This document shows, piece by piece, positions 1-64,000 of a stretch of DNA of 64,000 nt (within the stretch, counting starts at the first letter, position 1; every line of letters begins with the position of its first letter). The stretch spans positions 1,798,001 through 1,862,000 of the forward strand of contig NZ_FSRU01000002.1 in assembly GCF_900142845.1 (NCBI RefSeq), in the 5' to 3' direction. The notes under the pieces are model-generated. The model was given only the letters and a program-made list of their open reading frames with translations. It ran no database searches and was not told where the DNA came from. The stretch comes from Paraburkholderia phenazinium (GTDB taxonomy: Bacteria > Pseudomonadota > Gammaproteobacteria > Burkholderiales > Burkholderiaceae). The position numbers and the translations under genes were made by a program.

Positions 1-378
1 CAGCGGCACGCCGAGACGCTGCGCCTGAGCGTCGAACAAGGCCGTTTCGACGGCGGATTTGGCGAAACGGTTGCCCTGAAACAGCGACCGCAGCATCGCC
101 ATGGCGACGCCCGGGCGGGTCGCGTCGAGCCCTTCGAGCAAGGGCGCGAAGTAGGTGTCGATGTTGACCTTGATACTTTCCGGGCTTTCTTCGCCGTACG
201 CGAGGCCGCCAATGGTGGTGCCCTCGCCCACGCCGGTCACGCCGTCGGCGCAGCGAATGCGCACCAGCACGAGCGTCTGGCAATGCATGGTGGCGACCGA
301 AAGCCGATGCGGACGGATCGTCGGTACGTCGACCAGGATCGTCTCCACACGCTCGATCTTCACGGGTGTTGCTATCAT
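1..378 (-). CDS. catB: Muconate cycloisomerase CatB, N-terminal part (cut by window edge)
   Basis: The gene reads leftwards off the window, so only about 126 N-terminal residues are visible. The start is an ATG at 378-376, with GAGGAG about 8 nt upstream. The visible protein begins MIATPVKIERVETILVDVPT and continues with GEGTTIGGLAYGEESPE, which is the N-terminal capping domain of muconate-lactonizing enzymes in the enolase superfamily. The enzyme converts cis,cis-muconate to muconolactone in the beta-ketoadipate pathway, in the cytoplasm. It is divergent from a LysR gene (catR), the usual cat arrangement. Catalytic residues lie outside the window, so a chloromuconate cycloisomerase is not strictly excluded, but the N-terminus and context favour CatB. 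Confidence 0.85.
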   Translation of the reverse strand, partial: MIATPVKIERVETILVDVPTIRPHRLSVATMHCQTLVLVRIRCADGVTGVGEGTTIGGLAYGEESPESIKVNIDTYFAPLLEGLDATRPGVAMAMLRSLFQGNRFAKSAVETALFDAQAQRLGVPL

Positions 379-463
379 TCGTTGCGCTCCTCAACTGCTT
401 TTCCGAGGCCTCCATCTTAGGAACAAAGCCGCGAAGCAGTCCAACACCCATTCCGACTACTTC

Positions 464-480
464 CATACCTTAGAGGTATG
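464..480. promoter_or_regulatory. LysR-type operator between catB and catR
   Basis: A perfect 7-bp inverted repeat, CATACCT-TAG-AGGTATG, contains the LysR signature T-N11-A (T466 to A478). It ends two bases before the catR start codon and lies about 85 bp upstream of catB. This fits a CatR recognition site used for both autorepression and catB activation. The dyad is seen directly; its role is inferred. Confidence 0.7.
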
Positions 481-481
481 C

Positions 482-1369
482 ATGGAACTTCGCCAACTCC
501 GCTACTTCATCGCCGTCGCGGAAGAGATGAACATCACGCGCGCCGCCGATCGCCTGCATATGACCCAGCCGCCGCTCAGCCGGCAGATCCAGCAGATCGA
601 GGAACGCGTCGGGCTCGCGCTGTTCGAGCGCGGCTCGCGGCCGTTGCGGCTGACCGAAGCGGGCCGCATCTTCTACACGCAGGCGAAGCGCCTGATCGGC
701 GAGGCCGACGAACTCGCGCCACTCACGCGGCGCTTGGCGCAACTGGCCGAGCGGATTGTGATCGGCTTCGTGCCGTCGACGCTGTATGGCGCGCTGCCCG
801 CCGTCATTCGCGCATTTCGCGAAGCAGCGCCGCAGATCGAACTGTCGCTGATCGAAATGTTCACCATCGAACAGTTAGGGGCGCTTAAAGGCGGACGTAT
901 CGATGTGGGCTTCGGGCGTCTGCGTTTCGATGACGCGCAACTGGCGCGTGAGGTGCTCGTCGAAGAAAAGATGATTGCCGCGCTGCCGCAAGATCATCCG
1001 TTAGCGCGGCAGAAGAAGCCGCTGACGCTGGCTGCGCTCGCGCAGGAAACCTTGATCATTTATCCAAGCACGCCGCGGCCGAGCTATGCCGACCAGCAAC
1101 TCTCGGCAATGCACGATCATGCGCTGGAGCCGAAGGCGATTCATGAAGTGCGGGAATTGCAGACCGCGTTGGGGCTCGTCGCGGCGCAAGTGGGAGTGTG
1201 TCTGGTGCCGGAGAGTGTGGAGGGGCTGCGGGCGCATGGGGTGGTGTATCGGGCGATTCCGGCGGCGAATGCGGTGTCGCCCATTATCATGAGCCGGCGC
1301 TTGCAGGACGAGTCGCCGGCTACGACGTTGATGTGTTCGTTGGCGCGCGAACTGTTCCGGGGTGGCTGA
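482..1369 (+). CDS. catR: LysR-type regulator CatR
   Basis: The protein has 295 residues starting MELRQLRYFIAVAEEMNIT. The N-terminal winged HTH covers residues 1-60 (AADRLHMTQPPLSRQIQQIE), followed by a periplasmic-binding-protein-like effector domain from about residue 90 to the end. CatR/BenM/CbnR-type regulators respond to cis,cis-muconate and activate catechol ortho-cleavage genes. The start at 482 was chosen because it is the canonical LysR N-terminus and follows the operator directly; the upstream in-frame extension would run through the operator. It is divergent from catB. Confidence 0.85.
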   Translation: MELRQLRYFIAVAEEMNITRAADRLHMTQPPLSRQIQQIEERVGLALFERGSRPLRLTEAGRIFYTQAKRLIGEADELAPLTRRLAQLAERIVIGFVPSTLYGALPAVIRAFREAAPQIELSLIEMFTIEQLGALKGGRIDVGFGRLRFDDAQLAREVLVEEKMIAALPQDHPLARQKKPLTLAALAQETLIIYPSTPRPSYADQQLSAMHDHALEPKAIHEVRELQTALGLVAAQVGVCLVPESVEGLRAHGVVYRAIPAANAVSPIIMSRRLQDESPATTLMCSLARELFRGG

Positions 1370-1454
1370 AGCCACTGCGGCGGCATGGCATCGCTGACTG
1401 CGTCGCCGTCAGCGATGCCATGAACCCCCGGCGCGCCCGCGCTCGCTTACGGGC

Positions 1455-2576
1455 CTAGAAGCGCTTGCGGATACCAATGCGCAGCGCCACCTGATTCGGC
1501 GAACTCGAGGGTTCGAGCACCGGCGCGAGATCGGCGACAGCACCGCCTGCGGCGTGCATGTAGGTTGCGGATGCATAGACGTCGGTGGTCTTGGAAAGCA
1601 GGTAGTCGGCGCTTGCATCGACCTCGTGGTACCGCGGTTCCTGCCCGGTCGCCGAGACACTCCCTTCGGTATAGCTGTACGCGGCGCCCAGTTGCAGCGC
1701 CGGCGTCACCATGTAACTGGCCACGACCTCGCCGATATTGAACGTCACGTGTCCGTCGATCTTCGCGCCCAGCGTAGGGTCGAGTCCGCCGAACTGCGTA
1801 TGCGTCCAGTCGGCGCTGATCTTTGCCGCACCGAACGTGTACGCCGCGGCGAGACCCAGCACCTTGTAGCTGCTGGCAGCGAGACCATAGTTGCCGTCGA
1901 CGGTATTGGTGGACGTCCACACGCCTTCCGTGACGGCGGTAGCCGGATGGTCGATCGAGGTATAGGCGCCCACCAGTTGCAGGCTGCCGTTCACGTATTG
2001 AAGCGCAAAGGATTTCGCGCTGTCCTGAGCAAACTCACCCGCCACGCCACCGAAGCTATAAGTGGCGACTCCCGTCAGGCCCGCGATGGTCGGGGACACG
2101 TACTTGACCGCGTTGTTGAGGTGAAAGTCGATGCCGTTGTTGTCCAGGTCGCCGGGGTGCGGAAACAGGATGCCGCCAGGCAAGACGCCATTCGCCGATA
2201 GCGCGCCGATATAGTCGCCCACTTCTTCGCCCTGCCGCCCCAGGGTGACCGTGCCATAGCGGTTGTTGGACAGGCCCACATAGGCCAGCCGGCCGAACTC
2301 CCGGCCGCCCTGGCTGAACGCACCCGTATTGACGTTGAAGCCGTTTTCGAGGCGGAAGATCGTCGTCGTACCGCCGCCAAGATCCTCCACGCCCTTCAGC
2401 CCCCAGCGATTGCCCTGCGAAATGCTGCTTTGCATCTGCAACGCACTTTTGCCGCCCTGATTGCTGGACCAGGTCAACCCATCGTCGATGATGCCGTAGA
2501 TCGTCACGCTGCTCTGAGCCCGGGCCCCAGCGCTAAAGAACGAGATTCCAACCAAAGCGACGAGCAGCTTCTTCAC
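1455..2576 (-). CDS. Gram-negative general porin (Burkholderia OpcP/Omp38 type)
   Basis: A 373-residue outer-membrane beta-barrel porin. A signal peptide (MKKLLVALVGISFFSAGARA, cleavage near residue 21) precedes SSVTIYG. The barrel motifs EDLGGGTTTIFRLE and GREFGRLAYVGLSN..GTVTLGRQ are diagnostic of the betaproteobacterial porin family, and the protein ends GIRKRF with the terminal Phe required for outer-membrane insertion. The start codon is GTG with AGGA about 6-7 nt upstream. It may admit aromatic or indolic acids for the neighbouring catabolic genes, but family membership alone does not show selectivity. It is transcribed away from the iac cluster. Confidence 0.88.
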   Translation of the reverse strand: MKKLLVALVGISFFSAGARAQSSVTIYGIIDDGLTWSSNQGGKSALQMQSSISQGNRWGLKGVEDLGGGTTTIFRLENGFNVNTGAFSQGGREFGRLAYVGLSNNRYGTVTLGRQGEEVGDYIGALSANGVLPGGILFPHPGDLDNNGIDFHLNNAVKYVSPTIAGLTGVATYSFGGVAGEFAQDSAKSFALQYVNGSLQLVGAYTSIDHPATAVTEGVWTSTNTVDGNYGLAASSYKVLGLAAAYTFGAAKISADWTHTQFGGLDPTLGAKIDGHVTFNIGEVVASYMVTPALQLGAAYSYTEGSVSATGQEPRYHEVDASADYLLSKTTDVYASATYMHAAGGAVADLAPVLEPSSSPNQVALRIGIRKRF

Positions 2577-2730
2577 AATGTTTCCTTATGGGGAGATTTA
2601 TCCGGATTTAATTTGTATAACGAATCAATCTGCAACGGGACGACACGTCGGCATGGCGAAGCCCTGCCCCGTGAAGCGAAATTTAAGTGGGCAGATTCAC
2701 GGCATCAAATCAGCCAAAAACAGCGTGTCA

Positions 2731-2747
2731 AATAAGCGTGGCTTATT
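2731..2747. promoter_or_regulatory. LysR-like dyad upstream of the first iac operon
   Basis: A perfect 7-bp inverted repeat, AATAAGC-GTG-GCTTATT, contains T-N11-A (T2733 to A2745). It sits in the 359-bp gap between the divergent porin and MHS permease genes, about 190 bp before the permease start. It is a candidate operator for one of the cluster's LysR regulators. Nothing else convincing was seen in this gap apart from the promoter noted next. Confidence 0.5.
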
Positions 2748-2818
2748 CGTGGCGCTGTTCGCCAGGTGCCGGGGCACCGACATGAAGCCCGTTCATAGCG
2801 TTCATTTTTGTCCTGAAT

Positions 2819-2847
2819 TTGACCGGCCTTTTCGCCGCGCCTATCGT
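2819..2847 (+). promoter_or_regulatory. Candidate promoter of the MHS-iacA-iacG operon
   Basis: TTGACC at 2819-2824 is followed, after 17 bp, by TATCGT at 2842-2847. The layout matches sigma70 and resembles the TTGAC elements found before the second permease and before iacC. The core TTTGAC is shared by all three upstream regions. Confidence 0.4.
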
Positions 2848-2935
2848 TCGACCATGTTTTCCCGACGTGTCTTCTCTCCCTGCCGACCCCGGTCTCCGGC
2901 AAGCAGGAACTCCAACTTCGTGTGTGCCCAAAGCC

Positions 2936-4288
2936 ATGAACCCCGACGCGACAGTGACGCTTGCTTCCCCCTCTCAGGCTCGTCCCATCAGTGCCGTACG
3001 TCGTGCCGTCACGACTGCCGTGCTGGGCCAGGTGCTCGAATGGTATGACTTCTTTTTGTACGGCACGGCCGCGGCGCTGGTGTTTGGCCACCTGTTCTTC
3101 CCGGTCGGAAACGATCCATTGACGGGCACGATTGCGGCATTCGGCGGCTTTACGGTGGGCTTCATCGCCCGTCCGATCGGCGGCGTGCTGTGCGGCCACA
3201 TCGGCGACCGCTACGGACGCAAGACGGTCATGATGCTGACCTTGCTGACCATGGGAACGGCGACGGTCGGCATGGGCCTGCTGCCCACCTACCAGCAGAT
3301 CGGTATTGCGGCTCCGGTGCTGCTCGTCCTGCTGCGCATCCTTCAGGGTCTCGCGGCAGGCGGCGAATGGAGCGGCAGCATCCTGCTGATTCACGAGAGC
3401 GCACCGGCGTCGAAGCGCGGTGCACTCGCCGCCTGGAGCCCTGGCGGCGCAGCGTTTGGTTTCGTCCTGTCGACGCTCGCGTTCCTGCTCGCCAAGCACT
3501 TGTCTCCCGACGACTTTCAGAGCTGGGGCTGGCGCGTGCCGTTTCTGTGCAGCGCGGTGCTCGTCGCACTCGGACTGTGGATGCGCCGCTCCGTCGAGGA
3601 AAGCGCCGAGTTCGCCGAAGTCAAGGCAGCCGGTCGACCCAGCCGTCTTCCGATTGTGGAGGTCCTGCGCCGTTGTCCGCGCCAGGTGCTGACGGTGTTC
3701 GGCCTGCGCTTCGGCGAGGGCGCGGCGTCGTATCTCTTCTTCGCCTTCTCGATTGTCTACGGCCAGTTCATCGGCCTCAAATCGTCGTGGCTCCTCGGCG
3801 GACTGACGGTCTCCATGCTGCTGATGATTCCGGTCGCACTATTCACAGGACACCTGACCGACAAGGTCGGCCGCAAGCCCGTTTATCTGGTTGGTTCCAT
3901 TGCGATCGTCCTGGTCGCTTACCCCTACTTCGTGTTGCTGAGCTCAGGCGATTTCGTGAAGGTGATGGCCGCGCTCATTCTCGCCAATAGCGTCACGCTC
4001 GGCATACTCGAAGGCGCTCAACCGGCCTTTATCAGCGAACTGTTGCCGGTTCATCTGCGCTTCTCCGGACTCGGCATTGGACGCGAGATTTCATCGGTGC
4101 TCGGCGGCGGCCTGTCGCCGATGATCGCCACCGCCCTGCTCGCGCATTACCGCAGTGCGACGCCCATCGCCCTCTACCTCGGCGTGCTGGGCCTGATTAC
4201 GGTTCTGGCCACCTGCCTCGCACCTGAGACGTTCCCCAAAGCGCTCAGGCTGCAAGCCCGGCAAAGTGCCCAGAACACCGGTCAATGA
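2936..4288 (+). CDS. MHS-family metabolite:H+ symporter
   Basis: A 450-residue, 12-helix MFS permease of the metabolite:H+ symporter (ShiA/ProP/PcaT-like) family. Motifs are EWYDFFLYGTAAALVFGHLF in helix 1, the loop motif GHIGDRYGRK between helices 2 and 3, and GLAAGGEWSG in helix 4. Such permeases import organic acids. At the head of an operon with iacA and iacG it is probably an indole-3-acetate or related aromatic-acid importer (inference). The start was set at MNPDATVTLAS; the longer in-frame extension runs into the promoter region. It is clearly paralogous to the permease at 7923-9239. Confidence 0.82.
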   Translation: MNPDATVTLASPSQARPISAVRRAVTTAVLGQVLEWYDFFLYGTAAALVFGHLFFPVGNDPLTGTIAAFGGFTVGFIARPIGGVLCGHIGDRYGRKTVMMLTLLTMGTATVGMGLLPTYQQIGIAAPVLLVLLRILQGLAAGGEWSGSILLIHESAPASKRGALAAWSPGGAAFGFVLSTLAFLLAKHLSPDDFQSWGWRVPFLCSAVLVALGLWMRRSVEESAEFAEVKAAGRPSRLPIVEVLRRCPRQVLTVFGLRFGEGAASYLFFAFSIVYGQFIGLKSSWLLGGLTVSMLLMIPVALFTGHLTDKVGRKPVYLVGSIAIVLVAYPYFVLLSSGDFVKVMAALILANSVTLGILEGAQPAFISELLPVHLRFSGLGIGREISSVLGGGLSPMIATALLAHYRSATPIALYLGVLGLITVLATCLAPETFPKALRLQARQSAQNTGQ

Positions 4289-4347
4289 CTTCGCGCCGGC
4301 CATCAGCAGCGCTTCAATCGTTTCGTCAATCCATCAAGGTATCGAGT

Positions 4348-5565
4348 ATGCAAAGCCTCCAAAGCGCAAGCGCTTCAACCTATGCCTACCAGGCTCAGCC
4401 GGACGGTCCGGGCAGCGACTATCCCGAGTACTCCGGTCCGATCAGCCTGGAGATCCTGCTCGAGGAGATCGAGCGCCGCCGGGACGAATTCGATCAGTTG
4501 TCCCACATTCCGCGCGACATGGTCGCAAAGATGAAACGTGCGGGCATCTTCCGCGCGAGTACGCCGCGCCGCTTCGGCGGCGACGCGCTGCCCCCGCCGC
4601 GTTTTCTGGAAATGCTGGAACGCATTGCGATCGCCGACGGATCGACTGCATGGGTAGCGGCGTTCGGTTCGGCCAATACCTACCTCGCCTCGCTGCCGCT
4701 CGAGACGCAGGCGCACATCTATGCGGCTGGGCCGGACCAGGTCTTCGCCGGCGGCCTCTATCCGCTTCAGAAGGCCGCCCAGGTTGCGGACGGCTTCATG
4801 GTTAGCGGGCAATGGCGTTTCGCCAGCGGCTGCAAGGGCGCGGACTGGATCGGGGTGGGCATCGGCGGCGTGCCGGCCAATCCGGGCGAAGCGGGTGCCG
4901 GAAAACCGTTCACGGCGGTCTTCCCGGCAAGCGAGGTGGAGATTGTCGAAAACTGGAACGTGGTCGGCATGCAAGGCACCGGTAGCCACGATCTGCGTCT
5001 GCAGAACAAATTCGTCGACGCGCAATGGACCTTCGTGCGCGGCGGCGCGGCACTGGTCGACGAGCCGCTCTATCGCTACCCCGCCGTTGCGTATCAGGCT
5101 CAGGTGCACGCTGCGGTCAACGTCGGACTGGCACGCGCCGCGCTCGATCTGCTCGCGCAGATGTCCGGCGTCACCCATACCACCACCGGCGCGCCGCGTC
5201 TCGCGGACCGTGCGTATTACCGCTCGGGTCTCGCGAAGGCAGAAGCAAACTGGCGCAGCGCGCGGGCGTTCTTCTTCGAGTCCGCGGAAGCCGCATGGGA
5301 CACGATCCTGGCCGGCGATCCCGTGACGCCGGCCCAGGCGAACATCTTGCGGCTCAGCGCGACGCATGCGGCGCAGGTTGGCGCGGATGTTGTGATGCAG
5401 GCTTATCAGATGGCCGGTGTGGCGGCGATCTACCGCGAGAACCGTCTGCAACGGCTGGTGCGCGATTCGATCGTGGTGACCCAGCACGCGTTTCTCGGCG
5501 AAGGTACTTACGATGCATCCGGCGCCCTGTTCGTCGGCATCCCGCCCGTCACGCCCTATCCGTGA
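4348..5565 (+). CDS. iacA: IacA-like flavin-dependent indole-acetate monooxygenase
   Basis: A 405-residue protein of the acyl-CoA-dehydrogenase-fold, two-component flavin monooxygenase group (related to HpaH C2 and HsaA). It begins the fold at ISLEILLEEIERRRDEFD, with the flavin and substrate region around GDALPPPRFLEMLERIAIADGS and RFASGCKGADW, and ends in the four-helix bundle. The next gene encodes a flavin reductase, the expected partner. With Rieske, SnoaL-like, amidase and SDR genes nearby, the best assignment is IacA, which performs the first oxidation of indole-3-acetate. The start at 4348 (MQSLQSASAS) was chosen over an upstream extension overlapping the permease. Confidence 0.78.
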   Translation: MQSLQSASASTYAYQAQPDGPGSDYPEYSGPISLEILLEEIERRRDEFDQLSHIPRDMVAKMKRAGIFRASTPRRFGGDALPPPRFLEMLERIAIADGSTAWVAAFGSANTYLASLPLETQAHIYAAGPDQVFAGGLYPLQKAAQVADGFMVSGQWRFASGCKGADWIGVGIGGVPANPGEAGAGKPFTAVFPASEVEIVENWNVVGMQGTGSHDLRLQNKFVDAQWTFVRGGAALVDEPLYRYPAVAYQAQVHAAVNVGLARAALDLLAQMSGVTHTTTGAPRLADRAYYRSGLAKAEANWRSARAFFFESAEAAWDTILAGDPVTPAQANILRLSATHAAQVGADVVMQAYQMAGVAAIYRENRLQRLVRDSIVVTQHAFLGEGTYDASGALFVGIPPVTPYP

Positions 5566-5597
5566 TGCCAACCCTAAGTACGACTGAGGAGGACGCT

Positions 5598-6134
5598 ATG
5601 ACGAACGACGACACCCGGCGGCAGTTCCGCGAGGCGATGGCGTATCTGCCGGCAGCCGTCAACATCGTCACGACGGACGGCCCACATGGACGCTGCGGGA
5701 TCACGGCCAGCGCGGTCTGTTCGGTGACCGACTCGCCGCCGACCATGCTGGTGTGCATCAACCAGACCAGTTACGTGCACGATCTGCTGCATCAAAACCG
5801 CAGTGTCTGCATCAACGTGCTGGCCGCGGAATGCCAGGATCTTGCGCGCACGTTTGCCGGCATGACGGGCTGCTCGATGGACGAACGCTTCGATCATTGC
5901 GGATGGGCGACCGGTTCGTCGTCCGTGCCCGTGCTGTCGGATGCGATCGCGAGGCTCGAAGGGCTCGTTGTCGACAGCAAGACCGTGGGCTCGCACTCGG
6001 TTCTGTTCGTACGCATCGAGCACATTTCGCTGCGCGCGGACGGCGATGGTCTGATCTACTTTGGACGGCAGTTCCACCGGCTTGAGCGACCCGCTACGGC
6101 GACGCCTTCGGTCAGTGCCGGCGCGGCGAGATAA
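5598..6134 (+). CDS. iacG: IacG-like NAD(P)H:flavin reductase
   Basis: A 178-residue flavin reductase-like domain protein (HpaC family, FMN-binding split barrel). Motifs include FREAMAYLPAAVNIVTTDGP, GITASAVCSVTDSPPTMLVC and FAGMTGCSMDERF. It supplies reduced flavin to the monooxygenase encoded 32 bp upstream. A strong ribosome site (GAGGAGG) lies about 6 nt before the ATG. Its position directly after iacA supports IacG. Confidence 0.82.
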   Translation: MTNDDTRRQFREAMAYLPAAVNIVTTDGPHGRCGITASAVCSVTDSPPTMLVCINQTSYVHDLLHQNRSVCINVLAAECQDLARTFAGMTGCSMDERFDHCGWATGSSSVPVLSDAIARLEGLVVDSKTVGSHSVLFVRIEHISLRADGDGLIYFGRQFHRLERPATATPSVSAGAAR

Positions 6135-6136
6135 GC

Positions 6137-6871
6137 ATGGACGTATGTCTCTTTCTGATGGGCAACGCCTGCGACGCGCCTCATACCATCCCCCCGTTCG
6201 ATGCCGCGTCCCTGCATGCGGCGTCCCTGGCGGTGGAAGGTCTGCGGCGCCTCGTGATTCATTGCCCGGTACAAGCCGCGCACGGCGATCCTCTGCTGAG
6301 CGCGCCCGCACAGTATCCGCACTGCGTCCTCCAATGGTATTTCGACGACCTGGGCCAACTCGAAGCGGCGCTCGAACGCGACGGCCGCATCCAGGCCGCG
6401 CTCGACATCTCAGGCGCGGCGGGCTGCGATCAGCACCTGTTTGCCCAGCAGGTGATGGCGGTGCGAAAATTCGCTACGCCGGATGCCGGCGTCTCACAAG
6501 CAGCCATCGAGCGATGCACCTATCTCGTCAGCTACGAAGGCGAAGCCGCCGACCTCAACGCCTGGCTCACGCATTACCTCACGCACCATCCGCCGCTCAT
6601 GGCCGAGCTTCCGGGCATACGCGAGCTGGAAATCTACACGCGGGTCGATTACCGCACGGGCCTCGCCTTGCCACGCGCCACCGCGATGCAGCGAAACAAG
6701 GTGGTGTTCGACGATCCGCTCGCGCTGTCGGCCGCCCTGGCCTCACCGGTTCGCGCCCGGATGAGAGGCGATTTCGAGCGCTTTCCGCCGTATAGCGGCA
6801 GTACCCCGCATTACCCGATGCGCAGCATTTACGGTAATCTGCGCAAGGAGCCAAGCGATCGAAGGTCATGA
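6137..6871 (+). CDS. EthD-like dimeric alpha-beta barrel protein
   Basis: A 244-residue protein starting 2 nt after iacG and overlapping the next gene by ATGA, so it belongs to the operon. Two halves look related: each has a central segment with a Tyr/His/Trp-rich strand (QYPHCVLQWYF, ERCTYLVSYEGEA), and the second half has GIRELEIYTRVDY, as in EthD/dimeric alpha-beta-barrel (ferredoxin-like) proteins. A canonical iac counterpart was not recognised. A role in handling an intermediate is inferred from position only. Confidence 0.5.
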   Translation: MDVCLFLMGNACDAPHTIPPFDAASLHAASLAVEGLRRLVIHCPVQAAHGDPLLSAPAQYPHCVLQWYFDDLGQLEAALERDGRIQAALDISGAAGCDQHLFAQQVMAVRKFATPDAGVSQAAIERCTYLVSYEGEAADLNAWLTHYLTHHPPLMAELPGIRELEIYTRVDYRTGLALPRATAMQRNKVVFDDPLALSAALASPVRARMRGDFERFPPYSGSTPHYPMRSIYGNLRKEPSDRRS

Positions 6872-7788
6872 CCAAGTCAACCCCGGGCGTTACCGATCTG
6901 AATCTGCTGCGTGTGTTCATGGCCATCTGGGATCTGCGCAGTTTGACCGCTGCGGGAGACCGTCTGGACCTGACGCAATCGGCGGTCAGCCATGCGCTGC
7001 GCAGACTGCGCACGCTGTTCGACGATCCGTTGTTCGTACGAACGCCCGCGGGCATGGTCCCGACCGACGCGGCAGTCCGCCTGTATCCGCCGCTCACCCA
7101 GGCGTTCGGCATCATCAACGTCGCGGTGCAGCAACTCGCCCGGTTCGACCCCGCGACGGCCGAGCGGGTCTTTCGCGTGTCGATGTCCGACATGTCCGAG
7201 TTTTATTTCCTGCCGCCGATCCTCGCCATGCTCGAGAACACGGCGCGTGGCATCCGCATCGAAGTCACCAACTTCCCGGTCGAATCGGTGACCGCTGCGA
7301 TGCGCAGCGGCAAGGTCGATCTGGCGCTAGGTTATGTCCCGGGTCTCGATCCCGGCTGCGTCAGCAAGACGCTGTTCGTCGACGAGCATGTCTGCGTCGT
7401 ACGGGCCGGCCACCCTCTGCGAACCCTGAAACCCACCAAAGAAGAGCTCGCCGGCCTGCGTTACGTGTACGCCAGTACCAACGCGACCGGGCACAGAATG
7501 GTGGAGCAATGGTTGGAGGAATTGAATCTCAAGCGTGACGTGGTGCTGCGCTTGCCGCATTTCGTGGTGGCGCCCGAAATTGTCCGCAACACCGATCTCG
7601 CAGTGATTTTCCCGCGCAGCATCGCGCAACGCTTCAACCAGAACGAGGCGTTCCGGATTCTGCCCTTGCCGTTCTCGCTGCCGCCCATCGAGATTCAGGT
7701 GCACTCGCATGCGCAGTTCTCCGCCGATCCGGGCATCGCATGGCTGCGCGACGCCATCTACGAGATGTTTCACCAGCCCGGTTTCTAG
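6868..7788 (+). CDS. LysR-type regulator within the iac operon
   Basis: A 306-residue LysR regulator. The HTH covers residues 8-66 (DLNLLRVFMAIWDLRSLTAAG, QSAVSHALRRLRTLFDDPLF), and the effector domain follows. The FDDPLFVRT motif places it in the NahR/NodD/PcpR-like branch that responds to aromatic acids. It overlaps the preceding gene by ATGA, suggesting it is co-transcribed with the genes it may control. It is paralogous to the LysR at 10304-11224, with the same NLLRVF and LRTLFDD motifs. Confidence 0.8.
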   Translation: MTKSTPGVTDLNLLRVFMAIWDLRSLTAAGDRLDLTQSAVSHALRRLRTLFDDPLFVRTPAGMVPTDAAVRLYPPLTQAFGIINVAVQQLARFDPATAERVFRVSMSDMSEFYFLPPILAMLENTARGIRIEVTNFPVESVTAAMRSGKVDLALGYVPGLDPGCVSKTLFVDEHVCVVRAGHPLRTLKPTKEELAGLRYVYASTNATGHRMVEQWLEELNLKRDVVLRLPHFVVAPEIVRNTDLAVIFPRSIAQRFNQNEAFRILPLPFSLPPIEIQVHSHAQFSADPGIAWLRDAIYEMFHQPGF

Positions 7789-7831
7789 AAATCATTTGTG
7801 GCACTGATAGGCCGCTCCATTTTCGGCGAAT

Positions 7832-7860
7832 TTGACGCAGCGAAACGGCGCGTCGACACT
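7832..7860 (+). promoter_or_regulatory. Promoter-like element before second MHS permease
   Basis: TTGACG (7832-7837), a 17-bp spacer and GACACT (7855-7860). The same pair with the same spacing (TTGACC-N17-GACACT) occurs upstream of the Rieske operon at 11276-11304. The -10 hexamer is poor for sigma70, so this may depend on an activator. Confidence 0.35.
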
Positions 7861-7922
7861 GCTTGCCATGCGGAGCCCTCTCGTCGAGGTCGCGCCGCCC
7901 GACTATTTCCTCACGAGCGAAC

Positions 7923-9239
7923 ATGGCATCCGTGCAACCATCGACCACCGCCATCGAGACTCCGGCGTTCAATAACAAAGCCCTCATCCGGATTGTCGTC
8001 GCATCCGTCGCGGGCAACGCTATGGAGTGGTACGACTTCTTCGTCTACGGAACGGCTGCGGCTCTCGTATTCGGTCAACTGTTCTTTCCCGCTCATGCCG
8101 ATCCGTTGATTGGCACGCTAGGCGCGTTCGCCGCCTTTGCCATCGGCTTTGTGGCCCGACCGCTCGGCGGCGTTGTGTTCGGCCACATTGGCGACCGCTA
8201 CGGCCGCAAGGCTTCGCTCGTCTGGACCCTGCTCATCATGGGCGTGGCGACCTTCGGGATCGGGCTCTTGCCGACCTATGGCCAGGCCGGACTCTGGTCG
8301 CCCGCGGCGCTCGTCGCACTGCGCCTGCTGCAAGGCGTGGCGTCCGGCGGCGAATGGGGTGGCGGCGTGCTGATGATCAGCGAGAACGCCCCGCCCGAAA
8401 AACGCGGCTATTACGCTGCGTGGAGTCAATTGGGCGTGGGCGGCGGCTTCGTTTTATCTTCCGGCGCCTTTCTCGCCGCGCAGGCGTTACCCCACGCGGC
8501 ATTCCTCGCCTGGGGCTGGCGCTTGCCGTTCCTCGCAAGCGTCCTGATCTTCGCGCTCGGCGTCTACATCCGCTACAACCTGCCGGAAAGCCGTGATTTC
8601 GAAAACGCCGAACATGCGGGCAAGACATCCCACATGCCGGTGCTTGAAGCAATCAAAAGGCATCCTAAGGAGATCCTGGTGGCGATGGGTCTGCGCGTGG
8701 CGGAAAACGGCGGCGCGTACATTTTCCTCGCGTTTTCGCTGGTGTACGGCAAGTTCGCCGGCATCGCCAGTTCGACCATGCTCACGGCCGTCATGCTGGC
8801 CATGGTCGTCGAAATGGCCGCGATGCTGGCATGGGGCAGGCTCTCAGATAAGCTCGGGCGCAAACCCGTGTATATGATCGGCGCCGTGTCGCTCATGGTG
8901 ATGGCGTTCCCATTTTTCTGGCTGCTGAACACGCATTCGACACCGCTGATCTACCTCGCTCTCGTACTCGGCACAGCGGTGTGCCATGGTGCGATGATCG
9001 GCACGCTCCCCGCCCTCGTCGGCGAACTGTTCAGCACGGAAGTGCGCTATTCCGGCGTTGCACTAGGGCATGAGGTGGCCTCGATATTTGCGGGCGGCAT
9101 GTCGCCGCTGATTGCCGTGGCGCTGCTTTCGCATTACCACGCGTACTGGCCCATCTCGCTCTTCCTCATGCTGCTCGGCCTGGTGACGGTCGTCACGCTG
9201 CGGTTCACGCACGAGACACGCACCCCGTCTTCATCGTAA
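7923..9239 (+). CDS. Second MHS-family metabolite:H+ symporter
   Basis: A 438-residue MHS permease, clearly paralogous to the protein at 2936-4288 (shared WYDFF.YGTAAALVFG, GHIGDRYGRK, ASGGEWGGG and GRLSDKLGRKPVY). It is likely an organic or aromatic acid importer. It lies 55 bp upstream of the reductase gene. The start at MASVQPSTTAIE was preferred over an upstream in-frame ATG at 7869. Two similar importers in one catabolic cluster suggest either different affinity or different substrates. Confidence 0.82.
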   Translation: MASVQPSTTAIETPAFNNKALIRIVVASVAGNAMEWYDFFVYGTAAALVFGQLFFPAHADPLIGTLGAFAAFAIGFVARPLGGVVFGHIGDRYGRKASLVWTLLIMGVATFGIGLLPTYGQAGLWSPAALVALRLLQGVASGGEWGGGVLMISENAPPEKRGYYAAWSQLGVGGGFVLSSGAFLAAQALPHAAFLAWGWRLPFLASVLIFALGVYIRYNLPESRDFENAEHAGKTSHMPVLEAIKRHPKEILVAMGLRVAENGGAYIFLAFSLVYGKFAGIASSTMLTAVMLAMVVEMAAMLAWGRLSDKLGRKPVYMIGAVSLMVMAFPFFWLLNTHSTPLIYLALVLGTAVCHGAMIGTLPALVGELFSTEVRYSGVALGHEVASIFAGGMSPLIAVALLSHYHAYWPISLFLMLLGLVTVVTLRFTHETRTPSSS

Positions 9240-9294
9240 CCCGTGGCGCCGCGGTTCGCTGTTTGCTTTTCGTCACACCCTATCGATCGTCAAC

Positions 9295-10275
9295 ATGGAA
9301 ATCACCCGACTTAAGGTTCGCGTCGACGCGCTGCGCGACGAAGCGCAAGGCATCCGCTCATTCAGCATCTCGCGCCTCGACGGCCAGCCCTTCGACGCCT
9401 ATGAGCCCGGCGCGCATATCGACGTCACGAGCCCGGCCGGCATCACGCGTCAATACTCGCTGTGCGGCGACCCCGAACGTCTCGACACGCACATCTTCGC
9501 GGTAAAAAAGGAACCGGCTTCGCGCGGCGGCTCGCGGTCACTGCACGACGAAGTAGTGGCCGGCATGGAATTGTCGGTGAGCGCGCCGCGCAATCTGTTT
9601 CAACTGGAGAGCGGCGCCAGCGAGCATATTCTGATCGCCGCGGGCATCGGCATTACGCCGCTGCTGTCCATGGCCTATCGGCTTCTCAGGCAGCACGCGC
9701 GTTTCAGGCTGCACTATTTCGCCCGCATGCCCGAGCAGGCCGCCTTTCTCGCGCAACTCCGCGCGCCGCCGTTTGCAGAGCATGTCGAAGTCCATCTGCA
9801 CGTGCCGCGCGAGACGCTCGACCAGACCTTGCACGCATGCATCGCAAAGGCCGCGGACGGCGCCCATCTCTATACCTGCGGGCCCGCTCCGTTCATGGAG
9901 CGGGTGGTCCATGTGGCGGGCGACTACTTGCGTGACGAGGCGATTCACCTCGAACGGTTCGGCGCGCAACACGACGCGACTGACAGCGAAGCCGCAAACG
10001 CTGCGCTCGATCAGTTCGAAGTCCGGCTTGCAAAAACAGGGACGAGCGTCGAGGTCAAAGGCGGACAAAGCATCGTCGACGCGTTGGCCCAGATCGGTAT
10101 CGAGGTGGATACCTCATGCGGCGAAGGCGTGTGCGGGACGTGCATGGTGCCTGTCGTGGAAGGTGAGCCCGAGCATCGCGACCATTGCCTGAGCAAGGCG
10201 GAACGCGCAAGCAATGCGGTCATATGCTGCTGCGTCTCGCGCTCCCGCTCGCCCGTGCTCGTTCTCGATCTGTAG
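9295..10275 (+). CDS. iacF: IacF-like ferredoxin reductase of the Rieske oxygenase
   Basis: A 326-residue class IA (phthalate dioxygenase reductase/VanB-like) protein. It has an N-terminal FMN domain (RQYSLCGDP), a central NAD domain (LIAAGIGITPLLSMAYRLL, YTCGPAPFMERV) and a C-terminal plant-type 2Fe-2S ferredoxin with DTSCGEGVCGTCMVPVVEG and a distal Cys in RDHCLS. It passes electrons from NAD(P)H to the Rieske oxygenase encoded at 11389-13169. The permease lies 55 bp upstream, so they probably share a transcript. It matches the role of IacF in indole-acetate clusters. Confidence 0.8.
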   Translation: MEITRLKVRVDALRDEAQGIRSFSISRLDGQPFDAYEPGAHIDVTSPAGITRQYSLCGDPERLDTHIFAVKKEPASRGGSRSLHDEVVAGMELSVSAPRNLFQLESGASEHILIAAGIGITPLLSMAYRLLRQHARFRLHYFARMPEQAAFLAQLRAPPFAEHVEVHLHVPRETLDQTLHACIAKAADGAHLYTCGPAPFMERVVHVAGDYLRDEAIHLERFGAQHDATDSEAANAALDQFEVRLAKTGTSVEVKGGQSIVDALAQIGIEVDTSCGEGVCGTCMVPVVEGEPEHRDHCLSKAERASNAVICCCVSRSRSPVLVLDL

Positions 10276-10303
10276 CGCCCGCACGCCTTTCGTTCTCCAC
10301 GTT

Positions 10304-11224
10304 TCACAACTGATCGAATTTGCGCACCGAATCGAGCAACAGGTTTCTCATCCACACGATGCCATCCTCGTCATGAAAATGCTCGTGCCAATGCATCGTC
10401 ACCGATGCAGCCGGCAAGCGGACCGGTAAATCGTAAATCTGAAACGCCTTCGCCTTGTTCAGGATCTGCGCGAGACGCTTGGGAAGCGTTGCGTACAGAT
10501 CCGTCACCATCAGGATGTTCGGCAACGCCACGAAGTGCGGTAGTTCAAGCGCGATATTGCGGCCGACACCCTGCGCCCGCAACGCGTCGTCCAGCGCATG
10601 GTGACTGTGCTCGAGAGAGCGTACCTGGATGTGCGAGGCGCCGAGAAAGTGCTCGAGGCTCAGCTTCTTGCCCGTCGGCAAGCCACGGCGCCGCCGCGTC
10701 ATACAGACGTAGTCCTCTTCGAACAGCAACTGATGGCGCGTGCGCGCCATCAGGTCGGGAAGATTGCCGATCGCGAAGTCGAGCTTGCTCGAACGCAACG
10801 CGTCCTCGATGTCCTCCACGGGCATCGGCTGCACGATGAGCCGGGTACGCGGCGCCTGTTCGTGCAAGGCCTTGCAGATGACGGGCAAATAGGCCATTTC
10901 GCCCGCATCGGACAGCGACAATCGAAACGTGCGCGTGCTGAGCGCCGGATCGAACGACTCGGCGTAGCGCAGCGCCTCGCGCACGGTATCCAACGCACGG
11001 CCCACGATCGTCGCAAGTTCCAGTGCGATGGGCGTGGGTTGCATGCCTGAGCGGGTGCGGATGAACAACTGATCGTCGAACAGCGTGCGCAGACGGCCGA
11101 GCGCATAGCTCACGGCCGGTTGCGATAACGCAAGGCGTTCGCCCGCCTTGGTCAGACTGCGCTCTTCCACGATGGCCTGGAAAACCCGCAGGAGGTTGAG
11201 ATCGATATGGTCAAGCGAAGTCAT
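10304..11224 (-). CDS. LysR-type regulator divergent from the Rieske operon
   Basis: A 306-residue LysR protein. The HTH is residues 6-64 (DLNLLRVFQAIVEERSLTKAG, QPAVSYALGRLRTLFDDQLF), and the effector domain follows. It is divergent from iacC with a 164-bp shared regulatory gap containing a T-N11-A dyad, which makes it the likely activator of the dioxygenase operon. The start at MTSLDHIDLNLLR was chosen over an 8-codon upstream ATG because an AGG lies about 8 nt ahead of it and family members start near here. Confidence 0.8.
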   Translation of the reverse strand: MTSLDHIDLNLLRVFQAIVEERSLTKAGERLALSQPAVSYALGRLRTLFDDQLFIRTRSGMQPTPIALELATIVGRALDTVREALRYAESFDPALSTRTFRLSLSDAGEMAYLPVICKALHEQAPRTRLIVQPMPVEDIEDALRSSKLDFAIGNLPDLMARTRHQLLFEEDYVCMTRRRRGLPTGKKLSLEHFLGASHIQVRSLEHSHHALDDALRAQGVGRNIALELPHFVALPNILMVTDLYATLPKRLAQILNKAKAFQIYDLPVRLPAASVTMHWHEHFHDEDGIVWMRNLLLDSVRKFDQL

Positions 11225-11269
11225 GGGGCAACCTATTATTTGCGTCACTTATTCGGCAACTCATTTTAG

Positions 11270-11284
11270 ATCGATTTGACCGAT
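11270..11284. promoter_or_regulatory. LysR box and promoter between lysR and iacC
   Basis: The dyad ATCG-ATTTGAC-CGAT contains T11271-N11-A11283. It overlaps a promoter-like TTGACC (11276-11281) followed, 17 bp later, by GACACT (11299-11304). The location, between divergent genes and about 105 bp before the iacC start, suits LysR control. Confidence 0.55.
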
Positions 11285-11388
11285 ATTGGCTACACGCCGA
11301 CACTAGTAAAACGGTAGCGCGAACCCCACAGCGCCCAGCCTCAATGCGATTTTCAAAGCGACTCGACCGTGACAACCCAGAGACACCG

Positions 11389-12672
11389 ATGAGCGACACC
11401 CTTTATCAAACTATCGACACCGGCGCACTGCATCGTCGCGCCCAACCCGACCGTATCGCGCCGTCCATGTACTACGACCCCGCGCTCTTCGAGGCGGAAC
11501 TCGAACGCATTTTCTACAAGACGTGGATCTGGGTCGCGCACGAGAGCGAGCTGCCGAACCCTGGCGATTTCCGCACGACCACAATTGGACGTCAACCTGT
11601 GATCGTCGTGCGCGACAAGAGCGGTGCGGTTCACGTTCTGCAAAACCGCTGCCGCCATCGCGGCGCAACGGTCTGCGAAGAACATAAGGGCAACGCCAAA
11701 GGCTTCACGTGTCCCTATCACAGCTGGTCCTACGCGCTCGACGGCACGCTGCGCGCACTGCCCTATGGCGACGGCTACGAAGGCGTCTGCGAGAAAAACG
11801 ATCTGCCGCTCAAAGCACTGCGCGTGGGCATTTATCAAGGGCTGATCTTCGCCAGCTTCAACGAAGACATCGAACCGCTGGAAGACTTTCTCGGCGGAGC
11901 CAAGCCGTGGATCGACCTGTTCATGAAGCAGGGCGCCGGCTACCCGATCAAGGCGAATGGCGAACATAAGTTCCGCTTCAAGGGCAACTGGAAAATCCAG
12001 TTGGAAAACACCACGGACCTGTATCACTTCCCGGTTGTGCACAAGTCCTGGATGAAATCGATCGACGACGAAACGGCCGCTGCAATCACCAGTTTCATGA
12101 CGAGCGACGATGCTTTTTGCCGCTCGCTCGGCAATGGCCATAGCCTTGCGGTGCTGGTGCCGGAGCTGGTGGATCTGGACCATGACGACGGCGCTCCCTT
12201 GCCCGAGCGCTTCAACGATCTCGCCGCGAAACTGGCCGGGCGTCACTCGCCCGCAGAAGTCCGACGCATCGTGCGCTCGCTGATGGGCGTCGGCTTCAAC
12301 CTGAACCTGTTTCCGAACCTGGCGCTATCGATGGCGTTCTTCCGGGTGCTGCGGCCCCTGTCGTCCGAGGAAACGGAGATCCGTCACGTCGCGCTCGCCA
12401 TGGACGGCGGCCCCGACGAAGCGAACCGCGTACGCCTGCGCATTCATGAGCACTTCCAGGGTCCCTTCGGCTTTGGCAGTCCTGACGATGCGGAGGCATG
12501 GGAGCGCGTTCAGCGCGGTTCGCACGCCGGCCCCGACGTGCCGATCCTCGTGAACCGCGGACTCAACCGCGAGACCACCGCCGCCAACGGCGAAAAGACC
12601 GCGCACGCCACCGACGAGACCGGCATGCGCGAAGCGTACCGGCAATGGCGCGCCATGATGGAGCAGGCATGA
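11389..12672 (+). CDS. iacC: IacC-like Rieske dioxygenase, large subunit
   Basis: A 427-residue ring-hydroxylating oxygenase alpha subunit. The Rieske 2Fe-2S centre is in CRHRGATVC...CPYHSW (about residues 86-112; Cys-X-His and Cys-X2-His pairs). The mononuclear iron site shows the bridging Asp and two His in NTTDLYHFPVVH. It pairs with the small subunit encoded immediately downstream by an ATGA overlap, and with the reductase at 9295-10275. In indole-acetate degradation IacC/IacD act on a later oxidised intermediate on the way to catechol. The start is at MSDTLYQTIDTG. Confidence 0.82.
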   Translation: MSDTLYQTIDTGALHRRAQPDRIAPSMYYDPALFEAELERIFYKTWIWVAHESELPNPGDFRTTTIGRQPVIVVRDKSGAVHVLQNRCRHRGATVCEEHKGNAKGFTCPYHSWSYALDGTLRALPYGDGYEGVCEKNDLPLKALRVGIYQGLIFASFNEDIEPLEDFLGGAKPWIDLFMKQGAGYPIKANGEHKFRFKGNWKIQLENTTDLYHFPVVHKSWMKSIDDETAAAITSFMTSDDAFCRSLGNGHSLAVLVPELVDLDHDDGAPLPERFNDLAAKLAGRHSPAEVRRIVRSLMGVGFNLNLFPNLALSMAFFRVLRPLSSEETEIRHVALAMDGGPDEANRVRLRIHEHFQGPFGFGSPDDAEAWERVQRGSHAGPDVPILVNRGLNRETTAANGEKTAHATDETGMREAYRQWRAMMEQA

Positions 12673-13169
12673 TGGATGATCGCAACGCACTCTTCTCACA
12701 GCAAAGCTTCGCGCGAGCTGTCGAATTCATCTGGCGCGAAGCCGAGATGCTGGACCGCCGCGACTACCGCGCGTGGCTCGACCTGTGGGATCCCACCGGC
12801 TTCTACGTCGTGCCGATCGATCCCGCCACGACCGACTACGCGGCGTCGCTGAACTACGCCTACGACGATCAGGACATGCGCGAGAAACGCGTGCAGCGGA
12901 TGACGTCGGGGTACTCCGCGTCTGCCTCCGATGCGGCGCGAACCGTGCGCACCGTGTCGCGCTTCACGCTGGAGAGCGATGCGCCGGACGTGGTCGAAGT
13001 CCGGTCGGCGCAAGTGATCGTCGCCTATAAGCGCAGCGCCACCACGATCTTCGCAGCGGATCTTTCGCACACGATCAGCTTTGCGGGCGGCACGCCGCGC
13101 CTCGTCGAAAAGGTCATTCGTCTGATCGATTCAACCGAAGCGCTCAGTGCAATCGGCTTCCTGCTTTGA
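12669..13169 (+). CDS. iacD: IacD-like Rieske dioxygenase, small subunit
   Basis: A 166-residue ring-hydroxylating dioxygenase beta subunit (SnoaL/NTF2-like fold). Typical features are FIWREAEMLDRRDYRAWLDL near the N-terminus, YVVPIDP, and a C-terminal strand IAYKR-like segment. Beta subunits are structural and have no metal site. It overlaps iacC by ATGA, giving translational coupling. Confidence 0.82.
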   Translation: MMDDRNALFSQQSFARAVEFIWREAEMLDRRDYRAWLDLWDPTGFYVVPIDPATTDYAASLNYAYDDQDMREKRVQRMTSGYSASASDAARTVRTVSRFTLESDAPDVVEVRSAQVIVAYKRSATTIFAADLSHTISFAGGTPRLVEKVIRLIDSTEALSAIGFLL

Positions 13170-13231
13170 TTCCATGCTGAAGGCGCCTCGGCCGCCCGCG
13201 GCAGCCGAGGCCCACAACCGGTCTTTCTTTC

Positions 13232-13618
13232 ATGCCTACACTCGAAGTTTATCTGGCAGCGGGTCATAGCGAGGCCAGCAAAGCAACGTTGATTGCAGAG
13301 CTGACGCAAGCGACAGTCGATGCAATCGATGCGCCCGCCGAAGCCGTCCGCGTTCTGCTCAGCGAGTTGCCGGCCACGCATTTCGGCATCGGCGGCAAGA
13401 GCGCGGCGAACGGTGCGGCGCCGTCACTGCCGGTCATCGTCGCGATCCTGATCACCGGACGGACCGACGCGCAGAAGCAAGCGCTGATCGCCGGGCTTTC
13501 GGCGACGGGCGCCGCGGTACTGGATGCGCCAATCGCGGCGACGCGCGTCATCATCAAGGACATTCCGAACACCGATTTCGGCATTGGCGGCCAGACGGCA
13601 CGCGCGCTGGGGCGTTGA
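13232..13618 (+). CDS. Fused tautomerase-superfamily protein
   Basis: A 128-residue protein that keeps the catalytic Pro directly after Met (MPTLEVYLAAG) and consists of two similar halves: AVRVLLSELPATHFGIGGK and ATRVIIKDIPNTDFGIGGQ. Each half is like a 4-oxalocrotonate tautomerase unit, and the second begins LPVIVAIL without a free N-terminal Pro. Such fused proteins isomerise enol/keto acids (MSAD/cis-CaaD/TomN-like relatives). It is not part of the standard iac set as remembered, so it may process an intermediate specific to this strain. It sits between iacD and iacB. Confidence 0.65.
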   Translation: MPTLEVYLAAGHSEASKATLIAELTQATVDAIDAPAEAVRVLLSELPATHFGIGGKSAANGAAPSLPVIVAILITGRTDAQKQALIAGLSATGAAVLDAPIAATRVIIKDIPNTDFGIGGQTARALGR

Positions 13619-13629
13619 GGATACATTCA

Positions 13630-14007
13630 ATGATCGATACTTCCTCGTTACCGCTGCGCGTGCTGTTTTGTTGCGGCGTCACGCAGAATTTCTTTGATCT
13701 GCCGCGCGACAGGATCGGCGAAGTCTGGCAAGCCTATGGCCAGATGCTCGCCGCAGTCGAAGCCATGGAGAACGTGCGCATACTCGGCATCATGGACGAC
13801 GACCGCCTCTGTGTCGGCCAGTCGGACGCCGCCCCCTGGACGTTCTACATCATGGCCGACGTGGCCGACCTGGATACGGCGGTCGCTGTGTGCAATCTGT
13901 TTCGCAGCACGCCCGTCGGCGACTACAACCTGTGGCGATACGGCAAGATCGAAGCACGGGTCGGCCGGGCGCTTGTCGTGCCGCCCGCGGCGAATGCGAA
14001 GGAGTGA
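13630..14007 (+). CDS. iacB: IacB-like small protein of the indole-acetate cluster
   Basis: A 125-residue protein starting MIDTSSLPLRVLFCCGV with an in-operon ribosome site (GAGG overlapping the preceding stop). A Gly/Asp-rich middle (RILGIMDDDRLCVGQSDAAPW) and TPVGDYNLWRYGKIEARVGR suggest a ferredoxin-like alpha-beta barrel. No enzymatic motif is clear. Its size and position between the dioxygenase subunits and iacI fit IacB, a conserved iac protein whose role is poorly defined. The symbol is assigned mainly from context. Confidence 0.5.
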   Translation: MIDTSSLPLRVLFCCGVTQNFFDLPRDRIGEVWQAYGQMLAAVEAMENVRILGIMDDDRLCVGQSDAAPWTFYIMADVADLDTAVAVCNLFRSTPVGDYNLWRYGKIEARVGRALVVPPAANAKE

Positions 14008-14013
14008 GCCTGT

Positions 14014-14547
14014 ATGACTCAGGACGATAACCTTGGGCACAGCGCAATGCTGGAAGCACTTCAGGCGCGCATTGTGGCGCTCGAAGCCGAACGCGCGGTG
14101 CGCAAAACGATTACTCGCTATATGGCGCTATGCGATGTGCCGTCAGCCGCCTGCGACGGTGAGTCACTCGCGGCACTGTTCGCGGATGACGCGATCTGGG
14201 AAGGTATCGGGTCGCAATACGCGCAAAAATTCGGCCGCTTGCAAGGGCGCGCAGAAATCGTTGCGATGCTGCAGCGCTATCTTCCGCCCACCCCGCACTT
14301 CACCACCAACGTGCACTTCCTGACGGCAGAAACTATCGAAGTGACAGGCGCGTCGGCCAAGGGACGCTGGGTGATGCTGCAGGCTTCCGCCTATGTCGAC
14401 GCTCAGCCGCAACTGATCTCCGCGCGCCTCGAAGCGGATTTCTCGCCCGCGCGCGATGGTGGCGAGTGGCTCATCCAGCACTTTCGCACCGAGCGTCTGT
14501 TCGATGCCCCTTGGCACGTCAACCCTCGAAACGGCACGACACCATGA
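14014..14547 (+). CDS. iacI: IacI-like SnoaL-domain protein
   Basis: A 177-residue SnoaL-like/NTF2-fold protein. A coiled N-terminal helix (LEALQARIVALEAERAVRK) precedes TRYMALCD..SLAALFADDAIWEG, the typical start of this fold. It lies 6 nt after iacB and overlaps the amidase start by ATGA. In iac clusters IacI is a small SnoaL-like protein adjacent to the amidase IacH, as here. Its catalytic role is uncertain. Confidence 0.65.
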   Translation: MTQDDNLGHSAMLEALQARIVALEAERAVRKTITRYMALCDVPSAACDGESLAALFADDAIWEGIGSQYAQKFGRLQGRAEIVAMLQRYLPPTPHFTTNVHFLTAETIEVTGASAKGRWVMLQASAYVDAQPQLISARLEADFSPARDGGEWLIQHFRTERLFDAPWHVNPRNGTTP

Positions 14548-15680
14548 CAGCTATTATCCGTCAGCTATCCTTATGTTCTAACGACACCAACGGCGCGCCG
14601 ACCATGGCGATCAAGGATACGATCGACATAGCCGGTTATCCCACCACCGCGGCAAGCCGGGCGCTCGCCGATGCGCCACCTGCGGCACGCCATGCCGAGG
14701 TGGTGCAACACGCGCTCGATGCGGGCTGGCATATCGTCGGCAAGGCGAATATGCATGAACTCGCGTTCGGCATGACAGGTATCAACGATTTCACCGGCAC
14801 GCCGCCCAATCCGCAAGACGTGACACGCATTCCAGGCGGCTCATCTAGCGGCTCGGCGTCGGCGGTGGGCCTCCATCTCGTGGACGCAGCACTCGGCACC
14901 GATACCGGAGGATCGATCCGCGGACCGGCCGCCTGTTGCGGAGTGATCGGGCTCAAGCCGACGTTCGGGCGGGTGTCGCGGACCGGCGTCGCGCCTCGCG
15001 AATCGTCGCTCGATTGCGTCGGCCCCTTTGCACGCGACATGCGGACGCTTATCGCGGCGATGGCAGGGATCGAGCCCATGTTCGATACCGATGCAGCAGG
15101 CGAATGGCGCACGCCGATCAAGGTCGCATGCGTATCGATCGAAGCCGAATCCGGCATACGCGCGGCGGTGCAGCATGCAATCAATCTGGCGGATGTCGGC
15201 GCGCGGTCCATCGAACTTGCACTTCTCTACGACGCGTTCGAAGCGGGACTCGCGGTGATCAACGCGGAAACCTCGCGTGCATTCGGGCACCTGGTGGCAA
15301 CGGGTCAGCTCGGCGCCGATCTCGAAGCCCGTTTGCGCCTCGCCGCCGCGACGACGTCCGCGCAACTGGAGGCGGCCGAGCAGGTACGCCGTCGTTTCAC
15401 GGCGGCAGTCGAGCACGCCCTCGCCGACGTCGACGTGCTCGTCATGCCCACTCTGCCTGCCCTGCCCATCACTGTCGAGGCGGCGCGCAACGGGACATCG
15501 GTCATCGCGATGTCGTCGCTGATTCGCCCATTCAATCTGAGCGGTCATCCGGCGCTCAGCTTGCCGATACCGGTTGCCGGTTCATCGCTGAAAGCCGGCT
15601 TGCAGATCGTCGGACGCAAAGGTGCCGACGAACGGGTGTGCGCGATCGCAGCGCGCTTCGAAGCTGCGCTCGGCACATAA
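14544..15680 (+). CDS. iacH: IacH-like amidase-signature hydrolase
   Basis: A 378-residue amidase-signature enzyme. The Ser-cisSer-Lys triad is visible: Lys in MAIKDTIDIAG, the Gly/Ser-rich GGSSSGSASAVG carrying the cis-Ser, and the nucleophile in GTDTGGSIRGPAACCG. It probably hydrolyses an amide bond of an indole-derived intermediate (IacH role). The start at MTAIIRQLSL gives an ATGA overlap with iacI; a longer in-frame extension overlaps iacI and is unlikely. The length is somewhat short for the family because the N-terminal helix region is reduced. Confidence 0.75.
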   Translation: MTAIIRQLSLCSNDTNGAPTMAIKDTIDIAGYPTTAASRALADAPPAARHAEVVQHALDAGWHIVGKANMHELAFGMTGINDFTGTPPNPQDVTRIPGGSSSGSASAVGLHLVDAALGTDTGGSIRGPAACCGVIGLKPTFGRVSRTGVAPRESSLDCVGPFARDMRTLIAAMAGIEPMFDTDAAGEWRTPIKVACVSIEAESGIRAAVQHAINLADVGARSIELALLYDAFEAGLAVINAETSRAFGHLVATGQLGADLEARLRLAAATTSAQLEAAEQVRRRFTAAVEHALADVDVLVMPTLPALPITVEAARNGTSVIAMSSLIRPFNLSGHPALSLPIPVAGSSLKAGLQIVGRKGADERVCAIAARFEAALGT

Positions 15681-15737
15681 TTCATCTAATCTCATGCGCC
15701 GCGGGCGAGCGCATGCTTGCGCAGAGAGCGTTTGCAC

Positions 15738-16480
15738 ATGTCCACAAGAGTCGTACTCGTTACCGGAGCAGCGCGCGGGCTCGGCGCGGCTATTGCGGCG
15801 CGTTTTCATGACGCGGGCTACCGCGTCGCGCTTGCCGATCTTGCGATCGATGCAGCGGAAGCATTGTCTGCACAACTCAGCGCCGATGGCAGCAGCGCGT
15901 GCGCATTGAACCTCGATGTCACATCGAAAGCCGCTTTCGAGGCGGCGTGTGATGCGCTGGTCACGCGCTGGGGCCATGTCGACGTTCTGGTGAACAACGC
16001 AGGCGCATCTGAGGTCGTGCCCGTGATGGAGATCACTGCGGAGCAGTTCGATCGGGCCATCGACGTCAACCTGCGCAGCGTGCTGTTCGGCTGCCAGGTT
16101 TTCGGGGAATATTTCGCCGGGCGCGGCGTGGGACGTATCGTCAACTAGCATCGCTCGCGGGACAGAACGGTGGTTCGGCCACCGGCGCTCACTATGCGGC
16201 GGCGAAGGGCGGCGTCATCACGTTGACCAAGGTCTTCGCTCGCGAGTTGGCGGCCCGCGGCGTGACCGTGAATGCGATCGCGCCCGGTCCGCTAGACCTG
16301 CCTGTCGTGCATGAGAGTGTGCCTGCGCGCAAGCTCAGCGAGATCATCGAGAACATTCCCGTTGGACGTTTGGGCTCGGCTGCGTTTGTCGCCGAAGCCG
16401 CGTTGCTGCTGGCGGCGCCCGATGCCTACTTTGCCAACGGAGCGTGTTGGGATTTGAATGGTGGGTTATATATGCGCTGA
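15738..16480 (+). pseudogene. iacE: IacE-like short-chain dehydrogenase, frameshifted
   Basis: The first part reads MSTRVVLVTGAARGLG (Rossmann TGxxxGxG) through LVNNAGASE to GRIVN and then hits TAG at 16146-16148. The expected continuation, LASLAGQNGG then HYAAAKGG (YxxxK active site) and VNAIAPGP, is intact in the frame ending at 16480. Restoring one base after 16145 (AAC-TAG to AAC-CTAG) joins the two parts into a full SDR of about 247 residues. As written the product lacks the catalytic Tyr and Lys. Either the gene is truly broken or the base is an assembly error. IacE acts on an early indole-acetate oxidation step. Confidence 0.8.
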
Positions 16481-16514
16481 ACGACGTGGCCTGATGGGAA
16501 TGACCGAAACCATT

Positions 16515-16537
16515 GGCCGGTTCAAACCGGCCTTTTT
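16515..16537 (+). terminator. Intrinsic terminator after the iac genes
   Basis: A perfect 8-bp stem, GGCCGGTT-CA-AACCGGCC, is followed by TTTTT. It lies 35 nt after the last iac gene and before the convergent transporter gene, marking the end of the catabolic region. Confidence 0.8.
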
Positions 16538-16581
16538 ATTCGTGAGCAGGATGATCGCGCAGCCAGCGGACGGTACAAGGA

Positions 16582-17787
16582 CTACGACTCCTGACCCGAG
16601 CGGCGTGCTTCCAGATAATAAACGGTCACAGCCGCCAGCAACGAAAGCAGACACGCGAGCAACATCATTCCAAACGGGGAATACGCGGCGTTGTGGTCGG
16701 TCACAACAAATCCCGTTGCAGACGAAAACAGGAAACCGCCCGCTATCGTCATGCACCCTGCCAGACCAGAAGCGCTTCCAACCAATCGAGGATGAACCGA
16801 AACCGCTCCGGCATTGGCACATGGACCCGACAATCCATTGCCGACGCCTACCAGCACACAAGGCGCGAGAATCCAGAAGGCTTGCGAGGCGCCAAAAAAC
16901 CAGAACCCCAAACTGGTCAGTGGTCCGATGCATGCCAGAAACCGGCCGAGGACAATCGTTCTCGGAAGCGACAGTCGGCGCGAGTAACGTCCGGACAAGA
17001 AGCTCCCCACCATGAATCCCAGGGTGATGGTACCGATGTATCCGCCAAGCGCCGCCGGCGACAGATTCAGCAATACTTTTGCGGTCAGCGGAACACCAAC
17101 AAGGAACGCGTAAAACGCGCCGGTTGAACATGCGAGGCAGGCAGCGTAACTCCAAAAACGCGCAGAACGCAAAAGTATTGGATACGCACTGAACTGATCT
17201 TTTGCCGACCTGGAAATGTCTACGTTCGTCTCTTCCAGATTGATCCAGCAATACACAAACAACATCGCGCCAGCCGACGTCAGCACCCAAAAAATTGCCC
17301 GCCAGCCGAACATCCCGTCGAGGGAGCCTCCCACAGCAGGACCCAACATGGGCGCAAGCGCGGCAGCCATCGACGCATAACCGATTTTGCTTGCCGCCGT
17401 TTCCTTCCCAAAAGCGTCGCGGACCGCTGCTATCGAGACCGGGTAGCTGGACGTCACGGCAGCCTGGACCAACCGGAACGCAAGGAACGACCAGATGCTG
17501 CTCGACAACGCGCAGCCAATTGAGCCGATAGTGAACAACGCGAGGCTCAGCAAAATGATCGGGCGGCGACCGTAGCGGTCGGATAGCGGCCCCATCAACA
17601 ACTCGAGAATCGCCGATAGTCCAGCGTACCCTGCAAGTGAAAGGCTCATCACCCCGTAATCCACATGCAGGTCGCTACTGATGCCCGGCAACGACGGTAG
17701 AAATATGCTTAACGGAAGAACAGATAACGCGCAAAGAAGAGAGACCGTGACCACGCTCGGAGATGACGTTGACTTTGCAATCTGCAT
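16582..17787 (-). CDS. Bcr/CflA-type MFS drug efflux protein
   Basis: A 401-residue, 12-helix DHA1 MFS exporter. It carries LPSLPGISSDLHVDYG in helix 1, the loop motif GPLSDRYGRRPIIL, and MLGPAVGGSLDGMFGWRAIF (motif C, antiporter-type) in helix 5. Bcr/CflA proteins export small toxic compounds or amino-acid-like molecules. It is divergent from the second acetolactate synthase gene, so it is the natural candidate for product export or self-protection in the adjoining biosynthetic cluster. The cluster's lower GC begins here. Confidence 0.82.
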   Translation of the reverse strand: MQIAKSTSSPSVVTVSLLCALSVLPLSIFLPSLPGISSDLHVDYGVMSLSLAGYAGLSAILELLMGPLSDRYGRRPIILLSLALFTIGSIGCALSSSIWSFLAFRLVQAAVTSSYPVSIAAVRDAFGKETAASKIGYASMAAALAPMLGPAVGGSLDGMFGWRAIFWVLTSAGAMLFVYCWINLEETNVDISRSAKDQFSAYPILLRSARFWSYAACLACSTGAFYAFLVGVPLTAKVLLNLSPAALGGYIGTITLGFMVGSFLSGRYSRRLSLPRTIVLGRFLACIGPLTSLGFWFFGASQAFWILAPCVLVGVGNGLSGPCANAGAVSVHPRLVGSASGLAGCMTIAGGFLFSSATGFVVTDHNAAYSPFGMMLLACLLSLLAAVTVYYLEARRSGQES

Positions 17788-18015
17788 TTTTTCAGTCTTT
17801 TAATCGCTTTCAATAAAGCTCGGCCAATGAACGTGGAAGGTCGCCGCTGCCCGTTAGCGAAGCCCGCTTTCACAAAATATTCAATATGAATCGCGATCGC
17901 TTCTACCCAACTGTGATGACGCTCCGGGCCGACAAGTCGGATCTCAAGCGGATCGCGTCTTGAACATGTGCGCTGCTTGACCCTACAGCTATACATCCGT
18001 AGGATAAACCATTCC

Positions 18016-18030
18016 ACCATCAGTGATGGT
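18016..18030. promoter_or_regulatory. Operator-like dyad upstream of ilvI
   Basis: A perfect inverted repeat, ACCATC-AGT-GATGGT, lies in the 363-bp gap between the divergent efflux and ilvI genes, about 120 bp before ilvI. The rest of this gap shows no convincing gene and no leader rich in branched-chain residues. A regulator that would bind here is not encoded in the cluster. Confidence 0.4.
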
Positions 18031-18150
18031 CCTTTACAAGGCGAACTTAACAAGCTTCGCCAAAGCACTGGACGCGCCGCTTGAACCCGAGCCACAAGCC
18101 CGGCAGAGAGCACCCGATCAATTTTTTGCCGAAAATTCGAAAGGTGAATG

Positions 18151-19914
18151 ATGAATATGCCCAGCGCGGAATTCTCCACGTCGGATACGACTTCCCATCG
18201 CGAAACTGACTCTATCGGCGCCACCGTGCTCATACGCGCATTGGCAGATGAAAATGTCGCGTGCATATGGGGCTATCCGGGAGGAACGGTCCTCTACATT
18301 TATGACGAGCTCTACAAGCAGAGCGAGATAGAGCACATTCTTGTGCGCCACGAACAAGGTGCGGTTCATGCCGCGGATGCCTATGCGCGCTCAACGGGTA
18401 AGGTCGGCGTGTGTCTTGTGACCTCCGGCCCCGGTGTCACCAATGCGATAACCGGTATCGCAACAGCCTATATGGACTCTATTCCGCTAGTCATCATTAG
18501 CGGACAGGTATCTATCGCGGCAATCGGACAGGACGCATTTCAAGAGTGCGACGCCATTGGCATTACGCGTCCCTGCGTAAAGCACAACTTCCTCGTGAAA
18601 GACGTGCGCGATCTCGCCGCTACCGTCAAGAAGGCCTTCCACATCGCGCGTACTGGCCGGCCTGGTCCGGTGCTGATCGACATTCCGCGTGATGTGTCGA
18701 AGACGTCTTGCCAGTACGAGCCGTTGAAGAGCGTTTCGCTGCGTTCGTACAACCCGGTCACGAAGGGTCATTCCGGCCAGATCCGCAAGGCAGTCGATCT
18801 CATCTTGTCGGCCAGGCGTCCGTATATCTACACCGGCGGCGGCATCATCCTCGCGGATGCGGCGCGCGAGCTGAACCAGTTCGCCGATCTGCTCGGCTAC
18901 CCCGTCACGAATACGCTGATGGGGCTGGGCGGCTATCGCGCGAGCGACAGGAAATTCCTCGGCATGCTCGGCATGCACGGTACGTACGAAGCCAACATGG
19001 CCATGCAGCACTGCGACGTGCTGATCGCCATCGGTGCGCGTTTTGACGACCGCGTGATCGGCGACCCGGCGCATTTCTCGTCGGTGCCGCGCAAGATCAT
19101 CCACATCGACATCGATCCTTCCTCCATTTCCAAGCGCGTCAAGGTCGACATTCCGATCGTCGGCGACGTCAAGGAAGTGCTGAAGGAGCTGATCGAGCAG
19201 TTGCAGACGGCCGAGCATGGCCCGGACACCGCGGCGCTCGCCGACTGGTGGAAGGACATCGAAGCCTGGCGCGCCAAAGACTGCCTGAAGTTCGACCGCA
19301 AGAGCGACATCATCAAGCCGCAGTACGTGGTGGAAAAGGCGTACGAACTGACCGACGGCAATGCCTTCGTGTGTTCGGACGTCGGCCAGCACCAGATGTG
19401 GGCGGCGCAGTTCTATCGCTTCAACAAGCCGCGCCGCTGGATCAACTCCGGCGGTCTCGGCACGATGGGTTTCGGCCTGCCGGCGGCGATGGGCGTGAAG
19501 ATGGCGCACCCGGACGACGACGTGCTCTGCATCACGGGCGAAGGCTCGATCCAGATGTGCATCCAGGAGCTCTCGACCTGCAAGCAGTACGAAACGCCGA
19601 TCAAGATCATTTCGCTGAACAACCGCTATCTGGGCATGGTGCGCCAGTGGCAGCAGATCGAATACAGCAAGCGCTATTCGCATTCGTACATGGATGCGCT
19701 GCCGGATTTCGTGAAGCTCGCCGAGGCTTACGGCCACGTCGGCATGCGCATCGAGAAGACGGCGGATGTCGAGCCGGCGCTGAAAGAAGCGCTGCGCCTG
19801 AAGGATCGCACGGTGTTTCTCGACTTTCAGACCGATCCGACCGAAAACGTCTGGCCGATGGTTCAGGCCGGCAAGGGCATCACGGAGATGCTGCTCGGTT
19901 CGGAAGATCTGTAA
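18151..19914 (+). CDS. ilvI: Acetolactate synthase large subunit, variant (putative resistant target copy)
   Basis: A 587-residue thiamine-diphosphate enzyme with the catalytic Glu in VRHEQG, the FAD-domain GARFDDRVIGDP and the ThDP motif GEGSIQM...NNRYLG. It condenses two pyruvates, or pyruvate with 2-ketobutyrate, in branched-chain amino-acid synthesis. Most of it, especially after about residue 190, reads like the housekeeping Burkholderia enzyme. The N-terminal third differs: Thr46 in YPGGT and Ser121 in GQVSIAAIG. These positions are 75 residues apart, exactly like plant Ala122 and Pro197, where substitutions give resistance to imidazolinones and sulfonylureas. No ilvC follows, so this is not the usual ilvIHC operon. 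The start at the second ATG was chosen for spacing to AAGGTG and the usual MNMPSAEF N-terminus. Confidence 0.85.
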   Translation: MNMPSAEFSTSDTTSHRETDSIGATVLIRALADENVACIWGYPGGTVLYIYDELYKQSEIEHILVRHEQGAVHAADAYARSTGKVGVCLVTSGPGVTNAITGIATAYMDSIPLVIISGQVSIAAIGQDAFQECDAIGITRPCVKHNFLVKDVRDLAATVKKAFHIARTGRPGPVLIDIPRDVSKTSCQYEPLKSVSLRSYNPVTKGHSGQIRKAVDLILSARRPYIYTGGGIILADAARELNQFADLLGYPVTNTLMGLGGYRASDRKFLGMLGMHGTYEANMAMQHCDVLIAIGARFDDRVIGDPAHFSSVPRKIIHIDIDPSSISKRVKVDIPIVGDVKEVLKELIEQLQTAEHGPDTAALADWWKDIEAWRAKDCLKFDRKSDIIKPQYVVEKAYELTDGNAFVCSDVGQHQMWAAQFYRFNKPRRWINSGGLGTMGFGLPAAMGVKMAHPDDDVLCITGEGSIQMCIQELSTCKQYETPIKIISLNNRYLGMVRQWQQIEYSKRYSHSYMDALPDFVKLAEAYGHVGMRIEKTADVEPALKEALRLKDRTVFLDFQTDPTENVWPMVQAGKGITEMLLGSEDL

Positions 19915-20020
19915 CGACGGTTTTGCGTTGGCTTCGTCATGCGCGCTTTCAAAAAAAGCGTAGGCGGACGAAGCGGCGCCAGCCGGCTCGCATACATCAC
20001 ACATCTGGAAGAAGCGAAAC

Positions 20021-20272
20021 ATGAGACACATTATTTCCGTCCTGCTGGAAAACGAACCGGGCGCGCTCTCGCGTGTGGTCGGTCTGTTCTCCGCTCGCGG
20101 GTACAACATTGAAACCTTGACGGTGGCCCCGACCGAAGAGGATGCGACGCTATCCGATATGACGATCACATCAATCGGCTCGGATGAAATCATCGATCAG
20201 ATCACCAAGCAACTAAACCGCCTGATCGACGTCGTTCGGGTTACAACTGTTCAGGAGAGGATGCCTGGATAG
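20021..20272 (+). CDS. ilvH: Half-length acetolactate synthase regulatory subunit
   Basis: The protein has 83 residues, against about 163 for normal IlvH. It contains only the N-terminal ACT domain, starting [20 protein letters not shown] with [13 protein letters not shown], and stops after [12 protein letters not shown]. The second domain is absent and no remnant is seen downstream. From family knowledge (recalled work on truncated E. coli IlvH), the ACT half can still activate the catalytic subunit while losing valine feedback. It follows the variant ilvI by 106 bp, so it probably serves that enzyme. Confidence 0.8.
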
Positions 20273-20334
20273 ACCGGATCGAGCACTTCGCAAGTGTCGT
20301 TCCGCTAACCGGGCAGATTTCCGATAACGCCACC

Positions 20335-20365
20335 AGTGAGGCGAACAGCACTTCTTCGCCTCACT
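20335..20365. terminator. Hairpin between convergent genes
   Basis: A perfect 11-bp stem, AGTGAGGCGAA / TTCGCCTCACT, with a 9-nt loop, lies between ilvH and the convergent PurD-like gene. No long T-run follows on either strand, so it may work as a weak or factor-assisted bidirectional terminator. Confidence 0.5.
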
Positions 20366-20375
20366 CCCCCGCCCT

Positions 20376-21665
20376 TCACTCCAGAACGGACAGCTCGCCG
20401 ATATCGCGCCGACAGTAGAGTCCGTTGTACTGAACTTTGCCTATGTTGCGATAGACTCGCGTCCGTGCCTCTGCGAATGAGCGACCTCGCCCTACTATCG
20501 TCAACACTCGGCCGGAGGCCACGGTCGGAAGCGGGTTAGCACCGATATTTTCGGCTAGAGGCCAAACCTCGCTTTCCACGGAACCTAGTCCAAAGATTGT
20601 TTCCCCGACCCCCTCATCGGAGAAAGGGTAACCGGGTGCGGTTGTCGTGACCGCCACGCTATAGGGCTCGTCATGCTCCCACTCCAAAACCAGCTCGCTT
20701 AATTTTTGATCGAGTACGGCTGACACCAGAACCAGCGCGTTGGATTTCAATAACGCCAGCAACGTCGGGAACTCCGGATTTCCGGGTCGTACGTTGTACT
20801 CAAGCGCCACCGGCCCAGCATCGGTCACCATGACGCCGATGTAAAGAATGTATCGGTAGTCGATTCCCTCTTGCCGGAAACCTCGCATTGTCGGCTCGAT
20901 AATTCTCGACTTGATTTGATCGAGTAACGTGCTGTCCCACTCTTTCGCAACAGCCACCGACCCAATCCCCGCAGTGTTCGGCCCACGATCGCCCTTAAAT
21001 ATTCGCTTGTAGTCTCTCACCATCGGCAACGCCTGATAGCTTGCCCCATCCACCAGAAGGTGCAGAGAAAATTCGCGGCCCTCAAGGCGCTCTTCGATGA
21101 CGACCTCATGCGGGGCACCGATCTCCTCGAGATGGTCAAAAATGGACTGAGTCGCAGCCAGTGCTTCCGGCAAAGAATCCGGTACACAGCAACTGTATTT
21201 GATGTCACTTAGATAGCAGTCTGCCTTGACAACGAATCGTCGACCGCCCCAGTTGTCGATTAAATACTGCCTTGCTTCTGACGAGTCGCGGAATGAAGCA
21301 CTGGCCGCGGAAGCGACGCCGTGGCGCTTCATAAACGCCTTGGCCCTGACCTTGCTGTTCTCCAACGAGATCGTTGCCTCCGGCAACCCGAACACCCGGA
21401 ACCCCGCATGCTGGAAAGCCTCGTAATTCCCCGCCTCGAGTTGCTCCAGACTGAGCAGAACGACAGTCTCGACGCCATGACGCGATGCCACCTCGATCGC
21501 GTCGGAGACGGTACGCACGCGCACCGTATGCGGTGACGATTCCAGATAGAGATTGCTCCCGGTGATGCAGCACAGCAGACCATCATCCGAACTGTGTCTC
21601 CAACACTGCTCGCAAAACGCCTGCTCTTTAGAATTCCCTTCGCCAAACAGCATATATTGAGTCAT
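20376..21665 (-). CDS. PurD-like ATP-grasp ligase
   Basis: A 429-residue ATP-grasp protein whose motifs match glycinamide ribonucleotide synthetase: VVKAD (145-149), VIEERLEGREFS (189-200), GDRGPNTAG (225-233) and LEYNVRPGNPE (288-298). PurD enzymes join an amine to glycine via an acyl-phosphate. Here the usual AAGKGV-type nucleotide loop after VVKAD is replaced by CYLSDIKYSC, and the RFGDPE motif is RPGNPE, so it has diverged from purine synthesis. It probably forms an amide bond in the cluster product (inference). The start at MTQYMLFGEG has GAGG about 10 nt upstream; a longer in-frame reading is unsupported. Confidence 0.72.
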   Translation of the reverse strand: MTQYMLFGEGNSKEQAFCEQCWRHSSDDGLLCCITGSNLYLESSPHTVRVRTVSDAIEVASRHGVETVVLLSLEQLEAGNYEAFQHAGFRVFGLPEATISLENSKVRAKAFMKRHGVASAASASFRDSSEARQYLIDNWGGRRFVVKADCYLSDIKYSCCVPDSLPEALAATQSIFDHLEEIGAPHEVVIEERLEGREFSLHLLVDGASYQALPMVRDYKRIFKGDRGPNTAGIGSVAVAKEWDSTLLDQIKSRIIEPTMRGFRQEGIDYRYILYIGVMVTDAGPVALEYNVRPGNPEFPTLLALLKSNALVLVSAVLDQKLSELVLEWEHDEPYSVAVTTTAPGYPFSDEGVGETIFGLGSVESEVWPLAENIGANPLPTVASGRVLTIVGRGRSFAEARTRVYRNIGKVQYNGLYCRRDIGELSVLE

Positions 21666-21838
21666 TGTTACATCCGCCTCAGATCGGGGTGAGCAAAACG
21701 CGACGATAAAATGACGTGAGCAAAGCGCGCTGTTCACAGGACCCCCGAATTCGCGGGCCCTGCTTTCGGGAGTACTCGTACGTAGTCGCAGCGGACCTGA
21801 GAGAGACCGTAACCGGCGACGGCTGTGAGTGAATGTGC

Positions 21839-23092
21839 CTATGCGGCTACCTCAAGCACCGCATCGGAAAAGCGCGTCAGTCCATCGTCAAGAAGTGAGG
21901 TTTCGATTGTCAGCGGAGGCATCAACTTCAATGTCTCATCATGTGGGCCGCACCGCTCCAACAGCAGTCCGTTACGGATGCAGCGCTTGCGAATCTCTTC
22001 CGCCATGAGGCCACTCGGACAGCGGAGACCTTGCATCATGCCCCGCCCGAGAGGAACCCATCCCGTAGCGGCGCCGAGCGCCCTTAAGCGGGTCTGAATG
22101 AGTTGCGCCCGCGTCGCAATCTCCGAGGCGAATTGTCCACCAGACCAGAACTTGTCTATCGCGACCCGCCCGGTGACAAACGCGTGATTGTTTCCGCGAA
22201 ACGTCCCATTGTGCTCACCCGGGCGCCAAACGTCGTATTGAGGGCGCATCAAAACCAGTGAGAGGGGCAGGCCGAATCCCGAGATTGATTTCGCCAGCAC
22301 AACGATGTCGGGAACAATTTCCGAGGGTTCGAAGCTAAAGAAGGCTCCTGTCCTCCCACAGCCCGCCTGTATGTCGTCCACGATCAGCAAGGCGTCCAGA
22401 CTGGTGGCTAAAGCCCGGAGTCTGCGCAGCCAGTTGGACGAAGCCACATTGAGCCCTCCCTCTCCTTGAACCGTCTCTACGATAAAAGCAGCCGGGGAGT
22501 CGATTCCACCGGAGGGGTCGCGGAGCATTCGTTCCGCGAGATCTAACGTGTCGACACCGTCCAGATAGCCATCGTATGGGAGCCTCGTTACACCGTTAAG
22601 TTCAACGCCGCCACCTCGACGATTGTCTCGGTTTCCCGTGGCCGCCAACGCTCCCAGGGAAACGCCATGAAACCCATTCGTGAACGCGATCACGTTAGAC
22701 CGCCCCGTAACGTTCCTTGCCAATTTCAACGCCGCCTCCACGGCGTTAGCGCCGGTAGGGCCGGTAAATTGGATCTTGTAGTCGAGCTGCCGGGGAGCAA
22801 AGATTTTGCTCACCAGGCTCTCGATGAACGACGTCTTGGCGCTCGTATGGAGGTCGAGCGAACTCGCTACGCCATTGCTTTCGATATATTGAAGAAGTGC
22901 CTTCTTCATGTCCGGGTCATTGTGACCGTAGTTCAACGACCCCGCGGCGGACAGGAAGTCTATGAATGTCTCCCCCGTCGACAGGCAAAGCGTGGCGTTT
23001 TCCGCCGAGGAGATTTCGAAAGGAAACGCCCTGCAATAGCTTCGCGCCTCTGATTCGTAACGTTCGTAGCATTCCGGATAGGCAGCAACCAC
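21839..23092 (-). CDS. EctB-like diaminobutyrate aminotransferase (class III, PLP)
   Basis: A 417-residue class III aminotransferase. The N-terminal signature ESEARSYCRAFPFEI and DFLSAAGSLNYGHNDPD match L-2,4-diaminobutyrate:2-oxoglutarate aminotransferases (EctB/Dat). Further sites are GPTGANAVEAALKLAR, NGFHGVSLGALA, the PLP Asp region IVDDIQAGCGRTG, and the PLP Lys in LAKSISGFG. It probably makes 2,4-diaminobutyrate from aspartate semialdehyde, giving an amine for the amidinotransferases. The start was set at a GTG with AAGGAG 8 nt upstream; an alternative GTG at 23116 lacks a ribosome site. It is divergent from the main operon. Confidence 0.78.
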   Translation of the reverse strand: MVAAYPECYERYESEARSYCRAFPFEISSAENATLCLSTGETFIDFLSAAGSLNYGHNDPDMKKALLQYIESNGVASSLDLHTSAKTSFIESLVSKIFAPRQLDYKIQFTGPTGANAVEAALKLARNVTGRSNVIAFTNGFHGVSLGALAATGNRDNRRGGGVELNGVTRLPYDGYLDGVDTLDLAERMLRDPSGGIDSPAAFIVETVQGEGGLNVASSNWLRRLRALATSLDALLIVDDIQAGCGRTGAFFSFEPSEIVPDIVVLAKSISGFGLPLSLVLMRPQYDVWRPGEHNGTFRGNNHAFVTGRVAIDKFWSGGQFASEIATRAQLIQTRLRALGAATGWVPLGRGMMQGLRCPSGLMAEEIRKRCIRNGLLLERCGPHDETLKLMPPLTIETSLLDDGLTRFSDAVLEVAA

Positions 23093-23363
23093 GTCGTCTT
23101 CTCCTTGGATGTTCACCTTGTCAAGGTCCAGATCAATTCACCGCCTGCTAGTCTCTGGATCAACGCTTTTAAGGATTCACCATCTCTTACCATTCATTAC
23201 CCGATCTTTAACAATTAAACATCTTAGTCATCCTACATATTATTTTCATTATGCAAGCTGGGTAAATGCGATTGCTTCGGTTTACTTATTGTATGTGATG
23301 ACATATCGTACACGCACGCAAACAAAAATGCACACGAACATGCGACACACGAGGAGTCATATA

Positions 23364-23435
23364 GTGCTCAACGCATACCCTTCTCCCGTACGGTCGCAGC
23401 CCATCTGGAGACTGTCCCACCGCCTCTTTGGTTAG
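23364..23435 (+). CDS. Candidate 23-residue peptide ORF
   Basis: A GTG start preceded by GAGGAG at a 7-nt spacing opens a 23-codon frame ending in TAG at 23435. The peptide starts MLNAYPSPVRS and ends HRLFG. It lies alone in the divergent promoter gap, upstream of the operon that contains a PGM1-type peptide ligase. Known PGM1 systems add an amidino acid to a ribosomally made peptide, so a precursor-peptide role is possible. A regulatory leader or a chance ORF is as likely. Evidence is limited to the ribosome site and position. Confidence 0.25.
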   Translation: MLNAYPSPVRSQPIWRLSHRLFG

Positions 23436-23536
23436 GTTAAGTCAGCGTCGGTGTGCATTCAGATCGCATGTATAGCTCGGTCGAGCCGGTGACCTGTATT
23501 CGTTATCCGGGCACGAACGGATCGCCCTAACTTCTT

Positions 23537-23557
23537 ACTTTGCATGCGAAGCAAAGT
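23537..23557. promoter_or_regulatory. Dyad upstream of the main biosynthetic operon
   Basis: A perfect inverted repeat, ACTTTGC-ATGCGAA-GCAAAGT, lies about 150 bp before the SIS gene. It could be an operator or an RNA hairpin in the leader. Confidence 0.4.
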
Positions 23558-23708
23558 GAGGGAAGCGTCGTCGTCTCTTCGTTGCGGCGACCCATCTGAT
23601 GTTGTTGTTGGTAGCAACCGGCAGACCGGCTCCGGCCTAAGCGAGTCGAGTTTCGCCTCGACAGGTAGCGAAGTTCGTATTCATCGCCAATCTAACCATG
23701 GAGTTGAA

Positions 23709-24893
23709 ATGAGTCTCGAAGCCAGGAACATGCAACCTCGTATTGCCCGCCTCGCCCCGTTCCTCGGGTCGCCGTTGTTTGAGAGCACCCTCTGGGGCCA
23801 TGAGTACACCCTGGAGGGTCTCAACCCCGACCTCAGGCGGCGAATCGAAGACGGCACCTTCAAGAGGATCGTCTTCTATGGCATGGGGTGTTCGTCGGTC
23901 GTTTCAGACATCGTGAAAGGCTTCTTTCTGACGCACGAAGTCCCCATCACGGTTGACGTCGTCAACGACTACGATACCGATTGGTTCATCAGCAAAAATG
24001 TACTGAAAGATCCGGCGACGCTTATCTTCATCGTCTGCTACAGCGGGTGGTCTGTGGAGCCGTGTCTGTTTTACGATCGGATGAAAGCGCTCACGGGCAA
24101 CAAGAATCTGATCGTTTTAACCGGCGGCGGCAAGATCCAGAAGCTCGCACAAGAGGACGGCGGCTCCGTCATTCAGTACAAGCTCCGGCATGCAGACCGC
24201 GAATATCCGCTCTACCATGTCCAGCAGTTTTTTTCGATTTTTCTCGACCTGTTCCACAAGCTAGGCATCACAAAGACGGCTTACGAAAGCGAGCTCAAAG
24301 AGGCCGTAAGCTATCTGCACACCACCTTCGACAGCGCGTACATCGAGAAGGCCAGGGCGATCGCCAGCAAGCTTTCGGGAAGCCGCATCGCGTTTCTTGC
24401 CACGGCGAAGTGGTATGTACAGCTTCTGAAGCAAACAACCATGTTCTTCAACGAAATTGCGATGGTGCCCTCGCATCGCAACTTGCTGCATGAGTTTTCC
24501 CATACCGAAGTCGCCGCCTATTCGAACCCCTCGGAGAAGCAAGCAATCGTCGTTTTCCTCGATAGCGAGGACGACGAATACACAAAGTCGAAAGTGGCGA
24601 CACTTCATAAGCTGTTCGGCGATAAAAGCATTCCGCAAAACAAGAACATTGAGATCGTCCAGATAGATATCGATCAGGACGGCTTTTTCAAGAAATTCTA
24701 TACAACGCACTTCTTCATGGTCTACGTCGCTTTCTTCCTTGGCGTGCAGAGCGACGTCGAGGGCCGCGACCTGATATCGATTGCGGCGAAGAACCCCTGG
24801 TGGAGCGCTGAGTCGATCTCCGCACATCCCAGGTGCGTTGACATTCCCGGGCAGCTCAGCGACGACATTCAAAAGAGTATCGAACTGGTTTGA
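23709..24893 (+). CDS. SIS-domain protein, phosphoglucose/phosphomannose isomerase-like
   Basis: A 394-residue protein with two SIS-type halves. The first half has FYGMGCSSVVSDIVKGFF and CYSGWSVEP, corresponding to the GMGGS and YSGNTEE sugar-phosphate loops; the second has RNLLHEFSHTEVAAY, corresponding to the HNE catalytic motif of bifunctional phosphoglucose/phosphomannose isomerases. The loops are altered, so the substrate may be unusual. It opens the main plus-strand operon; GGAG lies 5 nt before the ATG at 23709. A longer in-frame reading from 23544 lacks support. Its role in the pathway is unclear; a keto/aldo isomerisation is a guess. Confidence 0.65.
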   Translation: MSLEARNMQPRIARLAPFLGSPLFESTLWGHEYTLEGLNPDLRRRIEDGTFKRIVFYGMGCSSVVSDIVKGFFLTHEVPITVDVVNDYDTDWFISKNVLKDPATLIFIVCYSGWSVEPCLFYDRMKALTGNKNLIVLTGGGKIQKLAQEDGGSVIQYKLRHADREYPLYHVQQFFSIFLDLFHKLGITKTAYESELKEAVSYLHTTFDSAYIEKARAIASKLSGSRIAFLATAKWYVQLLKQTTMFFNEIAMVPSHRNLLHEFSHTEVAAYSNPSEKQAIVVFLDSEDDEYTKSKVATLHKLFGDKSIPQNKNIEIVQIDIDQDGFFKKFYTTHFFMVYVAFFLGVQSDVEGRDLISIAAKNPWWSAESISAHPRCVDIPGQLSDDIQKSIELV

Positions 24894-25067
24894 TATCGGT
24901 TTCCCGGGCCAGCGGATTCGTCTGGCCCGGGGTTCCCACGTCGAGCGCTTTCCAGCCTGCTTGTCGAATCCTGCGAGCGTGTGGACCCGCGACCGATCGC
25001 GGCTCATACGTGCGGACCGCGATGGTGAGATGCCACCGCGAGCATATCTCGTACCGGAGAACTGTTG

Positions 25068-25904
25068 ATGCAAAAGACCCCTTTAGCCATTCTCACTGGT
25101 GGGAGCCGCGGCATAGGCCGGGATCTGTTGCGACTGTTGCTTGAACAAATGGATGTTCTAAACCTCTCGCGCTCTGCTATCGAGCCTGAAGTTACCAAAG
25201 GTGCTCAACACCAACTCTTCCATCTCGGTTGCGACTTTGTCGATGTTTCGCAAACCACCGACTGTCTGGACCAGTGGCTAGCGGAACATCCCTCTCATAC
25301 AGTGAGAACCTTCATATCGTGCGCGGCCACCCTGGACTTGGGTTGGCTCACGAAGACCGAAGCTTTGCCGGAGAACTTCGACAGGGCCTTTCACATCAAT
25401 GCGCTAGCCCCGATTGCACTCAGTTCTCTTATCGGTCGCCTCAAGCGATTTGACGAAACAGGTTCGCGCGTCATTTACGTGACGTCATCCCTGGCGCGCC
25501 CTCTCCCTGCTCTCACGTTTGCAGGTCTTGGGCTATACAGCGCGACAAAATCGGCGCTCGAGCGGCTCGCGCAGGTCCAGACACGCGAGTTCAGTCTGTC
25601 CGATCGACCCGTCAAGGTTGCCCTGGTACATCCCGGCATCGTCGCCACCGATATGCAGCGCGAGCTTCGAACCAGCGAACTCCTGGACGGCGCGTTCACG
25701 GCGAAGACCGCTGGCCTGCCGCCATACAAAGAGGGGGACTGGGACCACCAGCCCCCCGAGACCGCCATGAGAACCATCTCGCCTCGCTTTGCAGCTGAAT
25801 TCCTGAACTGGATCGCACTGAGAGACCTTGCGCTTCTCGATCCGTACTACGACTTCTACACCTCTAGCGCGTTCCATAACGACGTGTTGCAGACCGCGAG
25901 GTAG
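25068..25904 (+). CDS. Short-chain dehydrogenase/reductase
   Basis: A 278-residue classical SDR. Motifs are LTGGSRGIG (NAD(P)-binding TGxxxGIG), ISCAATLD in place of NNAG, VTSSLAR (catalytic Ser region), YSATKSALERLA (YxxxK) and HPGIVATDM. It resembles sepiapterin reductase/benzil reductase-like SDRs and probably reduces a carbonyl in the cluster pathway. The start is ATG at 25068 with GGAGA 7 nt upstream. The C-terminus is longer than usual (YYDFYTSSAFHND). Confidence 0.75.
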   Translation: MQKTPLAILTGGSRGIGRDLLRLLLEQMDVLNLSRSAIEPEVTKGAQHQLFHLGCDFVDVSQTTDCLDQWLAEHPSHTVRTFISCAATLDLGWLTKTEALPENFDRAFHINALAPIALSSLIGRLKRFDETGSRVIYVTSSLARPLPALTFAGLGLYSATKSALERLAQVQTREFSLSDRPVKVALVHPGIVATDMQRELRTSELLDGAFTAKTAGLPPYKEGDWDHQPPETAMRTISPRFAAEFLNWIALRDLALLDPYYDFYTSSAFHNDVLQTAR

Positions 25905-25962
25905 CGATGTTCGTTACGGCGTTACGGCACGCGATAAAACCTACTCTCGACGGACCGCAAAG

Positions 25963-27429
25963 ATGAAGCGTTTTGCCAATGACATTCTTGATCTGGAATA
26001 CGACGGCGACCGTACGATCGTCTTCATTCCGAGCATTAGCTTTGACGGCCTGACGAAGAAGTACCTGATCGGACTAAACTGCTTCGAAGAACGAAACTTA
26101 TACTACCTTGCGTGCCTCACCCACATCAAAACGCGCTTCGTTGCCGTGCTCGCCGATGCAGTTGATGACGCATTTATCGACTACTGCGTAGACCATGTCG
26201 CGTCTGCGAGAGGAATAGACCGCGCTTCGCTGCGCGAGCGGTTTGAGGTGGTCAGGGTGTCGACCCACGGTGACGAACACCTGTCGAGGGCGATTTTGAG
26301 GCAGCCCGACGTGCTCGAAAATTTGCGGGCAAAAGTTCGACGCGCCATCAATCCCATCATCGACTTTTGGCTCGTCTCGCCAGAAGAAATACAGTTGGCG
26401 GCTTTACTGGATTGTCCCTACTACGGACTTCCTGAAGGCGCGCTTCAGTTCGACAACAAGTCGAATGCCCGAGATCTGTTCAGAGAGATCGGGTTGAGAA
26501 TTCCGCGTGGCGAAGAGCACGTGAGCAGCCCGCAGGAGGCATGGGCTGCCCTAAGGCGGGTAGCAGAGCAAAGTGGCGCCGATGAGTACCTCATCAAGCT
26601 AAATTGCGAAGAGGCCGGAAAAGGAATTGCCATTGTGGGTCGCGAATCGATATCTCAGCCGTTCGATGCGTTTCTGGACCTCATCAAAGTACCGAAGAGC
26701 ATTCCGGTTGACGAATTCCTGCAAGCCCTTTCCTCCCAGGGCGCAACGGTCGAGGAATTCATTTCTGCGCCCATCAAGGCGTGTCCGAGCGTGAAGATGG
26801 AGATTCTGACCGACGGAAGCGTGCGGAATCTCGCCACTCACGACCAGGTGCTGAGTGGTCTGGCCTATTCCGGATCGCGTTTTCCGGCAGACGAGAGTTA
26901 TCGTGTGGATTTGATCCGGATTGGATATCGCGTGTCGGAGGCCGCCAGCAAAAAGGGCGCAAGAGGTATCGTATCGGTCGACTTTCTCGCGACAAAAGAC
27001 ACGCCGGACGAGCCGTGGATCCTGTGGGGCATGGAGATTAACGCCCGAAAAGGCGCCACGACTCACCCCTATTACTGGACGCGGTGGCTCACCGATGCTG
27101 CCTATTCGGCGGACACGGGCAAGCTAACCTGTCCTGCTGGCGAGACCGTGTATTGCGCCTCGGAGTTCTTTTCCGACCCCCAGTTGCATCTCGTCGCTCC
27201 TTCATTCATCTTAGATGACCTAAAGAAGTCTGGGCTGGACTATCAGCACCGTTCGAGATCCGGTGTTTTCGTCCATATGCTGAGTAGCGTGCAGCGGTTC
27301 TCAAAGGTTGGCGCTACCGTCATCGCCCGGGACAGCGCGGAGACCGACAGACTGTCTCAGGCATTCAGCGAGCAGTTGAAGCGCCTCGCTGACCCGTACC
27401 GATCTTCTCTCGACAATTTTCCCGCCTAG
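25963..27429 (+). CDS. PGM1-type ATP-grasp peptide ligase
   Basis: A 488-residue protein recognised as an ATP-grasp ligase of the pheganomycin PGM1 type. A pre-ATP-grasp domain (FIPSISFDG at 21-29, FEERNLYYL at 41-49, VSPEEIQLAALLDCPYYG at 138-154) leads to KSNARDLFREIGLRIPRGEE (166-185). The ATP-grasp core follows, with KLNCEEAGKG (212-221), VEEFI (263-267), SVDFLATK (338-345) and MEINARKGATTHPYYW (357-372), the family's metal- and carboxylate-binding block. PGM1 couples a guanidino non-proteinogenic amino acid to the N-terminus of a peptide. Two amidinotransferase genes downstream fit the same chemistry. The exact substrates here are unknown. Confidence 0.72.
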   Translation: MKRFANDILDLEYDGDRTIVFIPSISFDGLTKKYLIGLNCFEERNLYYLACLTHIKTRFVAVLADAVDDAFIDYCVDHVASARGIDRASLRERFEVVRVSTHGDEHLSRAILRQPDVLENLRAKVRRAINPIIDFWLVSPEEIQLAALLDCPYYGLPEGALQFDNKSNARDLFREIGLRIPRGEEHVSSPQEAWAALRRVAEQSGADEYLIKLNCEEAGKGIAIVGRESISQPFDAFLDLIKVPKSIPVDEFLQALSSQGATVEEFISAPIKACPSVKMEILTDGSVRNLATHDQVLSGLAYSGSRFPADESYRVDLIRIGYRVSEAASKKGARGIVSVDFLATKDTPDEPWILWGMEINARKGATTHPYYWTRWLTDAAYSADTGKLTCPAGETVYCASEFFSDPQLHLVAPSFILDDLKKSGLDYQHRSRSGVFVHMLSSVQRFSKVGATVIARDSAETDRLSQAFSEQLKRLADPYRSSLDNFPA

Positions 27430-27474
27430 ACCATAGAGTCCCTACGTTCGGCTAATCCACCACTTTTCATTCCG

Positions 27475-28944
27475 ATGACAACGACTATTGACGATAGATC
27501 AGACGAGTCCTATTGGCCGAACTTTATCGACGGAGCGTATTGCAATGGTGGAGCCGGACGTATTGCTGTCAAGAATCCCGCCACGGGAGATGTCCTTGCC
27601 GAACACGCGCTAGCGGACGCAGCCGATGTGGACCGGGCCGTTCAGGCCGCACACAGAGTTCACCGCTCCGGACAGCTCGCGAAGCTACACCCCATGGATC
27701 GCGGCCGCATGGTCCGGGGTATCGGCAAGTACCTCAGCGACAACATGGAATCCGTCAAGCGGTCGATCACGTTGGAGCAGGGAAAACCGCTTTTCGAATC
27801 TGAAGCCGAAATCAAACTTGCAATCCGCCTGTTTGAATACTTCGGTTCGATGGCCGAATCGCTGGAAGGACGATCCGTTCCTTGCGACGACACCCGCTTC
27901 GATTTCACCGTGTACGAACCCTTGGGCGTGTCGGCTCAATTTATGCCGTCTCACTACCCTATCTACATCCCCGCGCGCGCCCTGTCGGTCGCCCTTGCGA
28001 CGGGGAATGCCTGCGTCATGAAGACCTCCGAGCTCGCGCCCATTTCGACTATCTGGCTCGCACGGGCCGCCGAGGCGGTTGGCTTTCCCCCTGGCGCAGT
28101 CAATATTTTATGTGGCCGCCGTGAAGATGCAGGCGTGGCTCTATCGACCCATCCGGACATCAATCATCTTGTGTTTATAGGCCAGCAACATTGCGCGACG
28201 GAGGTTCTTTCGCAATCGGCCAGAAACATCGTCCCAAGCATCGTGGAAGTGGGCGGGACATCCCCAACGCTCTTCTTTGAGGACGGCGATCTCGACGCCT
28301 TCATCTTCGAAGCGAGGATGGGCTCATATTGGAACGCGGGACAGTTCTGTTGCGGCGTGTACCGCGTCATCGTCCACGAGTCGCGGTACGAGGAGCTCAT
28401 CGATGGAGCGGTGGCGCTTGCCGAGTCGCTCGAGGTAGGCCCGGGAATCGAGAGCGGAGACTTCCGCCCCTACATGGGCTCCATGGACAGCAACGAGCAG
28501 CTTCAGAAGGTTTTGGAAATCGTTGCCGATGCCAAGCTCAACGGCGCGAAATGTGTGGCCGGCGGCGAGCGATTGAAGCGAGCTGGCTTTTTCATGAAAC
28601 CCACCGTCTTGCGTGACGTCGATCCGTCCATGAGAGCGGCGCAAGAGGAAGTGTGGGGACCCGTCATGTCCGTCCTGAAGTTTCGCGATGAAGAAGAGGC
28701 GTATCGCCTCGCGAACGGCCCGCGGCATAGCGGTCTCATGTGTGGTGTGTTCACCAAAGATCTTGGGCGGATGATGCGCGCCGCACAGCGGATACGTGCG
28801 GGACATATCGTCTCGAATCAGACCTTGATTGGAGGAGCAGAGTTACCTTTCGGAGGCTTCAATCGTGCGGGGTACGGTAGCTTGAAAGGGCGCGAAGCCC
28901 TTATGGGCTATGTCCAGCGGAAGAATGTACTTCTCAACTTATAG
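27475..28944 (+). CDS. Aldehyde dehydrogenase superfamily protein (atypical)
   Basis: A 489-residue NAD(P)-dependent aldehyde dehydrogenase. The general base Glu258 lies in VEVGGTSPTLFFEDGDLD and the catalytic Cys292 in WNAGQFCCGVYR; EEVWGPVMSVLKF and ELPFGGFNRAGYG are also present. Two usual motifs are altered: PWNFP is PSHYP (158-162) and the cofactor-loop GSTxxG is IGQQHCATEV (235-244). It should oxidise an aldehyde made in the cluster to an acid, but cofactor handling may differ. It is in line with the ligase upstream and the amidinotransferase 11 nt downstream. Confidence 0.78.
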   Translation: MTTTIDDRSDESYWPNFIDGAYCNGGAGRIAVKNPATGDVLAEHALADAADVDRAVQAAHRVHRSGQLAKLHPMDRGRMVRGIGKYLSDNMESVKRSITLEQGKPLFESEAEIKLAIRLFEYFGSMAESLEGRSVPCDDTRFDFTVYEPLGVSAQFMPSHYPIYIPARALSVALATGNACVMKTSELAPISTIWLARAAEAVGFPPGAVNILCGRREDAGVALSTHPDINHLVFIGQQHCATEVLSQSARNIVPSIVEVGGTSPTLFFEDGDLDAFIFEARMGSYWNAGQFCCGVYRVIVHESRYEELIDGAVALAESLEVGPGIESGDFRPYMGSMDSNEQLQKVLEIVADAKLNGAKCVAGGERLKRAGFFMKPTVLRDVDPSMRAAQEEVWGPVMSVLKFRDEEEAYRLANGPRHSGLMCGVFTKDLGRMMRAAQRIRAGHIVSNQTLIGGAELPFGGFNRAGYGSLKGREALMGYVQRKNVLLNL

Positions 28945-28955
28945 CGAGGATGAAC

Positions 28956-30059
28956 ATGAGCGAAACAATTGAATATCATTCCGGTCAATTGGCGCAGCAA
29001 GAGGCAGTCCCGGCGGGAGTCTGGAGTTGCAACGAGTGGGATCCGCTTGTAGAAGTCATCGTTGGAAATCCGTTTAACGCTCGATTCCCCTACCGGGACA
29101 AGAGCACTCACATAGCGGAGTACGCAGGCAAGCCGTTTGCTTCAATCCCTCAAGGTCCGTTTCCTCAGCAGATCATTGAGGAAACCGAAGAGGATCTTGG
29201 GGAGATGGTGGAGGTGTTCACCAAGCTTGGCGTGTCGGTAAAGCGTCCGCAGACCTGGGATCACGAGCGGGAATTTTCCACCACGTTCTGGAAAACCGAG
29301 GGATATTACAACTATTGTCCGCGCGACATTCTTTTGGTCGTTGGCGATCAGATCATCGAAACACCCAACGCCATCCGTGGGCGATCGCAAGAAACATATA
29401 GCTACCGGGAGATTCTTCTCGAGTATCTCAAGGACGGCTCACGCTGGTTTAGCGCGCCCAGGCCGATGCTACTTGATTCGTTATTCGAAGTAGATCACCA
29501 GAAGCCCGTGCCGCGAAACGACGAGCCGGTGTTCGATGCGGCAAATGTGATTCGATTCGGCAGAGACCTCCTGTATCTCATCAGCTCGACGGGAAACGAT
29601 CTTGGCGCGCACTGGCTTCAAACAGTCCTTGGGAAGGACTTCAAGGTACACTGCTGCCGGCTCAACTACTACGGAAGTCACATCGACACGTCAGTCGTCG
29701 CGCTTCGCCCGGGTCTTTTGCTTTGCAATCCTGAACGTGTTAACCGGGACATGCTTCCTGACATTTTCCGCGATTGGGAGGTGATTTTCAGCCCGCCGAT
29801 GGTCGGAGCAGACAGATTCGAGAGCGACTATTTGTCGAAGTGCATCGGCAGCAACTGGATCGATATGAATCTTTTCAGTCTGAGCCCGGATCTGGTCATG
29901 GTCGATCGCGATCAACTTCCGTTGATCAAGCTGCTGGAGAGCAAGAAGATCGAAGTGCTTCCAATGAAGTTGCGACATTCCAGGATGTTAGGGGGAGGCT
30001 TCCACTGCACGACGCTGGATACCCGAAGAAAAGGCAAGATGGAATCGTACTTCGATTGA
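28956..30059 (+). CDS. Arginine:amine amidinotransferase 1
   Basis: A 367-residue member of the glycine/inosamine/CyrA amidinotransferase family. The catalytic triad is complete: Asp194 in FDAANVIRFGRD, His242 in GSHIDTSVVALRPG and the nucleophile Cys351 in GGGFHCTTLDTRRKG. The enzyme moves the amidino group of arginine onto a primary amine, giving a guanidino compound and ornithine. Diaminobutyrate from the EctB-like enzyme is a plausible acceptor. The start at MSETIEYHSG was chosen because GAGGA lies 5 nt upstream; an ATG at 28950 overlaps that site. Confidence 0.85.
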   Translation: MSETIEYHSGQLAQQEAVPAGVWSCNEWDPLVEVIVGNPFNARFPYRDKSTHIAEYAGKPFASIPQGPFPQQIIEETEEDLGEMVEVFTKLGVSVKRPQTWDHEREFSTTFWKTEGYYNYCPRDILLVVGDQIIETPNAIRGRSQETYSYREILLEYLKDGSRWFSAPRPMLLDSLFEVDHQKPVPRNDEPVFDAANVIRFGRDLLYLISSTGNDLGAHWLQTVLGKDFKVHCCRLNYYGSHIDTSVVALRPGLLLCNPERVNRDMLPDIFRDWEVIFSPPMVGADRFESDYLSKCIGSNWIDMNLFSLSPDLVMVDRDQLPLIKLLESKKIEVLPMKLRHSRMLGGGFHCTTLDTRRKGKMESYFD

Positions 30060-30169
30060 CTAGCCGCCGGGACCGCGCAATGTTTCAGATAGGCTGCTTC
30101 GCATCGCCTGCCGTAACCTAAGGCGTGGTTTCACAGCGTGTGGAGCAGCCCTCACACCGAGGCATCTCA

Positions 30170-30421
30170 ATGACGCGGAAAACGCCTCAAACAGATCGGT
30201 ACGGCAGCGTGGTACTACACATCGGGCGCGAGATGTTTTTACTCTCACAGTGGCATGAAGGCGAGTTACCCGAGTGCGGGTTCCTACTCCCCGGACATCA
30301 CGTGGGCATACTCTGCGAACCGGTTGGTCGGACGCGCAATGTTCAATTGAGTTCATCCACCCTGCGAGCACTGACGATAGTGTTCCTTGCTGGAACCTTT
30401 GGCCCATCACACTCGCGATAG
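30170..30421 (+). CDS. Candidate small protein between the two amidinotransferases
   Basis: An 83-codon ORF starting MTRKTPQTDRYGSVV, with GAGG about 8 nt upstream of the ATG. Its stop lies 5 nt before the second amidinotransferase start, as expected for translational coupling, and it fills an otherwise empty 367-bp gap in a tightly packed operon. The stretch SVVLHIGREMFLLS and ELPECGF recalls, weakly, the pattern of MbtH-like proteins, but the conserved Trp residues are missing. A precursor peptide for the PGM1-type ligase is another option. No homologue was recognised; chance is possible. Confidence 0.35.
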   Translation: MTRKTPQTDRYGSVVLHIGREMFLLSQWHEGELPECGFLLPGHHVGILCEPVGRTRNVQLSSSTLRALTIVFLAGTFGPSHSR

Positions 30422-30426
30422 GAAAT

Positions 30427-31608
30427 ATGTCCAGGATCAATAGCCACAACGAATGGGACGCGTTGAAAGAAGCCGTCGTGGGTACCGCAACCGGGACCGT
30501 CGGTACGCTAACCTGGCGCAAGCCAGGACCGATCCCGGAGCGGCTCTTCGATCAAGGGATTGCGATTGCGAAGGCGGCCTCCCCTCAGTGGTACGTCGAC
30601 GAAGTGGCAGAAGACCTGGATAATCTGAGTTCGATTCTCCGTCAGTTTGGCGTTGTCGTTCATCGCCCGGAGCCCTTCGATTTTTCAGCGCTATGTGCCA
30701 CACCGTTTTGGTCAACAACGAGCAACAATCTGTACAACGTGCGCGACCTTAACCTGGTCGTGGGAAACACCGTTGTCGAAAGCCCCTCATATGGTCGTAG
30801 CCGATTGTACGAAACCGCGGGGCTCTATCCCATCTGGTATCGGTATCTGGAAGAAGGCTTTCGGTGGATTGCGGCGCCCAAGCCGTTGCTCAACTATGAG
30901 GCCAGGCTGCCGTACTTCAAAGATGGGGTGGATCGAACCATCACGGACGAGGACGTGAAACACCGTCGACTATCCGACGGGCGGCTCGAGACGCTTCATA
31001 GACTCGCAGAAAAAGAGATCCTGTTTGAGGCCGCAACAGTCTTGAGAATGGGGAAAGACCTGCTCTTTCTCGTATCTTCTTCGGGAAATCGCCTTGCCTT
31101 GAATTGGCTTCGCGCCGTCCTGGGTGACGAGTACACCGTACATGAAACATCGGATATCTATCGCGCCGGTCATATCGATTCGACCGTCATGTGCCTTCGC
31201 CCCGGCTTGGTACTTCTCAACAGCGCGCGCGTGAATGAGCACAATTGTCCCGGAATCTTTAAAGCGTGGGACAAGCTCTACTTTGAAGAAGTGGAGCCGA
31301 TTCCTCAGGCGGAGTTGGAGTTTCACAAGCACGTCAGAGAACCGGCGGCAATGCAACTGGAGAGCCTTGGCTTCCAAAGCAACCTAAGGCAGATGTCCTC
31401 TCCCTGGATCGGCATGAACCTGCTGTCGCTCGACCCCTCTACCGTGATAGTCGACGAGCGGCAGACACGCCTGATACGCGAACTGGAACGGCACAAATTC
31501 ACCGTGATTCCGACCCGGATGCGTCATGCCCATACTCAGTGCGGCGGCATTCACTGCGCGACGCTTGATACGGTTAGAGAAAGCAAGCTGGAAAGTTACT
31601 TCGACTAA
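30427..31608 (+). CDS. Arginine:amine amidinotransferase 2 (variant active site)
   Basis: A 393-residue amidinotransferase paralogous to the upstream gene. His249 (AGHIDSTVMCLRPG) and Cys377 (CGGIHCATLDT) are kept, but the position of the catalytic Asp is Glu201 (LFEAATVLRMGKD). Extra residues around 160-195 (DGVDRTITDEDVKHRR) and 285-315 distinguish it from paralogue 1. It may have another acceptor, add a second guanidine group, or have weaker transfer activity. The start is MSRINSHNEWD; a longer in-frame extension crosses the gap and is unlikely. Confidence 0.82.
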   Translation: MSRINSHNEWDALKEAVVGTATGTVGTLTWRKPGPIPERLFDQGIAIAKAASPQWYVDEVAEDLDNLSSILRQFGVVVHRPEPFDFSALCATPFWSTTSNNLYNVRDLNLVVGNTVVESPSYGRSRLYETAGLYPIWYRYLEEGFRWIAAPKPLLNYEARLPYFKDGVDRTITDEDVKHRRLSDGRLETLHRLAEKEILFEAATVLRMGKDLLFLVSSSGNRLALNWLRAVLGDEYTVHETSDIYRAGHIDSTVMCLRPGLVLLNSARVNEHNCPGIFKAWDKLYFEEVEPIPQAELEFHKHVREPAAMQLESLGFQSNLRQMSSPWIGMNLLSLDPSTVIVDERQTRLIRELERHKFTVIPTRMRHAHTQCGGIHCATLDTVRESKLESYFD

Positions 31609-31678
31609 CAGCAGGACTCCCTACGAATACCTCATGTTCATGCACGGCGCCTCAGCACTCGTTCGGTGACAGGAAAGC

Positions 31679-32578
31679 CTACATCAGGGCAATTTGGGCG
31701 AGTCCGCACAACATGACGGCAGTGCCAAATAACTTGGGCCCGGAAACGCTTTCTTTAAGGAGAAGAATCCCAAACAGAGTCCCGACGGGTATGGAAAGCT
31801 GACGCAGTGCGACGATCTGGCGAACGTCTGCGCCGGTCGCCATGGCAATCAGAACTAGGCCGTACGTTAGCGTCATCGCGACACCAGCCAGGACCGCGTT
31901 CTGACGCTGCGTTGCCCAGATGGTTTCGACGGCCCGACGTTCGCGCGCGATGTAACGTAACGGCAAGATCGCCCAGATCACGATCGCATAGGCTTGAATA
32001 ACCGTATAGGTCAGTCCTGCCGTCAATGCATTGAAGCCGTGCTGACGCATAAGATCGAGGGCCGCCTTGTCTGCAATCGAGTATCCGACAGTGCCTGCCA
32101 CTGCCAGGAGCGCAAAGCCAAAAGCCGGCGTGAGGTACGTAGCGAGCCGCAAAGAGCGCACGTTGTTCAGCGGAAGCACAAACGTTCCCGCTACTACGAG
32201 CACTATTCCGATGAAGACGCCTGGGTGAAGCGTGGATCCACCCAACGCCGCATTGGCGACGACGGCAACCAGTGCAACCGGCAGACCTCGCACGAATGGA
32301 TATAGAACGCTCATGTCGCCATTGGAATACGCCCAGGCGAGTCCGCCGAGATAGATCAACTGAAAGAATCCGGAGACGATCAGGAGCAGCCAAAAGGTGA
32401 TGGGCAGATACCAAAGATTGGGTAAGCCCCAGAAGAGAACTGGTGAGAACAAAAGACCGCCGCTGCCAACGGCAAACACAAAAAAGGCCAGTGATGGTGA
32501 CTGCTTCTTTCCGAGTAGATTCCAGCCTGCATGGAGAAACACTGATGTGACGGTGAGTGCCAGTGGGATTGCGTTCAA
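31679..32578 (-). CDS. EamA/DMT-family transporter
   Basis: A 299-residue protein with about ten hydrophobic helices, two EamA halves and the typical end GTLFGILLLKESVSGPKLFGTAVMLCGLA. DMT-family members often export amino-acid-like metabolites, so this is the second candidate exporter of the cluster and marks its right side. No ATG fits: the start is read as TTG (LNAIPLALTV) with GGAGG 4 nt upstream. It is convergent with amidinotransferase 2. Confidence 0.75.
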   Translation of the reverse strand: MNAIPLALTVTSVFLHAGWNLLGKKQSPSLAFFVFAVGSGGLLFSPVLFWGLPNLWYLPITFWLLLIVSGFFQLIYLGGLAWAYSNGDMSVLYPFVRGLPVALVAVVANAALGGSTLHPGVFIGIVLVVAGTFVLPLNNVRSLRLATYLTPAFGFALLAVAGTVGYSIADKAALDLMRQHGFNALTAGLTYTVIQAYAIVIWAILPLRYIARERRAVETIWATQRQNAVLAGVAMTLTYGLVLIAMATGADVRQIVALRQLSIPVGTLFGILLLKESVSGPKLFGTAVMLCGLAQIALM

Positions 32579-32767
32579 TTTTCCTCCATAGACAACCGGC
32601 GCGCCGAAGATGCATGAAACGGCGCCTCGTGGAATCCCATCCCTATGATTGCAACTTGATTTGCATAGGTGCACGAAAGTGTTGTGGATTCTTTCTTTGT
32701 TCGGTAGAGCGTGCTGGATTCTCGATCTAAAATGCTCGCATGTTCAGTGCCAACATTCAAGCCATAT

Positions 32768-33580
32768 ATGCGCATACAAATTGCCTCAGACCTGCATCTT
32801 GAATCGCTAAGGCGGCGTTTCCCCGGCTTTCTACCGGTGACGCCGGCACAGGCGGATGTGCTTGTGCTTGCAGGTGACATCGCAACGGGATGTGAGGGCG
32901 TAGAAATGTTCGCCGACTGGCCGGTGCCCGTCATTTACGTGCATGGAAACCACGAGAGTTACGGGACGCCTTATGAGGATCTTCCGCGCAAAATCCGGGC
33001 AAGTGCAAAGGGGACGGCGGTAAATTATCTGGAGAACGAAGCACTTGTCATTGATAACGTGAGATTTTTGGGCTGCTGTCTGTGGACTGACTACAACTTG
33101 TACGACTCACCCGTTCAAGGCATGGAGACCGCTCTCGAATACATGCACGATTACACAGAAATCGCGACTGAGGCCGGCGGATGGTTCACGCCGGAGCATG
33201 CCCTGGTCGAGCATAAGCGGTCGGTGAGATGGTTGCGCGATCAACTCGCCATACCTTTTTCGGGTAAGACGGTGGTTGTGACTCACCACGGTGTCGCGCC
33301 GCTCTCGGTACACCCGCGCTTCAAAGGCAATCCGATCAATGCCGCCTTCGTCAGCGATCTGAGCGCACTCCTGCCTTTGGCGGACATTTTCATACACGGG
33401 CACGTTCACGACTCGGTCGACTACCGAATTGGCCGTACCCGGGTGCTGACAAATCCTAGAGGGTATGCGACGAACCTGAATCAGGCGACCTGCCCTCAAT
33501 CGTTAGCATGGGAGAACAACGCATTCAAGGACGACATGGTTGTGAGGATTGACGATCGGCAGGTGTTGGCGAGCGTGTGA
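32768..33580 (+). CDS. Calcineurin-like metallophosphoesterase
   Basis: A 270-residue metallophosphoesterase. The metal-binding blocks are visible in order: SDLHLE, LAGDI, HGNHE, VVTHHGVAP and HGHVHDSVDY. The physiological substrate cannot be named from sequence. The start MRIQIASDLHLE is the family norm. It lies between the biosynthetic cluster and tRNA-Pro; it may be part of the island or old flanking DNA, and no pathway link is evident. Confidence 0.8.
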   Translation: MRIQIASDLHLESLRRRFPGFLPVTPAQADVLVLAGDIATGCEGVEMFADWPVPVIYVHGNHESYGTPYEDLPRKIRASAKGTAVNYLENEALVIDNVRFLGCCLWTDYNLYDSPVQGMETALEYMHDYTEIATEAGGWFTPEHALVEHKRSVRWLRDQLAIPFSGKTVVVTHHGVAPLSVHPRFKGNPINAAFVSDLSALLPLADIFIHGHVHDSVDYRIGRTRVLTNPRGYATNLNQATCPQSLAWENNAFKDDMVVRIDDRQVLASV

Positions 33581-33612
33581 GGACAAACGTTGGACGCAAA
33601 ATGCGCCCCAAA

Positions 33613-33648
33613 TGAAAAAGGCCTCACAAGCATTGCTTGTAAGGCCTT
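33613..33648 (-). terminator. Terminator of tRNA-Pro (bidirectional stem)
   Basis: The stem AAGGCCT-C-ACAAGC / GCTTGT-A-AGGCCTT has a 3-nt loop and one unpaired C/A pair. On the minus strand it is followed by TTTTTCATT, which suits the tRNA just upstream on that strand. It may also stop the phosphoesterase transcript. Confidence 0.75.
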
Positions 33649-33652
33649 GATT

Positions 33653-33733
<81 letters not shown>

Positions 33734-33804
33734 AACAGCTAAAAATTATAACAGACACTTCAATCGATTAGAACCGCCAGTCGCCAACAAAACCGCGAAA
33801 GGCC

Positions 33805-34212
33805 CTACCGGCCCAGCAGATCGATCACCTGCAGCAGTTCCTTGCGCAACTGATCGACATCGACGGTAGCCGTGGTTGCAGACGGCGCCTCCAGAACCTC
33901 GCCCTCCTCCCCCGCATCGTCCGGCGGCCCACCGTGCACCGCACCGTGCGAATCGAGCCGGTTGCGCGCACCGTTGATCGTGAAGCCCTGCTCGTACAGG
34001 AGCTCGCGAATCCGCCTGATCAGCAGCACTTCATGATGCTGGTAGTAGCGGCGATTGCCACGCCGCTTCACCGGCCGCAACTGCGTGAACTCCTGCTCCC
34101 AATACCGCAACACATGCGGCTTCACTCCGCACAGTTCGCTGACCTCACCTATGGTGAAGTAGCGCTTCGCCGGAATCGGAGGCAAGACGACTTTTTCGAT
34201 CGTCGCTGTCAT
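33805..34212 (-). CDS. MerR-family regulator downstream of ihfA
   Basis: A 135-residue protein with a MerR HTH at residues 17-60 ([43 protein letters not shown]). It lacks metal-binding Cys residues, and the C-terminal third is Glu/Ala-rich with a coiled end ([19 protein letters not shown]). This MlrA/YcgE-like type is commonly found next to ihfA in Proteobacteria. Its target is unknown. Confidence 0.82.
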
Positions 34213-34257
34213 CGTCAGTTAGCCGTCGTGGTAGTTGCGCAGGAACGCGCCGGTCGA

Positions 34258-34668
34258 TCAGCGCGCGAAGCTTGCCTCAGCGCCGGTTTCGACCAGCGCC
34301 TTCAGCTTTTGACTTGCATGGAACGTCACAACGCGGCGAGCCGCAATCGGAATGGCCTCGCCCGTCTTCGGATTGCGGCCTGGACGCTGGGGCTTGTCGC
34401 GCAACTGAAAGTTGCCGAAGCCAGACAGCTTCACGCTATCGCCGCTCTCCAACGCGTCGCGAATCACCTCGAAGAACGCCTCGACCATGTCCTTCGCTTC
34501 CCGCTTGTTGAGTCCGACATTGTCGAACAGCAACTCAGCGAGCTCGGCCTTGGTGAGCGTGGGCGTTTCCGCCGAAGCGTTTGCGGGTGATGTCGGAATA
34601 TCGCGAATCATGGCGCTACGCTGCGCCGTAAGAAGGGCTTCGAAATCACTCGAGTTCATTTCATTCAT
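34258..34668 (-). CDS. ihfA: Integration host factor alpha subunit
   Basis: A 136-residue protein containing the complete HU/IHF fold: [40 protein letters not shown], and the DNA-intercalating arm [14 protein letters not shown]. It carries the N-terminal extension of about 35 residues ([13 protein letters not shown]) that I recall from Burkholderia homologues; E. coli IhfA is about 99 residues. It bends DNA as a heterodimer with IhfB. It lies 69 bp after pheT on the same strand, as in E. coli pheST-ihfA. Confidence 0.9.
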
Positions 34669-34737
34669 ATCTATCAAATGGCGCGCCAACCAGGAACCGG
34701 AGAATGCGAAAACTGCCGCTTAAAGAGTATCCGCGGG

Positions 34738-37173
34738 TTATCCGCGCAACCGTGCGCCATATACTCGAGCCAGACGATCCACCAGGGTTTGAATGGCCAG
34801 ATCGACCGTCTCGTCCTGAAGGGTCCCGCCAGTATCTTGCAAGGTCACACGGAACGCAAGGCTTTTCTCATGCGCTGCCAACCCACCGGAAGTGTTTGAT
34901 TTTGGACGGAATTCGTCGAAAAGCGCAACCCTTCTGACGGTCTTGCAGGCGTCTTCGGAAAGCGCCTTTTGCAGCTCGTCCAGCAATGCCTGAACCTCGA
35001 TTTTCTGATCGACGACCACCGCGATATCGCGGCGCACCGGCGGAAATTTCGATACTTCCGACGGTACCGGCAATGTACGCTGAATTAATGCATCCGCCTC
35101 GATTTCAAACAGAATCGGTGCATGCGGCAAATCATATTTTTGCATCCAGCGCGGATGCAATTCGCCAATCCAGCCCACAGCGCGGCCATTCAATTCAATA
35201 CGCGCGCTGCGTCCCGGATGCAGCGCGGGATGCTCCGCTTTCACAAAGCGCGCCACCGCCGGCGACAGCAAAGCTTCCAGATCGCCCTTGACGTCGAAGT
35301 AGTCGACGACGCGCGTCGCCGCACCCCATTGTTCTTCTTGCGCCGGGCCATAAGCGAGCGCGCCGAACAGCTTCGGCTGCGCGAAGCCTTCGACCTGCAG
35401 TTCCCCGGCCTTGATTGCGGCGTCGTGCAGGAACACGCGGCCCACTTCGAACACACGCACGCGATCCGCCGCGCGACGGCTCAGATTGGTACGCAGTACT
35501 TCGATCAGGCTGCCGAACAGCGTGGTGCGCATCACCGAAAGCTGGCTGGCGATCGGGTTCAGCAGACGCACCGGCGTGTCGTTGCCCGCGAAATCCTGCT
35601 CCCATTGCGCGTCGACGAAGCTGAAGTTCACCGTCTCCGCATAGTCGCGCGCGGCGAGCGCGTGACGGATATCGTGGAGGGTGCGCTGCGTTTCGTTGGT
35701 CGCACGCATCTCGCTCGTGGCGACCGGCGGACGCGCCGGAATCTTTTCGAAGCCGTAGATACGCGCAACTTCTTCGATCAGGTCTTCTTCGATTTCGATG
35801 TCGAAGCGGTACGACGGCGGCGTCACGGAGAACACTTCGCCATCCTGCGTGAACGTGAGACCGAGGCGCGTGAAGATCTGCGCGATCTCATCCGCACCGA
35901 TCTCGATGCCAATGATTCGGTTCGCACGCGCGACGCGCATTTTCACCGGCGCCCGTTGCGGTATGTTGACGATCTGGTCGTCCACCGGGCCGGCTTCGCC
36001 GCCGCAGATATCGAGGATCAGTTGCGTGATGCGTTCGATATGTTCAACGGTGGTCGCATAGTCGACCCCGCGCTCGAAGCGATGCCCTGCGTCCGTCGAG
36101 AAGTTGTATTTGCGCGAGCGGCCGCGAATGCTATCCGGCCACCAGAAGGCGGCTTCCAGATAGATGTGGGTGGTGTCGAGCGTCACGGCCGTGCTGTCGC
36201 CGCCCATGATGCCCGCGAGACTTTCGATATGCTGATCGTCCGCGATCACGCCCACCGTTTCGTCGAGCTCGACGGTATTGCCGTTCAGCAGCTTGAGCGT
36301 TTCACCCTTGCGGCCCCAGCGCACGTCCATGCTGCCGTGGATCTTGTCCAGGTCGAACACGTGCGACGGCCGGCCCAGTTCGAGCATCACGTAGTTCGAG
36401 ATGTCGACCAGCGCGGAAATGCTGCGCTGCCCCGAGCGCTCGAGACGCTCGACCATCCACTTCGGCGACTTCGCGCGTGCATTCACGCCACGAATCACGC
36501 GGCCCGAGAAACGGCCGCACAAATCCGGCGCCGAAATCTTCACCGGCAAGGTTTCGTTCAGCGTCACGGCGGCCGGCTTGATCTCGAGCGCATGCAAAGG
36601 TGCGCCGGTGATGGCCGACGTTTCGCGCGCCACGCCGAATACCGACAGGCAGTCGGCCTTGTTCGGCGTCAGCTTGATTTCGAAGACGGTGTCGTCGAGG
36701 TTGAGCGTCTCGCGGATGTCCTGGCCGATCGGCGTATCTTCCGGCAGGATCATCAGGCCGCTATGATCGTCCGAGAGCTTCAGTTCACGTGCCGAGCACA
36801 GCATGCCCTGGCTTTCCACGCCGCGCAGCTTCGAGAGCTTGATGGCGAACGGTGCGCCGCCCTCTTCGGACGGCGGCAGTTCTGCGCCCACCAGCGCGAC
36901 CGGCACCTTGATGCCCGGCGCGACATTCGGTGCACCGCAGACGATGTTGAGCGTCGCGCCCGTGCCGGCGTCGACCTGACACACGTTGAGCTTATCCGCG
37001 TCCGGGTGCTTGACGACCTCGAGAACCCGGCCGACAACGATCTTCCTGGTCGGCGGCGCAGCGGGCCGCAGGCCCTCGACTTCGAGTCCAGCCATCGTCA
37101 GCGCGTGCGACAGCTCGTCCGTCGTCATCTGCGGGTCGACAAAGCTTCTTAGCCAGGATTCCGGGAATTGCAT
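34738..37173 (-). CDS. pheT: Phenylalanyl-tRNA synthetase beta subunit
   Basis: An 811-residue protein beginning [20 protein letters not shown]. It has the N-terminal OB-fold tRNA-binding domain (residues 40-150, [20 protein letters not shown]), the B3/B4 editing domain, B5, the class II-like core and a C-terminal anticodon-binding (FDX-ACB) domain ([20 protein letters not shown]). It charges tRNA-Phe together with PheS. A 260-bp gap separates it from pheS, longer than usual; nothing coding was recognised in that gap. Confidence 0.95.
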
Positions 37174-37433
37174 GGTTCTGTGTACGTTCTGATCAGGTTA
37201 GTCCACGTCCGGCGAGCCCCTGCTTGCGTTACCCGTTGCCTTGGATAACCAGGCGCCCTGCCGATGGCACTGCTTGCGGCGCGCATCTGCCTATGTTTCT
37301 GCATCCGGCAGTGTGCGCAGCCGCTCTCGTTACGCGTTGTTGCGTGCTGCTGCGACCCGTCTCGCCAGATTCCGCGCGGCGGCCTTTCGAGCTCGCCTTA
37401 GCGTCCTGGCCGGCCATCGCCCAGCTTGAAGCG

Positions 37434-38447
37434 TTAAGCGAATTGCCGCAGGAAGCGCAGGTCGTTTTCAAAGAACAGGCGCAGGTCCTGCACACCGTAG
37501 CGCAACATGGCCAGCCGCTCGAGGCCGCTGCCGAAGGCGAAACCGATGTACCGCTCCGGGTCGAGGCCCATGTTGCGGATCACCGTGGGGTGAACCTGGC
37601 CGGACCCCGAGATTTCGAGCCACTTGCCGGCGTTCTTGCCCGTTTCGAACAGCATGTCGATTTCGGCCGACGGTTCGGTAAACGGAAAGTACGACGGACG
37701 GAAGCGCACGAGGATGTCGTCGCGCTCGAAGAATTTTTTGAGGAAGTCGGTGTAGACGCCCTTCAGGTCGGCGAAGCTGATGTTCTCGTCGATCCACAGG
37801 CCTTCGACCTGATTGAACATCGGCGAGTGTGTCGCGTCGCTGTCCACGCGGTAGGTGCGGCCCGGCACGATCACCTTGATCGGCGGCGTGTTGGTGCGCG
37901 CGTAGCGTACCTGCATCGGGCTCGTGTGCGTGCGCAGCAGCAACTGACGGCCGTCGGCATCCTTGCCGTCGACGTAAAAGGTGTCCTGCATCGAACGCGC
38001 CGGATGGTTTTCCGGGCTGTTCAAGGCGGTGAAGTTGTACCAGTCGGTTTCGATTTCGGGGCCGTCGGCCACGTCGAACCCAATGGTACGGAAAATCTGT
38101 TCGACGCGTTCCCACGTGCGCATGACCGGATGCAGGCTGCCTGCTCCGATGCCGCGGCCGGGCAACGTGACGTCAATGGCTTCAGCGGCGAGGCGCTGGT
38201 TCAAGAGCGCGTCGGCAAGCGCCTGACGGCGGGCCGTCAAGGCGGCTTCCACCTGCTGCTTGACGACGTTGATCCGCGCGCCTTCGGTCTTGCGCGTCTC
38301 GGGATCGAGTTTGCCAAGGCCCTTCAACAGTTCGGTCAGCGCACCCGATTTGCCGAGAAAGCGGGCTTTCTCGTTCTCGAGGGTGGTGACGTCGTTGGCT
38401 TCCCCGAAGGCTTTTTGCGCGTCAGCGACAATCTGGTCCAGATCCAT
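37434..38447 (-). CDS. pheS: Phenylalanyl-tRNA synthetase alpha subunit
   Basis: A 337-residue class II synthetase catalytic subunit. It has an N-terminal coiled coil, motif 1-2 region [20 protein letters not shown] and [16 protein letters not shown]-like [11 protein letters not shown], and motif 3 [17 protein letters not shown]. The start at [10 protein letters not shown] follows the Burkholderia norm and has GGGA upstream. An intrinsic terminator with a competing hairpin lies about 60 nt before the start, suggesting attenuation between rplT and pheS. Confidence 0.94.
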
Positions 38448-38502
38448 TGATCCCATCTTTTCAACGTCAGTGTTCAATCGATGCAAAACTGGTTCGACCA
38501 AC

Positions 38503-38573
38503 AAAAAAGGGGCTCGGTGAGGAGCCCCGTTTTTGTTGCAGCGTCACCGAGACAACCGGATCTTCGCTGCAAC
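38503..38573 (-). promoter_or_regulatory. Attenuator-like leader of pheST
   Basis: On the minus strand a terminator (GGGGCTC-6 nt-GAGCCCC then TTTTTT; 38503-38528) precedes pheS. Upstream, CTCGGTGA (38544-38551) is complementary to TCACCGAG (38513-38520), which overlaps the terminator loop and 3' arm, so the two structures exclude each other. A further 9-bp stem, GTTGCAGCG/CGCTGCAAC (38535-38543 with 38565-38573), encloses that segment. No Phe-rich leader peptide was found, so the signal is unclear. Confidence 0.6.
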
Positions 38574-38604
38574 GAACCACGCAGTTTAATTGCCCAAAGC
38601 GCAA

Positions 38605-38964
38605 TCAGGCTGCAACGGCGGCTTTCACCTGCTGAACGATCGCAGCAAAAGCAGCCTTGTCGAACACAGCCATGTCGGCCAGCACCTTGCGGTCGAGTTC
38701 GATCGAAGCCTTCTTCAGGCCGTTGATGAACACGCTGTACGTCATGTCGTGCTGACGCACCGCCGCGTTGATACGCGTGATCCACAATGCACGGAACACA
38801 CGCTTCTTGTTGCGGCGATCGCGGTAGGCGTATTGGCCTGCGCGCATGACCGCCTGCTTGGCGATGCGATAGACGTTATTGCGACGGCCGCGGTAACCCT
38901 TGGCCAGCTTGATGATCTTCTTGTGACGGGCCCGTGCGGTAACCCCACGTTTGACTCTAGGCAT
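38605..38964 (-). CDS. rplT: 50S ribosomal protein L20
   Basis: A 119-residue basic protein beginning [20 protein letters not shown] with [17 protein letters not shown], the L20 signature. It binds 23S rRNA early in 50S assembly and, in other bacteria, represses its own infC-rpmI-rplT operon. It follows rpmI by 29 nt. Confidence 0.97.
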
Positions 38965-38993
38965 AATTAGCTCCTGTGAGTTTTAGTTAAGGG

Positions 38994-39191
38994 TTAAGCG
39001 AACGGCAGCATTGCGCGCACGGAGTTCATATCTGACTCATGAACTGACGTGGAACCGCGCAGATGGCGTTTGTTCTTGGTGGTCTTCTTGGTAAGAATGT
39101 GGCGCTTGAAGGCTTGACCGCGCTTGACGGTACCGCCCGGACGCACCACGAAGCGCTTCGCAGCACTCTTCTTGGTCTTCATCTTCGGCAT
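38994..39191 (-). CDS. rpmI: 50S ribosomal protein L35
   Basis: A 65-residue protein, [14 protein letters not shown]...[18 protein letters not shown], unmistakable L35. The start is the [11 protein letters not shown]et; longer in-frame readings extend into the 282-bp gap after infC. That gap contains palindromic arms CGGCCG-7 nt-CGGCCG near 39285-39303 and may hold the L20 operator by analogy with E. coli. Confidence 0.95.
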
Positions 39192-39473
39192 GACAACTCC
39201 ATTATTAGATGGATATGGGTGTGCGGTCGGCCTGATGGCCATTACCCGCCCTTCGAAACCCACTCCACTTGGTATGCAGTCGGCCGTTGTTGCCGGCCGC
39301 CGCTTTTCAGAAACGGCGCCCACTTGCATAGGCGCTGTTCCGAAACCTGCTTGTCTTCGCCATGCACGCGCAAACACGCACACGGCGAACAACAACTCAA
39401 TCTTTTCAACACGACGGCGCGCGCCTCGCGGCGCGCTGCCACACAGCTTGCGCAGACAACCCGCGCGGGCTGC

Positions 39474-39998
39474 TTACTTCTTTTTCTTCGGAGCGAGCAC
39501 CATGATCATCTGGCGCCCTTCCATCTTCGGCATTTGCTCGACCTGACCGACTTCGTCCAGATCTGTGCGCAGGCGTTCCAGCATGCGCATACCGATTTCC
39601 TGGTGGGCCATTTCGCGGCCACGGAAACGCAACGTGATTTTCGTCTTGTCACCGTCGTCGAGGAAGCGGATGAGGTTGCGCAGCTTGACGTTGTAATCGC
39701 CGTCATCCGTGCCCGGCCGGAATTTGACTTCCTTGACCTGGACAATCTTCTGCTTGAGCTTGGCCTCGTGTTGCTTCTTCGCTTCCGAGTACTTGAACTT
39801 GCCGTAGTCCATCAAGCGGCAAACCGGCGGCACCGCCTGAGGGGCGATTTCGACCAGATCCACATCTTGCTGTTCCGACATGCGGAACGCATCAGCGAGC
39901 TTCACGATGCCGAGCGGTTCGTTCTCGACTCCGACCAGACGCACCTCGGGTGCAGTGATTTCACCGTTGATGCGGTGCGCAGACTTATCAGTAGCGAT
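39474..39998 (-). CDS. infC: Translation initiation factor IF-3 (ATC start)
   Basis: A 174-residue IF-3. The N-domain includes [20 protein letters not shown], and the C-domain has [20 protein letters not shown] and [15 protein letters not shown]. No ATG, GTG or TTG fits the N-terminus; the first codon of [11 protein letters not shown] is ATC at 39998-39996, with AGAGGA about 8 nt upstream. Non-standard AUU-type starts in infC allow IF-3 to limit its own translation. It lies between thrS and rpmI. Confidence 0.92.
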
Positions 39999-40047
39999 GT
40001 TACGTTTCCTCTAAAAATTAAAAAAACGAGCCGCGCTGCCAGGTGGT

Positions 40048-41955
40048 TTACCTGAACGACTGCACGTCCTGGCGCAGACGCTCAATGAAGGCGCTGAGGG
40101 GCATTACACCCAGATCAACACCGCCACGGGCACGCACGGCTACCGTTTGGGCATCACGCTCTTTATCGCCGACCACAAGGAGGTACGGCACCTTTTCCAG
40201 CGTGTGCTCCCGTATTTTATAGCTAATCTTCTCGTTGCGCAAATCGGCCTCTACTCTAACCCCTTGTTTTTGCAACGATTGGGCCAGAGACTGAGCATAT
40301 TCCGCCTGACTTTCCGCGATATTCATCACCACGACCTGCATCGGCGCCAGCCACGAGGGCATTGCACCAGCATGGTGCTCGATCAGAATGCCGAGGAAAC
40401 GCTCCATTGATCCGACGATTGCCCGGTGCAGCATGATCGGGCGGCGGCGACTGTTGTCTTCCGCGACGTATTCGGCGCCGAGGCGCTCCGGCAGCACCAT
40501 ATCGAGCTGGAGCGTCCCGCATTGCCACGAGCGGCCCAGCGCGTCCTTGATGTGGTACTCGACCTTCGGGCCGTAGAACGCGCCCTCGCCCGGCAGTTCT
40601 TCCCACGTCACACCGCAGGCCGTCAGCGCGTCGCGCAAGCCCTGTTCGGCGCGATCCCACGTTTCGTCCGTGCCCGCACGGGCGTCCGGGCGCAACGACA
40701 GCTTGATTTCGACGTTATCGAAGCCGAAGTCCTTGTACACGCTCATCGCCAGCGTGTTGAAGGCGATCGATTCGCTGATGAACTGGTCTTCGGTACAGAA
40801 AATATGCGCGTCGTCCTGCACGAAACCGCGCACGCGCATGAGGCCGTGCAGCGCGCCCGACGATTCGTTGCGGTGGCACGAACCGAACTCCGCATAACGC
40901 AGCGGCAGATCCCGGTACGAACGCAGGCCGTGATTGAAGACCTGTACGTGACCCGGGCAGTTCATCGGCTTGATCGCGTAATCGCGCTTTTCCGATTCCG
41001 TCGTGAACATGTTTTCACGGTAGTTCTGCCAGTGGCCCGACGCTTCCCACAGCGAGCGGTCCATGATCATCGGCGTCTTGATCTCGAGGTAGCCGGCATC
41101 ATTCACGCGGCGGCGCATGTACTGCTCGACCTGCTGCCACAGCGTCCAGCCACGCGGATGCCAGAACACCATACCCGGCGATTCGTCCTGCATATGGAAC
41201 AGGTCAAGTTGCTTGCCGAGCTTGCGGTGATCGCGCTTCTCCGCCTCCTCAAGCATGTGCAGATAGGCTTCCTGGTCTTCCTTCTTGGTCCAGGCCGTGC
41301 CGTAAATGCGCTGCAATTGTTCGTTCTTCGAATCACCGCGCCAGTAGGCGCCGGCAACCTTCATCAGCTTGAAGACCTTCAGCTTGCCGGTGGACGGCAC
41401 GTGCGGCCCGCGGCACAGATCCGTGAAGCCGCCATGCGAGTACAACTTGATGTCGTCCGCTGAAGGAATCGACTCGATGATCTCGGCCTTGTACTTTTCG
41501 CCGATGCTCTTGAAGTAGTCCACCGCTTCGGCACGCGACACCACGCGGCGCGAAACCGGCTCGTCTTTCTTCGCGAGTTCCTGCATGCGCTTTTCGATCT
41601 TCTCGAGATCTTCCGGCGTGAAGGGACGGTTGTACGCGAAGTCGTAGTAAAAGCCGTTGTCGATCACCGGGCCGATCGTCACCTGCGCTTCCGGGTACAG
41701 GTCTTTCACCGCGTACGCGAGCAAGTGCGCCGTGGAGTGGCGAATGATGTCGAGGCCGTCGGCGTCTTTCTCCGTCACGATCGCGAGCGACACATCGCGA
41801 TCGATCAGCGCGGACGTATCGACGAGTTCGCCGTCGATCTTGCCGCCGAGTGCGGCCTTCGCGAGGCCGGGGCCGATCGACGCGGCCACTTCGGCGACCG
41901 TGACCGGATGCTCGTACTGTCGAACAGAACCGTCAGGCAGACGTATCGAAACCAT
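40048..41955 (-). CDS. thrS: Threonyl-tRNA synthetase
   Basis: A 635-residue ThrRS with an N-terminal TGS domain ([20 protein letters not shown]), an editing domain ([16 protein letters not shown] with the HxxxH zinc-like motif, and [14 protein letters not shown]), a class II core ([23 protein letters not shown], motif 3 [14 protein letters not shown]) and a C-terminal anticodon-binding domain. The start was set at MVSIRLPDG, with GGAG 6 nt upstream. It is preceded by a Thr-rich leader and attenuator (42008-42130). Confidence 0.95.
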
Positions 41956-42007
41956 TGCGTTCTCCGTGGTGCCGACCGGCGGCGGCACATACAACCATCA
42001 ATAAGCC

Positions 42008-42078
42008 AAAAAAAAAATGCGGCCCCACTTTCGAGGGGCCGCATTCACATTTCCTGCAAACTACATTGGCGAAAGTGG
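42008..42078 (-). promoter_or_regulatory. Transcription attenuator of thrS (terminator and antiterminator)
   Basis: The terminator on the minus strand is an 11-bp stem, AATGCGGCCCC/GGGGCCGCATT, with an 8-nt loop (42016-42045), running into T's. Upstream, CCACTTTCG (42070-42078) pairs perfectly with CGAAAGTGG (42025-42033), which spans the loop and 3' arm of the terminator. The two folds cannot coexist. The upstream arm starts 8 nt after the stop codon of a Thr-rich leader peptide, so a ribosome finishing the leader would cover it and allow termination. Confidence 0.72.
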
Positions 42079-42085
42079 TCCTCGA

Positions 42086-42130
42086 CTAGCGTCGCTCCGA
42101 AGTAGTTTCGGTCAACGTTCGCGGTGTCAT
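42086..42130 (-). CDS. thrS leader peptide (14 residues, five Thr)
   Basis: The frame reads MTPRTLTETTSERR and stop. Five of 14 residues are Thr, encoded by ACA, ACG, ACC, ACT and ACT. AAGG lies about 11 nt upstream of the ATG, a modest ribosome site. Its position immediately before the antiterminator arm fits ribosome-mediated attenuation: stalling for charged tRNA-Thr would free that arm and let thrS be transcribed. The peptide itself needs no function. Confidence 0.65.
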   Translation of the reverse strand: MTPRTLTETTSERR

Positions 42131-42205
42131 AACCGTATTCGCCTTTTGCGCCAAGGCGCTTACTGCAGCTTGCGAAACCCCGGCAAACCGGAATTTCTCT
42201 TTCGT

Positions 42206-42282
42206 TGGTAGGCTCGATTGGACTCGAACCAACGACCCCCACCATGTCAAGGTGGTGCTCTAACCAGCTGAGCTACGAGCCT
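42206..42282 (-). tRNA. tRNA-Val (anticodon GAC)
   Basis: A cloverleaf on the minus strand: AGGCTCG pairs with CGAGCCT; the anticodon stem CCACC/GGTGG encloses the loop TTGACAT (anticodon GAC); the T-loop is TTCGAGT; CCA is encoded. It lies between relA and the thrS leader, and the thrS transcript may start here or just downstream. Confidence 0.93.
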
Positions 42283-42388
42283 GAAGAAACGAGATTATAT
42301 GGAGCGCCACATCGCTTGGCAAGTACTTTTGTACACCGACACTGAAAATTCCCGCCGCGCTTTATCGGCACGCGGCCAACCGCAAACG

Positions 42389-44632
42389 TCACGTCTTGCG
42401 CCCTGCCCGCAGCACACCGGTGACCTCGCCGAGCAGCGCGCAGGCCCGCTGAATCTGCGCGGCACTCGACACCTCGACCGTGAACTGCATGAACGCCGCG
42501 TTACGACGCGTCTGAGTCTTCACGCCAATCACATTCATCTTCTCGCGCGCGAACACTTCGGAGATATCGCGCAGCAAACCCTGGCGATCCGTCGCGTCGA
42601 TCGTGAGGTCGACCGGATACACCGAGCGCCCGTTGCCGCTCATCACATCCGCGGACCACGCGGTTTCCAGCACGCGTTCCGGCGCGCGTTCGGCCATGCG
42701 CAGAAACGTCGGGCAATCGCTGCGGTGGATCGACATGCCCTTACCACGCGTGACGAAACCGCTGATGCCGTCGGGCGGCGCCGGCCGGCAGCAACGCGCG
42801 AGTTGCGTCAGCAAGGCATCGACGCCGACCACCAGCACGCCCGTCGACGCACCATGCGCGACACTCGAGCCGCTGCTGCGCTTCTCGAACTGCTCCGGCG
42901 CTTCGATGACAGGCTCGGGCGGCGGCGCATCCTGCAGCGCCTGCTCGACCTGCCGCAAGCTGAACTCTTCCTTGCCGACCACCGAGAACAGATCGTCGGT
43001 GGTCTTGAAGCCCAGCTTCGCCGCGAGCTGGTCCAGATTGACCGAGGTCTTGCCTTCGCGCTGCAGCGTCTTTTCGACCATCGCCCGGCCTGTGGCGATG
43101 TTCTCCTGCAGCTCGACCGCGTTGAACCACGCGCGCACCTTTTGGCGCGCACGCGGACTATGCAGATAACCGAGCTGCGGATTGAGCCAGTCGCGCGACG
43201 GCCCACCTTCCTTCACCGAGACGATTTCGACCGTCTGGCCGTTTTGCAACTGCGTGTTGAGCGGCACCATCGCGCCATCCACACGCGCGCCACGGCAACG
43301 GTGCCCCAGTTCGCTGTGCAGGTGATACGCGAAGTCCACCGGCGTTGCGCCCTGCGGCAACGGAATCACGCGCGCCTGCGGCGTAAGCACGTAGATGTGG
43401 TCGTCGTCGAAAGTGGCCTGACGCAATTGCTCCCATGGCTGCGCGGCACGCTTCTCACCGTGCTCGCCCTCGGACACCTCGTCCTTCCACGCGAGCAACT
43501 GACGCAACCAGGCAATCTTCTCGTCGTACTTCTCGCTCGCCGTGACCTGACCGCCGTAGCCGCGCGTGCCGGCTTCCTTGTAGCGCCAGTGGGCCGCCAC
43601 GCCATACTCGGCGAACTGGTGCATCTCCTGGGTACGGATCTGCACTTCGAAGGCGCGGCCGTCATCGCCGATCACGACCGTATGCAGCGACTTGTAGCCG
43701 TTCGGCTTGGGCCGCGAGATGTAGTCGTCGAACTCTTTCGGCACCGGCTGCCACAGGTTGTGCACGATGCCGAGCACCGTGTAGCAATCCTTGATGTCCG
43801 GCACGATCACGCGGAATGCGCGCACGTCGTAGAGCTCGGCGAAGTCGAGCTCCTTGCCGCGCATCTTGCGCCAGATGCTGTAAATGTGCTTCGGCCGCCC
43901 GCTGACTTCCGCGCGAATATTCGCGGCCGCGAGTTCCTGCTGCAGCCGCGCGATCGCCTGGGCCACATAGGTTTCGCGCTCGACGCGCTTCTCGTCGAGC
44001 AGCTTCGCGATGCGCTTGTACGTAGCCGGCTCTTCGAAGCGCAGCGCGAGATCTTCGAGCTCCCACTTCAGTTGCCAGATGCCGAGACGGTTCGCGAGCG
44101 GCGCGTAAATATCGAGCGTCTCGCGCGCCACGTCCGGTGAGGGCGTCAACTTCGCCGCCGCGTAATAACGCATGGATTGAAGCCGCGATGCGAGCCGGAT
44201 CAACACGACGCGGATGTCTTGCGCAAACGCCAGCAGCATCTTGCGCAGCGCTTCGACCTGCGCGCGACGCGCCGCCTGGGCATCGCGCCCGGCTTCGGGA
44301 ATCGCATTCTGCGCGGCCCGCAAACTGACGGTGCCAAGCCGCAGCAGCTTGCGCACGTCGCTGACGAGCTGTGCGACCTCTTCGCCGAAGTTGTCGGCAA
44401 TCACCTGCTCGGGGTCCTGCAGATGCGGCGTCAGCGCAAACAAGGCCGCCGCCAGCACCGCCGGCGGGTCGACATTGAGCGTGCGCATGATCGCCGCCGT
44501 CCCCGCCGCGTGATCCGCCAGCAATTCGCCCGACGACAGCCGCACGTCGCCCGCGTGCTCCCGCACGAACGCCATCGCCTCTTCGAAGGAAGGCAAGGGA
44601 ACGGGTGCGGTCGTAACGGTATCGGTATTCAT
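42389..44632 (-). CDS. relA: (p)ppGpp synthetase RelA
   Basis: A 747-residue RelA/SpoT-family enzyme. The N-terminal pseudo-hydrolase domain has lost the HD motif (AALFALTPHLQD where hydrolases have HDTVEDT-like residues). The synthetase domain has RPKHIYSIWRKM, DVRAFRVIVPDIKDCY and ISRPKPNGYKSLHTVV. TGS (VYVLTP.., PLPQGATPVDFAYHLHSELG) and a C-terminal ACT domain follow. It makes (p)ppGpp on starved ribosomes. The missing hydrolase residues point to RelA rather than bifunctional SpoT. Confidence 0.92.
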   Translation of the reverse strand: MNTDTVTTAPVPLPSFEEAMAFVREHAGDVRLSSGELLADHAAGTAAIMRTLNVDPPAVLAAALFALTPHLQDPEQVIADNFGEEVAQLVSDVRKLLRLGTVSLRAAQNAIPEAGRDAQAARRAQVEALRKMLLAFAQDIRVVLIRLASRLQSMRYYAAAKLTPSPDVARETLDIYAPLANRLGIWQLKWELEDLALRFEEPATYKRIAKLLDEKRVERETYVAQAIARLQQELAAANIRAEVSGRPKHIYSIWRKMRGKELDFAELYDVRAFRVIVPDIKDCYTVLGIVHNLWQPVPKEFDDYISRPKPNGYKSLHTVVIGDDGRAFEVQIRTQEMHQFAEYGVAAHWRYKEAGTRGYGGQVTASEKYDEKIAWLRQLLAWKDEVSEGEHGEKRAAQPWEQLRQATFDDDHIYVLTPQARVIPLPQGATPVDFAYHLHSELGHRCRGARVDGAMVPLNTQLQNGQTVEIVSVKEGGPSRDWLNPQLGYLHSPRARQKVRAWFNAVELQENIATGRAMVEKTLQREGKTSVNLDQLAAKLGFKTTDDLFSVVGKEEFSLRQVEQALQDAPPPEPVIEAPEQFEKRSSGSSVAHGASTGVLVVGVDALLTQLARCCRPAPPDGISGFVTRGKGMSIHRSDCPTFLRMAERAPERVLETAWSADVMSGNGRSVYPVDLTIDATDRQGLLRDISEVFAREKMNVIGVKTQTRRNAAFMQFTVEVSSAAQIQRACALLGEVTGVLRAGRKT

Positions 44633-44695
44633 GGTGCGACGGCCCGCCGGGCCAGACGGATCAACAGGGATTCAACTACGGATTCGATTGCGGAA

Positions 44696-45049
44696 TTAGC
44701 CGCGCTGCGCGGCCACGACCACCACTTCAACCAGACACTTCGGGTTCGCGAGCTTCGCTTCGACGGTGGCGCGCGGCGGCGTGTCGCCCTGCGCAACCCA
44801 CTCGTCCCACACGGCATTCATACCGGGGAAATGAATCATGTCGGCGATATAAATTTGCACCGACAACAGCAGCGACTTGTCGCTGTTCGCTTCAGCCAGC
44901 AGACGGTCGATGTGCCCGAGCACTTCACGCGTCTGGCCGGTGATGTCCTGATCTGCGTCCTCGGCGATCTGGCCGGCGAGATACACGGTGCCGTTGTGCA
45001 CAGCGATTTCGGAGAGCCGTTTGCCGACGTGGTGACGAATGACTGCCAT
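44696..45049 (-). CDS. RidA-family protein
   Basis: A 117-residue YjgF/YER057c/UK114-family protein with HNGTVYLAGQIAEDADQDITGQ, HFPGMNAVWDEWVAQGDTPP and the Arg in PPRATVEAKLANP. Members deaminate reactive enamine/imine intermediates. This one belongs to a RidA subfamily and is not necessarily RidA itself. It lies 63 bp upstream of relA on the same strand. Confidence 0.85.
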   Translation of the reverse strand: MAVIRHHVGKRLSEIAVHNGTVYLAGQIAEDADQDITGQTREVLGHIDRLLAEANSDKSLLLSVQIYIADMIHFPGMNAVWDEWVAQGDTPPRATVEAKLANPKCLVEVVVVAAQRG

Positions 45050-45132
45050 GACGATTCCTGGTGAGAGTTAAAGTTGTTCGGAGATTCGTTGCGCCTCGCA
45101 CCCCACTCAGGGACGCGCCGCACAACCCCATA

Positions 45133-46071
45133 TTATGACGCGTCGCCACCCGGTCCTATGAAGAAGCGGCGGGCAATCTCGATCTGCTCGGCGCTGACAA
45201 ACGCCGGCGCGTGGCCCACACCGGGAATTTCCACGCTCGACACCGCCTTGCCCTGCGCCACCATCTGTTCGACCGTTTCGCGCGACAGCAAGTCGGATTG
45301 CGCGCCGCGCACCACCAGCACGGGCGCCTGAATCGCCTTCAGCGCGCCCCACAGCGCAGCCTCGCCGGCCGCCGCCTGTTCGTCCGTCGTTGCAGCAAAC
45401 GGGACGGCGATGCGCGGGTCATAACGGAAATACCACGCGCCCTCGCGTTCATGCAGCAACGGCGTGTTGATCTCGCGCCACTCCTCCGGCGTCAAGGGGC
45501 CGAACGATTGCGCCAGCAAGGCGGCGTAATCGACGCCCTGCTGCAAGGTTTCGAACTGCACCGGCTTGCCGAGGTACTCGCCGATGCGGGCCACCGCACC
45601 TGGTTCGAGATGTGGGCCGACATCGTTCAGCAGCATCTTCTGGATGGGCGAGTCGGGCAGGCCGGCGAGTCCCAGGCCGATCAGGCCGCCCATCGAGGTA
45701 CCGAACCAGTCCACTTTTTCGACGTCCAGCCGCGCGATCAGCGTGACCATATCCGCGACGTATTGCGGCACCGTGTAGTAGTTGGGGATGGTCAGCCAGG
45801 ACGAAAGCCCGCGGCCGACGACATCCGGGCAGACTACCCGGTACGTATCCGCCAGCACCGCCGCCAGCCGGTCGAAGTCGCGCCCCGAACGCGTCAGGCC
45901 GTGCACGCAGAGCAGCACGCGCGGGTTTGCCGGGTCGCCCCATTCGGTGTACGCGAGACGATGCAGGCCGGCAGGACTCGCGCATTGCACGAAACGTTGA
46001 CGGGGTGCAGACGCGACGGCGGTGGCTTGCGCGGCGCTCTGGGCAAGCGGTGCGGAGGACGTAGCGGTCAT
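45133..46071 (-). CDS. Alpha/beta hydrolase
   Basis: A 312-residue alpha/beta-hydrolase fold protein. It has LLCVHGLTRSGRDFDRLA (oxyanion HG), the nucleophile elbow GTSMGGLIGLGLAG, Asp in VVRGAQSDLLS and His in IPGVGHAPAF. The substrate is not predictable. The start was set at MTATSSAPLAQ. It is on the same strand as ridA and relA, 83 bp upstream of ridA. Confidence 0.82.
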   Translation of the reverse strand: MTATSSAPLAQSAAQATAVASAPRQRFVQCASPAGLHRLAYTEWGDPANPRVLLCVHGLTRSGRDFDRLAAVLADTYRVVCPDVVGRGLSSWLTIPNYYTVPQYVADMVTLIARLDVEKVDWFGTSMGGLIGLGLAGLPDSPIQKMLLNDVGPHLEPGAVARIGEYLGKPVQFETLQQGVDYAALLAQSFGPLTPEEWREINTPLLHEREGAWYFRYDPRIAVPFAATTDEQAAAGEAALWGALKAIQAPVLVVRGAQSDLLSRETVEQMVAQGKAVSSVEIPGVGHAPAFVSAEQIEIARRFFIGPGGDAS

Positions 46072-46341
46072 CGAAATTTCCTTGCGAAAGCACGGATGAA
46101 AGGGCATGCAACGTTTAGACGATTGTAAACTGCTTTGCCGCCCGGCAAGGATCAGCCAGACGGCCTAGGCAAAAAGCCAGCACCACCCACTCCACGACCG
46201 TCCACGCACAAACAAAAGCGGGCGAAGACTCACGTCTCGCCCGCTTCGAATCCGTCCTGCACCGGCCATCGCACATTGGCGAAGCGTGCAGTGGTCACCA
46301 GAAACGCCAACCACCACCGCGCTCGTGCAGCAACCGACGGC

Positions 46342-46983
46342 TCAGCCCACCGCGCTCACATCCAGCGGCGCCCCGGTCTTGGCCTTGATCTCCTCAACCG
46401 TCACGCCCGGCGCCAGTTCGGTCAGCTTCAGGCCGTCCGCCGTCACTTCAATCACGCCAAGGTCCGTGATGATCTGATCGACCACCCCCACGCCCGTCAG
46501 CGGCAGCGTGCATTCCTCGAGAATCTTGTGCTGGTCGCCCTTCGCGACATGCTCCATCAGCACGACGACGCGCTTGACGCCCGCCACCAGATCCATGGCG
46601 CCGCCCATGCCCTTGATCATCTTGCCCGGGATCATCCAGTTCGCCAGATCGCCCTTCTTGCTGATCTGCATGGCGCCCAGAATGGCGAGGTTGATGTGGC
46701 CGCCGCGAATCATCGCGAACGAGTCCGCGGACGAAAAAATCGACGAGCCCGGCAGCGTGGTCACCGTCTGCTTGCCGGCGTTGATCAGGTCTGCGTCCAC
46801 TTCCTCTTCGGTCGGCGACGGGCCGATGCCGAGCAGGCCGTTTTCCGACTGCAGCCATACTTCGACGCCCGCCGGCACGTGGTTCGCCACCAGCGTCGGC
46901 AGCCCGATGCCCAGGTTCACGTAGAAGCCGTCCTGCAGTTCCTTCGCCGCGCGCGCGGCCATTTCGTCACGAGTCCATGCCAT
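46342..46983 (-). CDS. scoB: 3-oxoacid CoA-transferase subunit B
   Basis: A 213-residue type I CoA-transferase beta subunit. [20 protein letters not shown] is followed by [17 protein letters not shown] and the catalytic Glu in [12 protein letters not shown]. It activates acetoacetate or 3-oxoadipate with succinyl-CoA. AAAGGAG precedes the ATG. A 2-nt gap separates it from the stop of subunit A, so they are coupled. The alternative assignment is PcaJ; neighbours do not decide. Confidence 0.88.
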
Positions 46984-46985
46984 GA

Positions 46986-47690
46986 TCAATCTCCTTTCGC
47001 GCGGACAATGCGTTGTTCGATGCGTTTCTCCGGATGCGCATTGAGGACGATGCGCTGCACGAAGATGCCCGGCGTATGGATGGCGTCCGGATCGAGTTCG
47101 CCCACCTCGACGATTTCCTCGACTTCCGCGACGGTGATCTTGCCCGCCATCGCGCACATCGGGTTGAAGTTGCGCGCGGTGCGGCGATAGATCAGGTTGC
47201 CCGACTTGTCGGCCTTCCACGCCTTGACGAGCGCCACGTCGGCCGTCAGCGAATGCTCCAGCACGTAATGGTTCTCGCCGAACTGGCGGGTTTCCTTGCC
47301 TTCGGCGATCAGCGTGCCGTAGCCGGTGTTGGTGAAGAAGGCCGGAATGCCCGAACCGCCCGCCCGCAGCTTCTCGGCGAGCGTGCCTTGCGGCGTGAAT
47401 TCGAGTTCGAGTTCGCCGGCCAGATACTGGCGCTCGAACTCCTTGTTTTCGCCCACATACGATGAGATCATCTTCTTGACCTGCCGCGTTTCGAGCAACA
47501 GGCCGAGGCCGAAGCCGTCGACACCCGCGTTGTTGCTGATGCAGGTGATGCCCTGGACGCCGGAATCGCGCAGCGCCGCGATCAGCGCTTCCGGAATGCC
47601 GCACAGGCCAAAGCCGCCGACGGCGAATGTCTGCCCGTCCTTGACGATGTCCTTGAGCGCGTCAGCCGCGCCTGGATAGACCTTGTTCAT
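46986..47690 (-). CDS. scoA: 3-oxoacid CoA-transferase subunit A
   Basis: A 234-residue type I CoA-transferase alpha subunit: [54 protein letters not shown] and [20 protein letters not shown]. It pairs with subunit B to use acetoacetate (or 3-oxoadipate). AAGGAAGG lies about 10 nt before the start. It is divergent from a PAS-LuxR regulator with a 319-bp gap in which no gene or strong dyad was recognised. Confidence 0.88.
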
Positions 47691-48009
47691 CAGTGTGTCC
47701 CTTCCTTTATGGAAACCCGAAATCCGGTACGCCGGCCGCGGGATCGGTGCGATGCGGGGCGACGCCGTTTGTCCCAGCTTGACGCCTGCGCCGCGCGGTG
47801 CCACGTGCGCGGCCTGAGCCCAGAACGTCATTCTAGTCATCCATGACCGGCCGTGCGTCGAGATCGCACAGTCACAGCGCACCATGGAGAACCGCGGCCC
47901 GTCACCAGTCGCCTCGCAGCCTTGTGATTTGTTCGAAAGGGTACGATGCCGGGGCCATACGGCACAATACGCAAAAATACATAAGTGATTTTCCGCTTTC
48001 GCACCTTCC

Positions 48010-48555
48010 ATGCCCGCACTGGATTACCAAACCGCCTTCCACCTCGCGCCCATCGGCCTCGTGCTGTCGCGCGAGCGCTTCATTGAAGACTGCAACGACC
48101 AGTTGGCGTCGATCTTCGGCTGTCCACGCGAAGCGCTGCTCGGCCAGTCGTTTCAGGTGCTGTATCCGTCAGCGGACGAGTTCGAGCGGATCGGCGCGCG
48201 CATTCCGCCCATCATGACCGCGCAAGGCAGCTACGCGGACGACCGGATCATGAAGCGCGCCAATGGGGAACTGTTCTGGTGCCACGTGACAGGCCGCTCG
48301 CTCGAGCGCGCCGCCCCGCATGCCGCGGGCGTGTGGACCTTCGAGGACCTGAGCGCGACGCGCCGGGTCGCGGTCGAATTGACGCCGCGCGAGCGGGAAA
48401 TCGCCGCGCAACTCGTGACGGGCAAAACCAGCAAGCAGATCGGCCGGATCCTCGCGATCAGCTCGCGCACGGTGGACGTCTACCGGGCGCGGCTGATGCG
48501 CAAATACGGCACGGGCAATGCGACCGAGCTGCTGCAGCGGCTGCTCGGGCATTGA
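48010..48555 (+). CDS. PAS-LuxR transcriptional regulator
   Basis: A 181-residue protein with an N-terminal PAS domain (residues 8-115, [33 protein letters not shown]) and a C-terminal LuxR/GerE HTH ([37 protein letters not shown]). It is divergent from scoA and so probably controls acetoacetate use, sensing a small ligand or redox state through PAS. Confidence 0.85.
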
Positions 48556-48579
48556 TGGCAGGAGGGTGGCGCGGCCGGC

Positions 48580-49011
48580 TCAGGCGGTCTTGACGAGCAC
48601 CGCGTTTTCGATCGTCGAGCGCAGCAGGTCCGGAATCGGCACCGACTTGCCCGCCGCGTAGTCAATCCATACGCAACGTGCCGCGCCACGGGCGTAGACG
48701 GTGGCCGGATCGTCGGCGCGCGTCAGTTCGAAAGCGGTGTCGAAGCTGCTGCGGCCAGGCGTGCCGACCGACATCCGGCCAATGATGTCGCCGGGGTAAT
48801 GGAGCTGCTTGAGGAATTCCATCGACGCATTGACGATCACAGGTCCCTGCCCTTCGCCATTGCCGCCGGCGATGCCAAGTTGCTCGAACCAGGAAATCCG
48901 CACCTGCTCCATGTAACGGAAATAGACCGTGTTGTTCACATGGCCGAACGCATCCATGTCGCCCCAACGGATTGGCATGGACATCTCAAAAACTGCGTGG
49001 TATTCGCTCAT
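48580..49011 (-). CDS. Acyl-CoA thioesterase, 4HBT hot-dog family
   Basis: A 143-residue hot-dog protein with RWGDMDAFGHVNNTVYFRYM (catalytic Asp motif) and GRSSFDTAFELTR. It hydrolyses acyl-CoA thioesters; chain length is unknown. The start at MSEYHAVFEMSM was chosen; a longer in-frame frame runs through the upstream SDR gene. It lies 44 bp after that SDR. Confidence 0.85.
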   Translation of the reverse strand: MSEYHAVFEMSMPIRWGDMDAFGHVNNTVYFRYMEQVRISWFEQLGIAGGNGEGQGPVIVNASMEFLKQLHYPGDIIGRMSVGTPGRSSFDTAFELTRADDPATVYARGAARCVWIDYAAGKSVPIPDLLRSTIENAVLVKTA

Positions 49012-49055
49012 CGTACTTCTTCTACGGGTTAAAACAGGGTGCGGGCCGGCTTCGA

Positions 49056-49832
49056 TCAGGCGAGTCCGAAGCCGTCGTCGGCGGCGATGATCGCGCCGTT
49101 GATGAATTGCGATTCGTCGGCGGCAAGCAGCAGCAACAGGCCGTCCAGGTCCTCCGGCTGGCCGACGCGGTGGCGCGGCAGCATCGACACCAGCTTCTGC
49201 CCCTGATCGGTGGACCAGTGATGGTGATTGATCTCGGTATCGATATAGCCCGGGCAGATCGCGTTCACGTTGATGCCGTGGCGCCCCCATTCCTGCGCCA
49301 TGGCTTTCGTCATATGAACCACGGCGGCCTTGCTCATCGAGTACAAGCCGATCTGCGGCAGCACGCGCAAGCCCGCCACGGAGGCAATGTTGATGATCCG
49401 GTACGACGGTTTCTGGCCGCCGTTGCCGCGCATGATCATGCGCTTGGCGACTTCCTGCGCCACGAAGAAGGCGCCGCGCGTGTTCGTATCGAACACATAT
49501 TCGAAGTCGGCCGGTGTGACTTCCGAGAGCTTCTGCGTGGTCGATACGCCCGAGTTGTTGACGAGGATGTCGATGGTGCCCGCTTCCGTCTCGGCATGCG
49601 CCACGGCGGACTTGATGCTCTGGTAATCGGTTACGTCGAGCGAAACGACATGCGCCGCGCCGCCGGAGGCTTCGATTTCGGCCCGCAATTCCTTCAGGCG
49701 CTCGGTGCGGCGGCTCGCCAGCACCACCTTCGCGCCGGCCTGCGACAGAACCTGCGCGAAGCGTTTGCCCAGCCCGCTCGAGGCGCCCGTAATCAGCGCG
49801 ACCTTGCCTTCCAGATTGATCGAACGGCCCAT
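49056..49832 (-). CDS. Short-chain dehydrogenase/reductase
   Basis: A 258-residue classical SDR: ALITGASSGLGKRFA, LVNNSGVSTTQK, INIASVAGL, the active-site YSMSKAAVVHMTKA and VNAICPGYIDTE. It is likely a 3-hydroxyacyl or alcohol dehydrogenase with unknown substrate. Its pairing with a thioesterase suggests acyl metabolism. The start MGRSINLEGKV is the family norm. Confidence 0.85.
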   Translation of the reverse strand: MGRSINLEGKVALITGASSGLGKRFAQVLSQAGAKVVLASRRTERLKELRAEIEASGGAAHVVSLDVTDYQSIKSAVAHAETEAGTIDILVNNSGVSTTQKLSEVTPADFEYVFDTNTRGAFFVAQEVAKRMIMRGNGGQKPSYRIINIASVAGLRVLPQIGLYSMSKAAVVHMTKAMAQEWGRHGINVNAICPGYIDTEINHHHWSTDQGQKLVSMLPRHRVGQPEDLDGLLLLLAADESQFINGAIIAADDGFGLA

Positions 49833-50029
49833 TGTCGTTACCTTGTTCGGTTGGGTTAGAGGCGCGGCGAGGCCGCGAAGGCTCATGACGACCCGGTGAT
49901 TATCGGGTCAATACCGTATCACAGAAATAGAACGATCGTGCTAATCTTTGCTCATTGGGTTGCGGCGCTGGATTCGTTCGCCCACAATACGATCCCGAAA
50001 AAAGCATTCTAACGGTAAGAGGAGCATCA

Positions 50030-51703
50030 ATGACCCCCACAAGTCTCATTGAGCAGTACGGCCCGCGCGAGTCGATGGAATACGACGTGGTGGTGGTCGG
50101 CGGCGGCCCGGCTGGCCTGTCCGCGGCGATCCGCCTGAAGCAGCTGGCGCAGGAGAAAGGCGTCGAAATCGGCGTCTGCGTCCTGGAAAAGGGCTCGGAG
50201 ATCGGGGCGCACATCCTCTCCGGCGCGGTCATGGACCCCCGCGCGTTGAATGAACTGATCCCCGACTGGAAGGAAAAAGGCGCGCCTTTGGACGTTGAAG
50301 TGACCGAAGACCGCTTCCTGTTCCTCTCCGAAAGCGGTTCGAAGAGCGTGCCGAACTGGGCGCTGCCGGACAACTTCAAGAATCACGGCAACTACGTCAT
50401 CAGCCTTGCCAACGTCACACGCTGGCTGGGCCAGCAGGCCGAAGCGCTCGGTGTGGAGATTTTCCCGGGCTTCCCGGCTGCCGAGGTTCTGTACAACGAC
50501 GACGGCTCGGTGAAGGGTGTCGCCACCGGCAATCTGGGTATCGGCAAGGACGGCCAGCCGACCGAGAACTTCCAGCTCGGCATGGAGCTGCACGCCAAGT
50601 ACACGCTGTTCTGCGAAGGTGCGCGTGGTCACCTCGGGCGGCAGCTCAACGACAAGTTCAGGCTGCGCGACGGCGTCGATCCGCAGGTCTACGGCATCGG
50701 CATCAAGGAACTGTGGGAAATCGATCCGGCGAAGCACAAGCCGGGTCTGGTAATCCACACGGCCGGCTGGCCGCTGGAATCCGATACCTACGGCGGCTCG
50801 TTCCTCTATCACATGGACAACAACCAGGTGATGGTCGGCTTCGTGGTGGGCCTCGGCTACTCCAACCCGTACCTCTCGCCGTTCGAGGAATTCCAGCGCT
50901 ACAAGACGCATCCGTCGATCCGCGCGTTCCTCGAAGGCGGCAAGCGCGTGTCGTACGGTGCGCGCGCGATCACCGCCGGTGGGCTGATGTCGCTGCCGAA
51001 GCTGGTGTTCCCCGGCGGCGCGCTAGTGGGCGACGACGCGGGCTTCCTGAACGCCTCGCGCATCAAGGGCTCGCACGCGGCGATCAAGACCGGCATGCTG
51101 GCCGCCGAGGCCGCCTTCGATGCCGTCCAGGCTGGGCGTCAGTCGGATGAGCTGGCGGCCTACCCGGAGGCATTCAAGACCTCCTGGCTGCACAATGAGC
51201 TGTACCGCGCCCGCAACTTCAAGCAGTGGATGAGCAAGGGCCTGTATCTCGGCACGCTGATGGTGGGCCTCGAGCAGAAGGTGCTGGGCGGCAATGTGCC
51301 GTGGACGCTACATCACCAGCATTCGGACCACGAGATGCTGAAACCGGCCTCGCAGTGCAAGCCGATCGTGTATCCGAAGCCGGACGGCAAGCTCACGTTC
51401 GACCGTTTGTCCTCGGTGTTCATCTCGAACACCAATCACGAGGAGAACCAGCCGGCTCACCTGACGCTGAAAGACGCGAGCGTGCCGGTGAACGTCAACC
51501 TGCACACCTATGCGGGACCGGAATCGCGCTACTGCCCGGCGGCTGTGTATGAGTTCGTGAAGAACGACGACGGTAGCGAGCGGCTGGTGATCAACGCGCA
51601 GAACTGCGTGCACTGCAAGACCTGCGATATCAAGGACCCGACGCAGAATATCGTGTGGGTGACGCCTGAAGGTGGCGGCGGCCCGAACTATCCGAACATG
51701 TGA
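50030..51703 (+). CDS. Electron-transfer flavoprotein:ubiquinone oxidoreductase
   Basis: A 557-residue ETF-QO. The FAD motif is YDVVVVGGGPAGLSAAIRLK (residues 19-38), and GAHILSGAVMDPRALNEL and LPKLVFPGGALVGDDAGFLN follow. The C-terminal 4Fe-4S cluster ligands are in CPAAVYEF and CVHCKTCDIKDPTQNI. It passes electrons from ETF (fatty-acid and amino-acid dehydrogenation) to ubiquinone at the inner membrane. AGAGGAGC lies ahead of the ATG. Its 3' end overlaps the convergent TPR gene by 16 bp. Confidence 0.93.
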   Translation: MTPTSLIEQYGPRESMEYDVVVVGGGPAGLSAAIRLKQLAQEKGVEIGVCVLEKGSEIGAHILSGAVMDPRALNELIPDWKEKGAPLDVEVTEDRFLFLSESGSKSVPNWALPDNFKNHGNYVISLANVTRWLGQQAEALGVEIFPGFPAAEVLYNDDGSVKGVATGNLGIGKDGQPTENFQLGMELHAKYTLFCEGARGHLGRQLNDKFRLRDGVDPQVYGIGIKELWEIDPAKHKPGLVIHTAGWPLESDTYGGSFLYHMDNNQVMVGFVVGLGYSNPYLSPFEEFQRYKTHPSIRAFLEGGKRVSYGARAITAGGLMSLPKLVFPGGALVGDDAGFLNASRIKGSHAAIKTGMLAAEAAFDAVQAGRQSDELAAYPEAFKTSWLHNELYRARNFKQWMSKGLYLGTLMVGLEQKVLGGNVPWTLHHQHSDHEMLKPASQCKPIVYPKPDGKLTFDRLSSVFISNTNHEENQPAHLTLKDASVPVNVNLHTYAGPESRYCPAAVYEFVKNDDGSERLVINAQNCVHCKTCDIKDPTQNIVWVTPEGGGGPNYPNM

Positions 51704-53166
51704 CGCAGCGCCACCAGTCTCTCGCGCACGCTCGCCAGCACCGGCGCCCAGGCGCCGATCGCCGGCTGGCGAAACAGCTCGACCGAGTCGTACCACGGCG
51801 TGCGCTGCGTTTGATTGCCCCAGAACCACGCCGACACGTGATCGATCATCAGACAGGTCGGCACGCCAAGCGCGCCGGCCAGATGCGCCGGACCGCTGTC
51901 GATCGTCACCACCAGATCGAGGTTGACGAGCAGCCCGGCCACATCGTCGAAGCCGGCCGCGAAATGCTGGGTGGGATCGACAATCTGGATGCCGTGCGCG
52001 CGCCATTGTTCGACCGTTGCAGAACGCCCCGGCGACAACGCGAAATACGTGATGCCCGGTACAGTAAGGAGCGGTTCGAGCTGATCGACCGGCACTGAGC
52101 GCCGCACGTCGCGAATGTGCTGCGGGTTGCCGTTCCACACCAGGCCGACCTTGGGCCCGCGGGTCGCCACCGTCTGTGCGACAAGGGCTCGCCACGCCTC
52201 GGCGCGCGCCGGGTCGGCGCTCAGATACGCACGGCCCCACCCTGCCGAATCGAACACGCCAAGCCGCAGCGGCACGCTCATGAGGCCGCAGTGAAAATCC
52301 GGCCGTGTCTCAAGGCCGGTTTCGAGCGTCACGTCGGCCGGCAGCATCCGTTCGAACAGGTGCCGCAGCGGACCGTCGTGACCGAAGATCACCCGCCCGC
52401 CCTCGCGCCGCGCCCGCTCGGCGAGCAGCGGCAGAAAGCGCACTGCCCACAGGCAATCGCCGTTGCCTTGCTCGCCGTAGACGACCAGCGTTTTGCCGGC
52501 GAGCGACTCGCCCTGCCAGTACGCGCTGATCTCGCCGAGAGCCCGGTGTGCGTTGTTAAGGTCATCGCCGAAGACGATGCGCGATTCGTAATGCGCCCAG
52601 CCGTCGGCATAGCGCCCAGAGCGGATCTCGAGCTCCGACAGATCGAACATCGCATGGGCGTTGTTCGGCGACAGTTCGAGCACGCGCCGCAACAGCGCTT
52701 CGGCTTCGGCAAAACGCGCCTGTTCCTTGATGCACAGTGCGAGTTTATGCAGCGCGACCGGGTTGCCGGGCACCACACGCACGGCTTCGCGCAACAGGCG
52801 TTCGGCTGCGTCGAAATCGTCACCTTGCTGCACGGCGGCCGCGCGCCAGACGAGCGCGTTGGCGTCCTCGGCGTCGCGCGCCAGCAGCAACGCCGTGGCC
52901 GACTCGACCAGAGGCCAGTCGCGCAGCACAAAGCCGGTTTGAGCAAGGGTGTGCAGCAGCGTGGGATCGCAGGATGGATCGAGCTGATAGGCCTGCACCA
53001 GCGCGGCAAGCGCTTCGCGCTGCTGCTCGCGGTTGCGCCCGGCCGCCATCTGCAACAAGGCCTGGCCGAGCGCGAGCCAATCAGCGGCGCCAGCCTGTGG
53101 CGTGGCCACTCGCGCGCGCAATGGCGTCAGCGCGTCGCCGGTTGCCGGGGTGTTCGGGTCGATCAT
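51688..53166 (-). CDS. TPR protein with glycosyltransferase-like C-terminal domain
   Basis: A 492-residue protein. The N-terminal half carries tetratricopeptide repeats (ALLQMAAGRNREQQREALAA, AERLLREAVRVVPGNPVALH, AEALLRRVLELSPNNAHAMF, residues about 30-185). The C-terminal half has GEQGNGDCLWAVRFLPLLAE, VGLVWNGNPQH and DLVVTIDSGPAHLAGALGVP, the GT9/heptosyltransferase-like nucleotide-sugar fold. Such fusions glycosylate proteins or lipids, but no substrate can be named. It lies 52 bp downstream of aroC on the same strand. Confidence 0.75.
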   Translation of the reverse strand: MIDPNTPATGDALTPLRARVATPQAGAADWLALGQALLQMAAGRNREQQREALAALVQAYQLDPSCDPTLLHTLAQTGFVLRDWPLVESATALLLARDAEDANALVWRAAAVQQGDDFDAAERLLREAVRVVPGNPVALHKLALCIKEQARFAEAEALLRRVLELSPNNAHAMFDLSELEIRSGRYADGWAHYESRIVFGDDLNNAHRALGEISAYWQGESLAGKTLVVYGEQGNGDCLWAVRFLPLLAERARREGGRVIFGHDGPLRHLFERMLPADVTLETGLETRPDFHCGLMSVPLRLGVFDSAGWGRAYLSADPARAEAWRALVAQTVATRGPKVGLVWNGNPQHIRDVRRSVPVDQLEPLLTVPGITYFALSPGRSATVEQWRAHGIQIVDPTQHFAAGFDDVAGLLVNLDLVVTIDSGPAHLAGALGVPTCLMIDHVSAWFWGNQTQRTPWYDSVELFRQPAIGAWAPVLASVRERLVALRHMFG

Positions 53167-53218
53167 CGCGACGTTTCGACTGATTGCGACTAAAGCGGAA
53201 GCACGCGCGGGACGCGAC

Positions 53219-54319
53219 TTAAGGCGCGCTCGCCGCGATCTTCGGCGTGCTGACGGTCACGTCGCCGCACTGCGCTCGATGCCGCAGCGCGTGGTCGATC
53301 AGCACCAGCGCCAGCATCGACTCGGCGATCGGCGTGGCACGAATGCCGACGCACGGATCGTGACGCCCAAACGTCTCGACGACGGCCGGCTGGCCGGCCT
53401 TGTCGATCGAACGGCGCGGCGTGCGAATGCTCGATGTCGGCTTGATGGCGATCGACACGGTGATGTCCTGCCCCGTCGAAATGCCGCCGAGTACCCCGCC
53501 CGCGTGATTGCCGACAAAACCCTCCGGGGTCAGCTCGTCGCCATGCACCGAGCCGCGTTGCGCGACGCTGGCGAAACCCGCGCCGATTTCGACGCCCTTC
53601 ACCGCATTGATGCCCATCATGGCGTGCGCGATATCGGCGTCGAGCCGGTCGAACAGCGGCTCGCCAAGGCCAACCGGCACGCCCGAGGCCACCACGTTGA
53701 TGCGCGCGCCAATCGAGTCGCCGTCCTTGCGCAACGCGTCCATATACGTTTCGAGCTGCGGCACCACATCCGCATTCGGCGCGAAGAACGGGTTTTCGCG
53801 CACGTGCGACCAGTCGACGAACGGCACCTCGATCTCGCCGAGCGCCGCCATATAGCCGCGAATCTCCGTGCCGAAATGCTCGCGCAGCCACTTCTTGGCC
53901 ACCGCGCCCGCCGCGACCGTGGGCGCCGTCAGACGCGCCGACGAACGGCCGCCGCCACGATAGTCGCGGATGCCGTATTTCTGCCAGTAGGTGTAGTCAG
54001 CATGGCCCGGGCGGAACGTTTCCGCGATGTTGCCGTAGTCCTTGCTGCGCTGGTCCGTATTGCGGATCAGCAGCGCAATGGGCGCGCCGGTGGTGACGCC
54101 TTCGAACACGCCCGAAAGAATCTCGACCTTGTCCTCTTCCTGACGCTGCGTCACATGACGCGAGGTGCCCGGCTTGCGGCGGTCCAGTTCGATCTGGATG
54201 TCGTCTTCAACCAACGCCAAACCCGGCGGGCAACCGTCGATCACACAGCCGATAGCGGGACCGTGCGATTCGCCGAAGGTCGTGACAGTGAAAAGCGTAC
54301 CAAGCGTATTGCCGGACAT
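53219..54319 (-). CDS. aroC: Chorismate synthase
   Basis: A 366-residue enzyme with all three signatures: [38 protein letters not shown] and [20 protein letters not shown]. It makes chorismate from EPSP using reduced FMN, the last shikimate-pathway step. It starts at [20 protein letters not shown]. Confidence 0.96.
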
Positions 54320-54419
54320 GAGCGTCGTCCAAAGAGATGCGGGGAAGACGCTATTATGCCAGCCCGCCCCGCGGCAAGGGCCGCGCTGCGCGGACGTTGG
54401 CCGGCCAGGCCCACCGCGT

Positions 54420-56357
54420 CTACTTCCGCGCCCCGCGCAACTCGGTGACGATCTGCTGCAGCCCTTCCGGCGTCACCTGAGCCGGGTCGAGCGGCTCGCC
54501 GACGGCCAGCGTCAGCCGGCTCATCACGCCCTTTTGCACCGGCCGCGGCCAGCGTACCTCGGCGGCGCGCGAAAATACGCTGCCCCACAGGCCGCGCAGC
54601 GCCATCGGCACCACCGGCGCCGGCGTGCGGCGGATGATCTCGGTCACGCCGTGACGGAACGGATTCAGCTCGCCCGTCTTCGTCAGCTTGCCTTCCGGGA
54701 AAATGCACACCAGGTCGCCCTCGGCGAGCGCCCGCGCGCAGGTTTCGTAGGCGCGCGTCAGCATCTCCGGATCTTCGTGGGACGGCGCTATCGGAATCGC
54801 CTTCGCATGACGGAACACCCAGCCGGCGAACGGCGTTTTGAAAATATGGTGGTCCATCACGAAGCGGATTGGACGCGGACTCTCGGCCATGATGACGATC
54901 GCATCCACGTAGCTCACGTGGTTGCACACCAGCACGGCCGCGCCCTCTTCGGGAATACGCTCGGCATGCACGAGGCGGATCCGGTAGAACGTGTGTACCA
55001 GCACCCACGCAACAAAGCGCAGCAGGAACTCTGGCACCAGCGAGTAGATGTACGTGGCCACCACGATATTGAGCAGCGCGGTGACGAGGAACAGGCCCGG
55101 AATGCTGACGCCTGCCGCCGTCAGCGCCATGGCCATCAGCGACGACACGATCATGAACAGCGAATTGAGAATGTTGTTCGCCGCGATGATGCGCGCACGA
55201 TGGCTCGGCTGGCTGCGGCTCTGGATCAGCGCATAGAGCGGCACGCTATAGAAGCCGCCGAACATGGCGAGCAGGAACAGATCCGCGAGGACGCGCCAGT
55301 TGGCCGGCATCACGATAAATTCGCCGACGCTCAGCAGGTGTCCCGCCGTCGGCTGTGCATGACTCGCGAAAAACAGGTCGATGCCGAACACGCTCATGCC
55401 GATCGACCCGAGCGGCACCAGGCCGATCTCGATGCGCCGCTTCGAGAGGCGCTCGCACAGCAGCGACCCGAGGCCGATGCCGATCGAAAAGGTACCGAGC
55501 AGCACGGTCACCACATCGGGGTTAGCCGACAGCACATTCTTCGCGAAGCTGAAAAACGACGACAGAAAGGTGGCGCCGACGAACCACAGCCACGAGATGC
55601 CCAGCAAGCTCAGAAACACGGTGCGATTTTCGCGGGCGATCTTCAGATTGCGCCAGGTTTCGCTGACCGGGTTCCAGTTGATCTGCAGCCCAGGTTGCGG
55701 CGCCGGCGTGGACGGCACCCACATGGACACCACACGCCCCACCAGCGCAATCCCGACGCAAGCGCACGCCAGCACCACGGCGCCATGCTCGACAAAACCC
55801 GCCGCTTCCCCGCCGATGATGGTCCCCACCAGAATGGCGACAAACGTGCCCATTTCGACCATGCCGTTACCGCCCACCAGCTCGGCTTTCGCCAGATGCT
55901 GCGGCAGGTAGGAATACTTCACCGGACCGAACACGGTGGAATGGACGCCCATCAGAAACGTGCACAGATACAGCAGCGGCGCGCTATGCAGCCAGAAGCC
56001 GGCCCCGCCGATCAGCATCACGCCGATTTCAAACGTCTTCACAAAGCGCGTCAGCATCGCCTTGTCGTATTTGTCGGCGATCTGGCCGGAGGTCGCGGAG
56101 AGCAGCACGAACGGCAGGATGAAGATCGCCGAGATCAGGAACGCCGCGGTCTTCGCATCGACACCGGAAAAGCGCGCGGTTTGATACGTGACGAGCGACG
56201 TGAAGCCGATCTTGAACACGTTGTCGTTCATCGCGCCGAGGAACTGGGTCCAGAAAAACGGCGCAAAACGCCGCTCGCCGAGCAAGCGGAACTGGGACTC
56301 GTGTGCGTCGCCACTGCGGGCAGCGCGGCGGGCGGCGGATAACGGACGATCGCTCAT
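54420..56357 (-). CDS. MFS transporter-acyltransferase fusion (LplT-PlsC type)
   Basis: A 645-residue two-domain protein. Residues 20-420 form an LplT-like MFS permease ([38 protein letters not shown]). Residues 440-645 form a PlsC/LPLAT acyltransferase with [16 protein letters not shown] (HX4D), [15 protein letters not shown] and [15 protein letters not shown]. It probably flips lysophospholipid inwards and re-acylates it. The acyl-ACP synthetase domain found in E. coli Aas is not present here. It is upstream of aroC on the same strand. Confidence 0.88.
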
Positions 56358-56473
56358 GAAGGTCGAAGAATGGGAAAAAGGACCGCAGGACTGCAGAGAG
56401 GGTATGCGACGCCGCCTTCAGCAGCCCCGCGCCGGGTGATAGCCGCACCTCGCGCTTCCCAGCGGCGCGGACA

Positions 56474-56502
56474 CAAAAAAGGCGCACGCTCTCGCGCACG
56501 CC
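56474..56502 (-). terminator. Intrinsic terminator after the CBS gene
   Basis: On the minus strand GGCGTGCG-CGAGAG-CGTGCGCC (two G-U pairs) is followed by TTTTTTT. It lies in the roughly 300-bp gap between the CBS gene and the MFS-PlsC gene; nothing else was seen in that gap. Confidence 0.65.
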
Positions 56503-56657
56503 CCTGGATCAATACCTCAGGCTTGTGGCAACTTGATGGCCGGCACCCGGCGCCGATACGCGCCAGCGCGAGACCGCGGAACAGCATAACAAGGGCAACC
56601 GCATGACCACCGGTGCACCACCGGTCGGACAGCACCGCGGCCAGCCCAAGGCGCCAT

Positions 56658-57116
56658 TTAGCGAGCCTGTTGCGGTTCCTGCTCTTCCGGCCAGTCGCGG
56701 ATATATGCCTTGAGCATACGATTCTCGAAGCCCTGCTCCTCGACCACCGCCTTCGCCACGTCATAAAACGAGATCACGCCCATCAGCGTGCGGCTCTCCA
56801 TGACCGGCAGATAGCGCACGTGATGCTCGAGCATCATGCGCCGCACCTCGTTCACGTCCGTTTCCGGCGTGCAGGTCAGCGGGTGATCGTCCATGACCTT
56901 GCGGATGGTGGCCGTGCCGACGCTGCCGTGGTGCTTGCTGAGCGTCAGGATGATTTCACGGAACGTGAGCATGCCGACCAGATCGCCGTATTCCATGACA
57001 ACCAGCGAGCCGATATCGTGCTCCGCCATGGCATTGACTGCGTCGAGCAGCGGTGTATCCGGCGTGACGGTAAACAGGGTATTGCCCTTGACCTTGAGAA
57101 TGTCGCTGACTCGCAT
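56658..57116 (-). CDS. Two-CBS-domain protein
   Basis: A 152-residue protein made of two CBS repeats: MRVSDILKVKG...AVNAMAEHDIGSLVVMEYGD and VRRMMLEHHVRYLPVMESRTLMGVISFYDVAK. Such stand-alone CBS proteins bind adenosine nucleotides, NAD or SAM and regulate partners. It is divergent from metY with about 210 bp between. Confidence 0.88.
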   Translation of the reverse strand: MRVSDILKVKGNTLFTVTPDTPLLDAVNAMAEHDIGSLVVMEYGDLVGMLTFREIILTLSKHHGSVGTATIRKVMDDHPLTCTPETDVNEVRRMMLEHHVRYLPVMESRTLMGVISFYDVAKAVVEEQGFENRMLKAYIRDWPEEQEPQQAR

Positions 57117-57326
57117 GATTGTCTCCTCTGTCGACCGCAGTTCGTGCAACGCACTGAATCCGGTCCCATGCAAAAAAAGTTGCGGAAGCCGTTAATACAT
57201 GACTGACTTTTGATCCTAGCGGAAAGACCCGTAAAAGGAAAGCGGCCCGCCCACCCAGGCAAGACGGGCGCAGCAGCCCGCCACATGGGGGAAACGGCAC
57301 TTGAAGCCGGCGGCCCCGGTGATACG

Positions 57327-58745
57327 ATGCCCCCACTTTCACCCTTCGCGGAGCCGTTCGTGGCTCCGCCGCCCAGGATGTCCGCCAACCGTTTCGACAC
57401 GCTTGCGCTGCATGCAGGCGCAGCCCCCGACCCGACCACCGGCGCACGCGCCACGCCGATTTACCAGACCACGTCCTTCTCGTTTCGCGACACCGACCAC
57501 GCCGCCGCGCTGTTCAATATGGAACGCGCCGGCCACGTGTATTCGCGCATCTCGAACCCGACCGTCGCCGTCTTCGAAGAGCGCGTTGCCGCGCTGGAGA
57601 ACGGCGCCGGCGCGATCGGCACCGCCAGCGGCCAGGCCGCGCTGCATCTGGCGATTGCCACGCTGATGGGTGCGGGTTCGCATATCGTCGCCTCAGGCGC
57701 GCTGTACGGCGGCTCGCATAACCTGCTGAACTACACGCTGCGCCGCTTCGGTATCGAAACCACCTTCGTCAGGCCCGGCGATCTGGACGCCTGGCGCGCC
57801 GCGCTGCGCCCGAACACCCGCCTGCTGTTCGGCGAGACGCTCGGCAATCCGGGCCTCGACGTGCTCGACATCGCCGCGGTTGCGCAGATCGCGCATAGCC
57901 ACCGCGTGCCGCTGCTGGTCGACTCCACCTTCACCACGCCTTACCTGCTCAAGCCCTTCGAGCATGGCGCCGACTTTATTTACCACTCGGCGACCAAATT
58001 CCTCGGCGGTCATGGCACCACGATCGGCGGCGTGCTGGTCGACGGCGGCACGTTCAACTTCGAAGCATCCGGGCGCTTTCCCGAATTCACCGAACCCTAT
58101 GAGGGTTTCCACGGTATGGTGTTCGCCGAGGAAAGCACCGTGGCGCCTTTCCTGCTGCGCGCCCGGCGCGAAGGCCTGCGCGATTTCGGCGCGTGCCTGC
58201 ATCCGCAAGCCGCGTGGCAACTGTTGCAGGGCATCGAAACGCTGCCGCTGCGCATGGATCGCCACGTCTCGAACACGCGCAAAGTGGTCGAGTTTCTCGC
58301 CGCCCACGCCGCGGTCGAATCCGTCGCCTATCCGGAGCTGGCTTCGCATCCGGATCATGCGCTCGCGAAGCGCCTGCTGCCGCGCGGCGCCGGCGCCGTG
58401 TTCAGCTTCAACCTGCGTGGCGACCGTGCCGCCGGACGGCGCTTTATCGAGGCGCTCTCGCTGTTCTCGCATCTGGCCAATGTCGGCGACGCCCGTTCGC
58501 TCGTGATCCACCCCGCCTCCACCACGCACTTCCGCATGGACGCTGCTGCACTCGCCGCCGCCGGCATTGCGGAAGGCACGATTCGTCTGTCGATCGGCCT
58601 CGAGGACCCCGACGATCTGATCGACGACCTCAAGCGCGCGCTGAAGGCCGCGCAGAAGACGACCGGCGGCAGCGCCGGCGCGGCCAAACCGAAGGACGGC
58701 CCCAGCAGTCCCAGGCACGGCAGCGCGCCCAAGGAGTCGGCATGA
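57327..58745 (+). CDS. metY: O-acetylhomoserine sulfhydrylase (Cys/Met metabolism PLP enzyme)
   Basis: A 472-residue PLP enzyme. Features are FDTLALHAGAAPDPTTGARA, TPIYQTTSFSF, YSRISNPT, GQAALHLAI, STFTTPYLLKPFEHGAD and the PLP Lys in HSATKFLGGHGT. The pattern fits O-acetylhomoserine (thiol)-lyase, making homocysteine from acetylhomoserine and sulfide. The start is uncertain: 57327 is given, but MSANRFDTLALH at 57378 is close to the family start. The C-terminal 35 residues are an Ala/Gly/Ser/Lys-rich tail. It overlaps the next gene by ATGA. Confidence 0.85.
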   Translation: MPPLSPFAEPFVAPPPRMSANRFDTLALHAGAAPDPTTGARATPIYQTTSFSFRDTDHAAALFNMERAGHVYSRISNPTVAVFEERVAALENGAGAIGTASGQAALHLAIATLMGAGSHIVASGALYGGSHNLLNYTLRRFGIETTFVRPGDLDAWRAALRPNTRLLFGETLGNPGLDVLDIAAVAQIAHSHRVPLLVDSTFTTPYLLKPFEHGADFIYHSATKFLGGHGTTIGGVLVDGGTFNFEASGRFPEFTEPYEGFHGMVFAEESTVAPFLLRARREGLRDFGACLHPQAAWQLLQGIETLPLRMDRHVSNTRKVVEFLAAHAAVESVAYPELASHPDHALAKRLLPRGAGAVFSFNLRGDRAAGRRFIEALSLFSHLANVGDARSLVIHPASTTHFRMDAAALAAAGIAEGTIRLSIGLEDPDDLIDDLKRALKAAQKTTGGSAGAAKPKDGPSSPRHGSAPKESA

Positions 58746-59563
58746 TCCTGGATGTCCAGAACAAAGCGGCCTACGTCTATACCGGCGGCAAGCCGTTCGA
58801 CCCCAGCCTGCCGACCGCCGTCTTCATCCACGGCGCCGAGCACGACCATAGCGTCTGGGCGCTGCAAACCCGCTACTTCGCGCATCACGGCTTCGGCGTG
58901 CTGGCGCTCGACCTGCCCGGCCACCATCGCAGCGCCGGGCCAGCGCTCACCGATATCGCCGCCATGGCCGACTGGCTGGCCGCGCTGCTGGATGCCGCGG
59001 GCGTAGCGCGCGCCTGCGTGATCGGCCATAGCATGGGCTCGCTCGCCGCACTCGATTTCGCCGCGCGTTACCCGGAGCGCGCCAGCGCGCTGGCGTTGGT
59101 CGCCACCGCCGTGCCGATGACCGTCTCCGACGCGTTACTGGACGCCGCGCTCAACCGCGAGCCCGAAGCCATCGCGATGGTCAACCAGTGGTCGCATTCG
59201 ACGCTCGCCGCCAAACCGTCTTGCCCGGGCCCCGGGTTCTGGCTGCACGGCATGAACCAGCGGCTGATGGAACGCGTCTCCGCTACCGGTGAAGCGGGCC
59301 TGTTCCACACCGACTTCACGGCCTGCAACGCCTACTCGGAGGGCCTCGCACGCGCGGCCCAGGTGCGCTGCCCCGTGCGGCTGATCGTAGGACGGCGCGA
59401 CGCCATGACACCGCCGCGTGCCGCACAGACGCTCGCCCAGGCACTCGCGCAAGCCAGCCCGCGGGTGGATACCGTCACACTCGACGCCGGCCATGCGCTG
59501 ATGACCGAGCAGCCGGACGCGACGCTCGATGCGCTGTTCGGCTTCGCTTCGAGCGTTGCGTGA
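58742..59563 (+). CDS. Alpha/beta hydrolase coupled to metY
   Basis: A 273-residue alpha/beta hydrolase: AVFIHGAEHDHSVW (oxyanion), LALDLPGHHRS, the nucleophile GHSMGSLAALDFAARYPERA, Asp in VGRRDAMTPP and His in LDAGHALMTEQP. It is translationally coupled to metY (ATGA overlap), which hints at a role in sulfur or thioester metabolism, but the substrate is unknown. Confidence 0.83.
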   Translation: MILDVQNKAAYVYTGGKPFDPSLPTAVFIHGAEHDHSVWALQTRYFAHHGFGVLALDLPGHHRSAGPALTDIAAMADWLAALLDAAGVARACVIGHSMGSLAALDFAARYPERASALALVATAVPMTVSDALLDAALNREPEAIAMVNQWSHSTLAAKPSCPGPGFWLHGMNQRLMERVSATGEAGLFHTDFTACNAYSEGLARAAQVRCPVRLIVGRRDAMTPPRAAQTLAQALAQASPRVDTVTLDAGHALMTEQPDATLDALFGFASSVA

Positions 59564-59763
59564 GCCCAGTAAGCTCAACGATAGCGATGTATGCGAACGC
59601 GCACCATCGGCCGAATGGCCAGGTTGCGTGCCGTGGCCGATAGCAGCACAATGGCTCAAGCCTGCCCGGTTTCAGGCGCACATTGCGTTGCCGGGCTCGC
59701 TGTGCCAGTTGAACCGGCATGGCGGGGGAAAGGGCTACAAAGAGTAGCGAAACGGAGGCCGTG

Positions 59764-60084
59764 ATGGCTCAAACCGCTCATACCGATCACTTCGCGAGTT
59801 TCGCGGAGTTTTATCCGTTTTACCTCGAAGAGCATCGCAATGTGGTGTCGCGGCGGCTGCACTTTGTGGGCTCGCTGGGCGTGATCGGCTGTCTGGCCAT
59901 GGCGCTCGCCACCGGCGACTGGCTATGGCTGCCTGCCGCGCTCGTCAGCGGCTATGGGTGTGCATGGATTGGGCATTTCTTCTTCGAGAAGAACCGCCCC
60001 GCCACCTTCCGGCACCCCATCTACAGCCTGATGGGCGACTGGGTGATGTTCAAGGACATCTGCGTCGGGAAGATTTCGCTCTAG
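59764..60084 (+). CDS. DUF962/Mpo1-like membrane protein
   Basis: A 106-residue protein, FASFAEFYPFYLEEHRNVVSRRLHFVGS, with two hydrophobic segments (LGVIGCLAMALATGDWLWLPAA) and GHFFFEKNRPATFRHPIYSL. This is the DUF962 (Mpo1-like) family, whose yeast member is a 2-hydroxy fatty-acid dioxygenase using His-bound iron; the conserved His residues (EEHR, RRLHF, GHFFFE, RHP) are present. GGAGG precedes the ATG. Confidence 0.82.
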   Translation: MAQTAHTDHFASFAEFYPFYLEEHRNVVSRRLHFVGSLGVIGCLAMALATGDWLWLPAALVSGYGCAWIGHFFFEKNRPATFRHPIYSLMGDWVMFKDICVGKISL

Positions 60085-60169
60085 CAGGTCTCTGGCCGGC
60101 AATTCACGGCGTGCGGTGGAATGCCACCGCCCACACCGCCCGATGCACCAAGAGGTGCAGCGCCGCCGC

Positions 60170-62672
<2,503 letters not shown>

Positions 62673-62710
62673 AAACATGCGCGGCCGCCTCACTTCACTG
62701 ACCGACCATC

Positions 62711-64000
62711 ATGACCCAACACGCTTCCCAACCGGCATCCCAAAGCCCTTCGAACGCAGAGTCAGACGCGGGCTCGAGTGCGGGCTCAAGTGCGGGCTCA
62801 AACGCAAGCACCGCCTTCCTCGCCGCCTGCCGTGACGCCATCGGCGCGGCGCACGTCCTCACCGATTCCCACGACACCGCCCCCTACCTCACCGACTGGC
62901 GTCGTCGCTACACCGGCGCGGCCCGCGCGGTGTTGTGTCCGTCGACGCCCGCCGAAGTCGCCGCGCTCGTGAAGCTGGCGGTCGAATACCGCGTCGCGCT
63001 GGTGCCGCAGGGCGGCAATACCGGGCTCGCCGGCGGCGCCACGCCGGATGCGAGCGGCGCGCAAGCCGTCCTGAGTCTGCGGCGCCTGAACCGGGTGCGC
63101 GACATCGACCCGCACAACAACACCATCACCGTCGAAGCCGGCGTCATCCTCGCCGAGGTGCAGGCCCGCGCCGAAGACGCCGGCCGCCTGTTCCCGCTGA
63201 GTCTGGCCGCAGAAGGCAGTTGCACGATCGGCGGCAATCTCGCCACCAACGCGGGCGGCACCGGCGTGCTGCGCTACGGCAACACGCGCGAACTGTGCCT
63301 CGGCCTCGAAGTGGTCACCGCGCAAGGCGAGGTGTGGGACGGACTGCGCGGACTGCGCAAGGACAACACCGGCTACGATCTGCGCGATCTGTTCATCGGC
63401 GCGGAAGGCACGCTCGGCATCATCACCGCGGCCGTGCTGAAACTCCATCCGCAGCCCGCTGCGCGCGTCACGGCGCTCGCCGCCCTCGCCTCGCCGCATG
63501 CCGCGCTCGATTTTCTGGCGCTCACGCAACGCTTCGCCGGGCCGCTCCTGACCGGTTTCGAGTTGATGTCGGATTTCTGTCTGCGGCTCGTCGGCCGGCA
63601 TTTTCCGCAGATGCGCTATCCGTTCGCCGAGGCGCATGGGCAAGTCGTGCTGCTGGAGCTGTCGGATAGCGAAAGCGAAGAACATGGACGCGCCCTGTTC
63701 GAGCGGCTGATGGAAACCGCGCTCGAAGACGGTCTGGTACAAGACGCGGTGGTCGCGGAAAACCTCGGGCAATCGCAGGCGTTCTGGAATCTGCGCGAAC
63801 ACATTCCGCTCGCGCAAGCCGAAGAGGGTCTCAACATCAAGCACGACATCGCGGTGCCGATCTCGCGCATCGGCCACTTCATCGAAGCCACCGATGCCGC
63901 CATCGCCGAAGCCGTTCCAGGCGCGCGGATGGTGACCTTCGGGCACCTCGGCGACGGCAATCTGCACTACAACGTGCAGGCGCCCGAAGGCGTCGATGCG
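62711..64000 (+). CDS. FAD-linked oxidase (D-2-hydroxyglutarate/D-lactate dehydrogenase-like), cut at window end
   Basis: 430 residues are visible with no stop. The FAD-binding type 4 domain has VPQGGNTGLAGGATPD, LSLAAEGSCTIGGNLATNAG, RYGNTREL and DNTGYDLRDLFIGAEGTLGI. The FAD-oxidase C-terminal domain includes NIKHDIAVPISR and GHLGDGNLHYNV, the metal-binding motif of D-2-hydroxyglutarate and D-lactate dehydrogenases. The N-terminus has a Ser/Ala/Gly-rich stretch of about 25 residues produced by a 12-bp tandem repeat. Confidence 0.87.
   Translation, partial: MTQHASQPASQSPSNAESDAGSSAGSSAGSNASTAFLAACRDAIGAAHVLTDSHDTAPYLTDWRRRYTGAARAVLCPSTPAEVAALVKLAVEYRVALVPQGGNTGLAGGATPDASGAQAVLSLRRLNRVRDIDPHNNTITVEAGVILAEVQARAEDAGRLFPLSLAAEGSCTIGGNLATNAGGTGVLRYGNTRELCLGLEVVTAQGEVWDGLRGLRKDNTGYDLRDLFIGAEGTLGIITAAVLKLHPQPAARVTALAALASPHAALDFLALTQRFAGPLLTGFELMSDFCLRLVGRHFPQMRYPFAEAHGQVVLLELSDSESEEHGRALFERLMETALEDGLVQDAVVAENLGQSQAFWNLREHIPLAQAEEGLNIKHDIAVPISRIGHFIEATDAAIAEAVPGARMVTFGHLGDGNLHYNVQAPEGVDA
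62768..62803. repeat. 12-bp tandem repeat inside the oxidase gene
   Basis: Three units, GCGGGCTCGAGT, GCGGGCTCAAGT and GCGGGCTCAAAC, encode A-G-S-S/N repeats. The array is in frame, so copy-number changes would alter only the flexible N-terminus. Confidence 0.8.

Follow-up and report, generated by a model that had tools for sequence, protein, structure and literature searches.

A candidate self-resistant acetolactate synthase in an NRPS-free gene cluster of Paraburkholderia phenazinium

Results

The window, a stretch of 64,000 nucleotides from Paraburkholderia phenazinium, contains a block of lowered G+C content (~0.53–0.59, vs. mostly 0.60–0.68 elsewhere in the window) encoding two ATP-grasp ligases, two amidinotransferases, EctB, an SDR, an ALDH, a SIS protein, an acetolactate synthase (ALS) large subunit gene, ilvI, and a short ilvH (Table 1). 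Both the gene set and the base composition agree with a preliminary description of the locus. Gene starts in the block were chosen and are putative, that of the PGM1-type ligase being set as in its relative P0001. A 568-aa open reading frame on the minus strand opposite ilvI was rejected as a gene, having neither a Pfam nor an NCBIfam match.

Table 1. Features of the variable block, in window coordinates
Feature	Position	Strand	Evidence
MFS exporter, Bcr/CflA-like	16582..17787	-	Pfam MFS_1 8.6e-50
Cluster ilvI, ALS large subunit, proposed tolerant target	18148..19914	+	TIGR00118
ilvI segment unlike housekeeping copy, codons 29-223	18232..18816	+	DNA mismatches per codon block
Short ilvH, 83 aa, ACT part only	20021..20272	+	TIGR00119
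PurD/GARS-like ATP-grasp ligase	20376..21665	-	GARS_A 7.1e-46; PurD relatives in PDB
EctB, diaminobutyrate transaminase	21839..23116	-	TIGR02407
SIS-domain, phosphoglucose-isomerase (PGI)-like protein	23709..24893	+	PF10432 5.3e-9, above cut-off
SDR, short-chain dehydrogenase	25068..25904	+	PF00106 2.4e-19
PGM1-type ATP-grasp peptide ligase	25963..27429	+	PGM1_C above cut-off; BesA structure 8yi6
ALDH, aldehyde dehydrogenase	27475..28944	+	PF00171 3.5e-125
Amidinotransferase 1, StrB1-like	28950..30059	+	1bwd 3e-108
Amidinotransferase 2, StrB1-like	30427..31608	+	1bwd 2.4e-72
EamA-like exporter, cluster membership doubtful	31679..32674	-	TIGR03340 7.3e-52, below cut-off
tRNA-Pro, edge of variable region	33657..33733	-	ARAGORN

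Synteny with same-genus genomes (11 of 11) begins at the tRNA-Pro gene. Three families of direct repeats occur between 15.0 and 34.2 kb, none of them paired at the block ends as attachment repeats would be, and the 15 phage integrase matches in the genome all lie outside the window, the nearest more than 100 kb off. A second G+C dip, to 0.58, is found at 38–41 kb of the window. A metallophosphoesterase gene (32711–33580) was left out of the cluster; it has matches in 15 of the 21 genomes searched, one of them the source genome itself, and identity in the other matching genomes does not exceed 55%.

EctB passes the equivalog test of TIGR02407 (570.2 vs. 552.2 bits), and the PGM1-type ligase passes the tests of its class (PF18105, 35.6 vs. 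22.5 bits; PF24923, 49.2 vs. 27 bits). The only significant solved relative of this ligase is BesA (8yi6, 2.6e-39), a propargylglycine–glutamate ligase, but its score of 127 bits against a BesA cut-off of 750 indicates that it is not a BesA orthologue. Similarly, the GARS-like ligase was considered as PurD and reached 261.8 bits with TIGR00877, below the equivalog cut-off of 288, and is thus described as a PurD relative. Both amidinotransferases score below every Pfam and NCBIfam cut-off. Their closest solved relative is StrB1, an inosamine-phosphate amidinotransferase (1bwd), although no cyclitol or glycosyltransferase genes were seen beside them. In alignments with 1bwd or 2jdx, both proteins keep an HC motif near the C-terminus as well as the H-x-D motif. 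The aligned Cys and His, which we take to be the catalytic residues, are kept in both. The SIS protein has no solved-structure relative at E 0.01.

Of the two exporters previously proposed, the MFS protein stands, scoring just below TIGR00710 (198.1 bits vs. a cut-off of 200.9). The EamA-like protein misses the Pfam and NCBIfam cut-offs, and its gene has no match in the related loci L012–L017, so it may lie outside the cluster. No type III PKS, NRPS, radical SAM or C-methyltransferase gene was detected among the open reading frames scanned, from 14 to 37 kb.

Cluster IlvI scores 847.8 bits with TIGR00118 (cut-off 538.35). The genome has two large and two small ALS subunit genes above cut-off, and because a second, full ilvIH lies on contig 3, the cluster ilvI is a duplicate; this rules out that it is the strain's only ALS, the objection that the preliminary description had raised against its own proposal of self-resistance. 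The two IlvI proteins differ only within residues 29–223. Codons 2–28 match the housekeeping gene base for base, and codons 224–588, at 99.5% DNA identity, encode the same protein letter for letter. Neither the catalytic RHEQ motif nor any of the C-terminal part is altered. Inside the divergent segment, codons 188–213 are again nearly identical. With divergence limited to one segment and near-identical DNA around it, the cluster ilvI looks, by sequence comparison, like a gene-conversion mosaic. In a tree of codons 28–187, with Robbsia left out, the cluster-type segment forms one group (100/99). The accompanying IlvH covers positions 1–78 of the 158 of TIGR00119, with 97.3 bits, above cut-off.

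The cluster is rare. Its PGM1-type ligase was found in two of 144 genomes of the genus (one match covering just 51 residues), in one of 398 genomes of Burkholderiaceae species, and in 3 of 398 Pseudomonadota genomes, including one distant match and one fragment; the SIS protein was found in 1 of 398 genomes surveyed. A search of genome contigs with the single ligase gave zero relatives, and an alignment of 21 of the 39 ligase matches (A1), used as the query, gave four loci at 32–37%. The search for the co-occurring gene set called for in the preliminary description shows that the set recurs on plasmid p3 of Robbsia andropogonis, in the same gene order, with an MFS gene (locus L013) that is 74% identical and an 82-aa ilvH, shortened like the gene here. 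Amidinotransferase 2 has no equivalent at the Robbsia locus, and its ilvI is broken, which implies that the ALS copy is dispensable there at present. In Rhizobium, locus L017 encodes a SIS protein of 73% identity, and strain Root1203 has the SIS, SDR and PGM1-type genes without a close ALS copy.

Cluster IlvI has Thr47, Ser122 and Arg181, all in the divergent segment, and by a numbering offset these presumably correspond to Arabidopsis positions 122, 197 and 256. Positions 122 and 197 are described as classical herbicide-resistance sites of ALS (PMC9917167) and K256 as an inhibitor contact (PMC11173721); changes of P197 are reported not to lower sensitivity for every herbicide class (PMC9188596). 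In yeast, 75% of the clones resistant to HB-35018 are reported to carry Pro192 mutations, and Lys251 is given as the likely attachment site of this inhibitor (PMC12947280); the two residues align with Ser122 and Arg181. The Thr/Ser/Arg trio occurs in the window copy, in the Robbsia ilvI pieces, and in two partial records, P0160 from B. vietnamiensis and P0166 from B. ubonensis; none of 182 other close ALS sequences combines the three residues. The contigs that bear P0166 and the cluster ligase in B. ubonensis have equal lengths, so the two probably lie on one contig. A metagenomic ALS, P0220, has Ser at 197 alone.

Cluster-specific residues were testable up to column 409 of 561 alignment columns. 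Within these columns the window copy retains four specific positions, and two classical sites would fall among them by chance with a probability of ~0.0008, or ~1e-5 with K256, a site added afterwards, on the assumption of equal chance per position. Such a concentration at inhibitor sites, and the location of ilvIH between an MFS gene and a GARS gene in both genera, argue against a pair of genes carried by chance on a mobile element and drifting; the recombination of the copy with the housekeeping gene and the break in Robbsia would fit that account, which we nevertheless regard as most improbable.

Alternatively, ilvI and the short ilvH might form a feedback-insensitive ALS that supplies more acetolactate, 2-ketoisovalerate or branched-chain amino acid for the product. 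Reduction of IlvH to its ACT part both here and in Robbsia is consistent with such a role, as is a catalytic enzyme that is apparently intact and almost the housekeeping one. However, changes at 122, 197 and 256 are not predicted by precursor supply, the unchanged RHEQ motif and C-terminus speak against it, and the cluster open reading frames scanned include no further branched-chain pathway gene, making it unlikely.

ThDP enzymes of the ALS family carry out carboligations, and an altered channel could let the cluster enzyme use a different acceptor for pyruvate and so form a building block of the product. The changed residues are indeed described as lining the access channel (PMC9917167). That codons 224–588 encode exactly the housekeeping protein, and that a regulatory subunit is retained in short form, fit ordinary ALS work better than new chemistry, which is quite unlikely.

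Discussion

Self-resistance against an inhibitor of the ALS channel, a role predicted here from sequence, is well supported. This part of the preliminary description has gained from the finding that the copy is a duplicate, from its linkage to these genes in Robbsia as well, and from changes at inhibitor sites amid near-identity. We consider it probable that a mobile cluster makes a channel-binding ALS inhibitor and that cluster IlvI, with its ACT-only IlvH, would be the tolerant target. In the proposed mechanism, the horizontally moved cluster, having no NRPS or PKS genes, would use its two ATP-grasp ligases to assemble a small compound, probably a short peptide or an amino acid that carries an amidine or guanidine group; a guanidino product is predicted from the enzyme families. 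The compound would block ALS in the substrate-access channel, the site of sulfonylurea and imidazolinone herbicides, and would be exported by the MFS protein. Cluster IlvI and its short partner would serve as a replacement target, allowing branched-chain amino-acid synthesis to continue in the producer. Tolerance would arise from the substitutions, and the product would bind at the substituted site. Points against a tolerant target are the broken ilvI of Robbsia, the missing amidinotransferase 2 there, the lack of a close ALS copy in Root1203, the Ser197 that P0220 has by itself, and the herbicide classes to which P197 changes leave ALS sensitive.

ALS copies within biosynthetic clusters are described for the fungal clusters pts (pterrespiramide A, PMC12616698) and sdt (HB-35018, PMC12947280), and resistance conferred by the ALS copy of pts is reported as demonstrated (PMC12616698). 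The cluster described here is similar in placing a duplicate ALS among biosynthetic genes. However, pts and sdt are described as making PKS/NRPS tetramates in fungi, while this cluster is bacterial, and in it, unlike in those two, a regulatory subunit accompanies the ALS. In the literature surveyed, every natural ALS inhibitor was of fungal origin.

Like the pheganomycin-type clusters, the locus combines a PGM1-type ligase with amidinotransferases; those clusters, as described in PMC8939145, further include the type III PKS, NRPS, radical SAM and C-methyltransferase genes absent from the region scanned here. The substrate of PGM1 is described as a guanidinoacetic acid (PMC8939145). The gvg cluster, for formylaminooxyvinylglycine (PMC8064604), is likewise scattered and horizontally spread, is linked to a plant-active amino acid, and has an amidinotransferase in some strains, but its gene set differs, and the main text searched makes no mention of ALS. 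The earlier statement that no described cluster has this gene set agrees with the open PMC literature, in which we found neither a bacterial ALS-marked cluster nor this set.

With slightly less than even confidence, we propose a wider picture in which a bacterial guanidino inhibitor of the herbicide channel, made without NRPS or PKS, has spread among plant-associated Burkholderiaceae together with a tolerant ALS, conversion renewing ilvI from the host copy and selection holding the inhibitor-site segment. More than 50 herbicides on the market are reported to act on ALS (PMC12947280). If the proposal is true, changes of the Pro197Ser and Ala122Thr type in a bacterial cluster ALS would mean that the herbicide site is used in nature, and the cluster would be a pointer to a new inhibitor scaffold whose target can be read from the sequence. 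More generally, the mosaic structure hints that resistance residues could be located by seeking the segment of a duplicated target that gene conversion has spared.

A second acetolactate synthase within a variable region

The gene set of the preliminary description, which had proposed a guanidino-peptide cluster protected by its own acetolactate synthase (ALS) copy, is present at 16.5–32.7 kb of the window, and the reported lower-GC block coincides with it (G+C about 0.53–0.59, vs. mostly 0.60–0.68 elsewhere in the window). Searching the source genome (8.5 Mb, three contigs) with profile TIGR00118 gave 21 matches, two of them over the cut-off (the contig 3 gene and the cluster copy), and TIGR00119 gave two, the full ilvH adjoining the contig 3 ilvI and the short ilvH adjoining the cluster ilvI. 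The cluster ALS is a duplicate of the housekeeping ALS, as the self-resistance proposal had supposed: a second, full ilvIH lies on contig 3.

In 11 of 11 fetched same-genus genomes, similarity to window positions 1–38000 starts at most 82 bases from the tRNA-Pro gene and extends rightwards only (pieces of at least 150 bases counted; each genome included ~18 kb on the other side of the tRNA). The cluster therefore lies in a variable region adjoining this gene. The window yielded no integrase, and a search for attachment repeats gave no pair flanking the cluster.

The tRNA gene beside the cluster, and DNA mismatches between cluster and housekeeping ilvI
Feature	Position	Mismatches (bases)	Remark
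tRNA-Pro	window 33657–33733		right of cluster; edge of variable region
ilvI	codons 2–28	0/81
ilvI	codons 29–187	86/477
ilvI	codons 188–213	4/78
ilvI	codons 214–223	16/30
ilvI	codons 224–588	6/1095

Mosaic structure of the cluster ilvI

Cluster and housekeeping IlvI share 563 of 587 residues, with all 24 substitutions confined to residues 29–223. Near-identity to the housekeeping locus includes ~80 bases upstream of the cluster ilvI and extends over ilvH up to about codon 28, beyond which ilvH diverges. Most simply, this mosaic would have arisen when the housekeeping locus converted the cluster copy, leaving out mid-ilvI and the distinctive ilvH end. Trees agree with a spared segment of putative cluster type: over codons 28–187 (34 rows) the window copy groups with the ALS proteins P0160 (Burkholderia vietnamiensis) and P0166 (B. 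ubonensis) (100/99), and over codons 91–187 (35 rows) the same-type group takes in one Robbsia piece (97/97; bootstrap not settled). Over codons 224–350 (40 rows sampled), the window copy does not differ from the strain's housekeeping enzyme, and five Burkholderia-type rows match P0160 and P0166 exactly; conservation alone may account for the latter identity at the protein level, so that only for the window does DNA demonstrate conversion by the host's own gene. Both Burkholderia records are partial, which would be explained by assembly breaks in DNA shared with the housekeeping copy; such breaks would fit a mosaic.

Inhibitor-site residues in the spared segment

Alignment to Arabidopsis ALS places IlvI residues 47, 122, and 181 at positions 122, 197, and 256, in a numbering that we take to be chain index plus 85. 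Mutant chain 7tzz has Thr in column 197, which fits this numbering; a P197T structure is described in PMC9188596. The three residues are Thr, Ser, and Arg in the cluster IlvI and Ser, Pro, and Lys in the housekeeping IlvI. Two region searches (best 120 of 8000 in each) supplied 183 ALS proteins for comparison, not counting the window copy. Among the matches listed, P0160 and P0166 have all three changes, which the Robbsia pieces also bear. In the reference rows (the other 181 ALS listed, plus the strain's housekeeping copy), Thr47 occurs in 0 of 181 with a residue at that column, Arg181 in 0 of 182, and Ser122 in 1 of 182: metagenomic P0220, with Ser at the Pro197 position and neither of the other two changes (Thr122, Arg256).

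We termed cluster-specific those residues that P0160, P0166, and Robbsia have in common and that no more than two other rows carry, over columns 28–409, because just one cluster-type row extends further. Eleven columns qualified among the matches listed (34, 47, 122, 124, 137, 181, 189, 202, 208, 209, and 210), of which the window copy keeps four (47, 122, 137, and 181). Two classical sites among four kept positions gives P of about 0.0008 over these columns, and three hits, with K256 added afterwards, about 1e-5; both values, which treat every position as equally likely to be hit, serve only as a guide. On visual inspection, the QWQQ motif of P0166 retains its Trp.

Positions 122 and 197 belong to eight listed resistance sites (PMC9917167) and K256 is a named inhibitor contact (PMC11173721). 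For HB-35018, a fungal ALS inhibitor, PMC12947280 reports Pro192 mutations in 75% of resistant yeast clones, and Lys251, in motif RPGPVLVDLPKD, as a likely attachment site; its equivalent is Arg181 of the cluster IlvI. The segment apparently spared by conversion bears changes at these inhibitor sites. A role in precursor supply is improbable and one in a new carboligation slightly more so; neither predicts conversion sparing precisely the inhibitor contacts; a chance passenger is very unlikely. Counting against resistance, changes at P197 do not reduce the effect of all herbicide classes (PMC9188596).

Related loci and proposed pathway

The cluster moves between genomes. Plasmid p3 of Robbsia andropogonis BLB1 carries MFS, broken ilvI (split across reading frames and interrupted by an in-frame stop), 82-aa ilvH, GARS, EctB, SIS, SDR, PGM1, ALDH, and amidinotransferase 1 genes in the window's order and orientation (67–91% identity), with insertion-sequence genes within and next to them; neither a second amidinotransferase nor an EamA-like gene was found at this locus. 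Ligase relatives (76–79%) occur in B. gladioli, B. ubonensis, and B. vietnamiensis; in B. ubonensis, the longest contig is 165,889 bases for both ligase P0003 and ALS P0166, which therefore probably share a contig. Rhizobium sp. Root1203 (locus L017:7781–12446) has SIS (73%), SDR (44%), PGM1 ligase (37%), and TauD-type oxygenase genes, and the locus also holds a Tn3 transposase; the set may represent a related, simpler pathway. An amidinotransferase search of this genome, run without a positive control, found no match, and the best ALS there (54% identical) is on a different contig. From this one genome, we therefore propose a possible core unit of SIS-SDR-PGM1, with ALS perhaps marking an amidinotransferase-bearing version. 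Three Patescibacteria-group loci have PGM1-type ligases (32–37% identity), whose neighbors gave no further matches when compared with the window cluster's genes only.

Judging from enzyme families, EctB would supply 2,4-diaminobutyrate, the amidinotransferases would transfer arginine amidino groups to amines, the ATP-grasp ligases would form amide bonds, and SIS, SDR, and ALDH would provide another building block. The altered cluster ALS would substitute for the inhibited housekeeping ALS, and the short IlvH may loosen feedback, a point that its length by itself does not establish.

Resistance-gene ALS copies are already known from fungal clusters (PMC12616698), and PGM1 ligases together with amidinotransferases from pheganomycin-type clusters (PMC8939145). 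No bacterial cluster combining all three was found in the literature searched (mainly open papers); as far as that literature goes, what is new here is the joining of an ALS copy to a PGM1 ligase/amidinotransferase set in a bacterial cluster.
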